Shown here one piece after another: positions 1-64,000 of a DNA stretch of 64,000 nt. The notes beneath the pieces are model-generated. The model was not told where the DNA came from, did no database searches, and saw only the letters and a program-made list of their open reading frames with translations. The position numbers and the translations under genes were made by a program. Numbering within the stretch: the first letter of the stretch is position 1; each line of letters starts with the position of its first letter. The stretch is from the NCBI GenBank assembly GCA_963576725.1, contig OY755252.1:47028140-47092139 (forward strand), written 5' to 3'. This DNA is from Azorinus chamasolen. Its lineage: Eukaryota; Mollusca; Bivalvia; Cardiida; Solecurtidae.

Positions 1-538
1 TGGTTGGGCCACGCGTATACTTAAGTTAGTCACAGGATGGTTCGGCTATGTGTACAACTCATGTTAGTCACGGAATGGTTGGGCTACGCGTACAATTCAT
101 TTAGTCACGGGATGGTTGGACCACGCGTACAATTCATTTAGTCACGGGACGGTTGGGCCACGCATACAATTCATTTAGTTACGGGATGGTTGGGCCACGC
201 GTTTACTCAAGTTAGTCACGGGATGGTTGGGCCATGCGCACAACTCATTCAGAAGTTAGTCACGGGATGGTTGGGCCATGCGCACAACTTATTCAGAAGT
301 TAGTCACGGAATGGTTGGGCCACGCGTACAATTCATTTAGTCACGGGATGGTTGGACCACGCGTACAATTCATTTAGTCACGGGATGGTTGGGCCACGCA
401 TACAATTCATTTAGTTACGGGATGGTTGGGCCACGCGTTTACTCAAGTTAGTCACGGGATGGTTGGGCCATGCGCACAACTCATTCAGAAGTTAGTCACG
501 GGATGGCTGGGCCACGCGTACAGCTCACGTTAGTTACG
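1..538. repeat. Minisatellite with higher-order structure
   Basis: Tandem units of about 37-46 bp built on TTAGTCACGGGATGGTTGGG, with short (CATTTAG) and long (CATTCAGAAG) linkers. A block of six units recurs with a 236-bp offset (71 against 307), so a multi-unit block was duplicated. The array is cut by the window start. A 66-codon frame across its right edge is repeat translation, not a gene. Confidence 0.9.
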
Positions 539-1169
539 GCTGTTCCTGTCTTGGCTGGTTTAAATAACATTATACGGGAATTGACAGGGTTTAAAAATAG
601 ATTTCTTCATATTTCAAATATCAATAAATGTTTTGAAGAGTCCTTGAGCCACAGAATCAGAAAACCGTGAGGTGGAGAAAGGGGTATATTTACAAGCCTT
701 TGATGAATATGAATGTGAAGTCACGCAAGTTAAAGATACACCCATATAACTTCGAGACATGTTTGATTACTTATTCAATTGACGCATGTCGACACTCAAC
801 ATTCACAAGGACATACTGAAAGCACAGTTCTATAGTTTTGATTAATTGGTAGTATAAGGTTCACCAATGCGTTATATACACGCAATCTCAAACTATCTAG
901 ACCAGTTCGATGTTTTATCTCACGTTTTTGTCGTCGGTGATTTTTATGCGTATAGTATTTTGTGCGTTTGCTTTGATTAACGTCCGTTTCTGCTTACTAT
1001 AGGCTAATTGGACGCCCTAGAGAGAGGGGAGAGGATACAGAGGAAACCCGGGCGCGGTGCCCTACTCTTATTATCAACTGAGTTTCTCTGGTTCTTTTAG
1101 ATGCCCTGTGTAATGCACCGATTCATCGGACCTCGGTTTATAGTCTCGCTATTAATATTTACATAGTTT
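539..1169. other. No gene seen
   Basis: Single-copy-looking sequence without a long reading frame, tRNA or clear repeat. Confidence 0.5.
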
Positions 1170-1212
1170 GTAAAAAACAATAACACGGGAGTTTGTAAAA
1201 TCAGGCGGTTTC

Positions 1213-1482
1213 TTAACCCTTTCCCTGTTCAATATTCATTGAAGAAATAATGATATCATGAATATCAATTACATTATTTTTTATGCATGTAATACCATAT
1301 GATTACAGAACGTTTTGGCTCCAACAGAAGCTGTAGAATCGAATCCATATTATATCATAAACAAACGGTGCAGACCCTGATCAGACGGCTCCTATTGAGC
1401 CGTCTGATATGGGTCTACTCTGTTTGCAAATGCGCGAAAAGGCGTTTATAAGTAAGTAAGTAAATATGAGGGAAAGGGTTAA
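1213..1482 (+). mobile_element. TTAA-flanked hairpin MITE, subfamily A
   Basis: TTAA is at both ends (1213-1216, 1479-1482), followed by CCCTTTCCCT on the left and preceded by AGGGAAAGGG on the right. Inside are the ATTCATG...AATAATGATATCATGAATAT body and a palindrome whose arms contain GATCAGACGGCTCC and GAGCCGTCTGAT between GCAGACCC and GGGTCTACTCTGTTTGC. There is no reading frame. The flanks look like the two halves of a family E element (about 1170-1600; right end ACTTTACGGTAG), so A probably jumped into the TTAA of E. The TTAA target suggests piggyBac-type mobilisation; this is inferred. Confidence 0.85.
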
Positions 1483-1924
1483 TACAGAAAGCACCTATTA
1501 GAGCTTTCTGCATAAACTTTGCTCTGCATTAAGCTTGCACCTGTTCTGAAAATCCAGAATTATATTCTTTTGAGTGGTCGTATAAGCGAGACTTTACGGT
1601 AGTTGGTCGTCCATTATGTTTACTTTACAAACGGAAACTGTCTGCATTGCGCAGTGTCTAAAACTCGCTTCTAATACGGTTTGTACTGGTACTGGTACAG
1701 GTACATCCGTCTACAGCAACCACTAACTTTAGGTATATTTCTGGGTTTTAAAGACAGGTAGTAGCTTAGTATAAGCCACTGCATGAGTCATCATGCAAGA
1801 TTTGCATATTCATTAGTTGTTGCAATTGGTTTAGTAGCGACAAATCCCGTTTCATGTAATATACAACTAGGAGTGGCCATATACATTAGTAAGGTTTAAC
1901 AATTCACTCTATAAAAACGCCGTT

Positions 1925-2035
1925 TAACGCCATTGCAAACATAGTAGACCCAGATCAAACGACTCATGTAGGAGCCATCATCTGATCAGGGTCTACTCTG
2001 TTTGCTAATGGAATTATATAGATTTATCATTGCTA
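1925..2035. repeat. Hairpin repeat fragment, subfamily A-like
   Basis: An imperfect palindrome of the GCAAACA...GTAGACCCAGATCA / TGATCAGGGTCTACTCTGTTTGC kind without recognisable TTAA ends. Confidence 0.6.
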
Positions 2036-2154
2036 CAGACGTGTTGTTTGTAGCAACGTTAAATGTCGCACCGACGCTAAATGTCGTTGATAGAACGGGG
2101 AGTAATGGGCCAGTGGTAGAGACAAGGGGAGAGTGGGCAAATTGGTAGAGCAAC

Positions 2155-2228
2155 GGGGAGCGATGGTCTAGAGGCGGAGTATTCGTCTTGAGATAAGAAG
2201 GTCCTAGGTTCGAATCCTACCAGTGTAT
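2155..2228 (+). pseudogene. tRNA-like sequence (SINE-like)
   Basis: An A-box-like ATGGTCTAGAGG is followed about 40 nt on by a good B box, GGTTCGAATCC, in a T-arm-like CCTAGGTTCGAATCCTACC. The anticodon arm is weak and the acceptor does not pair well, so it is a tRNA relic or SINE head, not a working tRNA. Two partial A-box-like motifs lie just upstream (2110-2150). Confidence 0.45.
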
Positions 2229-2786
2229 TGACTGGTGATATGATTTGTTCAAAGTTTAAAGGAAATCCGATATATGTATATACAAAAGGTCATGTGGACA
2301 CCTTTATTATTATCTATTACCGGACATGTTATGTTAGCTATTATTGGTACTATTATTCCAAGCTTAAAGGACCTAAACCAACACAGACAACGACTTACCT
2401 TTTACTCAGTTTGAAAGATTACCATATTAAGTGGTTGTTTACGTGTGTCCTAAGAGCACTTTTGTGAAACAATCGGGGACTATGACAGAGGAAGTCAGCA
2501 ATTAACAACAAGTAAAGAACGAAACATTTTATTTTTACTAAACCTCAAACATTATATTTATGTAACTCTGTTAACATAAAACTAGTCAACATATCGTACG
2601 TATTGTCACAAAATATATTCCTAAAATTACCAAAAGGAAGCATAATGAACATATTAATTAAAGAAATACATGTTATAAGGTAATGTCAAAGCGTATGCCG
2701 TGTATGTCTATAGACGAAAAGTGGATAGCCACAAATTGTCACTGGTAGTAAAACTGCACACTATCAGTTGACAAACTTTATATGTA

Positions 2787-2989
2787 CAGTGAAATCCTAC
2801 TAATGCGACCATCTAAAAGAGGTATAATTATGGGTGCTAGATGAAGGTGGTAGCTTAATGCAGGGCAAAGGTAATGCAGACAGCTCCTAGATGAGCTTTC
2901 CGTATTACTTTTGTCCTGCATTAAGCAACCACCTGCTTATAAAGACATCCATGTTTATTCATTAAGTGATCGCATTTGGGGTTCTACTG
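2787..2989. mobile_element. TA-flanked MITE, family E
   Basis: It begins CAGTGAAATCCTAC and ends GGGGTTCTACTG, with TA on both sides. The core is an imperfect palindrome: GGTGGTAGCTTAATGCAGGG on the left, CCTGCATTAAGCAACCACCT on the right, and a loop near CTCCTAGATGAG. The TA duplication fits the Tc1/mariner/pogo superfamily (inference). No reading frame. Confidence 0.8.
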
Positions 2990-3423
2990 TAATTGCATAA
3001 TTATGTAGAGATTAAAAGTGCTGGAATCTGTAACCAGGACAGTGATACTACAAAAAGCGTGCTTTAAAAGGGGTGCGATATTTACCCTTGATGGTGCGTC
3101 ATTTCGCGTAACAGATGCGACATATAGCGTTAGGAAGTTTTGCGATATTTAGCGTCAGTCTCGCGACATATAACGCCTAGTGCGACATTTAGCGTCATTG
3201 CGACATTAAACGTTGCTACAGCGTTTCTTGTTCATATGCCATTATAAAAGTTAAGCTACATGCATACACCAATTCTTATATTAATACTCATGAAACAAAT
3301 GGTTATTAAAGTCTTATATTCTAATAGTTATCGAAACTTTTAACAATGGGTATCCTAAATCCATCGACAAAGTGGTAAAATACAAAATATGTCAAAAGTA
3401 CTCTGCAAACAACATTGAAACTA

Positions 3424-3625
3424 CAGTGAAACCCCTCTGAGGCGACCACTTAAAATAAGTAAAGCTGTCTTTATAAGCAGGTGGTTGCTTAATTAAGGAC
3501 GAAAGTTATGCATAAAGCTCCTATATGAGCTTTCTGTATAACTTTTTTCCAGCATTAAGCTACCACCTGCATCTGCCACCCAGAATTATGCCATTTGTGG
3601 TGGTCGCATCAGAGGTATTTTAATG
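3424..3625. mobile_element. TA-flanked MITE, family E
   Basis: Starts CAGTGAAACCCCTCTGAGGC after TA and has the GCAGGTGGTTGCTTAAT / AAGCTACCACCTGC stem. The right end is degenerate but still followed by TA. Confidence 0.75.
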
Positions 3626-4478
3626 TAATCTAAACGGAGTTTGGAATACTACATGTAGCTCAGCAGTAAATTACTGAAAAAGATCTCCTATTTTACGAAG
3701 TGTTCCCAATAGCAACGTTATATTTGGAACAGAGTAAAACTGATTAGCAGTGTTACCATATCGAACTAATAAGCTTACAATTTAGCTAAAGGGTAAGTTG
3801 GATATATATGAGCTTTTGAAATCGATGAATATACATGTATATCTTACCAAGGTTTTCGACCAGTATTTATCAAGGGGGTATTGGCGTTAATTCTTAACCT
3901 TAACCTTTTACTCTATATGTAAGATATAGTTTTTTAGTTTCCGTCATAATAAAAATACGGTTGTCTGTAGCACTATAATAAAATCAGTTAATCAATATTC
4001 ATGATGTAATGCTTTCTTGCATGAATATTCATGAAGTTAACGGTTAAGTACAATACGGAGGCATTTAAATTCTAAACAATTTCGATCCAGAACAAACATT
4101 TACTATTATTTACTATTTATTATTGTTAACACTACAGGTGTAAAATTCAAAGTGGATATATCTGTCGGTATCCAACTATAGATTCCGTTCAGTATGGAAG
4201 GCTTAAATATTTGCTAGAGGACTTTGACAAACAATGCAAACTCTGGTTAGAGGAGCCGTCTGATATGTGTATACACTGTGTTCTAATGCCATTAAACAAT
4301 ATATAGTCTCACATAAACGTATTGCTTATGGACCCAAAATAAGACATCAATCAATTAATCAATCAGTAAATCAATTTTATAGTTCAAGGAGATTCAATAC
4401 GACTCTAGGGTAAGGGATTCGTAACAGACAGAGGTTTGGTCATCATCCGTTTTGGTATGTTCACTTGTTATATTATGT
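3626..4478. other. No gene seen
   Basis: AT-rich DNA. It holds only a fragment of a subfamily A hairpin (about 4225-4300; GGAGCCGTCTGATATG) and reversed A-body pieces near 3990-4060 (AATATTCATG). Confidence 0.5.
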
Positions 4479-4553
4479 GTCATATGGCTTTGGTCATCAT
4501 GCACGAATCGTAGCGTGAGCAACGCATGGTGACCAAAGCCGACTGACATATGC
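4479..4553. repeat. Hairpin / inverted repeat
   Basis: GGCTTTGGTCATCATGC faces GCATGGTGACCAAAGCC around a short GC-containing loop, with outer GTCATAT / ATATG pairs. Function unknown. Confidence 0.75.
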
Positions 4554-4680
4554 AATAAGAATATTATAAGTTAATATGCCCCCAAAAGCATGATGCATGT
4601 TTGGCAGTCTTGAATTTTAAAAATGTAGAAGGTGAAAGATTGTGCACAAGTAATTTGCTCAGCAGGCTAAAGTTGCGTTA

Positions 4681-6528
4681 CAGAACCAGGAGAACAAGTA
4701 CGCACTGATATGTGAAACACACACAGAACCAGGAGAACAAGTACGCACTGATATGTGAAACACACACAGAACCAGGAGAACAAGTACGCACTGATATGTG
4801 AAACACACACAGAACCAGGAGAACAAGTACGCACTGATATGTGAAACACACACAGAACCAGGAGAACAAGTACGCACTGATACGTGAAACACACACAGAA
4901 CCAGGAGAACAAGTACGCACTGATATGTGAAACACACACAGAACCAGGAGAACAAGTACGCACTGATATGTGAAACACACACAGAACCAGGAGAACAAGT
5001 ACGCACTGATACGTGAAACACACACAGAACCAGGAGAACAAGTACGCACTGATATGTGAAACACACACAGAACCAGGAGAACAAGTACGCACTGATATGT
5101 GATACACACACAGAACCAGGAGAACAAGTACGCACTGATATGTGAAACACACACAGAACCAGGAGAACAAGTACGCACTGATATGTGATACACACACAGA
5201 ACCAGGAGAACAAGTACGCACTGATATGTGAAACACACACAGAACCAGGAGAACAAGTACGCACTGATATGTGATACACACACAGAACCAGGAGAACAAG
5301 TACGCACTGATATGTGAAACACACACAGAACCAGGAGAACAAGTACGCACTGATATGTGATACACACACAGAACCAGGAGAACAAGTACGCACTGATATG
5401 TGATACACACACAGAACCAGGAGAACAAGTACGCACTGATATGTGATACACACACAGAACCAGGAGAACAAGTACGCACTGATATGTGATACACACACAG
5501 AACCAGGAGAACAAGTACGCACTGATATGTGATACACACACAGAACCAGGAGAACAAGTACGCACTGATATGTGAAACACACACAGAACCAGGAGAACAA
5601 GTACGCACTGATATGTGAAACACACACAGAACCAGGAGAACAAGTACGCACTGATACGTGAAACACACACAGAACCAGGAGAACAAGTACGCACTGATAT
5701 GTGAAACACACACAGAACCAGGAGAACAAGTACGCACTGATACGTGAAACACACACAGAACCAGGAGAACAAGTACGCACTGATATGTGAAACACACACA
5801 GAACCAGGAGAACAAGTACGCACTGATATGTGAAACACACACAGAACCAGGAGAACAAGTACGCACTGATATGTGAAACACACACAGAACCAGGAGAACA
5901 AGTACGCACTGATATGTGATACACACACAGAACCAGGAGAACAAGTACGCACTGATATGTGAAACACACACAGAACCAGGAGAACAAGTACGCACTGATA
6001 TGTGAAACACACACAGAACCAGGAGAACAAGTACGCACTGATATGTGAAACACACACAGAACCAGGAGAACAAGTACGCACTGATATGTGAAACACACAC
6101 AGAACCAGGAGAACAAGTACGCACTGATATGTGAAACACACACAGAACCAGGAGAACAAGTACGCACTGATATGTGATACACACACAGAACCAGGAGAAC
6201 AAGTACGCACTGATATGTGAAACACACACAGAAACAGGAGAACAAGTACGCACTTATATGTGAAACACACACAGAACCAGGAGAACAAGTACGCACTGAT
6301 ATGTGATACACACACAGAACCAGGAGAACAAGTACGCACTGATATGTGATACACACACAGAACCAGGAGAACAAGTACGCACTGATATGTGATACACACA
6401 CAGAACCAGGAGAACAAGTACGCACTGATATGTGAAACACACACAGAACCAGGAGAACAAGTACGCACTGATATGTGAAACACACACAGAACCAGGAGAA
6501 CAAGTACGCACTGATATGTGAAACACAC
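4681..6528. repeat. 43-bp minisatellite, about 43 copies
   Basis: The unit starts CAGAACCAGGAGAACAAGTA and ends with an ACACAC run. Variants are few: GTGAAAC/GTGATAC, GATATG/GATACG and one unit with GAAACAGG. Since 43 is not a multiple of 3 and the unit has no minus-strand stop in any frame, all three minus frames stay open across the array (up to 616 codons). The predicted peptides are one Cys-rich repeat read in three registers. No promoter or unique coding sequence is attached, so I do not call it a gene. Confidence 0.95.
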
Positions 6529-7339
6529 GTTGTTATTTTTATATCAAAGTCGCCTTATGTGACCTTTTTACACACCAGGGTCATCGTTTACCTGCACACA
6601 AAAAACAAGTAGGAAATATATCACAAACTAGCCAGTCCATCATTAGCGTAAAGGCAGGCTTAACGAATAAAGTATATGCACGGAACGCATAACCAGGTTG
6701 AAACATTGATATTACGACTTTAAATTTGACCATAAAGTGAAAAACGTTATGATCATCTAGTAATACATATCAGTATTTGACTCTTTTCCCGTATATTCAG
6801 GTGCGAAGTTCCAGTCAGATTTTTCCCGCATTTGAATTTATGATGCTTGAGTCAAAAATTAAATGCCATTGTTTTACTTCCCGTGTTTAATATTTTCTGA
6901 GTAAAGGTGCAAATAAGCATGTTTGCTTTCCATCATCAACCTGTATTTTTAAACAAACATTAAACGTCTGCATCCAAACTATTCACTATAGTGCTTAGAT
7001 CTAGTGTTATTTAAGCATGCATTCTCACCTCAAAAATTACAGTAAAAACAACATGTCCATGTTTGGATACAAAGCCAATTGTTAATTTTTAATTGCAAGT
7101 CATATATTTCAATTGCATACGAAAGTGAACCAGACCAGGGGCCAATGAGTTAATTGTCTTTACAGAAACCAACTTGTCAATCCTGTCAATAGTTATAGTC
7201 AAGACCATGATTAAATAATTGACCAAAATTGACCAAAACGTTTACCACGTGTCTATGGTTATTTCATGTGTATAGAAATGAATGGCCTCGATACAGATTT
7301 TGTGCTCATTAGTTGATATTCGTGACTCCTTGTTATCTC
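6529..7339. other. No gene seen
   Basis: AT-rich DNA without a convincing reading frame or repeat. Confidence 0.5.
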
Positions 7340-7523
7340 TTAACCCTTTCGCTGCCAAATTCTGTCGTCTGCTAACTTTGTCGTCTGCCCAAAAATTTCA
7401 TTTTTTATTTTCTTCATTTTTGTTTCAAAAACATAGTAACAGTAACAACATTTTGGATCCTGATGAGACGCCGAGTTACTGCATAGGTAATCAGAGATCC
7501 GGCATTGGCAGCGAAAGGGTTAA
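7340..7523 (+). mobile_element. TTAA-flanked hairpin MITE, subfamily C
   Basis: The left end is TTAACCCTTTCGCTGCCAA and the right end TTGGCAGCGAAAGGGTTAA, exact reverse complements over 19 bp. The interior holds a remnant of the family D motif (GGATCCTGATGAGACGCCGA). It is 184 bp with no real gene; a 93-codon frame across it is incidental. Confidence 0.9.
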
Positions 7524-8107
7524 TAATCTGACTGACATTTGCAGACCTCTTGAGTCCAGATGAGACACCTTGTAACTTGACGTCTCGTCAAAATCCAAGC
7601 TGTTTGACACTCGGACACTCGGTCAATAGTTTGTCAAACGTGTAAATAGATACAAACAGTAACAGGTCACAGTTTGAGCAGGTTAAAAGTTATCTGAAGT
7701 GGTGAATGATAATCACGTGCTACACTACCATGACAAAACAATCGTATATACTGATTATTTATTCATGTCACGCATGTTGACAACTGTACATACACAAGGG
7801 ACAATTATTGAAAGTCTAGTTCTATAATGAGGATACATAATTAGTAGAATGTTTATCAAAGCGGCTCCATTCATATGTCTATACACACGTCCAAGCAGCT
7901 CCATTCATATGTCTTTACACACGTCATACCGATAAGTTCTTCATCGTCGGAGAGTTAGGTTTGGTTGTCCGTGATTTTTACTTGCAAGCGGACACAATGT
8001 CTAGATATTACATTGTCTAAACACATGTAGGAAATTATATCATTTAGATTAAGTTGTATAATGGCATGAAAACATGCAACATTTAGCCATGACAGATCTG
8101 TATATGT
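7524..8107. other. No gene; D hairpin and short duplication
   Basis: A family D hairpin (about 7550-7612; CCAGATGAGACACC / GACGTCTCGTC) opens the stretch. A roughly 35-bp direct duplication built on GCTCCATTCATATGTCT lies at 7862-7926. Confidence 0.6.
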
Positions 8108-8222
8108 CCATAAGCTAACAAATCAGTCACTGATCAGATGGCTCCTACAGGAAACGTCTGATATGGATCTACTCTGTTTGCAAAGACGTTAAAATACGTT
8201 TGATATTGAAGAAAATGGTTAG
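8108..8222 (+). repeat. Subfamily A hairpin fragment
   Basis: TGATCAGATGGCTCC / GTCTGATATGGATCTACTCTG and the trailing GAAGAAAATGGTTA match the right half of subfamily A. Confidence 0.65.
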
Positions 8223-8688
8223 TCTGTCACGCAGTGTTTGAGTACAGGTATCACCGTCCTGGAAATATGGGATGGTCTTTACTCTTTAGTTTCTTTTTTC
8301 TTCTATTACACATGACTTCTTTCCTTATAGTCCCTAATTTACCGAACCCTGTGATTATAATGATACATTCCGAGGTTGAGACCGAGTTCGTTCTCAAGTA
8401 TGTGATGAATGTCAAAATCTGGCGAAACATATTTGCTAATGAACTCTGACTGAAGATGAAGCAAGACCGCAGCAAACTATTTTATTTTATGAGTCCATGG
8501 GCCATGGATGGACACGTCAGGGGCAACCGAATAATAGAAAGACGACAAAAGACTTGAAATATACACATGTATTTGTTGTTGGAATTTGTTTCACTGTCGA
8601 TTGCAGTAAAGCTTTTGAAACTGTCTTGTTTATTCTGTTTGTGATACGCTCCATTGAACAACACATTAACCCCTTTATCCCATTAATA

Positions 8689-8850
8689 CGCCTTTATACG
8701 CTACGCCTTTATACGCTACGCCTTTATACGCATACGCTACGCCTTTATACGCTACGCCTTTATACGCCTATGAAAACACACAGTAGACCAAGATCAAATG
8801 ACACATGTAGGGACTGTCTGACCGGGGCTTGCTCTGTTTGCTTATGAAAT
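8689..8850. repeat. Short tandem repeat joined to hairpin fragment
   Basis: CTACGCCTTTATACG is repeated about five times (8689-8771). It is followed by a worn CAGTAGACCAAGATCA / TGACCGGGGCTTGCTCTG hairpin. The repeat may come from the GCGTTTATA right end of these MITEs (inference). Confidence 0.7.
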
Positions 8851-9256
8851 AGATATGTTTCTACATGACCAAACATTCCCCTGTCCATATGTCATTATAA
8901 CAAAATATTATTAAATATCATCGATGTACGTATATCTTACATGCATGCTCATTGAGTGAAGAGTTGACTAATTACAGTCTCGATCGTTTGCTAAATGTCA
9001 AGCTGACTCCCGTGTATCAAGCTGACTCCCGTGTAAAACTCCGCTTGTTATGAATATTACTTTATTTAATTTTGCATTAAAGTATAAAGTGAGGAAAAGC
9101 TTTAGCATAACAAACAGTAAAACGTAAGGGATATAAGCAAATAGAGTTAGTAGACTGTAGGAACTGTCGGATCTGTGGATGCTCTGTTTGCAAAGGCGTA
9201 CAAGGTGTGGTCATCAAGTAAAGGTATATACATTAACACTATAATAATATCAGAGG

Positions 9257-9412
9257 TCCGGATAAGACGCGTAAATTAAACATTTTCAGGAATAACTTCT
9301 TTATTTCTCAACCAAACTATATGATGTTACCACTCTTTAGAATCGTCTCGAAGAGACAATTCTAAAGAGTGGTCACAACATAGGGTTTGGTGGAGAAGTT
9401 ATTATTTAAGTA
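9257..9412. repeat. Family G hairpin element
   Basis: Arms CCACTCTTTAGAATCGTCTC and GACAATTCTAAAGAGTGG, extended by ACCAAACTATATGATGTTA and CACAACATAGGGTTTGGT. Homologues occur at 41624-41700, 54049-54205 and 55365-55545. Confidence 0.8.
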
Positions 9413-9567
9413 TTTATTAACGTACTTTAACTGTTGCTCTGATCTATTACATCAACATACAGTTCCGGTGCCAAAATGTGTGACACAATGTTGTTTTGCA
9501 ATCAACGTTGAATCTTATCTAGCAAAAGGCTTCCTCCCATTACTGTAGTAAATATTGGCACTTTCTA

Positions 9568-9782
9568 TAAATCATTTCCATTGAATATTCATGTAAGAAA
9601 TAATGACATCATGAATATGTATTAGCTGAATTGTTATACTGACATGTGTACACATGATGTCTTAGTTGTGACAGAAACTGTAGAGTCAGAATTGTTATAT
9701 AATCCCATAAGCAGAGTCGTCTGATATTGGTCTACTCTGTTTGCAAAGGCGAGAAAAGCGTTGTATGAAGGAAAGCGTTTAA
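9568..9782 (+). mobile_element. Subfamily A MITE, palindrome partly deleted
   Basis: The body ATTCATGTAAGAAATAATGAC is followed by a shortened core (AGCAGAGTCGTCTGATATTGG) and the right end GAAGGAAAGCGTTTAA. The left half of the palindrome is missing. Confidence 0.7.
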
Positions 9783-10070
9783 TAAAGGTGAAAAATATCA
9801 AATCCGTATTTGGACAAGAGTAAATTAGGTTACTAGCCTTGGAATTAATCAGCTAATAATTTAGCTGAGGGGTATAAGCTGATATATCAGATTCAGATTC
9901 TGAGACCAGAAACCAGTGAATCGATGGTTATATATCTTACAGGATCTTCATCTTATCTGTGATATGCCGACTCCTAGTTCATGCATTTAGTACTGAGAAC
10001 AGCACGTGCGAATCATGAAATTTATAATTTGTTTAACTTGATGTTTGTCTGTATGGTCACTAGCCGGTAC

Positions 10071-10205
10071 TGAGGCTGCATGATTGCGTCATATGTTAGC
10101 AGTGCTCAATGTTGTAGGCGAATGGCTCAATGACCAGGGGAGTAAATATACAGTCGGCTGAGCGGTCATTTGAACTGAAAGTAGACTATAACAAGGTACA
10201 TTTTA
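10071..10205 (+). repeat. Dispersed repeat related to the 29118-29238 insert
   Basis: GTAGGCGAATGGCTCAATGACC, ACAGTCGGCTGAGCGGTC and GAAAGTAGACTA match in order the insert at 29118-29238. Ends are not defined here. Confidence 0.6.
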
Positions 10206-10437
10206 TAAGACGGAACTCAAATGTTTCTTCTTTTTTTATACAAGGCGCCTGTATACTTTATGTCTTGTGTTCATAAAAAGTTGCAGAACTACAACTATGT
10301 CCTCTGATACATACTCTGAGCTTGTTTAAATAAATACAATAGAACGCGTGTCCCGTTCAAATGGACATGTGGAAGATAAAATACCATATTTAAGGGAAGT
10401 AAGTAAACGATAGACAATATATAACAGCAATGTACAT

Positions 10438-10602
10438 GTAAAACCTCTTCAAACCGGACGCCTCATTTAGCATCAACGTCGGTCTTGTAAACAGGTGGCA
10501 GCTTAATGTAGGGTGAAAATCACACAGAAAGCTCTCCCCTAGGAGCTTTCTGCAGGACTTGTACCCTGCATTAAGCAGCCACCTACCTAAAAAGAGGGAT
10601 TT
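10438..10602. mobile_element. Family E MITE
   Basis: GTAAAACCTCTTCAAACCGG at the left, AGAGGGATTTACTG at the right, and the GGTGGCAGCTTAATGTAGGG / CCCTGCATTAAGCAGCCACC stem. Confidence 0.75.
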
Positions 10603-10623
10603 ACTGAGACTATAATTATGTTA

Positions 10624-10827
10624 TAGTAAAATCTCGATTATTCGAACACTAAAATACGTATTATTATCGATCTGTAAGATAGGTGGCAGCTTAATGCATG
10701 GTGAAAGTCACGCAGAAAGCTCCACTAGGAGCTTTCTGCGTGACTTTCACCATGCATTAAGCAGCCACCTGCATAAAAGTATCTAAATTCGTTTATACAG
10801 AAAATTCGAATAATCGAGGTTTTACTG
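10624..10827. mobile_element. Family E MITE with ATTATTCGAACAC-type ends
   Basis: The ends read TAGTAAAATCTCGATTATTC and GAATAATCGAGGTTTTACTG, with TA outside. The core is a near-perfect palindrome: GGTGGCAGCTTAATGCATGG / CCATGCATTAAGCAGCCACC around CTCCACTAGGAG. The core is that of family E but the outer inverted repeats differ from the CTCTCTA type. Confidence 0.85.
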
Positions 10828-11191
10828 TATTATACTTGATTTGAAAGGATGAAAGATGACAGAAGACAGACATCATTTGTTCCAAATGATTTTGGGACGA
10901 TGAAATAAAGAGAGCAGAAGTTCTGTTAAATTGAATAAATTGTGAACTAATTATATGAAGCAAAAGATACAGAGTTTGTCTAGCAGGATCCCTCAGGAGA
11001 TATACTGACAACAATCGAACCATCTGCAACTACACGCCTAGTTGACGGTAATTGGCAATTATATTTTATTAGGCTTTAAAGTTTGCCGCTGTGTCATATG
11101 TACTATCAGTATTATTTTATGTGTAAGCTGTTTGTAAATTATACAGAAATTACTTGTCTTACCAGTAAGCTATGCATCTGTACTTGGACAC

Positions 11192-11230
<39 letters not shown>

Positions 11231-11394
11231 ATAAGAAATAGGAAGATATGTCTGTCAGTCTGTCTGAATGGCTGACTGTCTGTCTATTTGTCTGTCTGTA
11301 TGACTGACTGAATAACTGACCGATGGTATGTCTGTCTTTACTGAATAACTAACCGATGGTATGCCGGTCTTTCTATCTGTTTGGCTGCCTGTGT
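10828..11394. other. No gene; GA and CTGT simple repeats
   Basis: A (GA)n tract at 11188-11231 and CTGT-rich DNA after 11245. A 78-codon minus-strand frame near 10793 overlaps a MITE end and is not supported. Confidence 0.6.
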
Positions 11395-14085
11395 AATGAG
11401 GAAAAGTGACCCCGTAGTAGATCGACCTGGGGTCGATTTATATATAGTACTGTGACCCCCTTATATACAAATCTGAACCCTCATATAACTGACCCCAAAA
11501 GTAGATTGAACGGGGGTCAAGTTATTATATACATGTAGTACTGTGACCCCCTGTTATAGTACTATCTAACACGAAAAAGGGAAAACAAACGTTTTCCTTT
11601 TTTCCTTCGTGGTCCTTGATAATAGTGGCATGACTGAGAGTGTCACGAAATGTGTTATCACAACAAGCTTATCACATACATTACTACTGAATTCGCATAA
11701 ATAATGAAAATTAGTAAATATACACCAAATTTTAACATACCAACTATATTATTTCAAAGAAAAGCAAACTTGGATAAGTTGCATACACAATAACACACCT
11801 AGATGACATGCCAAGTAAGGATATGAAATACATTTATATTAGACTTATCACAGACATTATAACTTTGGCAGTCACTACAAATGCATTAGTTTTGCTTAGC
11901 TGAAAAATGTCAAAGATATATATTCAGAAGCCTACAAGTGCATATAAGCTACATATGCATTTATAATTATACCCTTTTAATACAACTCGTAACCCTTTTA
12001 ATACAACTCGTTGACAATATCAATTTACAGATAAACTGACAGAAAGTATAAAACTCAGATAACAACAAAAATTGTTACAGCCCTAGTCGATATATTATAT
12101 AGTACCATGGCCCCCATGCCATTTTATTATAAAATATAGTGACTCCCTTGCCAAAATACATCCACCACGTGGGTCGATATATCATATAGTACTATGACCC
12201 TAAAGAATTTAACTATTAGATATAATGACTCCCTTAAAAAATACATCCACCAGGGGGGGGGGGGGGGGGGGGTATAGTGACTCCCTTTCCATAATATAAT
12301 GACTCCCTTATAATATTGTTACCCACTCTTTTTATCGTAGTAGGTCGACCGAGGGGTCTATTTATTTTATAGTACTATGACCTCGGTCATTTTTACAATA
12401 AAATACATTCATTGGGTGGATGTAGATATATTATACAGTACTATGACCCCCATGCCATTTTACTATAAAATATAGTGACTTCCTTGATGAAATACATCCA
12501 CCAGGGGCGGTCGATATATATTATAAAATACTTAACTTCGATCCTAAGGCAATTTTACTATAATATATAGTGACTCCTTTGCCATAATATAATAAACCCA
12601 CCTAATGATATTTTGACTCACTTCTTTATCCTTGGTATTAGTGCGCATTTATGTTTAATGCTCATTGGTGTTAATGCCATGTGATGTACATCTGTCTAAC
12701 TATATCTATCTATCTACACCAAGAGGCGAATACGATAAGTATCACGGATACAGGGTGGCGAATACATGTACGAATAATTATTCATGGATATGAATACGTA
12801 TACTTTAATGATAACTGACAATAATATTAGTCAACTCTGATGAATATATTATAATACTTGCTTGGTACTCAAAATAATATGGAATGGTACTGGTCAGACG
12901 TAAAACAAAACCAGCAAACACATACACTTTTAAGATCAAAGAACTTTGGATTCAAATGACAGAAACTATCAACTCTTGTGGCAATAAACTGGTTAAAATC
13001 ACACATGACTAGAACAGTTACCTAGGTACATGCAGAGGTAGCGGATAATTTAGAGTGACATATTCTATTTGAGGAGTACAGGAATGTCCATACTTCCTGG
13101 AGAAAAAAAATAAACATATCTTCTAGCTTCTGCCATCTACAACAAAAGTCTATTTCCTATCAAAATTAACCTCATCAAGATTTGGTCCCCGCAGCTGCAC
13201 AATAAATCAACTTAATGAACAGAATATTATAGTCAGATAGTTGTCAGTACTTTCGGATTTTGTATTGCATGTATAAGCAACGGTCGTAAGGGTGACAACC
13301 AATTTAATATTAAATTTGAAAGCTTCCCAATACCCTGGTGTTATATTTTGCATGTACTTTGCGTTCCATATCAAGTTTTCGGAAAACCAAAGTGTTACCA
13401 CACAGCTGACGTGTATTTTACAGGAGAATCCATTTCAACAGTTTGCTTGTTGCTGAACATGTTTTTTAGATAGACAGTGTGAAATTTAATTATGAATTCA
13501 TTAACATTTTAAACTCGCCAATATATTAGAGACATTTGAATTTTCTTAATTAAAACACACCAAATATAGACCCGATGACTTGTCAATCAATGTCGTGAAA
13601 TATCCTGTAAATCTGATGTAGGCGGGGTAATACGAAGAACGCTACGAAAATGTACGATATGTGCCTTGAAATGACGGCATTTTCTGTAGACTCCTTATTG
13701 GTAAGGTACATTTAAGTGATTTCAGTTTATATCATGCAGTTTTCATTTTCATGAATTTATATTCATAAATATTCGGTTCGGGTGTGACAAATAACGAAAA
13801 CGATTCGGACAAGGCTGTATTCGAGTAAATCGAGTACTCAAATGTATCGTTACAGCCCTATTATCTACCCCTACCCCCACCCAGTGAATGTATTTTGGCA
13901 AGGGAGTCACTATATTTAATAGTAAAATGACCGGGGTCATAGTACTATAAAATATATAGACCCCTCGGTCGATCTACTACGATAAAACGAGTGGGTCACA
14001 ATATTATAAGGGGGTCATTACATTATGGCAAGGGAGTCACTATATTTTATAATAAAATCTACTACGGGGATCACTTTTCCTCAAT
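11395..14085. mobile_element. 2.7-kb inverted-repeat element inside CTGT-rich DNA
   Basis: The left end AATGAGGAAAAGTGACCCC, then GTAGTAGA, mirrors the right end TCTACTACGGGG...CACTTTTCCTCAAT. Both ends carry arrays of related blocks, for example AATATAGTGACTCCCTTGCC and TAGTACTATGACCCC (left 11400-12620, right 13880-14080, inverted). Flanking DNA on both sides is CTGT/GTCC-rich. A poly-G tract is at 12255-12273. No transposase frame; family not recognised. Confidence 0.65.
12720..13861. mobile_element. Possible degenerate hAT-like element
   Basis: The right end, read on the minus strand, starts TAGGGCTGTAACGATACA, resembling the ends of hAT MITEs. On the left, ACGATAAGTATCACGGATAC with GCGAATACATGTACG is compatible but decayed. 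It sits inside the 11395-14085 element. Only the right terminus is reasonably clear. Confidence 0.35.
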
Positions 14086-14089
14086 ACAC

Positions 14090-14405
14090 CGTCACGCCTG
14101 CCTGACCACCCTCCCGCCCGTCCACCCGTCCGCCCGTCCGCCCGTCTGATCTGTCTATATGTCTGACTGTCTGTCTGACTCTCACTATATCTCTCACCCT
14201 CTCTCTCTTCTTCACTCTTTCTTATCTCTACATAGCTGTTTGTCTGTCTTTCTGCCTGTCTGTGTTTCCCTCACTTACTCTTTATCTGTCCCCCCTCTCT
14301 CTCTCTGGGTCTCTGGGTCTCTATGTCTGTCTCTGTCTTTCTCTGTCTATCTGTTTGTCTCTTTGTCTGTATGTATGTCTGTCTGTCTCTTTCGTAGTGT
14401 TTATG
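14090..14405. repeat. CTGT/CTCT/GTCC-rich simple repeat
   Basis: Low-complexity pyrimidine-rich DNA. Three overlapping frames of 67-84 codons in it are composition artefacts. Confidence 0.85.
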
Positions 14406-14756
14406 CTGGCTAGAAGGAGGAGTGACTGTGTAATGAAATGCATGTTTGACATATATCTCATGTAGCCATACCAAACTACTCTTGACAATGATCCAATGAA
14501 GGAGTCTGCCTAACGTGACTCGTATTTAATTCTGATTGTAAATTAACCCTTTAAATGCTTCAGTTTTAAAGTGGAATGACCCATCCTTGTTTTTAACTCT
14601 ACAATCCACTCAGTATATTAGACGTAAGAGAAATGTGTTGAGCGATTTTGAATGACACATATCAGAGGGTATGTCCCCTAGACCTGGGTCTACACTGGCA
14701 TATGTAAATGGCTACTATCTCAAAGGGTTGAATCAAAAAGTCAACGTTTGAACTTA

Positions 14757-15214
14757 CAGTAAACCCCCCCCCCCCCCCCCCTAATGCGACCACCGAAAGG
14801 GGGCGTAATTCTGAGTACCAGGGGCAGGTGGTAGCTTAACCTGTTCCCTGTTCTATTTTTATTATGAAATTCAATACCTACTGAATATTCATGGACAACA
14901 TAGTTATAATTGCATATGGAAGGTGGAAAATTTGAGCCATTTTAGAAAGTAAAGAAACAGATCTTTCAAATTCTGTTAGCAAACAGAGCAGACCCTGATC
15001 AGACGGCTCCTCTATGAGCCGTCTGATCTGAGTCTCTGTTTTCAAATGCGTGAAAACACGTTTATATAAGGGAAAGGGTTAATGCGGGACGAAAGTTATG
15101 CGAATGCTCCTCTAGGAGCTTTCTGCATAACTTTTCTCCTGCATTAGGCAACAACCTGCTTATAAATGCAGCCATGTTTATTCAGTAAGTGGTCGCATTA
15201 GCGGGGCTTTACGG
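14757..15214. mobile_element. Family E MITE split by a subfamily B MITE
   Basis: Starts CAGTAAACCCCC after TA and ends GGGGCTTTACGG before TA. The left stem stops at GGCAGGTGGTAGCTTAA (14839), and the sequence resumes at TTAATGCGGGACGAAAG (15079). Removing the insert and one TTAA gives a normal E stem. A poly-C run (about 14763-14780) lies in the left end. Confidence 0.85.
14836..15082 (+). mobile_element. TTAA-flanked hairpin MITE, subfamily B
   Basis: TTAA on both sides, ends CCTGTTCCCTG and GGGAAAGGG, B body (AATACCTACTGAATATTCATG, then ATATGGAAGGTGGAA), and a palindrome GATCAGACGGCTCC / GAGCCGTCTGATC. 239 bp between the TTAA copies, inside the left stem of a family E element. Confidence 0.9.
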
Positions 15215-15327
15215 TAGTATCTCATTTGTGGAGTCAAAGTGTTGGCAAGAGCCAATTTGCACGTTACTGGTTTATGTGTTTATATTCCAATGTGTATTCA
15301 TACCGTATCCTTCTATCTGAGACATAG

Positions 15328-15420
15328 CATTTGCAATCGGCTTGGATCCAGATGAGACACCGAGAAACTCGGGGTCTCACCAGGATCCAAGCTGTTTGAC
15401 AATGTTCTCTAAAAAGTCTA
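15328..15420. repeat. Family D hairpin
   Basis: GGATCCAGATGAGACACCGAG faces CTCGGGGTCTCACCAGGATCC, one mismatch in the inner arms, with GCTTGG / CCAAGC outside. Confidence 0.8.
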
Positions 15421-15554
15421 ATCAAAAAGGAAGGCGCAAACATTAAACCGCTTCAAATTTATGCCGACATCATCTATTACAGCGGTCTATTACAAGGGCT
15501 AATGAATCCTTGATTGCACTTGATAATTAACACTTAACATGCTAAGCACAACAT

Positions 15555-15645
15555 GTCTCGCATTTGCAAACAGCTTGGATCCAGATGAGACACCGAGTTA
15601 CTCGGTGTCTCATCGGGATCCAGCCTCTTTGGTACTCGGTTTGTA
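15555..15645. repeat. Family D hairpin
   Basis: The inner arms GAGACACCGAG and CTCGGTGTCTC pair perfectly (15587-15611), between GGATCCA and GGATCC. Confidence 0.85.
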
Positions 15646-15829
15646 GTTTCTCTAATGTTTGAACGAATCAGAAGTCTGTACAAATGTAGCAGATAAGAAA
15701 TCGTGCAAACTTTATGTTTTCAGCATGAGAAGGGTTCACCTTTAGTATATTACACGTGAGCTTGTGAAACAATATTGCAAACAGTTTAGCTCCAGATGAG
15801 TAATCGAGTAATCCAGTTTGCCGTTAAGA

Positions 15830-16385
15830 TCCAGACTGTTTGATACTCATATTATCTGTTTGACACCTTCATTAGGATACAGAATGTTTGATACTCATAG
15901 GATCTGTTTGACACCTTCATTAGGATCCAGAATGTTTGAAACTCTCAGTAGAACACAGACTGTTCGACAGTCTCATTATGATCCAAACTGTTTGAAACTC
16001 TCAGTAGAACACAGACTGTTCGACAGTCTCATTATGATCCAGACTGTTTGAAACTCTCAGTAGAACGCAGACCGTTTGACATTCTCATTATGATCCAGAC
16101 TGTTTGACACTCTCATTATGATCCAGACTGTTTGACACTCTCATTAGATTCAGACTGTTTGACATTCTCTGTAGCTCTAGACTGTTTGACACTCTCATTA
16201 GCTTTAGACTGCTTGACACCCATAGTAGAACTAAGACTGTTTGGTACTTTCATTAGGATCCACGCTGTTTGATACTCTCATTAGGATCCAGATTGTTTAA
16301 CACTTTCATTAGGATTTAGACTGTTTGAAACTCTCAGTAGGGTCCAGATTGCTTGACACTCTCATTAGGATCCAGACTGTTTAAC
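15830..16385. repeat. Degenerate 30-odd-bp minisatellite derived from family D
   Basis: Units of the type GATCCAGACTGTTTGACACTC with TCATTAG or TCAGTAG spacers, repeated about 16 times. The unit equals the right shoulder of a family D hairpin, and two intact D hairpins lie just upstream. Confidence 0.85.
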
Positions 16386-16509
16386 ACGCATACTATATAT
16401 TTGAAAAGTAGTGAAATAAAGTCATCTTTCAATATGAGTTAGAATATTGGTTCTAACAGCGAAATAATTGCTTTAGGTTAATCTCTTCTCTCATATAGTC
16501 GACATTGGG

Positions 16510-16600
16510 TATATTTGCAAACTGAGCAGACCCAAACCAGACAGCTCCTGTAGGATCCATCTGATCAGGGTCTGCTCTGTCTGCTTACGGATTAGTAGAA
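16510..16600. repeat. Subfamily A-like hairpin
   Basis: GCAGACCCAAACCAGACAG / CTGATCAGGGTCTGCTCTG, imperfect, without clear ends. Confidence 0.6.
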
Positions 16601-17071
16601 ATATGATTCTAAATATTATGTAAGCCACATTTCCACCAATAGGCATTAGGTAATGCATTCTGAACATTCTGCACTCGTCTAAAAACCCCAGTATCAGAGT
16701 GAGTAATTCGGTGTGTCATCTGGATCCAAACTGGTTGCAAACGTTATCAGCGCCGGTAGAGTGCGTAATTCTAAATCAATGGGCACGTAAGATGTCCAAT
16801 TTTGGAAACATGTAGGAGTGTTTGTTGAGATTTCTTTTTACTGACAATGATTCAAAATTGCATGGTTCCGTACGGCCTAATTAGCAGATTGTAATGTATT
16901 TCCTGTTATTGTTGCAAATCAACGAATACCTTAATGTGGAAATAAGGTTACACGAGGTGACCTCGGGTATAAAGAGTGATGTTGCACGTGACCACATTAC
17001 GTCAGAAGGTACGAGTGCACTCCTTGATGATTAACTGTTACAAGCTCGTCCAAAACTTTGATATCGTCCAT

Positions 17072-17270
17072 TAACCCGTACAGTGCAGGAAAATGTCCTT
17101 TGCAAACAGTGAAGAACCAGGTGACATGATTCCCAAAGGAACCTTCTCATCAGGGTATTCACTGTTTGTCACGCTACACTAGTCTCTGAAAATCCATGAA
17201 TATTCAAGGTAAGCTTGATCTGTTTAAATATTGGAATGGTCCATTTAAACATTTAGCGTTGAAAGGGTTA
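17072..17270. repeat. Worn TTAA-type MITE
   Basis: TTAACCCGTACAGTGCA at the left and GCGTTGAAAGGGTTA at the right enclose TTTGCAAACAGTGAAGAACC...TATTCACTGTTTGTC and an ATCCATGAATATTCA block. A related copy lies at 41385-41530. Confidence 0.5.
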
Positions 17271-17276
17271 TATAAA

Positions 17277-18283
17277 TAGAGAATAATAGGTTAGTGCCGT
17301 AGATGGGACACCTTTATCCGACGAGGGGAGAAAACGTTGAGGCGAGGCTTGCCGAGCCTCAACTGTTTTCTCCCCTCGTCGGATAAAGGTGTCCCATCTA
17401 CGGCACTAACCTATTATTCGATTTATCCAGTCAATAAAGTTAAATGTCTTTTTTATAGACTCATAACACTCTTGAAATAATTTACATTGAAAATGCAGTT
17501 TTTCGATCAACGGATCCCTCCCTTTTCACTTCCATTTAGACGTAAATAGATCTAATGAGCTACCGCAGAGGAATATAGTTTCGATACTTGCATTACTAGA
17601 AGGGAAACGTGGTTGAATTTGAAAAAATAAGATAATTTGAATACAGGGTCGATAAGTTATTTCAAACAGACATGATTATATTCTCTGGTCAAATTCGAGT
17701 TACGTAGTCTCGGTTTCTATTTTTAGATAGACCTAACGTCACTCATAAATCGATGGAACTGAACAGGCTGTATTTAGGTTTATGACTATCACCGCCCCTG
17801 TAAGAGTTTATCAATCAAATTATCATGAGAGTGAAAAGAAAACATTTACTATTTACCTGTCAATCTTTGCTTCCAGGTTTGATTTTATCAAAAACGGGTT
17901 TTGCCAGCGGTGGATTAAATAAAACTGATAAATCAACGTCATTTTGTATGTGGCCTCTGTGGCGTAATCGGTAAGGGCGACGTCTCTAGAGTGATTAGAA
18001 TTAGTTTTCAGGCGCGGGTTCGAATCCAGCTGTAGCCAATTATTTTTATTTTTTCTCATTTGAATAATTCTTTTGGTGACCAAATAGATCGGTTAGATCT
18101 ATTCCATCAACATGTTTATGCATATTTACAGAAAACTAAAATAGTTCCATGGTTATAGAATCATTACGCCTATCTACTAACCTAATAAACCTTCTACTAC
18201 CGGAAGTAACCTAATAAACCTAAGTTTATTTGCACCCCCTTTATTATGTCACTAGAGAAGCCTGGTGACTGGATAAAAGATAA
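17277..18283 (+). mobile_element. Palindrome-plus-tRNA-like element, copy 1
   Basis: The first 145 bp form a near-perfect palindrome (17277-17421): AATAATAGGTTAGTGCCGTA pairs with TACGGCACTAACCTATTATT, and the pairing runs through the ATCCGACGAGG part to a small GC-rich centre. Next come TTTATCCAGTCA (17422), about 500 bp of unique body, a tRNA-like module (17952-18038), a T-rich stretch, and TGACTGGATAAA (18266), the reverse complement of the first 12 bp after the palindrome. A second copy lies inverted at 25411-26651. No transposase. Confidence 0.8.
17952..18038 (+). pseudogene. tRNA-like module with long variable arm
   Basis: A-box-like TGGCGTAATCGGT, then about 45 nt on a good B box GGGTTCGAATCC. 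The spacing and the ATTAGAATTAGTTTTC stretch suggest a type II (Ser/Leu-like) tRNA ancestor. The acceptor strands GGCCTCTG and CTGTAGCC pair only partly. T-rich DNA follows, as in a Pol III terminator. Not a functional tRNA by eye. Confidence 0.5.
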
Positions 18284-18368
18284 ATGGCAACAATCTGGAT
18301 AATATTTATGTAGGCATATTCTAAAATTTAGAACTACAGTAAACCTCTCTAAGCCGTATTTTTTATTT

Positions 18369-18568
18369 ATTCCTTTCCTCCATAGGCTATTTTAAGACCA
18401 AACATCTTTGAATTAATCTACCGAAAAGGAGTATTTACTAAAGAAATGTAAAATTATAGTATTTTGTAGTTTGAACCCATTGAAGCAAATGCTCTATTTA
18501 TCACAATGGTTTCAAGAAGTGGTTATTACAGAGGCGTAGAAAGGCGTATTTATGGAGGAAAGGGTTAA
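18369..18568 (+). mobile_element. Subfamily F MITE, palindrome half lost
   Basis: CCTTTCCTCCATAGGCTATTT at the left, then TAATCTACCGAAAAGGAG, half of the hairpin (AAATGCTCTATTTATCACAA) and the right end TATGGAGGAAAGGGTTAA. The left TTAA is not preserved. Confidence 0.7.
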
Positions 18569-18587
18569 TATAATATCGGCCGTAGAG

Positions 18588-18685
18588 ACAGGTGGCAGCT
18601 TAATGCAAAGTGAAAGTCGTGCAGAAAGCTCCTCTAGAAACCCTCTGCATGACTAATCCTGTATCAAGCAGCCACTTGCATAAAA
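18588..18685. repeat. Family E core fragment
   Basis: GGTGGCAGCTTAATGCAAAG / ATCAAGCAGCCACTTGC stem with GCAGAAAGCTCC. Terminal repeats are not evident. Confidence 0.6.
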
Positions 18686-18727
18686 ATATGTACATGTACA
18701 TTCTTCTCTACTAGAATTCCGGTTTAC

Positions 18728-18758
18728 ATGCGCGCGCGCGTATGTGTGTGTGTGTATA

Positions 18759-18808
<50 letters not shown>

Positions 18809-18843
18809 TGCGTTCGTGTGTGCGTGCGTGCGTGTGTGTGAGG
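18728..18843. repeat. (GT)n/(GC)n microsatellite
   Basis: Alternating CG, TG and CGTG units, with Z-DNA-prone composition. Confidence 0.95.
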
Positions 18844-18871
18844 GGGTGTTACTGTGTAGTACTTATTGTAC

Positions 18872-19126
18872 TTAACGCTGACACCATTACCTGTTCAATA
18901 TTCATGTAAGAAATAACAACATCGTGAATATCCGTTAGCTGACTATGTATAATGGTGCATGAACAAAACTTTCTTTTTTGATTTGACAGAAACTATAAAA
19001 TCACAGTTATGTAATTCAATACGCAAACAGAACAGACCCTGATCAGACGGCTCCTATAGGAGCCGTCTGATCTGGGTCTACTCTGTTTGCAAACGCGTGA
19101 AATGCGTTTATATGAAGGAAAGAAAT
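18872..19126 (+). mobile_element. Subfamily A MITE with perfect central palindrome
   Basis: A body (ATTCATGTAAGAAATAAC), then GCAAACAGAACAGACC with the perfect palindrome GATCAGACGGCTCC-TATA-GGAGCCGTCTGATC and its mate GGGTCTACTCTGTTTGC. The right end GAAGGAAAGAAATG has lost its TTAA. Confidence 0.8.
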
Positions 19127-19923
19127 GATTCCCCCTTTCTAAATATTAATTTAACAAACAGTTGTAAATATGTTTTACTGACAAAAATGATTTTTATGAC
19201 AAACATTTCAGATCCTGACCAAATGGTTTCCCCCTGTGTAATTTGATCTTACTCTACTGTGTTTGCAAGTGTTTTACTCGTTCCCGCACATTAAGTGTTA
19301 AATGACATTTTTAATTTTCCAATGGTATAAAAAAACAAGTTCTGTGCTAAATATTTTCAATCATGTCGTGTGGGTTATTATTATTCCTTTTTGCAGGTAA
19401 AATTTTCTTCGCTAGAAAATGTCTTCTATTTAAGAATTCAAATCTTATCCCGCTGTGAAAAATAATGTCTTTAAAAACTGGATTTGTCCTTTTTTCCGTT
19501 TTCCCTGTCTGCGGCGTATTCATGCCCGAGTTTCGCCCTTCATCCACAAACATCTCCGCTGGCTCACCACTATGCGTCGTACTCGTTTCTTGCCTCCTCG
19601 TACTCAGTGCCGTACACGGTTACTCGTGATTTCGTCTCCACGGTTTTCTCTCCGAGTTGTCCCTCCTAGTCATGCCTCCCTGAGTGCTTTCACACTCATG
19701 TTCGGATAGACTGCCTCTTCATAATTATGCTGGTGGAATCTACTAAGCACTTATCGCAGATACACAGCTCTTTTCCAATCGGGCTATGCTCTTTCGGACT
19801 CACAGTGACAGTCACAAGTCAATGTGGGCTATTGACTACTTTTCGGGAACTTCAATCTTCACAGACAGATTTTCTCAGACTCCGTGTGGGTGGGAGACAC
19901 AGAAAAGCATCTCTCAAATTTCC
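19127..19923. other. No gene; possible SINE body
   Basis: 19450-19720 is CT-rich. A CTCT-rich 84-codon frame there is not convincing. The segment left of the tRNA-like head at 19924-19997 may be the body of that SINE on the minus strand (inference). Confidence 0.4.
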
Positions 19924-19997
19924 GTGCGGACCGGGATTTGAACCCGGACCTCCGGATTGGTAGTCAAGCGCGTTACCACTAAACCACCGCTCCACCC
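19924..19997 (-). pseudogene. tRNA-derived SINE head (Gly-ACC-like)
   Basis: On the minus strand: A box GTTTAGTGGTAACGCG, an anticodon loop CTACCAA (ACC at the anticodon position), a perfect T arm CCGGGTTCAAATCCCGG, then GTCCGCAC. The anticodon stem has a mismatch and the acceptor stem is poor, so I read it as a SINE head. It is the best preserved tRNA-like sequence in the window. Confidence 0.6.
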
Positions 19998-20203
19998 TGT
20001 CCAATATTGAATGAACGAATTAATGAAATACTTCATTCAGCGAGGGTTTTCGGTTAGCCAAATGGCTAATCTACCCCGAAGCCCTCTTAATAAGCACATC
20101 TCATACATTTATAGTTAAGTACGCATGCGCAGGATTGTGAAGACGTGAAATATATACCTCTCGGAAACATGCGATTTAAAGCTTAGTTTTCTATATAATT
20201 AAA

Positions 20204-21220
20204 GTGAATGTGAATGACAGTTTTTTACATCAGATAAAAGCCCAAATGGAACTTTGTTGCAGCCTAGCAAACAAAAGAAGAGATGCAAATCGTAAACTCA
20301 AATTACCAAAACATAACACGGATAGTGAGTGCACGACCGACACGGCCTTGACTCCAAACACAGATGAACAACGAAAGTGTAATCACTACGCAAGTAAGTA
20401 AACAATAATTATGTTTCAGAAATTATGAAGCCACAAACCAATATTACAACCCCAGTTATAAGTTTTAGTCACGACAACCTATTCGCAATGATGTCAGCAA
20501 CACAATCTACGCTCGAATCATCAACACCGCCGGCATGAGCGGCTGCTATCATAGCCAATATCAAATCTATAAAACGCTGAGTGGCAAAAATTGATAATGT
20601 TGACGAAGCTATAAACAAATGATTAACAGAATGTTTGAAATGGAGATGAAATTGAACAAATTAGAAAGCAAAGTAGAAGAATGTGAGTCGGCGGGACACT
20701 CTGAAAGTTGAACTAAATGTGCAAAAAATGAAATCAAGAAACTCAAACAGTCATGTAATCAAATGGAGAAAAATATCCAACAGCACTATAAGCAAGAAAA
20801 GGCCATGAATGACAAACTTGAAGTCTTAGAATCCAGATATATGAGGGAAAATTCAAGTTTATATGGGCTAAAGGACCAAGACAACGAATATTGCGAACAT
20901 ATAATAAAATCCTTTATCACAAACGCACTAGAATTCTGGAATCATAATTCTGGACAGAACCCACAGACTTCGCTCACTATACTCGCATAAACCCAGACCG
21001 ATCGTGACCAAGTTCCATTGCTACTCTGATAGGGAGTAACTAAACAACTAAAGCGAAATGCCTTTCACCCTATTACAAAAGAGGAAGAAGGAAATGGCAG
21101 CACAGTTCGCATGGCAGGGAACAAACTATATGTCATTGACGTATTAATCAAGAAGTTCGTTGACGATAAAGTGTGTGATGTAAACCCGGACACAACAAAC
21201 AACAGTTAAGAAGGTCACGA
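20204..21220 (+). pseudogene. LINE ORF1-like protein, broken (L1-like)
   Basis: Spread over shifting frames, the translation shows the order of LINE ORF1 proteins with a central RRM-like domain. First comes an N-terminal stretch (20204-20401), then a coiled-coil-like region rich in Lys/Glu (about 20600-20830, e.g. EMKLNKLESKVEECES). The conserved block ESRYMRENSSLYGLKD...EYCEHIIKSFI follows (20826-20920), and then a RPIVTKFHCYSD-like segment near 20995-21040. Several stops and frameshifts interrupt it, so no product is expected. It normally binds LINE RNA in the ribonucleoprotein. It is followed directly by endonuclease remains. Confidence 0.7.
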
Positions 21221-22320
21221 GAAAGCCTGTTCTTTATTATCTTGGAAAATTAATGGGCTAACTAGAAGAAAAAAAATGGAGACTCAGATATTACGACATT
21301 GTTATTCTTACATAAACCTGGTTCAGAAAGAGCTGACGTTAACTTAACAAAACATCTAATACCTGAAAAGTTCGCTACAAGGGCGGAATGTCTCTTTACT
21401 TAAAAAAACATATAAAAGATGCAATAACAATTCTTGAACGAGATCAACGCGGTATTATCTGGTTAAAATTATCCAAATATTTTTTTTTATTTTTTTTAAG
21501 AAAATATACTTCTATGTGTTACTTACATCCCACCAAGAAACTAGAACGTATATGATCAAAACGTCAGATCTTAATTACATTCTAGATCATAATGTCTATA
21601 TCAACAATTATTACATCGAACTGTCAAACGATGTTTAATCCCTCCAAGTGCTAATAAAGATCATGTGACAGATACACAGGACCACCGCTTATTCGAGCTT
21701 TGCCAGAGTACTTCACTGGTTATCGGTTATGGAAGGTTATACAGTGCAGGCGATTATACATACCATTATATAAGTGGGACAAGCACCGCGGATAATTTAA
21801 TTTTAAACCCACACGATTTTAAACATGTAAATGATTTGAATATTTTAGATCAAAACAAAATTTCTGATCATTGCGGGATGGCGATTAAATTTACCAGCGT
21901 TTTAACAAAATTATTTTACGCAGTAGAAATAATTAATGATGAAATGTATATCAAGCCAGATGATTAAAAACAGAAACACTCAAAGATTTATTCAAATATA
22001 AACGAGAATAAATCATTTCAATGAATGATTCCCTTAACACGGATGATATAGAAAAAGACAACTGAGATATTTATTTTATGCAGCAGAATGCGTTAGAAAT
22101 ATTTGGGAAAAACACAATACAAAATATAAAGTATATCACCCTGCTCACAACAAATGGTTTAAGGAAACAATGTTACAATGCTAGAAAAGACTTCAAAAAG
22201 GCAAGAAATATTTACGTACGGAATAAAACTGAAGAAAACAGATAAGTTTTTGTAAGTAAAAAATCCACATATAACAGAATAAAGTGGATTCAGAAAACAG
22301 CATTTAAACAAATCTAGCGT
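21221..22320 (+). pseudogene. LINE ORF2 fragment: AP-type endonuclease domain, truncated
   Basis: The clearest part is an open stretch at 21665-21967: TDTQDHRLFELCQSTSLVIG, a GDYTYHYISGTSTADNLIL block and ISDHCGM, the SDH motif near the end of exonuclease-endonuclease-phosphatase domains of non-LTR elements. Upstream, a CVTYIPP-like block (about 21510-21535) in another frame fits the middle of the same fold. Downstream (22130-22250) come HNKWF and ARKDFKKARNIYVRNKTEEN-like pieces typical of the linker before the reverse transcriptase. Homology stops near 22320, before any reverse transcriptase. Many stops; an old, dead copy. Confidence 0.75.
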
Positions 22321-22403
22321 GACTCGTAATTGGGTAGATCAAATCCCAATAGGTCACTAGTACAAGTACCTAACATTAACATAGTTACCTGTACCTTTAA
22401 TTA

Positions 22404-22952
22404 AAGTACAAAAATGAGTCATGCAGGAAACACTACATACAGAACAAACACTCACCCGAACGGCAACACAAGGAAACAGCAAATGTACATAACTAGAAAA
22501 AACAACAAGAGACGCACAAAGACAAAACAAACATACAATAGGAGGAAGATGGAAGTACCGCCTTGGAACGGTCAGTGACAAAAGTCACTGGGGGGAGGGG
22601 GGTAAACCGGTTTATGGGCGCCCAACCTCACTCTTATTCCATCCCCACCCTAAAAGACAAACAGTGTAAATAAACGTATCCCCTCTCCGACTAATCTACA
22701 ACAACCGCGACGGCAAATACAATGGTAAAGTGCATGTATAACGAAAAAACATTTAATTGAACATACTGTATCCACCTATCGCTAGTGTACTCAATGATTG
22801 AGCTGCAAACAGAGTAACTGCTGAAAAGTAATAAAGGGTACGACAAAAATGAAATAGTACAGATATCCGACGTTCTCCTTCCATTTCTAGATTTAAGAGG
22901 TCGCCTTCATAGAGTACTAAACCTTTCTTGTCGGCGTACATGCAAAGAGGCC
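22404..22952 (-). mobile_element. Unclassified dispersed element, copy 1
   Basis: On the minus strand it begins GGCCTCTTTGCATGTAC and ends CTCATTTTTGTACTT. It is nearly identical to 59511-60051, which lies on the other strand. Similarity starts and stops abruptly at the same two points, so these are element boundaries or a captured segment. The part after the shared stop codon contains GTTGGGCGCCCATAAACCGG and looks like a 3' untranslated region; I suspect a retrotransposon 3' end but cannot name the clade. Confidence 0.7.
22753..22941 (-). CDS. 62-residue reading frame conserved in two repeat copies
   Basis: From MYADKKGLVLYEGDLL to AIGGYSMFN, ending at TAA. The copy at 59522-59710 differs at two residues (Leu/Pro and Ala/Thr) and has the same stop. 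I recognise no domain. It may be the C-terminal end of a longer transposon protein cut at the element boundary. Similarity may reflect recent copying, not selection. Confidence 0.3.
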   Translation of the reverse strand: MYADKKGLVLYEGDLLNLEMEGERRISVLFHFCRTLYYFSAVTLFAAQSLSTLAIGGYSMFN

Positions 22953-23431
22953 AGCGTGATTGCCAACTGTAAAAGGGTTCACAACCAAACATGCAGTATG
23001 TTGTAGTACTACAGGATCATATCCCTTTTGAATGAATTGTTTAACACATTTGATGAACAAAGTGAGAAAATTGGTATGTCCAATAATTTTACGAAATTTG
23101 TAAATCACATCACCATAACATTCAGGATGTGAAATACCGTGTCAAACCTGAATCAATTGCTCAGTCGACATAGCGTTTGTTTTCAAGTTTTGGTTCGCAG
23201 GCTCGATTCCAGGATTTGTGGTCGCATGCTCGATTTCCAGACTCCAAATATCGTTCAAGTAGCCCCCTGGCTTAGTGGTCAGCATATCATGGTAGGTCTT
23301 TAACTAGTTTATCAGTTTCAAGAAAGTGCGACAGGATGCAGGCTAAATTCGACACTGTATACCCTGCTCAATGATTCTGAATAAACACCTCCACCTCAAC
23401 CATACACATATTACACTTTGCCTTCCACCCA

Positions 23432-23650
23432 TTAACCCTTTACTCCGTGAATATTCGTTTCAGAAATAATGTCTAAAAATATTTAATTAAGAAATAGTGT
23501 CCATGAAGAATCGTATCAGAAATAATGACTGTGTGCATATTAATAAGCTGAATTTTTCTAATGGCATCGTAATCAAGGGAACTTTATCATAGAAACTGTG
23601 AACATTTAACTTTCAATTTGATAAATGCATCTCTTAACATTAATACGTAT
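23432..23650 (+). repeat. Subfamily A MITE left half
   Basis: TTAACCCTTTACTCCGTGAA, then an AGAAATAATGTC body that is partly repeated. The hairpin and right end are replaced by the minisatellite that follows. Confidence 0.65.
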
Positions 23651-24262
23651 TGAAGCTGTTATGAACAATGATAATGCGTCGGTCCAACGTTGATGACTGC
23701 AACTTGTTTACATTGATGAATGCATCTTTAAACAATAATAAAACCGTATTTTAACAACAGTAAATGCGTTTGTGATATTGATAAATGCTTCTTTAACATT
23801 GATAAATAAATCTTTTTAACATTAGTGAATGCATATTTTAACAATAATAAATGCGCTGTAAACATTGCTAAATACGTTTTTTTCTCAGATTTATCAATAC
23901 ATATTTTAACAATTATGAATTAATCTTTCAACATTGATAAATGCGTTTTTGACATTGATAAAATAATGTACCTTTTAACATTAAATTAATAAATGCGTCA
24001 TTAAATATCGATAGATGCGTCTTGTAATATTGATAATTGCATCGTTTATCGTAAATAAATGCGTCTTTTGACATTTTGATAAATGCTTTTCTTAACATTC
24101 ATAATATTTAATGCATTGATTTATATCAGCAAATGTGTCTTTTAACATTAATAAATGCGTCTTTTAACATTAATAAATGCCTCTTTTGGCATAAATAATT
24201 GCGTCTTTTGACATTAAGAAATGCGTCTTTTGACATTGACAAAAGCGTCTCAAAATAAATTA
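23625..24262. repeat. Degenerate 22-24-bp minisatellite
   Basis: Units of the type TTTTAACATTGATAAATGCGTC, strongly diverged, about 25 copies. Confidence 0.85.
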
Positions 24263-24339
24263 ATTTTTAATATGTAAATACAATGTTACCTTAAACCATC
24301 GGTATAAGGCTAAGCCTTAATCATTATTATAATAAGCGC

Positions 24340-24440
24340 GACATGGTCTGCATTTACAGCTGTGATCCAGTTGAGTCGCCCAGTGAAACGAGTTCATATC
24401 AGGATCCAAGCTATTTCTTAGATATGTTTACAAACTGGAA
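24340..24440. repeat. Family D hairpin, decayed
   Basis: GATCCAGTTGAGTCGCC / ATCAGGATCCAAGCTATTT; pairing poor in the middle. Confidence 0.5.
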
Positions 24441-24684
24441 GTAAAGTAAAGTAACAGACTTTCAGAGTTTCAGCAGATTTCAGCACGATGTGATTAAATA
24501 TGTTTAAAAGGTTTTTAAATACACCGAATAACGCCGTTTGACGTACAGCGATACCTTTCAAGATATGTTGATTAAAATAAGACTTTTCTTTCGCATGTGG
24601 TCGATTTTATATCTAAAGTTGGGTCTATGAACACGGGATTGTGTGGATCATTAAACCTTGTTTTACTATGAGGCACCTGGCTGG

Positions 24685-24775
24685 CATTTGTAAACTGCTT
24701 AGATCCAGGTGAGACACCGAGTAACTCAGCGTCTCATCGCGATCTAAGACGTCTGACACGTGGTCAATAGTTTTT
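24685..24775. repeat. Family D hairpin
   Basis: GATCCAGGTGAGACACCGAG / CTCAGCGTCTCATCGCGATC, two mismatches. TTTGTAAAC lies on the outer left. Confidence 0.75.
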
Positions 24776-25035
24776 CATAAGCTTGATCCACTCGGAAGTA
24801 GTCTAACTTGCCTCACACCAAAATTTCAGTATTTTTCAGCAGCGGGATGAGGGTTGAGAGCTCGTATAGAATTGGATTTCACACTGTCTTCGATGTTCTA
24901 CTATCTTGTGGGACTTCGATGTCAGGTTTAATCTACTATCGCACTCATAAAAACCTATTTCCACAACGCTGAGTATAAACCCTTTTTCGGCTCTAAATAT
25001 GATTAAGGAAACTATTGACCGAGTCGAAAAAGCTA

Positions 25036-25100
25036 AGACCTTGATTAGACGCCGAGTTGGTCGGCGTCTCATTTGGATCCAGGCTATTTGCAAATGTCAC
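25036..25100. repeat. Family D hairpin
   Basis: AGACGCCGAG / CGGCGTCTCATTTGGATCC. The inner arms AGACGCCGA and TCGGCGTCT pair perfectly. Confidence 0.75.
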
Positions 25101-25410
25101 CCCGAGTTAAGCAGACCAAGGGTTTGATATGAAAACAGAAAGATTATCACACAATAACGACCAATATTGTAGTATGTATTTCATGTAATAATTAGGCGAG
25201 ATGAAGTCTAGATTAACTACGATATATTGATAAAGTCTATTACTTTGGATTGTTATATTTACCCTCTTTAAACACCTTTGCAAATAGAGTAAATCCAGAT
25301 AAGACGGCTCTTGTATCTGATTTTGATATGCTCTGTTTGCTCAAATCATATACATGTAGATCTGATTGTACACGTTCTGACATGATGCAAAATCCTTTGA
25401 TCAAATTGCC

Positions 25411-26651
25411 ATTTTATCCCGTCACTACAGCCGCTAGTGACGTAATAAAGGGGTAGCATAATAAACCTAAGTTTATATGTACAGTAGAGGTTTATTTGTA
25501 TAGTAGGTGTAGGAATTTCTTCTTACAACAGGAACTATTTTTAATTTTTCTTCAAAATTGTTTTACCAGAAATAACGTATTAAGTTGAAAGAAAAAACAC
25601 TTAATATGGATAATTATCCTTAACTATCCCAGTAAAAACCCAAACCGTCATTCAAAAAAAAAATAGAAAGGAAAAAGAGAGAAAAAAAGATTCGACAGCG
25701 GTGAAAATCGAACCAGGGCTGACTGCACGATAAGCGACCTTCGTAACCACTACGCTATCAGGCCAGGCATACTGTAAGCGAAATTGAAGATGTATATAAA
25801 GTTATCATGCTACTATATTGACGATTTTTTAAAAATAAAAATAAATAATACAAAAAAACTTCATTGAAACTTTTATCACTCTCATGATAATTTAATCGAT
25901 AAACTCTTACAAGGGCGATGATGGTCATAGACCTAAATATAGCCTGTTACGTTCCATTGACGAGTGACGTTAGCCCTATCTAAAAATAGAAACCGAGACG
26001 ACGGAACTCGAATTTGACCATGTAGAGCCTCCAGTAGAATAACATATCGACTCTCGATTCAAACGATCTTATTTTTCAAATTCAAGCACGTTTTCCCGTT
26101 AATCGATAAACTCTTACAAGGGCGGTGATGGTCATAGACCTAAATATAGCCTGTTCAGTTCCATTGACGAGTGACGTTAGCCTTATCTAAAAATAGATAC
26201 CGAGACGACGGAACTCGAATTTGACAATGTAGAGCCTACGGTAGAATAATAACCATGTCTTTTGAATTAACATATCGACTCTCGATTCAAACGATCTTAT
26301 TTTTCAAATTCAAGCACGTTTTCCCGTCTTGTAATGTAAGTATCGAAACTATTTTCCTCTGCGGTAGCTCATTATTTACGTCTTTAGAACGGAAATGAAA
26401 AGGGAGGTCCGTTGATCGAAAAACCGCATTTTCAATGCAAATTATTTCAATATTCGTATGTTTTATGAGTCTATGAATAAAGATATAACTAAATTGACTG
26501 GATAAATAGAATAATAGGTTAGTGCCGTAGATGGGACGCCTTTATCCGACTCGGAGAGAAAACAGTTGAGGCTCGGCAAGCCTCGCCTCAACGTTTTCTC
26601 CCCTCGTCGGATAAAGGCGTCCCATCTACGGCAATAACCTATTATTCTCTA
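25411..26651 (-). mobile_element. Palindrome-plus-tRNA-like element, copy 2
   Basis: Inverted copy of 17277-18283. Reading the minus strand, it starts with the palindrome (26651 down to about 26510), then TTTATCCAGTCAAT, the body, a tRNA-like module (25770-25691), a T-rich stretch and a diverged end (minus-strand GACGGGATAAA, plus TTTATCCCGTC near 25412). About 220 bp of the body is duplicated in tandem (about 25880-26097 and 26098-26336). The two tRNA-like modules do not look like the same tRNA, although the sequence on both sides matches. Confidence 0.8.
25691..25770 (-). pseudogene. tRNA-like module (Asp/Glu/Gly-like A box)
   Basis: Minus strand: A box TGATAGCGTAGTGGTTACG, B box TGGTTCGATTTTC at tRNA spacing, then a poly-T/CT run. 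The arms pair poorly, so no working tRNA. It occupies the same place in its element as 17952-18038 in copy 1 but differs in sequence. Confidence 0.45.
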
Positions 26652-26692
26652 TATCGTCATTCAGTTAATCAATATTCATGATTTCTTACATG

Positions 26693-27590
26693 AATATCTA
26701 ATGTGCAGTATTTCTGACATGAATATTCACAGAGTAAAGGGTTATAAAGTATACAGAATATCTAATGTGCAGTATTTCTGACATGAATATTCACAGAGTA
26801 AAGGGTTATAAGGTATACAGAATATCTAATGTGCAGTATTTCTGACATGGATATTCACGGAGTAAAGGGTTATAAAGTATGCAGAATATCTAATGTGCAG
26901 TATTTCTGACATGGATATTCACGGAGTAAAGGGTTATAAAGTATGCAGAATATCTAATGTGCAGTATTTCTGACATGGATATTCACGGAGTAAAGGGTTA
27001 TAAAGTATGCAGAATATCTAATGTGCAGTATTTCTGACATGGATATTCACGGAGTAAAGGGTTATAAAGTATGCAGAATATCTAATGTGCAGTATTTCTG
27101 ACATGAATATTCACAGAGTAAAGGGTTATAAAGTATACAGAATATCTAATGTGCAGTATTTCTGACATGGATATTCACGGAGTAAAGGGTTATAAAGTAT
27201 GCAGAATATCTAATGTGCAGTATTTCTGACATGGATATTCACGGAGTAAAGGGTTATAAAGTATGCAGAATATCTAATGTGCAGTATTTCTGACATGGAT
27301 ATTCACGGAGTAAAGGGTTATAAAGTATGCAGAATATCTAATGTGCAGTATTTCTGACATGGATATTCACGGAGTAAATGGTTATAAAGTATGCAGAATA
27401 TCTAATGTGCAGTATTTCTGACATGGATATTCACGGAGTAAAGGGTTATAAAGTATGCAGAATATCTAATGTGCAGTATTTCTGACATGGATATTCACGG
27501 AGTAAAGGGTTATAAAGTATGCAGAATATCTAATGTGCAGTATTTCTGACATGGATATTCACGGAGTAAAGGGTTATAAGGTATACAGAT
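26693..27590. repeat. 64-bp minisatellite, 14 copies, grown from a MITE end
   Basis: Each unit holds CAGAATATCTAATGTGCAG, TTTCTGACATGGATATTCAC and GGAGTAAAGGGTTATAA. The reverse complement of the last two parts is the left end of subfamily A (CCCTTTACTCC, then GTGAATATTCATG). Most units share the GGATATTCACGG variant; the first two and a middle one have GAATATTCACAG. Confidence 0.95.
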
Positions 27591-27903
27591 TGTACTAATG
27601 GACCTAACGCTTGCATTACTTTAACCTTTATCAGGTTGGAAAATGGCGGATGTTCAAAATCTGATATTGAACAATTTTCCGAATTGTTCACGTTTTTGAT
27701 TACTTATACAATTATACTAGATCTAATTTTACAGTGTTAACCAATGGCAAAATTATATGGCCATATTTTTATCATAGCTTTTGTAACAGCAGCTGGTCTT
27801 TAACACTTTCTATGCCAAATATGTGTTTGTCTTAGAGCATCGTCTGTTTCAGGTTTAAAATTGCAGCTGTCTCAATTTTTTAAAAAAAAACACCACATAA
27901 CTA
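27591..27903. other. No gene seen
   Basis: Short AT-rich stretch between repeats with no feature I can name. Confidence 0.5.
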
Positions 27904-28125
27904 CAGTAGAGCCCCTCTAATGTGACCACTTAATGAATCGACATGGGTGTCTTTATAAGCAGGTAGTTGCTTAATGCAGGGCAAAAGTAATGCAGAAAGC
28001 TTTCTGCATTAATTTTGTCCTGTATTAAGCTACCACCTGCATCTAGATCATCAAACCATGTGGACCCTGATGAAACGACTAGTTACTCCGAGCCTCTTCT
28101 GGATCCAAACTGTTTGCAAATTAAT
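27904..28125. repeat. Truncated family E element followed by a D hairpin remnant
   Basis: CAGTAGAGCCCCTCTAATG and the GCAGGTAGTTGCTTAATGCAGG / CCTGTATTAAGCTACCACCTGC stem (27904-28045). It runs into GGACCCTGATGAAACGACTAG...GGATCCAAACTGTTTGC (28062-28125). The right end of E is missing. Confidence 0.7.
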
Positions 28126-28932
28126 CACGCATTTGAATATAGCCCCCCCCCCTAATTTCATTACAAGGGAGAGTAATATAACACCAGAATGTGGGCACTT
28201 AAGAATCAGCGATTCAGAGAAGGAATCTAAATAATTTTAGTAGACCCTATCAAAACTTGAATATTTATATAAATACAACAATTTAGTGAAATGAATGAAA
28301 TAGTTTAATTTGTTGTTGTCTAATCCTAAAGCCGAGCTTTTATTACCTATGTGTTTATGTACAAAAATCAAAGCTCATGACTTTTCCTCATTTTTCTGCC
28401 TAGCCCTATTATGCGGGCTGTATATTATATATAAAAAGTTAAAATATCAGGCATTTCTAAGGAGTTGTTCAGACATTTTGTCTAACAAAGTATGATACCC
28501 CTGCAATTTTCATTTACACTGTGCTTAAATTGGGATAATTAACACCTTCATTGACTTGATCCCAAATGTAAAAGTTATTTGCAAACAGATTGGATCCTAA
28601 TCGTGCTAACATTACGTAACTCGTCTCATCTTAATTATGATAATTAACATCTTCACTTTCTTGATCCAGAGAATACATGTTATTAGCAAACACGTCTTAT
28701 CAGAATCCAAATAGCGTGGATATCATAAAAACTATTCGCTGCTACACCGATCATCAGTAATAGGAGAAACTTTCCACTGCCCCTCGACCATAGCACAAAT
28801 AGAAGGAAAATGCACTCCATAGGATCGCCCCCACTTGGGGCGGTCAACACTTACTGAGTTATTGCTATAAAGGTAGCAAATTATACTTATTTTAAGTGTC
28901 CGATTTAGAGATATTTCATTGTACATGTATGC
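28126..28932. other. No gene; short hairpin remnants
   Basis: A poly-C run at about 28142-28152 and D-type fragments near 28575-28640 and 28680-28730. A 61-codon frame at 28310 has no supporting features. Confidence 0.5.
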
Positions 28933-29305
28933 TTAAACCTTTACTAGTTCAGTATTCATGTAAGGAATAATGACATCATGAATACTTATTAGCTGATTTT
29001 TATAATGGCATACATGTATGTACGCATTGCCTTTTGATAGTGTTAGGAACGGTAGAGTCAAAACTATTATAATTTCATTAGCAAACAGAACAGACCCTGA
29101 TCAAGCGACTTCTATAGCTCAATAGCAAATACTCAATACTGTAGGCGAATGACTCTATGACCAAAGGCGTAAATGTAGAGTCGGCTTAGCGGTCCGTCGA
29201 ACTAAAAGTAGACTAGACCTAGGTACTTTACTTTATAGAAGCCGTCCGATCAGGGTCTACTCTGTAAATGCATGAAAAGGCGTTTATATGAAGAAAAATG
29301 GTTAA
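28933..29305 (+). mobile_element. Subfamily A MITE with another element in its palindrome
   Basis: TTAA at both ends (28933-28936, 29302-29305), A body (TCATGTAAGGAATAATGACA), left arm CTGATCAAGCGACTTCTATAG, right arm TATAGAAGCCGTCCGATCAGG. The arms are pushed apart by about 120 bp (29118-29238), so the insert sits exactly at the tip of the hairpin. Confidence 0.85.
29118..29238. mobile_element. Small insert at the hairpin tip
   Basis: Flanked by TATAG on both sides, a probable 5-bp target duplication. It contains GTAGGCGAATGACTCTATGACC, TAGAGTCGGCTTAGCGGTC and AAAGTAGACTAGACC, which recur in order at 10071-10205, so it is a dispersed repeat. Type unknown. Confidence 0.65.
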
Positions 29306-29658
29306 AACATACAAGGTTATGAATATCTGGAACAGTCATCTATCTTAATTTGTCAAACAAATACACATGAAATATTATATATAACTGTAATAGCGTGTGA
29401 CACGTTCATAAAGGGCGAATAACGTAATTATTGGACATTCAGTGAACAATATAACACATCTATATAGCATGTCATTATAACGCTGAGATTGACCAGGATG
29501 TCGTTAAATGTAATAAATAAACGCTTATAGTGCATTGATTAAATACATGTTGGCTGTTTGTTGTTTTGGCCATATTTTGTCTAAAAGTTCAGCCTACCAT
29601 TTTGTCTATTCAATTCCCCAGTATGGTTAAAGTTTGTTTTTAACGATCTATGAATGTG

Positions 29659-30090
29659 CAGTAGAATCTGTAGTAAGCGACAATTTATGTATTAGATAAA
29701 ATAATAATATAAAAAGCAGGTGGTTGCTTAATGCAGGACAAAAGTAATACAGAAGGCTGCTATAAGAGTTTTCTGCACTACTATTAACAAATTCCCTCAT
29801 ATGGACGACTATTAACGACTCTGTAAAAGTCACTTTGTGAAACCATTGTGATGAAAAGAGCATTTGCTCCTATAGGAGCAAATACCTTATTTATCACAAT
29901 GGTTTCACACTGCACAATTCTAAAACGTTCCGTTTCTCTAGTTATTGCTCATTTTCGGTAGATTTATGCAAAGAGGTTGTATCTTAAAATAGGCTATGAG
30001 GTAATTGGTTAACCTGCATTAAGTTATCACCTGCCTAACATAATCATACTTAGACCACTTCTTGATGATCGCTTAAAACCAGTTCTACTG
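29659..30090. mobile_element. Family E MITE split by a subfamily F MITE
   Basis: Starts CAGTAGAATCTGTAGTAAGC and ends GGCTTAAAACCAG-like then TTCTACTG before TA. The left arm GCAGGTGGTTGCTTAATGCAGG pairs with the right CCTGCATTAAGTTATCACCTGC beyond the insert. Confidence 0.8.
29784..30012 (-). mobile_element. TTAA-flanked hairpin MITE, subfamily F
   Basis: TTAA at both ends, left AATTCCCTCATATGG, right GCTATGAGGTAATTGG. The palindrome runs through GAAACCATTGTGATGAAAAG and AGCATTTGCTCCTATAGGAG to TATCACAATGGTTTCA. Nested in a family E element. Confidence 0.85.
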
Positions 30091-30102
30091 TATTTGGTCA
30101 CT

Positions 30103-30184
30103 ATGAGCAATATGTATGACGTGAGAGAATGAGCAATATGTATGACGTGAGAGAATGAGGAATATGTATGACGTGAGAGAATGA
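30103..30184. repeat. 27-bp tandem repeat, three copies
   Basis: ATGAGCAATATGTATGACG with GTGAGAGA, the third copy reading GAGGAATATG. Confidence 0.9.
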
Positions 30185-30647
30185 GTTAAGTCAAGGTGAC
30201 GGCCTCTAAATACTATGGCAAATAAAGCATGGCAAATTGGACGATACGATTATAGTTGATGAGTTAAGAAATGCATACAAAACTAGTAATTTCTTTCAGG
30301 AGCTGCACTTAGGGATGACATTGATCTCTTAATCACGCGAATTTATAGATACACGTATCTGCAGGTTGTAATTAGTTATATTCAATTTTCATAAAACTCA
30401 GTTGTTCTCATTGTTTGTCTCTCGCAGTTTGAATTCATATGGGAATCTGAAATTTCTGGGTATCTAAAATTATTTCATAAAGAAACAGAGCAGCAGGCCT
30501 TTTATAAGTCTCTTACAGGAATGTACTCCGAAAGCAACATATAAGTTCGTGTACTCAAATACTAAAATCGTCATTTCTCTTCCAAATGATATGACAATAT
30601 GAATATTTATTAGAATATATTTTATAATTGCACATGAACATTATTAG
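30185..30647. other. No gene seen
   Basis: AT-rich DNA. GATATGACAATATGAATATTTATTAG near 30590 resembles an A-body fragment. Confidence 0.45.
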
Positions 30648-30784
30648 TTACACGGTTATTTGGCAGGGTGTACGGGCTGGTATGACCGGGTTCGATCCCG
30701 TATTTCCTGAGGCGTTAGCCGAAGGAAATACGGGGTCTAACCCGGTCATACCAGCCCGTACACCCTGCCAAATTACCGTGTAAC
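30648..30784. repeat. 137-bp near-perfect palindrome
   Basis: TTACACGG...TTTGGCAGGGTGTACGGGC pairs with GCCCGTACACCCTGCCAAA...CCGTGTAA. Arms are about 60 bp with few mismatches around GAGGCGTTAGCC. A GGGTTCGATCCCG stretch in the left arm looks like a B box, so a tRNA-derived origin of part of the arm is possible. It ends 4 bp before the next element. Confidence 0.9.
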
Positions 30785-30788
30785 GAAT

Positions 30789-31254
30789 TTATTACCAGTC
30801 AGAGATCGGATTTACCTAATTAAGAAACGAACAACTTTTATTTTGCTGACATTAGATCTCTAATTGTATGACGACATGACAAAGAAAACATGACGTCATA
30901 ACAGCAAATATGACGTCGTCTAAGAGCAATTTCGAAAGAGGAATATTGAAACTTCACTTGTAAACATTAACGGTAACACGTTGTACTGATAAGTTGATAG
31001 TGTTAAATTGAGGAACGTATGAGGTACAGTGTTTTACGTTTATTATCGATTATTTGGTCGTAATCCATCCAGAATTATTGGAGTAAGGACGATATGAAAT
31101 TTCGAATCGACGCTAAAAATAAAAACAAAACGAATGACGTCACGCGTCAAATTTGAATAATTCTGTATTCTCCGTGGAAGCCGCTGAATACGGTACGGCA
31201 GTTTTTGGCAAACTGACCAATCAAATTCCAAGGTTTTACTCTGACTGGTAATAA
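30789..31254. mobile_element. 466-bp MITE-like element with 16-bp inverted ends
   Basis: TTATTACCAGTCAGAG at the left and its exact reverse complement at the right. The interior has TGACGTCATAA and AATATGACGTCGTC-like motifs and no real gene. It lies directly beside the 137-bp palindrome, so the two may be one compound unit. Confidence 0.7.
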
Positions 31255-31309
31255 AGAGCCGTTTAGCTTTGGTCGACAATGTAGGATCAGATAAATGTAA
31301 TAACATAAC

Positions 31310-31415
31310 AACATAAGCAAACAGAGTAGATCCTGATTAGATGGCTTCTATAGCGGTCTGATCTAGGCCTACTCTGTTTTCAAAAGCGTGAAAATGCGTT
31401 TATATGAATTGTTTA
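31310..31415 (+). repeat. Subfamily A right half
   Basis: GCAAACAGAGTAGATCCTGA / TCTGATCTAGGCCTACTCTG hairpin followed by GCGTTTATATGAATTG, then TTTAA. Confidence 0.65.
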
Positions 31416-31499
31416 ATCTGACATGATTAACTCTTTCGCTGTCAAATGTTGTCGGCTGCAAACTTTGCCGTCTGCTATATAGTCTAAAGACTTAAATGT

Positions 31500-32516
31500 A
31501 GAGAGAGTACATTTGAAATTCTGCAAGACGATATTAGGCGTCAGACAAACTTCGTGTAGCGACGTAATCTATGGAGAGCTAGGACGCTACCCGCTATATA
31601 TAAATAGATACGTTCAAATATTGAAATACTCGTTTAAATTATTGCATACAGGTAATATTATTCTGAAAAATGTATATCGTCATGCTTGTGAACAATGCCT
31701 AAAAGGAAAAGATAATTGGGTAAAGCGAGTTAAGGCACTGCTTGATGAATTTGCTTTTTCAGATATATGGGTACAACCGGAGAATGTACATGTTAAATCT
31801 TTTATTGTGTTGTTTAACCCTTTCCCTGTTCTGTGTTTATTCCAAATTCCAATACCTACTGAACATTCATTAACAAAATAGTTATAAAGAAATATGGAAG
31901 GTGGAACATTGTAAACATTTTAGAAAGCATTGAAGCATCAAATTCTATAAGCAAACAGAGCAGACCCTGATCAGACGGCTCATCTAGGAGCCGTCTGATC
32001 TGGGTCTACTCTGTTTGCAAATGCGTGAAAACACGTTTACATGAGGGAAAAGGTTAAACAACGGGTAATTGATAACTTTTATCAAAAATGGTATTCTGAT
32101 GTAGAGTCGAATAAAGTTCTCATTACACTTTTATTCATATTAAACCGACTTTCGGTTATGAAAATTATCTTAATAGAATTGTTAATAAACGTTTAAAACA
32201 GTGCTTGACGAGAATCCGCCTAATTATCTTCTCACAACTTGCGTATCAAGTCTGAAAGATATGGTTGAGATATATTAGAATATGTCAGTTGTGTAATGTA
32301 CATGATATTGAAGACGAGTATCATTTCATAATTATATGTAAAGCATTTGAAGATTTAAGAGCTAAATATATAAAAAAAACTTATTATATACTTAGACCAA
32401 GCATGAACAAATTTATTGAATTACTCCCCACCGATAATAAGCCAGCGCTTATTAACTTATGTAGAATTATAAGTTTTGCGAATTCCAAGCGCAATGGTAT
32501 CCGATTGACAGTATAA
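31500..32516 (+). pseudogene. LINE ORF2 C-terminal fragment with CCHC knuckle
   Basis: The first part (31513-31815) reads KFCKTILGVRQTSCSDVIYG, ELGRYPLYINRYVQILKYSF and DNWVKRVKALLDEFAFSDIW, blocks I know from the region after the reverse transcriptase in bivalve LINEs. The frame is cut by a B MITE (31814-32057) and resumes as a VIDNFYQKWYSDVES-like stretch at about 32064. Later (32265-32516) comes CQLCNVHDIEDEYHFIIIC, a C-x2-C-x9-H-x4-C knuckle, then FEDLRAKYIKKTYY and a NLCRIISFANSKRN tail. Frameshifts near 32150-32260 make it non-functional. No reverse transcriptase core is present, which suggests a 5'-truncated insertion. Confidence 0.75.
31814..32057 (+). mobile_element. TTAA-flanked hairpin MITE, subfamily B, inside LINE coding sequence
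   Basis: TTAA at 31814-31817 and 32054-32057; ends CCCTTTCCCTGTTC and GAGGGAAAAGG. B body (CAATACCTACTGAACATTC), then GATCAGACGGCTC / GGAGCCGTCTGATC. Removing the element and one TTAA joins the flanks so that the codons read Leu-Phe-Lys-Gln-Arg-Val-Ile in the frame of the LINE protein. Confidence 0.95.
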
Positions 32517-32963
32517 GATATCATATTGTTCTTAAAGGTCCGCAGTCATGCATATAAATGCTATCACTTACATGCTATATTATAAACTACAGAACTTGGA
32601 TCACTTTCATATCTTCTGTTCATTCTCCTCATACTTCCTCTCATATTTCATTCGAGGAAAGTTCGTACTTTCGATAAAATGGTTAACTTATTCACCCTGA
32701 AACTGAAATGGATAATTTCCATTTCTAATCAAGTCTATGCCGTTGTTTAATAACAAGGGTTGATTTTAACTATATATTTTGTAATGTCAAATGTACAGAC
32801 CCTGACCAGAGTACACCTGTAAGGAGTATTCCGATCAAGGTCTACACTGATAGCATATTTCTTCATAATACAGAATTGTAAATGACGCATATGGATACGT
32901 TACGCGGGTGAATGGGTTAAGCATAGATATTGATATGATTTGGTATGTTATTTAAGAAATAAG

Positions 32964-33118
32964 AAATTCATACCAGTGTTTTATCGTGCAATCGAACACT
33001 GGTAGGAGTTGAGATGCGTAGTAATTAAATTACGAGGCCGATAGGCCGAGTGATTTAATTATAAGCATCTCAACGACCACCCGTGTTCGATTGCACGATA
33101 AAAAACTGGTATAAATTT
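32964..33118. repeat. Foldback element, 155 bp
   Basis: AAATTCATACCAGTG, TTTTATCGTGCAATCGAACAC and GTTGAGATGC on the left are mirrored as GCATCTCAAC, GTGTTCGATTGCACGATAAA and ACTGGTATAAATTT on the right. The arms are about 70 bp with scattered mismatches and a loop near CGAGGCCGATAGGCC. Confidence 0.85.
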
Positions 33119-33731
33119 ATTATTTCGATTCTAACACTTCAATTTAACTATAATTTGCACCGCCACAACGGCACTACGTTTCTTGTCGTACGAATTTTCG
33201 AAGCCATATTACGTCACGTTACGCCGTTACAGCGCGTGCGGTGTTTTATTGAGAATTCAAACATAGATACGTCCCTTCTTTGTTTATGTAGATGTGTGCG
33301 CGAGGTGTGTTAGAATATATATTTGCAGGTTATGTGAATTGATTCGACCTGTTGAATATGATGTATAAATGATGGAATATGTAACGAGGAATATGTATAC
33401 TATATGTATAAGTTACGAATAAACTATGTCTAGGTCTATATTTGTTTTATTTCTCTCTAGTTTTGTATAAAAATATAGAAGAAAAAAAACACATAACACA
33501 AAAGTCATAGTAACAAACAGTCTGGATTCTGACGAGGCGCCGAGTTACTCGGCATCTCATTTGGATGCATACGTTTTGCATAGGTAGTCGCAGATGTGAT
33601 ATTGACAGCGAGAGTTAACTAAACAGAAACAACAACAACTCTTTTATTAAATCTTTAATGAATCATTGATCAATATACATTGTACATATATACAACTGAA
33701 TCGTAAATCACAAATCATAGTCATAACGAAT

Positions 33732-34834
33732 GTAGGACGTTTCGGCCAGCTTTGTTTCGGCCTAGAACGTTTTGGCCAAAATTAAAAAATTGTATTAAAA
33801 AGCAAAAATTGAATAATCAAAATCATTATGAAGAAAATATTCCAAAATAGGGAATTAATATAATACATAAATACTTGAACTGCTCTGATCTAATATTTCA
33901 ACGAAATTTTATTCTCTTTGATTTTATGGCTGAATGCATGTAACAAAAATGTGACGTGCATTTTGACATGATACTCTTTGAAAAAGGCCCTTAGTGGTCG
34001 AAATATTAGATCAGAGCAGTTCAAAATCATTAAATAGCCCTCTTTAAGTTAAATATGGGTATTTGGTCCATTACGTTTTTGTTTATACAGATCAGGATAA
34101 TAGCTAAGAAGGTGACAAATTCAGTTAACAAATTAGACTAGCGCTTACTCAACCCTGGGTACAAAGTGTGATAAAGAAGTGCTTTCAAATACAATAGTCA
34201 CATTGTTTAGTCATTTAAAACAGCCCCAGGCCACATAACACCTAACTAATGAATAACTATCCCGTTCAGTTTGGAATTTGATCTGGGTCCAAACTGTTTG
34301 ACACTCACTTTGTGCTATTTGTTTTCAGTCAAAATGTCATTTAGTTAAACTTTTGGTGGATTCAAATATAATACTGTAGTCACATAGTTATTTATTACTA
34401 TGACCAGTAAAGAAATATGAGTTATTTATTACTTTGATCAGTATAAAATCTTGAGTATAGTCTATTATACATTAGCAATTTTATTAAGTAAAATTTTATA
34501 ACATCCTCAAACGGTGTGGATCAATAAAGAAATAGGAATTATTTATTACTTTGATCAGTGTCTATCAATAATACACCTCTTTATCACACCTTATACCCAG
34601 GGATGAGTATGTGTGAGTATAACCTGTTTACGGAATTTATCCCCTGCTTAGCTAATATCATGAGCTGTATAACAAAAAAAAATAATGGACCAAAAAACCA
34701 ATATTTACCTTTTAATGTAATTTTTCAATTTTGGCCGAAACGTCCTACTTTGAAAAAAAATAGCTGGCCGAAAACATCCTAGGCCGAAACGTTCGGGCAG
34801 TTCTAAACGTCCGCTGGTCGAAACGTCCGTCCAT
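33732..34834. mobile_element. 1.1-kb element with GGACGTTTCGGCC-type inverted ends
   Basis: The left GGACGTTTCGGCCAGC (then TTTGTTTCGGCC) is mirrored at the right by GGCCGAAACG and GCTGGTCGAAACGTCC. The inner segments AAATATGGGTATTTGGTCCA (34053) and TGGACCAAAAAACCAATATT (34685) are also inverted. It encloses a 24-bp inverted repeat (33876-33899 with 34000-34023; TGAACTGCTCTGATCTAATA) and a second pair (34155 with 34600; CCCTGGGTA...GTGTGATAAAGA). Possibly nested MITEs; no gene. Confidence 0.65.
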
Positions 34835-35092
34835 CACTCATAACGCAGTGTTGTGTAAGTCAGTCGAGAAGTCTGAACGGGAGAAAAACTGTATATCTAC
34901 TTGACATATTTCAGCCCTGACAGACAGTCTAGACTATGATCAGACGACCTATCCCGCTTGCTAGATAATATATGGAGAAAAAAACATTTTAAACTTGATT
35001 CAACATGATGTGAGATTCTGTTCATCACTTTATTTGGGAAAAAAACAACACAGACATGTTTTTAACGTAGCAGAAACGAAATTCATTTATAT
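34835..35092. other. No gene seen
   Basis: Short AT-rich stretch; a worn GATCAGACGACC fragment near 34938. Confidence 0.4.
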
Positions 35093-35216
35093 TACATGAT
35101 TATGACGCAGGTGAGAAATGTGACAGACCATAACATCCACACATACTGTTATTTCACATGATTATGACACAGGCGAGAAATGTGACAGACCATAAATTTC
35201 ACACACACTGGTGCAG
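35093..35216. repeat. Tandem duplication, about 63 bp
   Basis: ACATGATTATGACGCAGGTG...AGAAATGTGACAGACCATAA occurs twice with a few changes. Confidence 0.85.
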
Positions 35217-35484
35217 ATTAATGCATTTTGATATCGCTCTACATTCCTGCAACATGCATTGGCGATTCGCTTGTCCGTCTGTCTGCCCGTCGTTCACATC
35301 TTATGGGTTTGCCTGTGTAACAACTAAACGCGTTCATCAGATCAAGTATGTTTAAGATATTAAGATGTGCCGAAGTTAGATCTATGTGATTTACTAGTAT
35401 AATTGTTTTTGTTTTCTTCAACGAGAATCTACATACACTTGTAGTTAAATCATGTTGAGAATTGTTGTCTGTTTCTACACATTC

Positions 35485-35716
35485 TTAACCCTTTACCTAT
35501 TGAATACTTGTGTGTGAAATAATTACATCATGAATACTTATTAGCTGAAGTTTAATAATGTCCTATGAGCACATGATTGCATGGTATTGGCAGAAACTGT
35601 ATTCTAATCATATCAATAAAATGGCCTAAGCAAATAAGGCAGGCCTTGATTAAAAGGACTCGTCTGAGTGTTGTCTACTCTGTTTGCAAGAGGCGTGAAT
35701 AAGCATTTGTATGAGT
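35485..35716 (+). mobile_element. Subfamily A MITE, degraded hairpin
   Basis: TTAACCCTTTACCTATTGAA, then GAAATAATTACATCATGAAT, GGCAGAAACTGTATTC, AAGCAAATAAGGCAGGCC and GTCTACTCTGTTTGCAAG. The right TTAA is lost. Confidence 0.7.
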
Positions 35717-35749
35717 CCGATAAATACAACAAAACGAAATGCAACATAG

Positions 35750-36015
35750 TCTATAAATTTTCCTTGGTCACTCGTCACATCTAACTCTGACACTCGACAC
35801 ACCTTCCTCTGACACTCGTCACACTTATTAATTATCACACATTTGCATGATAGTCATCACGCCTACATGATAATCATGATGCCTATTACACTCATCACAT
35901 CTACCTGTGACTCTCATCACAACTACTTCTGACACTAATCACATTTATCCCTGACACTCATCACACTACATCTACTTCGGACACTCATCACACCAAGCCT
36001 ACCCATGACTCTCAT
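35750..36015. repeat. Degenerate minisatellite (CTCATCAC type)
   Basis: Repeats of GACACTCATCACA with spacers such as CCTACCTCTG, about ten units of roughly 25 bp. Confidence 0.75.
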
Positions 36016-36393
36016 CCATACACATACCAAAATAAATAACAATGTCTGAAAATAACGGATTGTCATCAGCCACATGGGTTGTCACATTTTTCAGTAATGA
36101 AGAACCTAATGTTTGCACACGCCCTAAAATATCCACAGTATTCAAACTACAGTTAACTATAGATTACACTCAGTATGAAAAGGTAGGGTGGTTTGGAATG
36201 ACATACAGTGCTGACAATGGTTCAAAAGAAGCCCTCTGACATGGTTTTACACTGTTTGAAAATAACAGCTCACTTGTTTAACACATGCAATTTTTTAATA
36301 AAATAAAAACCTTATTGTTCAAGATTTTAGCCCAATAATTATCAAGAAAAACAAAACTTAAAAAGTGTTAATGAACAAGAGACAACACAGCGC
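36016..36393. other. No supported gene
   Basis: A 65-codon frame (36042-36239) has no recognisable motif, signal or neighbours. I leave it unannotated. Confidence 0.5.
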
Positions 36394-37283
36394 CTAACCC
36401 TTTCCTTGTTGGATATTAACGTAAGTCATAACATGTTTATAGCACGAATATCTAGTTGGTAATGTTTATAATGACATGCGTGCAGTTGATGGTTTTGATA
36501 GAAACGGAAGAATCCGATACCGGTATATCATGATTTCATAAGCAAACAGAGCAAGCCTTGATCAGACGGTTCCCGTTTGATATGGGTCTCCTTTGTTTGC
36601 AAAGGCGTTAAGGTTTATTCCCATTTCGTCTACTTCCCATTTCGTCTACTGTAATTCATTCCCATTTCGTCTACTCTAAAATTTTATCCTGTTCCCATTT
36701 CGTCTACTGTTATAATTAAGTTATATTTACTCAGTTATTTTATTAATATCATACAAGATTCAGACATTTTATGACATTTTAATGTGTTGTGTTCATTTTT
36801 TATATTCTTTTTAATATTTAAGATGCTTTATTACAGCAGATTTAATCCACAGTAGAATTTTTGACACGTATCACTGTTAGGGGGTGGGGGCATTGCATAA
36901 GTATTACCATGACTTACATCAGTTGGGTTTGGACCCAGATCAATTGATTGGCTGAAGTGGTTTCTTGTTGTGTTTTGTAAACTAAATCTTAAAACTCCTA
37001 CAGAAAACTGTTTTGGGTTTTGATCCAGATCAATAGTTTGGGTCAAGATAAACCAAAGAAATTATAACTTGATATTAAAAAGTTCTAAAATGCATGACTC
37101 TTGCCTGATGTGAAGATAATATAATATTGATCAAAGACATAAAAATATAAGCAGTAGACATGACAAATATAAGCAGTTGACGAAATGGGTAAGGGTGTAA
37201 AATTAGGAGTAGACGAAATGGGAACAATTGCCAAAACGAGATGGGAAGTAGACGAAATGTGAAGTTACCGGCGTTAAACGGTG
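36394..37283 (+). mobile_element. Subfamily A MITE split by an 8-bp-TSD element
   Basis: The left end CTAACCCTTTCCTTG, body and hairpin (AGCAAACAGAGCAAGCC / GGGTCTCCTTTGTTTGC) run to GGCGTTAA at 36604. After the insert, GGCGTTAA recurs (37270) and continues as ACGGTGTATTTATGGAG, the right end of an A element. Confidence 0.8.
36612..37269. mobile_element. 658-bp transposon with clustered CCCATTTCGTCTAC sites
   Basis: Flanked by the direct repeat GGCGTTAA (36604-36611, 37270-37277), an 8-bp target duplication. The ends GGTTTATTCCCATTTCG and CGAAATGTGAAGTTACC are imperfect inverted repeats. CCCATTTCGTCTAC appears four times on the left, and GTAGACGAAATGGG or variants several times on the right. 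An 8-bp duplication with subterminal sites fits hAT-like elements (inference). An inverted partial copy is at 60210-60535. Non-autonomous. Confidence 0.85.
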
Positions 37284-37465
37284 TATTTATGGAGTGAAGG
37301 GTGAAGTATATTTATGGAGTCAAGGGTGAAGTACATTTTTATGGAGTGAAGGGTGAAGTATATTTATGGAGTGAAGGGTGAAGTATATTTATGGAGTGAC
37401 GGGTGAAGTATATTTATGGAGTGAAGGGTGAAGTATATTTATGGAGTGAAGGGTGAAGTATAAGC
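37284..37465. repeat. 25-bp minisatellite, seven copies, from a MITE right end
   Basis: Unit TATTTATGGAGTGAAGGG plus TGAAGTA. It continues the right terminus of the A element ending here, and equals the GTTTATATGAGGGAAAGGG end of other copies. Confidence 0.9.
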
Positions 37466-37477
37466 TCCTGATTACAC

Positions 37478-37700
37478 TTAACCCTTTACTCCATGAACAT
37501 CCACGTATAAAATAACGACATCGTGAATATTAATTATTGTACTGTTTAAATAATAGCAAATGGACACAATAATTTTTGATCATTGCAGAAATCGTAGAAT
37601 CAGATCTATACAATTTAATAAGCAAACAGATCAGATCCTTGTCAGAACCAGCTGGTCTGGGTCTACTCTGTTTGTTTGTAAATGCGCAAAGAGGCAGATT
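37478..37700 (+). mobile_element. Subfamily A MITE
   Basis: TTAACCCTTTACTCCATGAA, AAATAACGACATCGTGAATA, AGAATCAGATCTATAC, AGCAAACAGATCAGATCC and GGGTCTACTCTGTTTG. The palindrome is shortened and the right end is lost. Confidence 0.7.
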
Positions 37701-38117
37701 CATTGAGGCAGATTGCATGACTTTATTTATTATATGACTTTAATGTTATTTGATATGCTTAATGTTCAATGTTTTTCGTCTTGATATGCGTCCCGTTTTG
37801 TCTTGTGGCTGTGCCGTTTCTTATTTGATGCTGTTTGGTGCCGTGACTTTTCGTGTGTGGCTCTCCCTGTTTGACCATTTTTCCATATTTAAAAGTACAC
37901 AGGTTCCTTTAACTCATTCTCGGACTAGACTATTTTTAGACCAAAGATATTCTATTCAATGACATTATACCTATAACAACTATCAATTAAGATATTTTAC
38001 TTTTGGAAGTCCAAACTGTTCTCCTGATTGCAATAAAGTTGTTTTTGATGCAGTTCATCGTTACATCCGAGCCTCCAACCGATGTCTATAGTATGCAATA
38101 AATATGTTTAAACTAAA

Positions 38118-38325
38118 CTAGACACAAACTCGTTGAATAAATCTACCGAAAAGGAGCATTTACTAGAGAACAGGATTGTTTTAGAATTATGTAGTTTTTT
38201 CAGCCATTGTGATAAATAGAACATTTGTTCCTATATATGAAGCAAATGCTCTATTTATCACAATGTCTTAAAATATGACCTTTACAGAGATGCAATAAGG
38301 CGTCAGTAGGAGAGAATTGGTTAAT
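38118..38325 (+). mobile_element. Subfamily F MITE
   Basis: AATAAATCTACCGAAAAGGAG, ACTAGAGAACAGG, a GCCATTGTGATAAATAGAAC / TGCTCTATTTATCACAATG hairpin, and GGAGAGAATTGGTTAA at the right. The left end is worn. Confidence 0.7.
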
Positions 38326-38588
38326 ATAATTTAGAGTGCTTTAGAAAGCAATAGCGAATTTGAAATTGAACGGATTTCATTAACAGAACCACTAAAATGG
38401 TTTTTATAATATATATAAAACTTTAATACCCCTTTTAAACAATGACATAAAATCCTTGGCTTAAACAAGTTTACAACAATAAACATTCATTTTGTTTGAA
38501 ATTTGGGGTAAATATTCTAAGTATCCAAAGTAACAACCATATTCATTTTAATGTTTCCTTTGGTACAGATATTGCGTCCTAGATAGTA

Positions 38589-38830
38589 TTAACCATGTCC
38601 CTGTTCTATATCTATTCCACATTTCAATACCTACTGCATATTCATGGACAAAATAAGCATAATGAAACTGAATAGAAATTGGAACATTGTAGCCATTTTA
38701 GAAACTAACGAAATAGATCTATCAAATTCCATCCGCAAACTGAGCAGATCGAGATCAGACAGCTCCAACAGGAACCGTCTGATCTGGGTCTTCTCTGTTT
38801 GTTAATGTGTTTATATGAAGGAAATGGTTA
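38589..38830 (+). mobile_element. Subfamily B MITE
   Basis: TTAACCATGTCCCTGTTC, B body (AATACCTACTGCATATTCATG), a GAGATCAGACAGCTCC / GGAACCGTCTGATC hairpin and GAAGGAAATGGTTA. Confidence 0.8.
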
Positions 38831-38929
38831 TACACAGTATTGTATTCGGGTAGGCAATGTATAAGGAGTCGGAAAAAACCGTCGACAAAGCACAAACCAA
38901 ATTGAGCCGTAGTCTGAGAACCCGACCTC

Positions 38930-39118
38930 TTTGAATAATTCTACCGAAAATGAGCACTTACTAGAGAAAAGACAACTTTTAGAACTGTGTAGTTTTGAAA
39001 CCATTGTGATAAATAGAGTATTTGCCCTTACGGAGCAACTGCTTTGTCAATCACAGTGGTTTCAAAATGTGACTTATGCAGAGGTGTCAAAAGGCGTCAG
39101 TATGAGGGAATGGGATAA
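38930..39118 (+). mobile_element. Subfamily F MITE
   Basis: TTTGAATAATTCTACCGAAAA, the hairpin AACCATTGTGATAAATAGAG / TCAATCACAGTGGTTTC, and the right end ATGAGGGAATGGGATAA. It lies about 250 bp downstream of the receptor stop codon. Confidence 0.75.
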
Positions 39119-39161
39119 AAGAAACATATTCTGATGAGATACTCATAGTGAAGACCTAAAC

Positions 39162-39313
39162 GAGTCGAGGACGCACTGGCTGTCCGTGTCTACGCTGTTT
39201 GAGGTGCAAAAAGACCCCACTCCCCTGAGAGCGGTTAGAGTCGAGGACGCACTGGCTGTCCGAGTCTACGCTGTTTGAAGTGCAAAAAGACCCACTCCCC
39301 GGAGAGCGGTTAG
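39162..39313. repeat. 76-bp tandem duplication next to the receptor 3' end
   Basis: GAGTCGAGGACGCACTGGCT...CTACGCTGTTTGA...GAGAGCGGTTA occurs twice with four or so differences. It lies 55 bp beyond the stop codon, so it could be in the 3' untranslated region. Confidence 0.9.
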
Positions 39314-39368
39314 AATAATAATACTTGATTTAGCAACTAAAACAAAAGCTATACAGAGATATTTTGTG

Positions 39369-40622
39369 TTAACGACTACATTTGAAAATTCTACGAAGAA
39401 AATGTTTCACTTTACTTCTGAATTGACGATTTAAGAAACAGTAGACAACAGGGTTAGCAGCACTGTTGAGTAGGTATGACCTCAATAATAAGTTGAACAG
39501 TGTCAACTCGACAGCATTCATGGATTTCTTAGGTTTCTGTTCGATAAAGCGTAATGTGGACACAGTCAAATATGGAATAAAAGACAATATAAATATCAAT
39601 GTTACTATAAATAGAATGAGTGTGGTCCGCCCAGCACGGATGTCCTTTCCACCATGTCGTCTGACGGAACTGTCCGAATGAGCTCGATCACGAACCGCAA
39701 ATGGTTCGGTGACATCCGGTAGATTATCAGGCGAACTCTTTGATTTACGGAGAAGGTTCGGAGAATGTTGGGATAATGTCCTTAGCAAACGCGTAGAAAA
39801 TTTCATGGACTTGTCGGGTGAGCTGGTGTGTGTACGGCACGTCGACTGCGACATTGAAAATCCGGATTTTCCACTTGATCTACTTCGGCACACAACCCGA
39901 CCTATCATAGCGTACATTAAGGTCAGTGCCAAAATCTGACTAACCACGAATATTAAAAGATACAAGTTGAAAGTAAGTAGCAGTTTCGTGTCTATAGACG
40001 CATCAACATAACACGTTCGTAATAGAAACTTTGTCTCGTTCGTTGGTCCCGGCAGGACTATGTTGGTGGTGCCGTAAAAGAACAAGGCCGGAGCTGCACA
40101 ACCCATGGACACCACTACTGATACAATGCAAAACACTTTGGAATGGCTAACTGTCATGTTAGGTTTCAGTGGTGTACACACTCTGCGAAATCTGTCCACC
40201 GCGATCGCAAGCAACACCAGCGACGATGTGTTATTCATGAAGAACGTCATAAACCTCGACACTTTACACAGGATCGGGAAATCGAAGTTATAGAAGTTTG
40301 TCAACAGACTCAGCTCTACCGGCATCCCGAACGCGCAATTAATAAAGTCGCAAAGAGCCAATGAGATAATAAAGTGTCTAGATGTTGTCTTGGCCATCTT
40401 GAACAGGTAGATTATAACAACAAGAAAGTTCCCTGGTAAACCAATAGACATCAATAGTGCAGTGTACACAAACGATGGCAGCAGAATATAGAACTGCTCC
40501 ATCCTGAGTCTATCAATATATAGTCCATCTTCTATGATTGTGACGTTGGTAGAGTTTCCACTGCCCGACCCACGGCTGCCATACAGCTGTTTGGACAGTG
40601 ATTCGGCGAAGTCCGAAGGCAT
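39369..40622 (-). CDS. Class A (rhodopsin-like) G protein-coupled receptor, orphan peptide-receptor type
   Basis: An intronless 417-residue plasma-membrane receptor expected to signal through heterotrimeric G proteins. The extracellular N-terminus (1-45) has N-glycosylation sites at Asn23 and Asn26. Seven helices are visible: TM1 about 46-74 (GN at 64-65), TM2 82-103 (LALCD, Asp92), TM3 119-150 (Cys119), TM4 163-183, TM5 213-240, TM6 332-355, TM7 371-396. Cys204 in loop 2 can pair with Cys119; Asn195 is a further glycosylation site. TM3 ends in Asp143-Arg144-Phe145 instead of DRY, TM6 has FIPY instead of CWxP, and TM7 keeps NPVVY (390-394). Loop 3 (about 245-331) is long, Ser/Arg-rich and likely phosphorylated. 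Helix 8 (FRSKVKHFLRRIF) ends near Cys415, a possible palmitoylation site. The ATG is supported by an in-frame TAA two codons upstream. The TM2-TM3 style recalls expanded mollusc neuropeptide-receptor-like GPCRs; the ligand cannot be told. Confidence 0.95.
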   Translation of the reverse strand: MPSDFAESLSKQLYGSRGSGSGNSTNVTIIEDGLYIDRLRMEQFYILLPSFVYTALLMSIGLPGNFLVVIIYLFKMAKTTSRHFIISLALCDFINCAFGMPVELSLLTNFYNFDFPILCKVSRFMTFFMNNTSSLVLLAIAVDRFRRVCTPLKPNMTVSHSKVFCIVSVVVSMGCAAPALFFYGTTNIVLPGPTNETKFLLRTCYVDASIDTKLLLTFNLYLLIFVVSQILALTLMYAMIGRVVCRSRSSGKSGFSMSQSTCRTHTSSPDKSMKFSTRLLRTLSQHSPNLLRKSKSSPDNLPDVTEPFAVRDRAHSDSSVRRHGGKDIRAGRTTLILFIVTLIFILSFIPYLTVSTLRFIEQKPKKSMNAVELTLFNLLLRSYLLNSAANPVVYCFLNRQFRSKVKHFLRRIFKCSR

Positions 40623-40702
40623 TGCTTAGGCTTTCTTATTTCTGATATTTGGGGACACAGTTTCAGTGGACGGGTTTCAGCAGATATTCATACTCTTTTG
40701 GA

Positions 40703-40716
40703 CCTGAAAATAAACG
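40703..40716 (-). promoter_or_regulatory. Candidate 3' splice site in the receptor 5' UTR
   Basis: On the minus strand, CGTTTATTTTCAG is followed by GTCCAAAAG, a normal-looking acceptor about 80 nt before the ATG. With the single-exon coding region, this suggests a non-coding first exon further upstream (above 40720). Unproven. Confidence 0.4.
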
Positions 40717-40980
40717 AAACCAGTCTATATCAGAAATGTAAATAAAGTGTGTATTAAGGAAATCTGAGTAAATTATATTTTCTCCGCCAATCCCTATGTT
40801 GCTGCTACGTATTAGATTCGCCTCTATTATAATGTTGGAATAGTCCATTCGACCGACAAATAGGTTTTGATAGATCATTAGGTATCTTATCTTAATTTAA
40901 GGCTAGATTACGCTTTCCCGAAACTGGGGGTGTAGTTACGCAAACACGTAATATACATGTACATTTCAAAGATAGTTCTG

Positions 40981-41184
40981 CAGTAAAACCTCTCTATAAC
41001 GACCACTAAATAGTGTTAATTAGTTGGTATTTAGGGCAGGTGGCTGCTTAACGGAATGTAATGGGTAAATCAGAACGATCCTATAGGAGCGTTCTGTTTT
41101 ACTTTCACCTTGCTTGAAGCAGCCACCTGCCTTTACACAAACTATTTAATGTAATTTAGTGGCCGTTATAGAGAGGTTTTACTG
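40981..41184. mobile_element. Family E MITE, CTCTCTATAACG-type ends
   Basis: CAGTAAAACCTCTCTATAACG at the left, CGTTATAGAGAGGTTTTACTG at the right, exact reverse complements. The stem is GGCAGGTGGCTGCTTAA / TTGAAGCAGCCACCTGCC, and the inner arms CAGAACG / CGTTCTG differ from the usual CAGAAAG / CTTTCTG but still pair. Confidence 0.9.
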
Positions 41185-41384
41185 TACCAAAATATCTGAT
41201 GAAACCGCAGCAAGTGAGTGATTAGCGGACAACACGACAAGGATTGCCATCAGCTTGAATACTGACAAGACACGCAGTAAACTATGAGTTACTAAACTGC
41301 TCATCTAGATCGAGAATGTTAGTAAAGGTTATCAAATATACAAATTAAATGATCTCAATGGATATAAAACATCGGACTATCACC

Positions 41385-41531
41385 CTTTCAGTGCGGTAAA
41401 CGATTCACTAATGTCATTGGCAAACATGAGAAGGTTCCTATAGGGACCCTATAATCAAGGACTGCAAAGTTTGTCTTGTTATGTTGTGTTTAAAAATATC
41501 CATGAATATTCACGGTAAGTTTGACGTTTTG
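41385..41531. repeat. Worn TTAA-type MITE
   Basis: ACCCTTTCAGTGCGG, GGCAAACATGAGAAGG, a GGTTCCTATAGGGACC palindrome and TCCATGAATATTCACGGTAAG. Similar to 17072-17270. Confidence 0.55.
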
Positions 41532-41535
41532 AATA

Positions 41536-41852
41536 CAGTGCTCCCTCCCTACAACGGCCCTCTCAATAACGATTCCCACCTTACAACAACGCATGTCACT
41601 TTTTTCCATCGTATTGTCTTTGTGCCTCTATCAAACCCTATGTTGTGACCACTCTTTAGAATCGTCACTAAAGAGTGGTCACAACATAGGGTTTGATTGA
41701 TGCATAACGGTTTTAGTTCTCGAACTTCACTTGATATGGGGATCTGCAAACAAGCTAATTGTGTTTGATTTTCCCTCCCTATAACAACTTCCTCTGAACA
41801 ACACATACAATCTTCGTTTCCCAAAGGGTGTCGTTGTAGAGAGGGAGCACTG
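41536..41852. mobile_element. 317-bp TA-flanked MITE with a family G hairpin inside
   Basis: CAGTGCTCCCTCCCTACAACG at the left and CGTTGTAGAGAGGGAGCACTG at the right (one base differs in the junction), TA on both sides. In the middle (41624-41700) is ATCAAACCCTATGTTGTGAC with its mirror GTCACAACATAGGGTTTGAT. Confidence 0.9.
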
Positions 41853-41862
41853 TATTGGAATA

Positions 41863-42081
41863 CAGTACAAAATCGATACTACGAACACTCGATACTACGA
41901 ACACTCAAATATGTACCATATTGATATTTAGCACATGTGGCAGCTTAATGCAGGGTAAATATAATGCAGAAAGCTCGTCTATGAGTTTTCTGCATGACTT
42001 TCACGCTGCATTAAGCAGTCACCTACCTAGAAATACAAGAATTCTTCATCACTAAAATTTCGTAATATCGAGTTTTTACTG
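41863..42081. mobile_element. Family E MITE, third end type
   Basis: TA-flanked. Left CAGTACAAAATCGATACTACG with a short duplication (CGATACTACGAACACT twice), right CGTAATATCGAGTTTTTACTG. Core GGCAGCTTAATGCAGGG / GCTGCATTAAGCAGTCACC. Confidence 0.85.
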
Positions 42082-42221
42082 TACATCATTTGAAAAATTC
42101 AGCGCTAAAATGGTTAATGGATAATCCAAGGCTATTGCACAAAGTAACATATCTCTAATGTTTCATAATAATAATAAATAGTAATATTCTTATATTAACA
42201 TAAATAATAACGTATATTTAC

Positions 42222-42398
42222 TAATCTAAACCTTTCGAAACCGGAGTTTTAGTAGAGAATAATTTACATACATTTAGACAGGTTGTTCCTTAATGCAGGG
42301 AGCTTTCTGCATGACTTTTACCTTACATTAAGCTACCACCCATCTCACAGACGGATATTTGTATTCGATTGAACGTTCGGTTTAGAGAGGTTTTACTG
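42222..42398. mobile_element. Family E MITE, half of stem deleted
   Basis: Left AACCTTTCGAAACCGG, right CGGTTTAGAGAGGTTTTACTG before TA. The core is shortened (CTTAATGCAGGGAGCTTTCTG). Confidence 0.7.
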
Positions 42399-42413
42399 TA
42401 TATAGATAAATTA

Positions 42414-42607
42414 CAGTAAACTATCGATTATTCGAACACTTAAATACGTATCATTATCGATCTTTAAAACAAGTGACAGCTTAATGCATGGTGAAAGTCA
42501 TACAGAAAGCTCCTGTATGAGCTTTCTGCATGACTTTTACCATGCTTTAAGCAACCACCTGTCTAAAAGGGTCTAAATTATTCTACCGAATAATCGAGAT
42601 TTTACTG
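42414..42607. mobile_element. Family E MITE with ATTATTCGAACAC-type ends
   Basis: TA-flanked. CAGTAAACTATCGATTATTC / GAATAATCGAGATTTTACTG, core GACAGCTTAATGCATGG / CCATGCTTTAAGCAACC. It ends 9 bp before the mariner element. Confidence 0.9.
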
Positions 42608-43405
42608 TAGTATGTACAGGGTGTCCCAGAAAAAAATGCAACCTCATTTCAATTCCTTATTACTCTTTATCTGTTCAACCGATTGAAAAAAATTATATAC
42701 CAAGTGTTAGGTCCAATGGTTGTCCACGGTTGTGTCAAATTACAGCTCAGATGCTTTTAAAGAGTTTGAGGTAATGCGTAAATACTGAATGCACCCTGTT
42801 TTCACTTTTCCCAGAAATTGGATTATCGTCACACATTTATCCTGTTGATAATATATTGTTTAGCGGATAACCAATATAACTCTTTTTGTACCCAGAATAA
42901 AACTTACACGTGTGTTAATGGCATTTATCATATCCCAGTATTAAATCTTCCACTTTTACGGTATCTTTGACGAATAATTCAGGCTCGAACGATTTGTGCA
43001 TAGATAGACAGATAAATATTTGTTTTATTGCATATGTTCAGAGATAACAAACAATTCACGAAGTGTTAAACTGCCAATGAAAATATGGAGTCGTTTTAAT
43101 GGGCGGAGCAATCAAGCCAGATTATCTTATGAACAGTATTACGGTACTTGTTGAAATAATATTCACTTAAATCATGATTAATGAGTTAATTTTCTTTATT
43201 AGTTAACCAAAGCTTTGGCTCCTCCGTTCATAGATGATATCCGATAAAGACGTCTTTTGTATGTCAAAGTAATCAAAGCAAGAACAAGCATGACCCGTAC
43301 TGAGCTAAAACAACACAATTAGTTCTTATTAGAAGTGTGAAAAAATTATATAAGCTCTATTTGCTGATCCGTTATTAATCTAAAGTCAATTAGTCAAGTT
43401 GGTTA

Positions 43406-43690
43406 TTGGCTAAAAATGTAGTAAAGAAAATGGTCAGTAGAGAGCAGTTTTTGCGCAAACCAGGCCAGACACAAGGTTACCAAGGGACCATACAGGTTTT
43501 CTATAGACATTTTCGGGATAGGAATCCTCTAAGCAAGGCAACTATTCTTAGGAATGTTACAAAATACCAGATTCACGGTACAAGCAAAAACCGCAACCCT
43601 GGAATGTCTGGACGACAACGGACAGTGCGGAGCGCTCAAAAGATTGCCCAGTATTTAAGTATTTATGTGATACAACAGTTAATTAAATGA
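43406..43690 (+). pseudogene. Mariner-type transposase N-terminus (helix-turn-helix), truncated
   Basis: Residues 30-80 (FYRHFRDRNPLSKATILRNV, KYQIHGTSKNRNPGMSGRQR) match the DNA-binding helix-turn-helix region of Tc1/mariner transposases of the DUF4817 type. There the pattern is F.xRF..xxP.xxTI.R...KYxxHGTxxNxxxxxSGRxRTxR. The 94-codon frame then runs into unrelated residues and stops. The DDE/D catalytic part is absent, so no active transposase. Ends and position within 42617-44583 agree with this reading. Confidence 0.75.
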
Positions 43691-43921
43691 GATCACATTT
43701 GGTGGACTTGTTAAGCTATTATATTTCCTTTCAATTGTAATATTTTACAAGTGTATTACAAACCTATATATTTGTTATAAGTTAATTTGTTTTAATAAAC
43801 ATTGGTGACACATTTTGTGATGAATAAATAATATAAAATGCCAAATTCTTTTCAAATGTACTTATTACATCCATAATACTATTTCTGGGAAAATTGAAAT
43901 CAGGGTGCCTTCAATATTTAA

Positions 43922-44418
43922 AGGGAATGTCCCTACATTCGACGCGTTTCATAAACACTTAAATTATACAAAACGCATTTGTTTATATGCTGAAAAGTAG
44001 TATGTCACAAAACAGCCCCATCCAATTACCGTTTATAATGACAAAACATCCATGTGTTTGATATCGCCGATCCCGGTTTTACTCCCCGATGTTTCAGTTT
44101 TATTCGGCTTGAGTTTTAGTTTCGTAACTGTTCGCCCTATTCGCGATTATCCGACCACTTCCGAGAAAGCTATTACGTAAATAATGGAGGGATCGGGTGA
44201 TCATCGGCAAAACGCGGAAGAATTTAACGGAAAAGGCCGATACTATTGTGTTGTAGAACAAAAATTATCAGTTATTGATGAAATCGGTTTATTTGTATCA
44301 CAGAGGCATTTTTCGATACAAGTTCAAATTGGGAACCTTCATAATAATGATAGAGCATAACAAATACCAAGTTTTATGATATTATTCAAAATATGCGATC
44401 ATTGTAGGGACTTCCTCT
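43922..44418. mobile_element. 497-bp TTAA-flanked element nested in mariner
   Basis: TTAA on both sides (43918-43921, 44419-44422). The left AGGGAATGTCCCTACATT faces the right ATTGTAGGGACTTCCTCT, an imperfect inverted repeat (about 15 of 18). No reading frame. TTAA duplication plus inverted ends suggests a piggyBac-type non-autonomous element, unlike the hairpin MITEs in sequence. Confidence 0.75.
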
Positions 44419-44583
44419 TTAAGCAATATCTTAAAATCTATAAAAGCATTGAAGCTGTAATTTTAAACACATTTGAACCACTGTTGTGCCTAAACACTGG
44501 TATACAAAACTTTTATATCGGTTGAATATATTTAGAGTAATAAAGAATTGAAATTGGTTTGCATTTTTTTCTGGGACACCCTG

Positions 44584-45227
44584 TACAATATCAATTTCCA
44601 GTTCCCAATAAGAGAATATTAGGTACAATATATTGTGCAAATAACATCATTTTAATCAGTTGCAATAACAAAACAGCATCAAATGGTAAAGCCGGGTCTA
44701 GATCAATGATAAGATTGGCCATAATGGCTTTGCTGCTTTTTAAGATATAGAAGAGGACAAAAAACAAAGAACGTGCGAATGCTAAGGTAAACTTGGAAAA
44801 CATTCATACTGTCAACTCGCGAAGCAGAATGTCAAGTGAGGCGTTGTTTTTATTATAGACATGGATGCATATTTTGACCACGTATGAAAATCTGACCACG
44901 CATTTAACTGATATGATAAATGAATGTCTCTTAGTCATAAGTCAAAATCGGAAATATTTGCGAATTTTTCGAATACATGGCTACTGAAATTGCAAATTGG
45001 TCTGAGGTAAAAGAAACGGTACTGCAATTTGTTTTCTTATTATCCATAGAAGTTACCTTTCTATTACCAGAGCTGTGCAGAACGCAAAACACAGCCTGAT
45101 GAATTGACATGGTTGACAGAAACGATTGCACGTGAGTAATGGAAACCAAAACAATGTGCTTGTTTGGAATGAACAAACATGTTAAATGGGAATATATGAC
45201 TGTGTTTGACTGAAAGGAGCAGACGGA
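44584..45227. other. No gene seen
   Basis: AT-rich DNA; overlapping frames of 63-81 codons have no recognisable motif. Confidence 0.5.
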
Positions 45228-46907
45228 AACTAATACGAATGTCTTGTGGGAGTAAATAAGTATCTTGAACGGAAACTAATACTAGTTAATGTCTTATGGG
45301 AGTAAATAAGTATCTTGAACGGAAACTAATACTAGTTAATGTCTTATGGGAGTAAATAAGTATCTTGAACGGAAACTAATACTAGTTAATGTCTTATGGG
45401 AGTAAATAAGTATCTTGAACGGAAACTAATACTAGTTAATGTCTTATGGGAGTAAATAAGTATCTTGAACGGAAACTAATACTAGTTAATGTCTTATGGG
45501 AGTAAATAAGTATCTTGAACGGAAACTAATACTAGTTAATGTCTTATGGGAGTAAATAAGTATCTTGAACGGAAACTAATACTAGTTAATGTCTTATGGG
45601 AGTAAATAAGTATCTTGAACGGAAACTAATACTAGTTAATGTCTTGTGGGAGTAAATAAGTATCTTGAACGGAAACTAATACTAGTTAATGTCTTATGGG
45701 AGTAAATAAGTATCTTGAACGGAAACTAATACTAGTTAATGTCTTATGGGAGTAAATAAGTATCTTGAACGGAAACTAATACTAGTTAATGTCTTATGGG
45801 AGTAAATAAGTATCTTGAACGGAAACTAATACTAGTTAATGTCTTATGGGAGTAAATAAGTATCTTGAACGGAAACTAATACTAGTTAATGTCTTATGGG
45901 AGTAAATAAGTATCTTGAACGGAAACTAATACTAGTTAATGTCTTATGGGAGTAAATAAGTATCTTGAACGGAAACTAATACTAGTTAATGTCTTATGGG
46001 AGTAAATAAGTATCTTGAACGGAAACTAATACTAGTTAATGTCTTATGGGAGTAAATAAGTATCTTGAACGGAAACTAATACTAGTTAATGTCTTATGGG
46101 AGTAAATAAGTATCTTGAACGGAAACTAATACTAGTTAATGTCTTGTGGGAGTAAATAAGTATCTTGAACGGAAACTAATACTAGTTAATGTCTTATGGG
46201 AGTAAATAAGTATCTTGAACGGAAACTAATACTAGTTAATGTCTTATGGGAGTAAATAAGTATCTTGAACGGAAACTAATACTAGTTAATGTCTTATGGG
46301 AGTAAATAAGTATCTTGAACGGAAACTAATACTAGTTAATGTCTTATGGGAGTAAATAAGTATCTTGAACGGAAACTAATACTAGTTAATGTCTTATGGG
46401 AGTAAATAAGTATCTTGAACGGAAACTAATACTAGTTAATGTCTTATGGGAGTAAATAAGTATCTTGAACGGAAACTAATACTAGTTAATGTCTTATGGG
46501 AGTAAATAAGTATCTTGAACGGAAACTAATACTAGTTAATGTCTTATGGGAGTAAATAAGTATCTTGAACGGAAACTAATACTAGTTAATGTCTTATGGG
46601 AGTAAATAAGTATCTTGAACGGAAACTAATACTAGTTAATGTCTTATGGGAGTAAATAAGTATCTTGAACGGAAACTAATACTAGTTAATGTCTTATGGG
46701 AGTAAATAAGTATCTTGAACGGAAACTAATACTAGTTAATGTCTTATGGGAGTAAATAAGTATCTTGAACGGAAACTAATACTAGTTAATGTCTTATGGG
46801 AGTAAATAAGTATCTTGAACGGAAACTAATACTAGTTAATGTCTTATGGGAGTAAATAAGTATCTTGAACGGAAACTAATACTAGTTAATGTCTTATGGG
46901 AATGATA
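45228..46907. repeat. 50-bp satellite, about 33 copies, very homogeneous
   Basis: The unit reads GAACGGAAACTAATACTAGT, TAATGTCTTATGGGAGTAAA, TAAGTATCTT. The first unit is shorter and both edges are diverged; inner units are almost identical. The only repeated variant I see is GTCTTGTGGG at 45641 and 46141, exactly ten units apart. Confidence 0.97.
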
Positions 46908-47439
46908 GGTATGTTTGACGGAAACTGGTATTAATGTCTTAAGGGAATGACAACATAAATTATTTTAATGTGAGCGTGTAAATAACAGATATGCCAGGAG
47001 AAAAAGTGCAGTTGGGTTAAATACAAATACTGGTCAAGTTACAGTGCCAATGACTTGGCAACAGAGACTATGCTCGTAATATTTAATAACCACGTGGTAT
47101 TTTTCATAGGGGTATTTGCAATACTTATATTTAATTGACAACTTGTCAATTCTTGAAAAGGGTTATCGTAGTACATGTATTTGTTTTCTATTCGATTGGT
47201 TGTCAATACATTCAACAGTACAGCTGGCAATACTACATGCATTCATTAATACCTTGCGGCTCTGTAGACCAAACAATTCAATAACTTTTAATGTCAGTTT
47301 TTATTGAAAATTGCCATCCCTTAGACAATAAAAGAAAATATAGACGGATAAAATCGTTTCGACGAAGGATTTTTGAAATGTGTTAAAATCATTATATCTT
47401 CCACTTTCTGTTTTAGATCAAATTGGAAGCTGTTAATGA
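46908..47439. other. No gene seen
   Basis: The first 50 bp are diverged satellite. The rest is AT-rich with no supported frame. Confidence 0.5.
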
Positions 47440-47650
47440 ATGCAGTAAAACTCTTATACAAAAAACTCCCTCTAAACCGGGTGTTAAAGTTAGTATAAGT
47501 GTCGGTCTTTCAGACAATTGTCAGCTTAAAACAGGCTGACAGTCATTAGAAAGCTCCTGCCCATTTAGTGGGGCTGTAATGCAGATTGGAGACAAAAACC
47601 GGACAAAAAGTGCCCCTTGGTTACTGCAGTGTTGTTAAATTGGAATTTCT
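47440..47650. repeat. Decayed family E-like element
   Basis: GCAGTAAAACTCTTATAC at the left, GACAATTGTCAGCTTAAAAC in a worn stem and AGAAAGCTCCTGCCC. No clear right end. Confidence 0.4.
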
Positions 47651-48470
47651 CTCTAAATAATTGTAAAGTGAGTGACTTTAATTAGTAAACACCAGCTCAC
47701 ATTGTTCATATTGCAGTATACTGGTATGCAAAAACCCGTATTGCAATACATTTGTCAGATCCGTATAGCAATATATATTGGTATATCAAAACCCGCAGGG
47801 GAGGGCCGTTCCTAATGTTGTCAGAATGTGTGGTCTGATCCCATTTCAAACATTATAGAGAATAAAATATGCTTAAACTAAACACCCGTATTGCAATACA
47901 ATAGTCCGAACCTGTATTGAAATATATACTAATATATATGTAGGCTAAAACCGAATCGAAACACAATTATTCCACACGTTATGAAATAGCGGTGGTCAAT
48001 CTGGTTCCACACTTTTTGGAATTCCAACTTAATAACAATTATATTTTCTCGTGATGCAACATTTGTCTTTGGTGAAGTGCTTTAAAAATAATACACTATA
48101 AAGTACATGTAAATTGCAAATCTTAAAACATGATCGGCAGAGAAAATAGAAAACTTCTACAACATATTTCATAAAACTCAATAATATCCAGAAATTGATT
48201 TATCCATCAATTTCTATTCAGAAAATGCACTAGAGCAGAATAAAATCTGTAACCAAGACAATGTCAGGTCCGGTAATATTATTTAGTTCTGTAAGTTGAT
48301 CAGAACACATGCTGAGCGGAACTAATTATAATAGAAAATTGTTTAAGTCCATGCATTTCAGTCTTTATTCTATAATGATTAAACGCCTCCAATATTTTAG
48401 TTTTCAAAATACAATAGCACAATAACATTGAACATAACAGCTGAAGACGAAAGGAATCATTCTCCTCATG
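47651..48470. other. No gene seen
   Basis: Scattered copies of CCCGTATTGCAATACA (47700-47960) form a loose repeat. Nothing else recognised. Confidence 0.5.
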
Positions 48471-48647
48471 CAGTTAAACCTCTTTATAACGGCCACTAAT
48501 TTGTGTTAATTAGTTGATATTTTGGGCAGGTGGCTGCTTAAAGCAAGGTGAAAGTAAAATAGAACACTCCTTTAAGCAGCAACAAGTCCTGCCTTTAACA
48601 CAAAATAATTGATGTAATTTAGTGGCCGTTACAGAGAGGTTTTACTG
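48471..48647. mobile_element. Family E MITE, right stem shortened
   Basis: CAGTTAAACCTCTTTATAACG / CGTTACAGAGAGGTTTTACTG; left stem GGCAGGTGGCTGCTTAAAGC, right stem rearranged (AAGCAGCAACAAGTCCTGCC). Confidence 0.8.
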
Positions 48648-48854
48648 CATAAACCTTTTTCATGCATTAGCAAACAGAGCAGTCCCAGATCAGATGTCCA
48701 TGCAGGATCTGACTATATAGTTTCTATCAATACCAAAATTACATATATATGTGCCATTATGAAAACAGTCTGATAATGAATATTCATCATGTCATTATTT
48801 TTTACACATATTTAACAGGGAAAGGACTACGATCACTGGTGGACTAACCACTTT

Positions 48855-49018
48855 CCGCTTCAATATTTTAGTTTTCAAGGCGGCGTTTGATCAAGGACTT
48901 CATTTGTTGTCTCAACCTCTATTTCTATATCTGTGCTTTATTCCTTTGAACTTTTCATTTATTTATCTTATTTCCTAATTTTACCAAATGGAAACTGGAA
49001 ATTTGGCGCCGAAAGGGT
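48855..49018 (-). mobile_element. Subfamily C MITE, long-bodied variant
   Basis: On the minus strand AACCCTTTCGGCGCCAAATTTC starts a body (CATTTGGTAAAATTAGG, then AATAAATGAAAAGTTC) that matches 57198-57407 in part. The far end is CAAACGCCGCCTTG. TTAA is degraded. Confidence 0.55.
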
Positions 49019-49115
49019 TGATCCAAATGAGATGTCAAGCAATTTGGCGTCTCGTCAGAATGTAAATTGCTTGACACTCGTCTCATCAGGATGTAGATTG
49101 CTTGACACTCGTCGC
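49019..49115. repeat. Family D hairpin with extra right-arm copy
   Basis: GATCCAAATGAGATGTCAAG / CTCGTCAGAATGTAAATTGC, followed by a second CTCATCAGGATGTAGATTGC. This is the start of arm amplification of the kind seen at 15830-16385. Confidence 0.6.
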
Positions 49116-49216
49116 TTCAATGTTTGTTAAATTTGAACAAATGCAGACTTCGGGCAGGTATTGGTTTTTAATGCCGGATAAGAATTAATTAATTACATCT
49201 ACCTTCCTTCCATTCC

Positions 49217-49451
49217 TTAACCCTTGCCCTGATGAATATTCATACAGGAAATATTGACGTCATGAATATTAATAAGATTATTATTTATAATGGCTTATGA
49301 ATACATGACATTTTGGCTCAGGAAGAAACTAGAATCAGATCTATATTACACCATAAGCAAACAGAGCAGACCCTGATCAGACAGCTCCTCCTTTAGGAGC
49401 CGTTTGATATGGGACTACTCTGTTTACAGATGCGTCAAAATGCGTTTACAT
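49217..49451 (+). mobile_element. Subfamily A MITE
   Basis: TTAACCCTTGCCCTGATGAA, A body, and a GATCAGACAGCTCC / GGAGCCGTTTGATATGGG hairpin. The right end runs directly into the next MITE. Confidence 0.8.
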
Positions 49452-49698
49452 AACCCTTTCCCTGCTCTATGTGTATTCCAAATGTCAATACCTACTGAAA
49501 TTTCATGAACAAAATAGTTATAATGAAATATGGCAGGTGGAACATTGTAGCCTATTTGGAAGGTAAAACAATAGAACTATCCAGTTCTATTACCAAACAG
49601 AGTAGACCCTAATCAGACGGCTCCTATAGGAGCCGTCAGATCTGGGCATTCTCTGTTTGCAAATACGTGAAAACACGTTTATATGAGGGACAGGGTTT
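49452..49698 (+). mobile_element. Subfamily B MITE, head-to-tail with the A copy
   Basis: AACCCTTTCCCTGCTC, B body, a perfect core GACGGCTCC-TATA-GGAGCCGTC and right end GAGGGACAGGGTTTA. Confidence 0.8.
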
Positions 49699-49878
49699 AT
49701 AATTGGGTTTTAAACAACAGAATATCTAATAAATTGTTTTTATCCTTCAATACAACCGGATCTCTTAAAAAGACGACAATCCCATAGGAGCCGTCTAATC
49801 TGGGTCTTCTAGGTTTGCATCGGTGTGAAAATAGTTTATATGAGCGACGTGGTTAACGTAAATTACTTCCGTCTTGCA

Positions 49879-50105
49879 TTAACCCATTTGCTCCCACGAT
49901 CCCATTTATGGGACGTAGACAAACAGTGTAGACTCTGATCAGACGCCGCATAATGCGGCGTCTGATCAGTCTACACCGTTTGCTGATAGGAAATTCAATA
50001 TAAAACAAAACAAAAATGAGCATTTAGACCAGACATCCCTTAGATAAAAGATAGACTTATCCAATATATAAGCATGGAAGAATCCACTGGGAGCAAATAG
50101 GTTAA
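49879..50105 (+). mobile_element. TTAA-flanked hairpin MITE, CCCATTTGCTCCCA ends
   Basis: The left TTAACCCATTTGCTCCCA mirrors the right TGGGAGCAAATAGGTTAA. The hairpin near the left end (49920-49985) is nearly perfect: GATCAGACGCCGCA / TGCGGCGTCTGATC, with TAGACTC and AGTCTA outside. The arms CGCCGCA/TGCGGCG replace CGGCTCC/GGAGCCG of A and B, and pairing is kept. The flank GTCTTGCATTAA resembles a family E right stem. Confidence 0.9.
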
Positions 50106-50269
50106 GGTTCATACCGCTACCCCCGACCTCACTCGCCTCTGCAAAAAGTTCGGATCCAGATAAGATGCCGAGTAATACCGGTCAATAATGTCTCAAACGT
50201 TTGATCCAACCGAGGAGACACAATCGTTAGACTTCTTTTTGGTGGCCGCTTGAGACAGGTTTTACAGTA

Positions 50270-50441
50270 TTCATATAACGGTATAAGAACACATGCTATT
50301 TGGCTTTGACGAAATCTGTATAATCAGATCTATATTATTTTATAAGCAAACAGAGAAGACCCTGATCAGACAACTCCTGATTTGGATCTTGTCTGTTTGC
50401 AAAGTTGCCATCGAACGTGTGCATGAGGGTAAGGACTAAGT
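50270..50441 (+). repeat. Subfamily A MITE fragment
   Basis: AATCAGATCTATATTATTTT, AGCAAACAGAGAAGACCC, a shortened hairpin and GCATGAGGGTAAGGACTAAG. Confidence 0.6.
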
Positions 50442-50682
50442 GATGTCTATTAACCAGGGTGAATCATTGTCAAATATCATAAGAAATTCAAATGTTACCG
50501 TGCGGTGTTGAATGCATATCTAATGACTCGTATACAAGTATGCAGAAGCTTGAAGGTATGATATAAATAAGCAGCTTTTAGACCATGAGATAATCAAAAG
50601 CTTCCTCAAAAGAAAACTTTTGGCATAACATTTGCAACAGGCAATTTGTTACAGGTGCTTTTGTATACGATATTGCCAATTC

Positions 50683-50932
50683 ATACCACTTCCCTGTTGA
50701 ATGTTCAGGCAAGAAATAATGTCATCATGCATATTATCTGAATTTCTATAATAGCATATATATACACGAAATGCTTTGGTATTGATAGAAACTGTACAAC
50801 TACAAGTAGCTCTATTATACTGTCGTAAGCAAACAGAGCAGACCCTGATCAAACGGTTCCTACAGGAGCCATCTGATCTTGGTCTACTCTGTGTGCAAAA
50901 GCGAAAGAGCGTTTGCATGATGGAAACGGTTG
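50683..50932 (+). mobile_element. Subfamily A MITE
   Basis: CACTTCCCTGTTGAATGTTC, GAAATAATGTCATCATGCAT, AGCAAACAGAGCAGACCC, GATCAAACGGTTCC / GGAGCCATCTGATC, GATGGAAACGGTTGA. TTAA ends have decayed. Confidence 0.75.
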
Positions 50933-51480
50933 ATAATGAAGCAAATTATTTTGCGCAGTAAATAATCAGCTACATGTTTCCATGTGATAACATATTTAAA
51001 CAGTAAATGCTGTATTTGTGTTCTTCTCCCCGGAATGAATATATATTTCAGTTCTGAAGACAAATTCATCAAGCGATATCATCGGCGATGACAAGATTAT
51101 GTAACTGAAACTAATGGGTAGGAATGTATCCATTGTCTTAATACATGTAGTACACAACCGTTAAAACAATTACACGCATAACATATATAACAATAATTGC
51201 TACATGTCTGCTCTGTGAGAATGGTTGGTTCGCGAATGACGCATTTGTCATTTAGGATGCATAGTGTTCAATGTTGAATATTTGTATTCTTTTGTAATAG
51301 CCGTGTGATCAGAGTCTGCTGTTTGCTTATGAAATTATATAGATATGATTTTTACAGTTTTGTTTATGAAACCATTTCTTGATCATATGTCGTTATAAAT
51401 TGTAAGATAATTAATATTATACATACATTATTTCTTACATGAATACTCATGGAGTAGAGGATTACCTTTAACCTGCTATG
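50933..51480. other. No gene; hairpin fragment at 51295
   Basis: AT-rich. ATCAGAGTCTGCTGTTTGC (51310) is the right half of a hairpin repeat, followed by ATGAATACTCATGGAG near 51440, a reversed A end. Confidence 0.5.
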
Positions 51481-51494
51481 GGCGGTTGAGTGAT

Positions 51495-51572
51495 TACCTA
51501 CGCAAACAGTTTGGATCCAGGTGAGACGCCGAGTAACTCGGCGTCTCAACCACTTCAAACTGTTTGACACCC
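51495..51572. repeat. Family D hairpin, perfect core
   Basis: Arms GAGACGCCGAG / CTCGGCGTCTC (51523-51547) with CAAACAGTTTGG and CAAACTGTTTG outside. Confidence 0.85.
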
Positions 51573-51734
51573 TAATTGGATTTTGGTAGACAAACTGGTT
51601 ATAACTTTGTAAATGCAGTAGGTGAAATATTCTGTAAAAGTAATTTGTTCAGCAGCCTAAAGGTTAAAGGTGCATTATCATACATTTACAGTGCCCCTCT
51701 ACCTATCGAAACGTTCATATAACAATTAAACAAT

Positions 51735-51939
51735 TACATTATAACCTGTCTTAAGCGACCTTATACTGATTAGACACAGTCATCTTGAAAAGCTGGTGGT
51801 TGCTTAATACAGGAAAAACGTAGTAGAGAAAACTCCTGCAGAAGATTTTTGCATTAATTGTGACCTGCATTAAGCTATATTTCCTTACATACCTATTATT
51901 AGACCTATTTTGATGGTTGCTTAATACAGGATTTACCGT
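51735..51939. mobile_element. Family E MITE, TTAAGCGACC-type ends
   Basis: Left AACCTGTCTTAAGCGACC, right GGTTGCTTAATACAGGATTTACCG, stem GGTGGTTGCTTAATAC / GCATTAAGCTAT. Confidence 0.65.
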
Positions 51940-52135
51940 AGTATTTTATCAGCTTCTTCTGTAGCTTGCAATGAGTAAGATTGAATAATATAATAAAATA
52001 ACGTTAAGCATTATCCCGCAATAGCGACTGGACTTGGTAAATAGTTTCTCAAAAGCTCGATCGAATCGGAAGTAGTCAACTGTGCAAATGATACAATGTC
52101 AAGCATGTATATTTGTGTGCGTGAGTGAGGGGGTG

Positions 52136-52377
52136 TTAACCCTTCTCTTGCTGAATTCTAAAATGCATTTCTCCTTCTTTACCCATGCCCTGTTACATAT
52201 ATCTTCACTGTGTACACATAGTTCGCTGTGCAATCACTTCTGTGGAGTGCACTGGTTGCACAATCAACTTCTAAATAGTGCAGACCCAAATGAGACAGCT
52301 CTTGCAGGAGCTGTCTCATCTGGGTCTTCGCTATTTACAGGTAGGTATATTGACGTGAATAGCAAGCGAAGGGTTAA
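52136..52377 (+). mobile_element. TTAA-flanked hairpin MITE, CCCTTCNCTTGCT ends
   Basis: TTAACCCTTCTCTTGCT / AGCAAGCGAAGGGTTAA. The hairpin is ATAGTGCAGACCCAAATGAG and CTCATCTGGGTCTTCGCTAT with core arms ACAGCTC / GAGCTGT. Another set of arms with pairing kept. Confidence 0.9.
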
Positions 52378-52399
52378 GGATTAATGAAGCTTCGCATCT

Positions 52400-52880
52400 A
52401 GTAGAAATTCAAGCACTAAAAATGATATAGCGTGATTAAATCCTTTGATTGAACATTGGTATCAAGTGACTAGTAAAAGTTATACAGAAATGTTATAACT
52501 TCATGGAAAGCTTCTTCATTGATTTTCCCTTAAGCTCTTTACTCCATTAAGAGAGGCCTTTTGACACATTTTAAAACAATGTAAAACCATATCTATGGGA
52601 GCCGTCTGATCATGGTCTGCCCTGTCTGATTATGGAATTATATAGATATGATATTGACAGTGTTTGCCATGGCCAGCAATTTCTTTGCTCATGTACAAAT
52701 ATCATAAAATTTAATTGGTGTTCATAGTGTAGTTGTATCTTAAATGACAATTCTGTGCAATATCGCATGTTTCAACGAAAAGAAATAGACGGTCACCATC
52801 AAGAAGGTTTACTAAAAGTTAAGTAAAGGTCACGCTTGATGGAGAGTTCAATAACTCACATGTCTTATACATTTGTAACT
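52400..52880. other. No gene; worn hairpin repeat
   Basis: CTCTTTACTCCATTAAG (52552), GGAGCCGTCTGATCATGG (52600) and GTCTGATTATGGAATTATAT are remnants of an A-like element. Confidence 0.5.
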
Positions 52881-53060
52881 CCTATCCCGCTACCTTAATC
52901 TTTAACCTGCTACCCTAACGCTTATACCGGTACCTTAACCCTTACCTCGCTACCATAACCTTTATCCTGGTACATTAACCCTTATCCCGCTACTATAGCT
53001 ATATTAATCCTTATATCGCTACCTTAACCTTTATCCCGTAAGCGTAACCATTATCTCGCT
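52880..53060. repeat. Degenerate 24-bp repeat
   Basis: Units like CTTATCCCGCTACCTTAACC, about seven. Confidence 0.85.
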
Positions 53061-53083
53061 ATCCGCGACCTGACTCACATGTT

Positions 53084-53150
53084 TACAAACTTCTTGGATA
53101 CAGGTGAGATGCCGAGTAACTCGGCATCTCATCAGGACCATCGCTAGTTT
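53084..53150. repeat. Family D hairpin with covarying arms
   Basis: Arms GAGATGCCGAG / CTCGGCATCTC (53106-53130) pair perfectly. Compared with 51523-51547, C is T in the left arm and the facing G is A in the right. Confidence 0.85.
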
Positions 53151-53502
53151 ACACTCGATCAATGGTTTCTCATGACCTTGATCAAATCAGGTTCAAATTT
53201 TACCAGACATTAATTTTTCACTGCTGGAAAATGGTTAACAGAAAGGATGGTTTAGTATTTTCACTGTATATGTTAACACTATAGAATGCCATAATTCAAT
53301 GACTTCTTGCATGTTCATATTCGGCAAAATGTTTTGGGTACTGGAAGTGCATTCTATATTCAACCAAAAACATTAGGAATATTCTTGCTGAATAAAATCT
53401 ACGCAATGGTAATAATCAGATCGATGAGATTGTGTGTGTTAACAGACTGTAGCACTTATACCTTTTTTCCGTTCTCTTTTTCAGTGTAAATAGAATTATG
53501 TA

Positions 53503-53719
53503 CAGTAAAGTCTCACTGATGCGACCGCTCTAAAGAAGTCTAATTCTGAATTTTAAAACAGGTGAAAGCGTAATGCAGAACAAATCGTATGCAGTAAACA
53601 CCTATAGGTGTTGTTTGCATTACGTTTGCCCTGAATTAAGCAACCACGTGGTTTTACAGAATCCTATATTAATGAGATGTGCGTATGTTCTTATAGCGAG
53701 ATTTAGCGAGATTCTGTTG
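53503..53719. mobile_element. Family E MITE with altered core arms
   Basis: TA-flanked. CAGTAAAGTCTCACTGATGC at the left, GCGAGATTCTGTTG at the right. The core is GCAGTAAACACC-TATA-GGTGTTGTTTGC, where AACACC/GGTGTT replaces AGCTCC/GGAGCT. Confidence 0.75.
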
Positions 53720-54048
53720 TAATAGAAGTACAAGTGTCATATTTCATAAAGTTTTGTTTTTCTTTTATTCCGCGATAACTATTGATATCCCTAACTTTTT
53801 AAATATAACATTTCCAGTTGTTTGATTCCATTTCCCCGCTATGGTAATAAATATACTATAACATCACAGGCATAAGGTTATCTATATGAGGACATTCTCG
53901 CCAATTCATCAATATTAAATGTAGCATATCAGACAAACTACTGATGACGTCACAGCTAGTGTCACCACAGGCCTTGGGTGAAATACCTGAATCACGATGA
54001 ATAATTGAACAATATGAATGTATAGGTGACATTTACAATAATGAAGCA
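53720..54048. other. No gene seen
   Basis: AT-rich stretch without a recognisable element. Confidence 0.45.
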
Positions 54049-54205
54049 CAGGTAAGATGCGTAAATTAAAATATTTTCAAAAACAACTTCTTTATTTCTC
54101 CAACAAACACTATGTTGTGACCAATCTTAAGAATCGTCACGAAGAGACGATTCTAAAGAGTGGCCACAGCATAGGGTTTGGTGGAGAAATGACGATTTTA
54201 GTATC
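54049..54205. repeat. Family G hairpin element
   Basis: GTAAGATGCGTAAATTAAAA, CACTATGTTGTGACCA, CTTAAGAATCGTC / GACGATTCTAAAGAGTGGCC, ACAGCATAGGGTTTGGTGG. Confidence 0.8.
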
Positions 54206-54388
54206 TGAGCACGCACATTTATCTGTAGCACTGACGTATGGATATACATCTTATGTCATATGCCAGTAATTATTTCATCGTGCAAATCGTGGGCTAGTCA
54301 TGATTGTCTTGATGTGGAAGGTATTGCAACAATACAGCCGAATTTCAATTACATTGTAAACTGCTTTAAAATGCATACTACAGGAAAT

Positions 54389-54601
54389 TCTAACACCGTC
54401 CCTGTTTGATGTAATTAATAAAGGCATCATGAACATTTATTAATTGAATTTATATAATAACATACGCACATATGATGTTTTGGTATTTGAAGAAACTGTA
54501 GTCAGTTCTATTATACTTTCCTAAGCAAACCGAGCAGATATGGATGTACTCTATTTGCAAAGGCAGGGACAAGCGTTTTTTGTATTAGAGAGAGCGTTAA
54601 T
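54389..54601 (+). mobile_element. Subfamily A MITE, hairpin deleted
   Basis: CACCGTCCCTGTTTGATG, GGCATCATGAACATTTATTA, AAGCAAACCGAGCAGA, then TATTTGCAAAGGCAG and GAGAGCGTTAA. Confidence 0.65.
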
Positions 54602-55364
54602 AATCCATTGGCCTATCGATGCAGTACAGTGAAAAAATATTAATAATGACTACAATAACCAGGTACTAACATTATTTATTAAAATAAATTTGCTGCATCT
54701 CTGAGACTAATCAGGTGTATTTTGATGTTATTGATTCGAAAAACGGAGTTATATTATCCATGTTTTACATAACAAAAAGTATAAAAACAACAACATATTT
54801 CAAAGAAAATACTACTTTACAGTAATGAGTTTGTGTTGGAATATATCGGCCAAATGACACATCTATAAGCGAGAAATATTTACTTAAAGAAAATATAAGC
54901 TCAAAAATGCATAACCTATAACACAATCGCATAAGTAGAAACTATACATGTATTTCTTTTTCATAATTGTGGAAGTTATTATAGTAATTATACACTTTAT
55001 CAAATGTATACTATTATCATAAATATAAAACTGTAATATACTTGCGATATTATATTTTCTGAAGCACAAAACTACTAAAGGAGTCCGTTGATCTATCAAA
55101 AAGAAGAACATACGAACGATATATTAATATAAAACACACATTCGTGTTCGCTATATTATGTGTCGGTTGTATGTTTTCTCTAATATAAGAAATCGTGTAA
55201 TAAGTAACCTGTTTCCTTGAGATAATACGCGTATAGATCAGAATATTGCCATGGAAAACACCCATAGATAAAACGTGATGTATATACATTTATTTAGCAG
55301 TAACAGTTGGTGAGACATATCGCAATAAATAGCAATATTGTTTAAAATAGAGCAACCGATAAAG
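54602..55364. other. No gene seen
   Basis: AT-rich; frames up to 79 codons on the minus strand have no motif. Confidence 0.5.
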
Positions 55365-55545
55365 GTGCGTACCCAAACACTAAAATCGCCATTTCTCCAC
55401 CAAACCATATGTTGTTACCACTCTTTAGAATCATCTCTTCGGGACGATTCTAAACAGTAGTCACAGCATAGGATTTGATGGAGAAATAAAGGATTTATTC
55501 TCGAAAATGTTTTAATTTACGCATCTTATCTTGACCTTTGTTAAA
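55365..55545. repeat. Family G hairpin element, opposite orientation
   Basis: TTTCTCCACCAAACCATATG, ACCACTCTTTAGAATCATC / GGACGATTCTAAACAGTAGT, then AAAATGTTTTAATTTACGCA, the reverse complement of the outer part of 54049-54205. Confidence 0.8.
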
Positions 55546-56440
55546 CGATAAAAGCGCGAGATATTTCGCAACAAATGATGTTTTTGTTTTTGTTTGTATG
55601 AAGATACTTACATTTTCCATCTATAACACTTCATCAAAATAACCAAGTACGTCTTCCACTAAAGAACATTACAAAATCAAACATGTTCACTGATTACGTT
55701 CCAATTTTTTTCCTGTATGTTTCCCATTAATTTACCACTGATGTTCTGAAACAACTAAACGTTTACTTGAATAGTAGTAACATTTTAATGACCGGCCCAA
55801 TCCTCTCATGCAATTAGTATCTATTGTGACTTTTATCGATAAATCTTAAAGCCACAGCAGCAGAGGTTTTCCCTTGACGCCCATGGGCGACCACAGCGAA
55901 TTAGAAACCCTTCTAGCACCATTGATCCTGGAACGATTGCAACACCGAATCTGCCAGTGTTGTGACAATCCGGTATTGAGCCGTGCAAATATCAATAAAT
56001 TCCACACCGCGATTTGTTAAGTTTGTTCCAGGTCCGTGATAACCCGATAATTCTTGTAGATATTAGTAAGGTTAATATCTAAACCCTTTCCTTCGTGTAG
56101 ACGACTTTTGGTACCTTTACAAGCACAGTAGCTCATGTAGGAGCCGTCTGATCATGATCTGTTTTGTTTTCTTAAGGGATAATTTGTATATTCTGAAGTT
56201 TCCTGACGTTAATTGTAATTGTAAAACCCCAGTCCATGAATATTCCTGTATCAACAAATTCCTAATTATTCATTGTTGAGAAAGTTAATCTGAATGCTTG
56301 GTTTTATTTATACTTTATTTTAAGCTCTGAATACCCAACATATGGCGTTCTGTGTTATATCTCAAAGCAATATGATACAAATACAACTAATCTAGGAAGT
56401 GTATGGTTTGCTCAGAGGATTTGCCGGTACATTTCGACGG
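55546..56440. other. No supported gene; GC-richer block at 55850-56050
   Basis: 55850-56050 is richer in G+C than its surroundings. On the minus strand it gives about 45 codons ending in a stop. I recognise no domain and see no good splice sites. An A-like remnant (GGAGCCGTCTGATCATG) lies at 56140. Confidence 0.4.
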
Positions 56441-56614
56441 ATACACTAATTGACTACCACATTACTGTACACAAATACTTATTTATTAAGCAGTCACGTG
56501 TTTTTGACCATTAACAAAACTATTTATTTATTAAGCATGCATATGGTTTTTTTTTAAAAAATTAAACCAATATTTATTCATTAAGGAGTCAAGTGCTTTA
56601 TACATGTTAACAAT

Positions 56615-56826
56615 TTAACCCATTACCTCATAGGCTATTTTTAGACTATGCCTCATTGAATTAATATACCAAAAAGGAGCATTAACTAGAGAAAAGGAAA
56701 ATTTAAGAATTTTGTAGTTTGAAACCATTGTGATAAAAAGAGCATTTGCTCCTATAGGAGCAAATGCTGTTTTTATCACAATGGTTTCACAAAGTCGTCA
56801 AAATTCAATATAAGGGAATGGGTTAA
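56615..56826 (+). mobile_element. TTAA-flanked hairpin MITE, subfamily F, complete
   Basis: TTAACCCATTACCTCATAGG at the left, AAGGGAATGGGTTAA at the right. Palindrome GAAACCATTGTGATAAAAAG, AGCATTTGCTCC-TATA-GGAGCAAATGCT, TTTTATCACAATGGTTTC. Confidence 0.95.
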
Positions 56827-57197
56827 ACCAATACTTATCCATTAAGCATGCAAATGTTCTTTACATCTTAATGAATACTTATTCATTAAGGGGTTAAAGG
56901 TGTTTTAAACAAATTCTACACGAATACGCCCCATTTAAGCCCTCTCCTGTTTTAGGAAGTCACATCAATAACTTTCCCGTTAAGCAGTCACACGTTCTGT
57001 ACGATTTACATTAGTACTAGTTTAGTAAGCAGTCATGTGCGTTTGCCAATATACATACTTATTCATTAAGCAGTCACATGTTTTAACAATATAAACCCAT
57101 TTTATCCATTTAGAGATGACGTGTTTTAACATTTTACATCTTAATCTAATTATTCAGCAGTCGTATGTGTTCACCAATTTATACTAATACTTATTCA

Positions 57198-57407
57198 TTA
57201 ACCCTTTCGACGCCAAATTTCTAATTGTCGTCTGCAAACTAATTTTGTTAAATCATTCGGTATAATAAGGAAATGAGATAAATAAATGCAAATTTCAAAT
57301 GAATAAATCACATATATAGAAATAGAATTTGAGACAAAAAGCGAAGTCCCTGGGATTGCATTATATGTCGTGGTGCATTTATGCGACATCGGCGGTGAAA
57401 GGTTTAA
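57198..57407 (+). mobile_element. TTAA-flanked MITE, subfamily C variant without hairpin
   Basis: TTAACCCTTTCGACGCCAAA at the left, GGCGGTGAAAGGTTTAA at the right. The interior is AT-rich with no palindrome, unlike 7340-7523. Confidence 0.75.
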
Positions 57408-59025
57408 GCATACACACGTTTAACATTTAGACACGTATTTATTCACGAAGCAGGCAGATGTTCTTAACACGTTATACCGATTCTCAAGCATTAGGGAATT
57501 ACATGTTTCAAATAAAATGTACACCAATATTTACCCATTAATCAGTCACATGCGTTTAAAACAAACTTTACACCAGTGCTAATACACTAAGCAGTCACAC
57601 GTTTTTTAACAATTTACACCAATATGTTTTCAAGTTAGCAGTCACATGTTCTGAACAATGTACGCCTATACTTTTTATTAAGCAGTCACACGTTTAAACA
57701 GTTTAAACCAATATGTATTAATTAAGTCACGTGTTTTCACCAATTTACTCCAATACTGATTCATTAAGCAGTCGCACTTTTAACAATTTAAAAAATGATT
57801 TATTCATGAAGCAGGTAGATGTTCTACACAATTTATACTGATTCTCAATTATTGAAGAATTACATGTTTTAAACAATTTTTTTCCAATATTTGCCCATTA
57901 AGCAGTTCACCAGTACTAATCCACCAAGTAGTCACATGTTTTTATCAATTTACACCAATGTGTTTTCATAAGGCACCCAGACATTGGTAAAGCACACAAT
58001 AGTTATTCATTAAGCATTTTAACGTTTTTAATAATTTACAACAATACTTGTACACTAAGCAGTCGCATGTTTTTGACAAGTTACACCTTTACTAAGTCAT
58101 TAAGCAGTCACATGTTTTAATGTGTCTGTGTTTGTTTACCATTTTAACCAATATTTATTTATTAATCAGTCATAATTTCTTAACAATTTACAACAATACT
58201 CATTAATTGAGTGCAATTGAGTGATCGTCATAGTTTCTAATAGTGTTATCTTTAACATGTTGGGGGAAACTTAAGATGTCTAGCTTTCTTTTATAGACTA
58301 ACAGTGCTTTTTAGCTCACCTGAGCCAAAGGCTCAAGGTGAGCTATTGTGACCGCCTGTCGTCCGTCTGTCCGTCTGTCCGTCTGTCTGTCTGTCCGTCT
58401 GTCCGTCTGTCCGTCCGTCTGTCCGTTCACTTTTATTTTAAATGACTTCTTCTCCTAAACCACTGGGAGGATTTCAACCAAATTTCACAGAAATGTACCT
58501 TAGGGTGTCCTCTATCAGGTTTGTTCAAATCATGACCCCGGGCAAAATATGGCCCCGCCCCACTACTTTTACAGGTTGTTTTTTTAAATCTTTAAAAATC
58601 TTCTTCTCTGAAACCACAATTTCTAGAGCTTTGATATTTGGTATATAGCATCATCTAATGGTCCTTTACCAAGTTTGTTAAAATGATGACCCCCGGGCCA
58701 AAAATGGCCCTGCCCTGGGGCTTGTAGTTTTTACATAGACTTATATAGGGAAACCTTTAAAAATCTTTTTGTCTGAAACCACATAATCTAGAGCTAAGAT
58801 ATTCGGTATGAAGCATCACCTAATATACCACTACCAGGTGTGTTCAAATAATGACCCCTGGACCAAAAATGGTCTCACCCTGGGGTTTTATGCTACTTAA
58901 CATCAGAATCTGTAACAGTTAAAAGGTAATTTCCTCACAGTTATTTCCCTTGTCCCATCAACATAGCCATAAGGGACAAAGGGAGATAACTGCATTGGAG
59001 TTCTAGTATGCCAGAATAGTGATTC

Positions 59026-59205
59026 TATTTATAACTATTTATAATAAAATGTTGAAGCTGAATCAGTGTAGCTGTTTTAGAAGGCATAGAAACAGATCTA
59101 TCAAATTCCATTAGCAAACAGCAGACCCTGATCCTATAGGAGCCACCTTATCTGGGTCTACTCTGTTTGCAGATGCATGAAAACAAGTTTATATGAGGGA
59201 AATTA
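59026..59205 (+). mobile_element. Subfamily B MITE, left end lost
   Basis: B body remnants (AATAAAATGTTGAAGC, GTAGCTGTTTTAGAAGGC), ATTAGCAAACAGCAGACC, TGATCC-TATA-GGAGCCACC and GGGTCTACTCTGTTTGC. Confidence 0.75.
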
Positions 59206-59309
59206 ACTTCAGATCCTAAACTGCAGTTCAAAGGTTATAGCAATGGGCAGTAAAATCTCTCCAGGTCAATGCATGACTCTTTGCACGCTAGTGGTGAAGC
59301 TGTGATTAC

Positions 59310-59390
59310 CTATGCAAACAGTTTGGATCCAGATGAGAGGCCGCATACTGCGGCCTCTCATCAGGATCCAAACTGTTTGTCATCTTAACC
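59310..59390. repeat. Family D hairpin with covarying arms
   Basis: Perfect arms GAGAGGCCGCA / TGCGGCCTCTC (59335-59359), with GCAAACAGTTTGGATCCA and GGATCCAAACTGTTTG outside. Confidence 0.9.
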
Positions 59391-59510
59391 ATATTTTTGC
59401 AAAAAAATGAAAGTATGTTTATGTTAAGAATTGAAGCAGATGACAATAACTTTTTGTTGCAGACGAAACATTAAAGGCATTATGAAAGGGATGTTGACCT
59501 ATAAAAATAT

Positions 59511-60051
59511 GGCCTCTTTGCATGTACGCCGACAAGAAAGGTTTAGTACTCTATGAAGGCGACCTCTTAAATCCAGAAATGGAAGGAGAACGTCGGATAT
59601 CTGTACTATTTCATTTTTGTCGTACCCTTTATTACTTTTCTACAGTTACTCTGTTTGCAGCTCAATCATTGAGTACACTAGCGATAGGTGGATACAGTAT
59701 GTTCAATTAAATGTTTTTTTGTTATACATGCACTTTACCACTGTATTTGCTGTCGCGGTTGTTGTAGATTAGTCGGAGAGGGGATACGTTTATTTACACT
59801 GTTTGTCTTTTAGGATGGGGATGGAATAAGGGTGAGGTTGGGCGCCCATAAACCGGTTTAAACCCCCGGTGACTTTTGTCACTGACCGTTCCAAGGCGGT
59901 ACTTCCATCTTCCTCCTATTGTATGTTTGTTTTGTCTTTGTGCGTCTCTTGTTGTTTTTTCTACCTATGTACATTTGCTGTTTCCTTGTGTTGCTGTTCG
60001 GGCGAGTGTTTGTTCTGTATGTGGTGTTTCCTGCATGACTCATTTTTGTAC
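59511..60051 (+). mobile_element. Unclassified dispersed element, copy 2
   Basis: Same start (GGCCTCTTTGCATGTAC) and end (CTCATTTTTGTACTT) as 22404-22952, opposite strand, only a handful of differences. Nested in the bivalve dispersed element. Confidence 0.7.
59522..59710 (+). CDS. 62-residue reading frame conserved in two repeat copies
   Basis: Partner of 22753-22941: MYADKKGLVLYEGDLL...GYSMFN then TAA. Unknown function; possibly the C-terminus of a transposon protein. Confidence 0.3.
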   Translation: MYADKKGLVLYEGDLLNPEMEGERRISVLFHFCRTLYYFSTVTLFAAQSLSTLAIGGYSMFN

Positions 60052-60209
60052 TTCTATTAACCCCAGTGTGTAGTGTGAGTCAGTGATAGCTAGATGTTAT
60101 CATGGTGTCTTCCAATGTCTCTCAAATTAGATGTGGGAGATATAGGAAATCCTTAGCTTAAAGATTAACACCTATTCAGCCAATCAAGGAAAATGATCAT
60201 CATCTAGAC

Positions 60210-60535
60210 TTTTGATCTGGGTCCAAACCCAACTGATGTAAGTCATGGTAATGTTTAAGAAAACTGTGAAAACATGATTATGCAATGGCTCAACTGATAT
60301 AAGTCATGGTAATTCTTAAGAAAACATGATTATGCATTTGCCCCCCTAACAATGATAGGTGTTAAAATTACTACTGTGGATTAAGTCTGCTGCCCAAAAA
60401 AGCATCTTAAATATAACTTTTTTTTGTAAAATTTGATGACAACACATTAAAAAGTCCTAAAATGTCTGAATCTTGTATGATATTAATGAAATAACTGAGT
60501 AAATATAACTTAATTATGACAGTAGACATAACTCT
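60210..60535 (-). mobile_element. Partial inverted copy of the 8-bp-TSD transposon
   Basis: GGTCCAAACCCAACTGATGT, TAAGTCATGGTAAT (twice), CTGTGGATTAAGTCTGCTG and GAAATAACTGAGTAAATATA match the minus strand of 36700-36960. The CCCATTTCGTCTAC clusters are missing. Confidence 0.7.
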
Positions 60536-60629
60536 TCTCAATATCAATTGTTAAATATACTAATGACCCGTTTAATTGAATTATCATCAGATATTCACAC
60601 CTAGAGCTAGAATTATTTCTAAACACCTA

Positions 60630-61025
60630 TTAACCCTTTACCTGTTTGCTTTGACAAAAATTGATCTGGGACTACTCTTGTTTGCTAATGCTTAAAAAAT
60701 TGTTATTTCCATAAAGAGAAGTTTTAGCTTTGATAAAAACTGTAAAATCAAATCTATATCTTGTCAAATGTAAACAATGCAGACCCTGATCAGACAGCTT
60801 CTATAGCAGCCGTCTGATCTAGTCTACTCTTATTTTTAATGAGTCAAACACATTATTTCTCTGAAGAGAAGTTTTTGCTTTGACAAAAACTGTAGAATCA
60901 GATCTATATTGTGTCAAAAGAAACAGAGAAAACCCAGATCAGACAGCTTCTATAGGAGTCGTCTGATCTGGGTCTACTCTGTTTGCTAATGCATACAAAC
61001 AGCTTTATATGAGGGAAAGGGTTAA
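60630..61025 (+). mobile_element. TTAA-flanked subfamily A MITE with repeated interior
   Basis: TTAACCCTTTACCTG / ATGAGGGAAAGGGTTAA. The block AAGAGAAGTTTTNGCTTTGA with AAAACTGTARAATCA and the following hairpin is repeated: hairpins at 60780-60835 and 60925-60985 (CAGACAGCTTCTATA / GTCGTCTGATCTGGG), plus a half hairpin near 60660. Confidence 0.85.
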
Positions 61026-61439
61026 ACGATTTTTAAAGATATTTTGATTGGTCATTTCACACAAAAATTGGCATTATGTACTGCCTAGCACTTTATTTGC
61101 CTATATACCTGGGTCAAGGTATAATTGCATAGCTTTATTGAAGTCATTTGAATTTCTCAAAGACCAGTTTTAAGCATTTTGAGCTAAGGCAAAAATGGCA
61201 CAAGTTGTAAACAGTTTAGATCTTGGTCAACCAGTCACTTGGTATTAGATCTGAATGCAGTTCAAGTTTATTCAGCAGTGAAAGGGTGAAAGCAGTGCAC
61301 TAAGCTTATTTCATCTGCTAGAAATTTTGTCCACTGAAAAATGAACATGTCAATATATTACTGTAACTCAGGTGAGCGATATAGGGCCAATGGCCCTCTT
61401 GTTTAATATTACTATAATAAAAATACTAATGGAAAAGTC

Positions 61440-61705
61440 GGAGAGAAAAGGGAAACAGTTATTTGTAATGAATTATTTCTATAATGAAACTATTGTCTTT
61501 AAGGAAACTATTGTCTGTAATGAAAGTGTTGTCTATAATGAAACTAGTATCTGTAATAAGTGTCTGTACTGAATTTATTGTCTATAATGAAGCTTTTATC
61601 TGTAAGGAAATTATTGTTTGTAATGAAACTATTGTATGTAATGAAACTCTTGTCTATAAAGAAATTATTGTGTGTAATGAAACTATTTTCTGTACAGATG
61701 GTGTT
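61440..61705. repeat. Degenerate 21-bp repeat
   Basis: AATGAAACTATTGTCTGT units, about 12. The multiple-of-three period gives 66- and 82-codon frames; I reject them as genes. Confidence 0.85.
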
Positions 61706-61813
61706 GTCTGGAATTCTAAATACTTAACTTGAAATGTTGTATTTTCAATCATCCACTTAGACATGGTCATTCAGGCAGGAAACGTCCACCTTTCCATGCA
61801 TCCCCTATCTTTA

Positions 61814-61945
61814 AAAACCCTTTCAACGCTGTAAAGTACGCTTAAATTGAAACTCGAGTTTGAATGACAAATAGTACGGACCCTGAACAGGGGGTTCCTC
61901 TTGCAGTCATCCGATCCGGCTCTACAATGTTTGCAAACGACAAAG
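61814..61945. repeat. Worn hairpin MITE
   Basis: AACCCTTTCAACGCTGTAAA, GTACGGACCCTGAACAGG / ATCCGATCCGGCTCTAC, TGTTTGCAAAC. Confidence 0.5.
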
Positions 61946-62147
61946 CATGCATGTACCACATTCAAATGGATCAATACAAGATATGGGCAATGTACTTCTG
62001 GTGGTGAAGATGGATGGGAAATGATTAGCAATTTCTACAGGCAAAGTCTAAAGTGCTTAATTTAAAGCAACAACGGGAACATATCGATAATTTTCGTGTG
62101 TTTTGTTTTTGCTACAACAAGTCGAGTTTCAGCAGCATAAATACAGA

Positions 62148-62551
62148 CAGTGAAACGTGTCTTAAGCGACCGTCAGAAAAGAATAAATTCTGAAAGGGGT
62201 GATCCCCGAGAGCACAAATTGCAACACAAAAAGAGAAAATTGCAGACTCGGTTTTATTGAGTCTGTTCATGAACAGTAATTGAAAGTGCAACACTGCTCA
62301 CGCCCCCTAGCACCGGCTTAAGCGGTATTCAATTTTCAGAACAAGAAGTACTGAAATTCATGATCTCGAAGGATCAGAAGGCATAACAACACTGAGAATG
62401 AAGTATAATTATGGGCCTATAAGGCAGATGGTAAATATCAATGCAAAAAGCTCTTATAGGAGCTTTTTGCATTTCTTTTGCCTTGCATTAAGCAACTACC
62501 TGCTTTTTAAAACCCATGTGTTCAATTAATCGCTTAAGACAGGTTATTTTG
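62148..62551. mobile_element. Family E MITE with insert in left arm
   Basis: CAGTGAAACGTGTCTTAAGC / GCTTAAGACAGGTTATTTTG ends. The core GCAAAAAGCTCTTATAGGAG with CTTTTTGC is perfect. About 170 bp of extra DNA sits between the left end and the core. Confidence 0.7.
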
Positions 62552-63500
62552 TATTGACGGTATATTTTAACCATATGTTCCATTTCAACAACCATGGGTA
62601 AAGACTGCATCATGACAATATAGCCACCGATCCATTAATAAAATGTACAATAAGTGTCATTCATCACAGACACTGTAAATACGCTTTGCAACTCCCTGTA
62701 AATATATCTAGTTTTATTATGGCTTTCGGAGCCATATAGCAGTCGGTCTCTTTACGGCAACGAGTTCACTTGTCTAGTGATCATGCGCAAGACAAAATAG
62801 TTTTCTTCAAGTCTGCACTAGTTTGGTTGTAAAATGTTCATGTATTTGTTTACTCTTCATGTGTTTAATAATAATTCTCTGTGTAAGATAATTACTACTA
62901 ATCTACACAAAGATAAACTGTTTAAAAGTCTTGAATTTTAATAAACTCCAAGTACGTCGATGCTCCAGAGTGGGCCCTGTACTTTAATCGGAAGAAGAAG
63001 AAGAAGAAGACGCGAACGAATATTTTTACCGTAGTTTTCGCAACACCTTGGCGTTCTAAAGCAGAAGGAATATAGCCGAGGTTTCCGATTGCATTTTTAT
63101 ACACATTCGTAACTGATTAGCATATAGACCTACATCTTCAGCCAATCAAACTGCCTTTTGCGTCGTGAAAAAGTGAGAATAGGTAGCAATTTGTTGAAAT
63201 GTCTTTCCCAGATTACAACTCTACTTCAGACTGTAGTTCTGAAATTGAGTTTCATCAGGTTCCAAACAACTACCGTAATTGTACGTGTGTACATGTATGG
63301 ATCTACTTAGTAATTAAAAATAAAAACAGTCTACCTTCAATTTGTAAGCAGACTACAAAATAAACGAGTGCTGAACATGGAAAAATAAATGTTATGTGTA
63401 AGAATTAGTTGAACAAAAAATGTATGATTATAGGTAGCCTTTGTATAACTTTGATGTTGTGCTTCAGTTTTTGCATCAGCTTTGGACATGAAAGCATTAA
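62552..63500. other. No gene seen
   Basis: A short (AAG)n tract at 62993-63011. A minus-strand 60-codon frame crossing it is not supported. Confidence 0.5.
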
Positions 63501-63655
63501 TTGACCCTTTACTTCATGAATATTCATGTAAGAAATAATGACATCATGGATATAATAAAGATATTCTTTTGGCCATAGTAGAAACTAAAAACATGTCTAT
63601 ATATAAACAGCAGATCATGAGATGGCTCCTTTTGTTTCAGTCTGTCATATTTTTA
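63501..63655 (+). repeat. Subfamily A MITE, left half
   Basis: TTGACCCTTTACTTCATGAA, TTCATGTAAGAAATAATGAC, AAACAGCAGATCATGAG. It is truncated by the next repeat. Confidence 0.7.
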
Positions 63656-64000
63656 TGCCCCCAATCAATGGGGGGGACTGATTTTGTTGGTTTGTTATTA
63701 AAATCAAGGTCATATAACAGTTAAATGTCACATTACGGGTCAAATTTATATTGGTCACAATCAGGGGCATAGTGTTTCACAAACATGTGTTGTTATTAAT
63801 ACTTTTATGAATTCCAAGACGTTATTGTTATTAACGTGTACATCAATTTCTCCCCTTACACTTAACATCCATATCAAACCCGAAAGCCATTATGGCCATT
63901 CAGGCCTTTGATATTGTTTTATACTTAACTCGAGTGGTGGTAAAAATGTAACAAAGATTAATTCGTTACAGAAACCCGAACTATCCTCGGTAGAATTATA
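63656..64000 (+). repeat. Possible start of another dispersed element
   Basis: TGCCCCCAATCAATGGGGGGG begins a segment with small inverted repeats that resembles bivalve repeats opening with CCCCC...GGGGG hairpins. The window ends before the other side. Confidence 0.35.

Follow-up and report, generated by a model that had tools for sequence, protein, structure and literature searches.

How the two arms of a hairpin stay complementary while their sequence differs from copy to copy is the question raised by a 64,000-nucleotide stretch of the genome of the bivalve Azorinus chamasolen (contig OY755252.1, positions 47,028,140 to 47,092,139, forward strand; hereafter the window). Whether stems are kept matched by selection or by copying between arms is a long-standing puzzle in print (PMC8794818), and hairpins have been described as created or maintained by template-switch mutations (Monttinen and Loytynoja 2022; PMC8794818). 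In the initial annotation of the window, palindromes of several repeat families were seen to carry differing yet self-complementary arms, and arm-to-arm copying and selection for a hairpin were both proposed.

Hairpin copies in the window

The palindromes listed there are present in the sequence, at or a few bases off the places first given. With arms of at least 10 and loops of at most 8 bases, and overlapping centres merged, the window holds 21 palindromes, about one being expected by chance according to our own arithmetic. Blast with six hairpin queries revealed 68 hairpin copies (A 29, D 16, E 13, F3 5, E2 4 and D2 1). Concerning the 12 pairs below the loop, as fitted by us with gaps scored as unpaired, all are present in five of the 68 copies, one is missing in 11 and at least two are missing in 52. 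Palindromes with differing yet matched arms are thus real in the listed cases but not a general rule, the list having consisted of well-paired copies, while the imperfect ones are commoner.

Three of the D copies differ around one CpG-containing motif: GACACC/GGTGTC (15566..15632, plus strand), with a perfect inner stem at 15584-15614 and the paired state at a CpG column; GACGCC/GGCGTC (51502..51567, minus strand), with the consensus inner stem and the outer stem broken on one side; and GATGCC/GGCATC (53085..53152, plus strand), with a CpG-type pair at column 26/42 and a decayed outer stem. At 59314..59380 (plus strand), a D-type stem carries the GCCGCATACTGCGGC tip (GAGGCC/GGCCTC), a tip class represented by one further D-type copy (L015) in the 353 kb examined. 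The hairpin with GACAGCTC/GAGCTGTC arms (52271..52338, plus strand) represents a separate TTAA family, D2, several copies of which are identical across the hairpin; the original family D had therefore mixed two families, GACAGCTC at 52,292 being part of D2, the ends and interior of which are distinct.

Two A hairpins are found on the plus strand, one with the tip CGGCTCC/GGAGCCG and a T·T mismatch at column 18/51 (19023..19090), the other with a one-sided change adjoining the loop (31951..32018). The A-type hairpin designated A5 (49919..49983, minus strand; GCCGCATAATGCGGC tip) has columns 11 and 18 also paired, so that CGCCGCA (49,937) and CGGCTCC, taken previously as variants of one MITE, mark different subfamilies. 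The arms ascribed to a single family E proved to be divided as well, AACG at 41,080 being E2 and AAAGCTCC being E1/E3. The E2 hairpin (AACG/CGTT; 41036..41130, minus strand) lies within a MITE with TA / CAGTAAAACC ends, and the E3-like one with the AAAGCTCC tip (10679..10772, minus strand) has a perfect 35-bp stem. The E-type hairpin with the tip AACACC/GGTGTT at 53,585 (53558..53651, minus strand), the only one so tipped within the 353 kb examined, is not accounted for by the subfamilies or the CpG decay described below. A further TTAA family, F3, is represented by a hairpin (56718..56791, minus strand) with the GCTCCTATAGGAGC tip, i.e. the same tip on an unrelated stem. The arm variants first listed are thus mostly either separate subfamilies (D2, A4/A5, E2) or products of CpG decay on both arms.

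Families and genome context

The hairpins are modules, inverted repeats of 67-94 bases, within very abundant MITEs of the 1.72-Gb genome, four of the families (A, D, D2 and F3) having TTAA ends and two (E and E2) TA ends. The consensus elements are of about 200-270 bp, end in TTAA or TA and occur in high copy, as expected for MITEs, which are short and have terminal inverted repeats and a target-site duplication; one or both strict ends are missing in many copies. For one exact hairpin core of 28 bases, 46,077 occurrences were counted genome-wide, and 200 kb of random sequence gave 115 A-type matches, about one every 1.7 kb. D2 and E2 each have an interior of their own, D2 also its own ends. 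It should be noted that the tip GCTCC-NNNN-GGAGC is found in MITEs of both end types, TTAA as well as TA.

MITEs of the piggyBac type are characterised by a TTAA target and CCC..GGG ends. The consensus elements of A, D2 and F3 start with TTAACCC and finish with GGGTTAA, and the genome contains piggyBac transposase genes (110 matches); within 0.85-1.2 kb on each side of three of these 110 matches, neither TTAACCC..GGGTTAA ends nor a clear TIR match was found. Kolobok elements use a TTAA target, too, and could also supply the partner of the TTAA families. The families E and E2, with consensus ends TA-CAGTAAAACCTC..GGTTTTACTG-TA, are candidate Tigger/pogo-type MITEs by the resemblance of their ends (TA target, CAGTAAAACC); they differ from that type in having a central hairpin of 94 bases, the tip of which is that of the TTAA families. 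A scan of the window against Rfam at gathering scores gave one tRNA match only, the hairpins corresponding to no known Rfam RNA; the exact patterns had no match in collections of viral, bacterial and archaeal DNA (viral_contigs, genome_contigs), and the literature search yielded no paper for the tip sequence and no recognised description of the module.

Paired change between subfamilies

Among the consensus hairpins of five TTAA subfamilies, 15 of the 34 pairs have changed on both sides and one on one side only, compared with 5.9 both-side changes in shuffles and 1-2 in slid controls; paired cells amount to 91.7%, versus 78.9% and 35-43%, respectively. The comparison is made at the subfamily level, on five consensus rows and against shuffled and slid controls rather than a phylogenetic null, and the excess of paired change over these controls amounts to covariation, which by itself is no proof of folding. 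Taken pairwise, the TTAA subfamilies differ at 3-11 paired columns and only 0-2 one-sided ones, with chance probabilities of 6e-5 to 5e-11, and E1, E2 and E3 at 5-9 and 1-3, respectively (6e-8 to 4e-13). The consensus differences include changes from C-G to G-C and from A-T to T-A, and two blocks, AAA.AG and CCTGAT.AGA, do not vary among the five subfamilies.

Column 18 is mismatched in all five consensus hairpins and column 11 in four of them (both in A, D2, A3 and A4; column 18 in D), with paired changes flanking both columns. In a similar way, E1 and E3 keep a T·T at column 10, adjoining a paired change at column 9. E2, F3 and the A5 copies have consensus arms that match perfectly. On a tree based on the flanks only, the D column 9/59 (C-G versus T-A) follows the branching, with 16 changes against a shuffled mean of 29.7 and none of 200 shuffles as low. 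The paired arm differences therefore lie mainly between subfamilies: the matched changes reported initially are real, but they mostly mark old lineages and not correction in single copies. That arm variants might form separate clades, differing also in the rest of the element, had been considered in advance, and this is what is seen for the clearest case, D 9/59, as well as for D2 and E2 with their own interiors.

CpG columns

The GACACC variant (15,587) is not such a clade, the paired state of its CpG column being scattered over the flank-only tree (D 27/41, 22 changes versus a shuffled mean of 21.3); the same was observed for A 27/42 (26 versus 25.7). Both GACACC and GATGCC (53,106) are CpG derivatives of GACGCC, and CpG decay on both arms explains the former and probably also the latter. 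That all the paired changes are an illusion created in this way is nevertheless highly improbable, and is refuted as a general account: the consensus differences are not confined to CpG-type changes, and the CpG-type pair TG/CA at 26/43 occurs 8,757 times, compared with about 700 expected from 11,322 one-sided cases, and is therefore probably largely a sublineage.

Decay within single copies

In six sets of copies, with CpG and subfamily-marking columns left out, 1,021 one-sided changes were counted, along with 29 two-sided non-complementary and 27 complementary two-sided ones; the latter slightly exceed the expectation of 19.0 (P 0.049), with a 95% upper limit of 1.9% of the changed cells. 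The decay of one side at a time, which had been thought to be missing, is thus the usual course. At column 23/46, 992 copies genome-wide have changed on one side and 75 on both, against 5.3 under simple independence; among the first 50 of these doubles listed, 25 are complementary (18-20 expected) and half are non-complementary. After insertion, the copies decay mostly one-sidedly, fastest at CpG. The wobble pairs by strand (A 180:231, D 99:76, D2 8:7, E 95:69, E2 26:33 and F3 37:38) show a weak bias, inconsistent between families, and an RNA with a preferred strand was rejected.

The T·T at columns 18/51 is kept in 41,558 of the 46,077 otherwise perfect copies (90.2%), and since arm copying would erase it, its persistence counts against such copying. 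Pairing is restored in 3,351 of the 4,519 departures (74%), the comparison rate being 34 T-to-A among 73 T changes in a stem sample; the excess, approximately 1,250 copies or 2.7% of the 46,077, may reflect small sublineages or rare correction. Among the sampled A copies, 15 with column 18 paired carry 17 complementary doubles, compared with 19 in 104 T·T copies, 11 of the 17 sitting in three A5-type copies; the load of outer mismatches is 0.089 with column 18 paired versus 0.148 with T·T, that of inner ones being alike (0.156 and 0.169). When the loops of 99 A copies were oriented by the T·T, TACA outnumbered TGTA by 20 to 1, TCTA stood to TAGA as 11 to 0 and AACA to TGTT as 4 to 0, with no orientation for TAAA and TTTA (4:4) or TATG and CATA (2:2). 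The two commonest asymmetric loops are thus not inverted, an observation that bears on interstrand switching only. In the core set of 46,077 copies, the loop letters are free to vary among the first 50 listed.

Evaluation of the explanations

The hairpins described for template switching raise the same question and lead to the same expected signs, i.e. paired change and loop inversion (PMC8794818); among the resident copies studied here such signs are seldom seen, about 90% of the otherwise perfect ones still having a mismatch. Arm-to-arm copying on resident copies, by template switching or cruciform mismatch repair, has in its favour a mechanism published for RNA genes (PMC8794818), the pairing-restoring excess at T·T, the doubles concentrated in column-18-paired copies and the small complementary surpluses, both overall and at column 23/46. 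Against it stand the persisting one-sided changes, the T·T retention, the similar inner mismatch loads, the clustering of doubles in A5-type copies and, for interstrand switching, the orientation of the commonest loops. It is rejected as the main cause on the evidence of the one-sided changes, T·T retention and loop orientation, and is an unlikely source of the paired changes; paired changes within copies, mismatch erasure and loop inversions did not prevail, and arm-to-arm correction is a small minority process at most, of up to a few percent. Only slightly less doubtful is copying confined to the founding of a new source element, one arm being copied onto the other before decay. It would explain the perfect consensus arms of E2, F3 and A5 without selection, but it agrees poorly with the mismatches kept at columns 11 and 18 amid flanking paired changes and with the T·T of E1 and E3 one base from such a change; moreover, A5 has a T at column 11 as in the right arm of A and a T at column 18 as in the left, so that it cannot have arisen by simply copying a single arm of A.

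Since paired changes between the subfamilies greatly exceed chance, the best reading appears to be that source elements are selected for arms that match apart from fixed mismatches, and this is, judged from sequence comparison, probably correct. Among the few source elements, one-sided changes of the module would lower amplification, the sources that last would be those whose arms match, and the matched state together with fixed unpaired positions could persist while the sequence drifts. Of the causes proposed initially, selection, here for matched arms, is thereby favoured, the comparison not separating a hairpin from half-sites. The arms might namely be two half-sites of a protein, a transposase or host factor coevolving with them, with no hairpin formed, an alternative of some weight though the less probable one. 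Covariation of an inverted repeat is identical whether its arms pair or are read separately, the invariant blocks would suit such sites, and the cysteine-rich domain of piggyBac binds 19-bp palindromic sites, subterminal imperfect palindromes bound by transposase being described for piggyBac and piggyBat (PMC11707139). Those palindromes and the present modules are both imperfect and lie inside the ends of TTAA elements, but here the inverted repeats are of 67-94 bases with covarying arms (cf. PMC11707139). A folded DNA or RNA hairpin is mildly favoured over half-sites, because the arms match over 33-47 base pairs, a great length for a half-site, right up to a freely varying four-base loop; the recurrence of the same tip with two end classes also speaks against half-sites.

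More tentatively, one GCTCC-NNNN-GGAGC-tipped module, partly with fixed mismatches, may have been kept by selection in both the TTAA-ended and the TA-ended MITEs, whose end classes are unrelated, as a transferable cis-element that would aid amplification via a common host factor, its arms drifting in step. The tip common to both end classes points to a shared, testable requirement. The 46,077 copies, presumably neutral and identical in all else, set a direct ceiling on correction, the mismatch being restored in about 7% of copies, about 2.7% beyond the share expected from the mutation spectrum, and the paired drift between lineages indicates that something acts at the source and hardly on the copies. 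How the arms of DNA hairpins remain matched can thus be tested well, under natural conditions, in the repeat-rich genome of A. chamasolen.

Genome setting and sampled copies

The genome comprises 1.72 Gb in 137 contigs, the window (G+C 36%) sitting on contig 18; the sampled sequence comes from contigs 1–19, of 64–122 Mb each. MITEs are described as a considerable share of bivalve genomes in a TE survey (PMC10294476). The palindromes listed in the initial annotation are indeed present in the window and belong to repeat families, i.e. the TTAA-ended families A, D, D2 and F3 and the TA-ended families E and E2. Six hairpin queries were run on 353 kb, made up of the window, 29 loci of 3 kb picked by similarity and 20 random stretches of 10 kb (the window's own copy, L001, being excluded); the 29 loci were picked with a D query and are therefore biased toward D. 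The matches obtained were A 200, D 106, E 82, F3 55, E2 26 and D2 26. A pairing scan of the random stretches (200 kb) yielded 85 long hairpins; GCTCC, GCTCA or GGAGC stood close to the tip in 63 of these. All 12 pairs below the loop were intact in 5 of 68 window copies. The window also contains two tandem arrays, one of 43-bp units from 4551 to ~6700 (units up to 99–100% alike, yielding overlapping long open frames), the other of nearly identical 50-bp units from 45088 to ~47000.

Element ends and hairpin tips

Consensus elements were built from the better copies, 13–45 per family. Those of A, D2 and F3 start with TTAACCC and finish with GGGTTAA, the ends of D being less clean, and those of E and E2 are enclosed by TA-CAGTAAAACCTC..GGTTTTACTG-TA; the hairpin lies near one end in A, near the other end in D and centrally in E. 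Strict TTAA-type end patterns flanked both sides in 25/81 A, 3/20 D, 11/14 D2 and 14/29 F3 copies, strict TA-type ones in 2/35 E and 5/15 E2 copies. The window and random stretches held 75 TTAACC..GGTTAA candidates, 60 with a hairpin and 15 with none detected, at least one of the latter being an F3-type element missed by the queries. The whole genome gave 110 piggyBac-transposase matches, several with stop-free open frames and equal scores at different places.

In the whole genome and the 353-kb sample, the tip GCTCC-NNNN-GGAGC is found on the unrelated stems of A, D2, E, E2 and F3, in both TTAA- and TA-ended MITEs, with 104 matches having a loop of 2–6 bases; the 16-base tip sequence had no match in the literature searched. 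Stems of the A type as well as the D type can carry a second tip, GCCGCATAATGCGGC (49935–49969, 59332–59362, and the sampled stretches L010 and L015), as if tips had been exchanged as one contiguous piece. Other hairpins were also seen: a family with a GTGACCACTCTTTAGAATCGTC stem, without the GCTCC tip (41630–41697, L045 and L047), and, from another family, a perfect 61-bp palindrome whose loop is a single base (L047:4251–4373).

Changes within individual copies

The initial annotation explained paired arm differences by arm-to-arm copying or by selection for a hairpin; the former gained no support as the main process in resident copies. The counts covered copies above a score cut (A 124/200, D 76/106, E 40/82, E2 20/26, F3 42/55, D2 15/26). 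One-sided changes numbered 732 in A, 378 in D, 332 in E, 99 in E2 and 158 in F3, against 63 (32.5 expected), 44 (25.8), 55 (27.4), 21 (7.9) and 4 (2.9) complementary and 49, 45, 34, 2 and 2 non-complementary doubles, respectively, the excess of complementary doubles being concentrated in few columns. After removal of the CpG columns and of those that vary in both arms, the six sets pooled (A 100, D 68, D2 17, E 40, E2 20 and F3 42 copies) gave 1,021 one-sided changes, 27 complementary doubles (19.0 expected) and 29 non-complementary ones, which puts the excess at no more than 1.9% of changed cells (95% upper limit). Decay of the copies proceeds with little or no correction.

At the CpG columns of A, one CpG was changed in 32 copies, both in a complementary way in 12 and both in a non-complementary way in 4; the values for D were 21, 7 and 2. 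Whether arm variants form separate clades was answered differently by different columns (numbered left arm/right arm) on flank-only trees of 102 A and 66 D copies, compared with shuffled labels: the states track clades at D 9/59 (16 changes vs 29.7) and weakly at A 26/43 (33 vs 37.5; 0/200 shuffles), are scattered like shuffled labels at A 27/42 (26 vs 25.7) and D 27/41 (22 vs 21.3), and show no clade pattern at A 9/60 (14 vs 14.8). Genome-wide, the A hairpin core GATCAGACGGCTCC-NNNN-GGAGCCGTCTGATC has 46,077 places and its one-sided T form 11,322; the paired TG/CA form, seen at 8,757 places against ~700 expected under independence without age differences, probably represents for the most part a sublineage passed on by descent.

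At the non-CpG column 23/46, otherwise perfect A copies genome-wide had one side changed in 992 cases and both in 75, well over simple independence (5.3). Among the first 50 of these 75, 25 were complementary (C-G 11, T-A 11, G-C 3) and the other 25 non-complementary (T·G and C·C 7 each, C·A 5, G·A and G·G 3 each); age differences plus a small C-G sublineage with decaying new CpGs could explain the excess.

Possible roles of arm copying, sublineages and selection

That arm copying in resident copies makes the paired changes seems quite improbable; the best evidence for some correction—in ~2.7% of copies, or else for small sublineages—comes from the changes at the built-in T·T mismatch of A (18/51) and from the copies paired at column 18. 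The mismatch is retained in 41,558 of the 46,077 genome copies, 3,351 having T-A or A-T and 1,168 something else, so that 74% of the changes restore pairing, against 34/73 for T->A in the stem sample. Column 18 was paired in 15 of 124 sampled A copies, their mismatch load being lower in the outer stem (0.089 vs 0.148) and alike in the inner one (0.156 vs 0.169). These 15 copies held 17 complementary doubles, compared with 19 in 104 T·T copies, and column 11 was paired in 7 of them vs 14/104; however, three of the 7 are of the A5 type, a subfamily with a different tip and with pairing also at columns 11 and 18, and 11 of the 17 doubles sit in these three. Loops oriented by the T·T were skewed for TACA (20 vs 1 TGTA), TCTA (11 vs 0 TAGA) and AACA (4 vs 0 TGTT), not for TAAA (4 vs 4 TTTA) or TATG (2 vs 2 CATA). 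The E-type copy at 53558–53651, with an AACACC/GGTGTT tip and two paired changes, is a single case that may reflect either arm copying or an uncommon sublineage; no second copy of this tip was found in 353 kb. The closest published idea, in PMC8794818, is that template switching creates and keeps hairpins.

Paired change is seen mainly between subfamilies. Clustering of A, D and D2 (286 rows, 80 dropped) gave five clusters of at least 3 (100, 68, 17, 11 and 10), that of E and E2 (78 rows, 26 dropped) three (21, 17 and 14). Consensus arms differ at 6 paired and 1 one-sided column (column 11) for A vs D2, 9 and 2 for A vs D, 11 and 2 for D2 vs D, 9 and 1 for E1 vs E2, and 5 and 2 for E1 vs E3, E1 and E3 being subfamilies of E. 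In five consensus hairpins a pair counter found both sides changed at 15 of 34 pairs and one side only at 1, with a covariation score of 0.412 vs 0.147 shuffled and 0.031–0.069 slid; all five lack pairing at column 18, and four of them at column 11. The contiguous tip differences (columns 28–34) may be one event; columns 2, 6, 9, 14 and 22 lie farther out along both arms. The covariation would be the same whether the arms fold or serve as protein half-sites. Since copies decay nearly uncorrected while lineages change in step, with mismatches surviving beside the paired changes, we infer that selection acts on the source elements.
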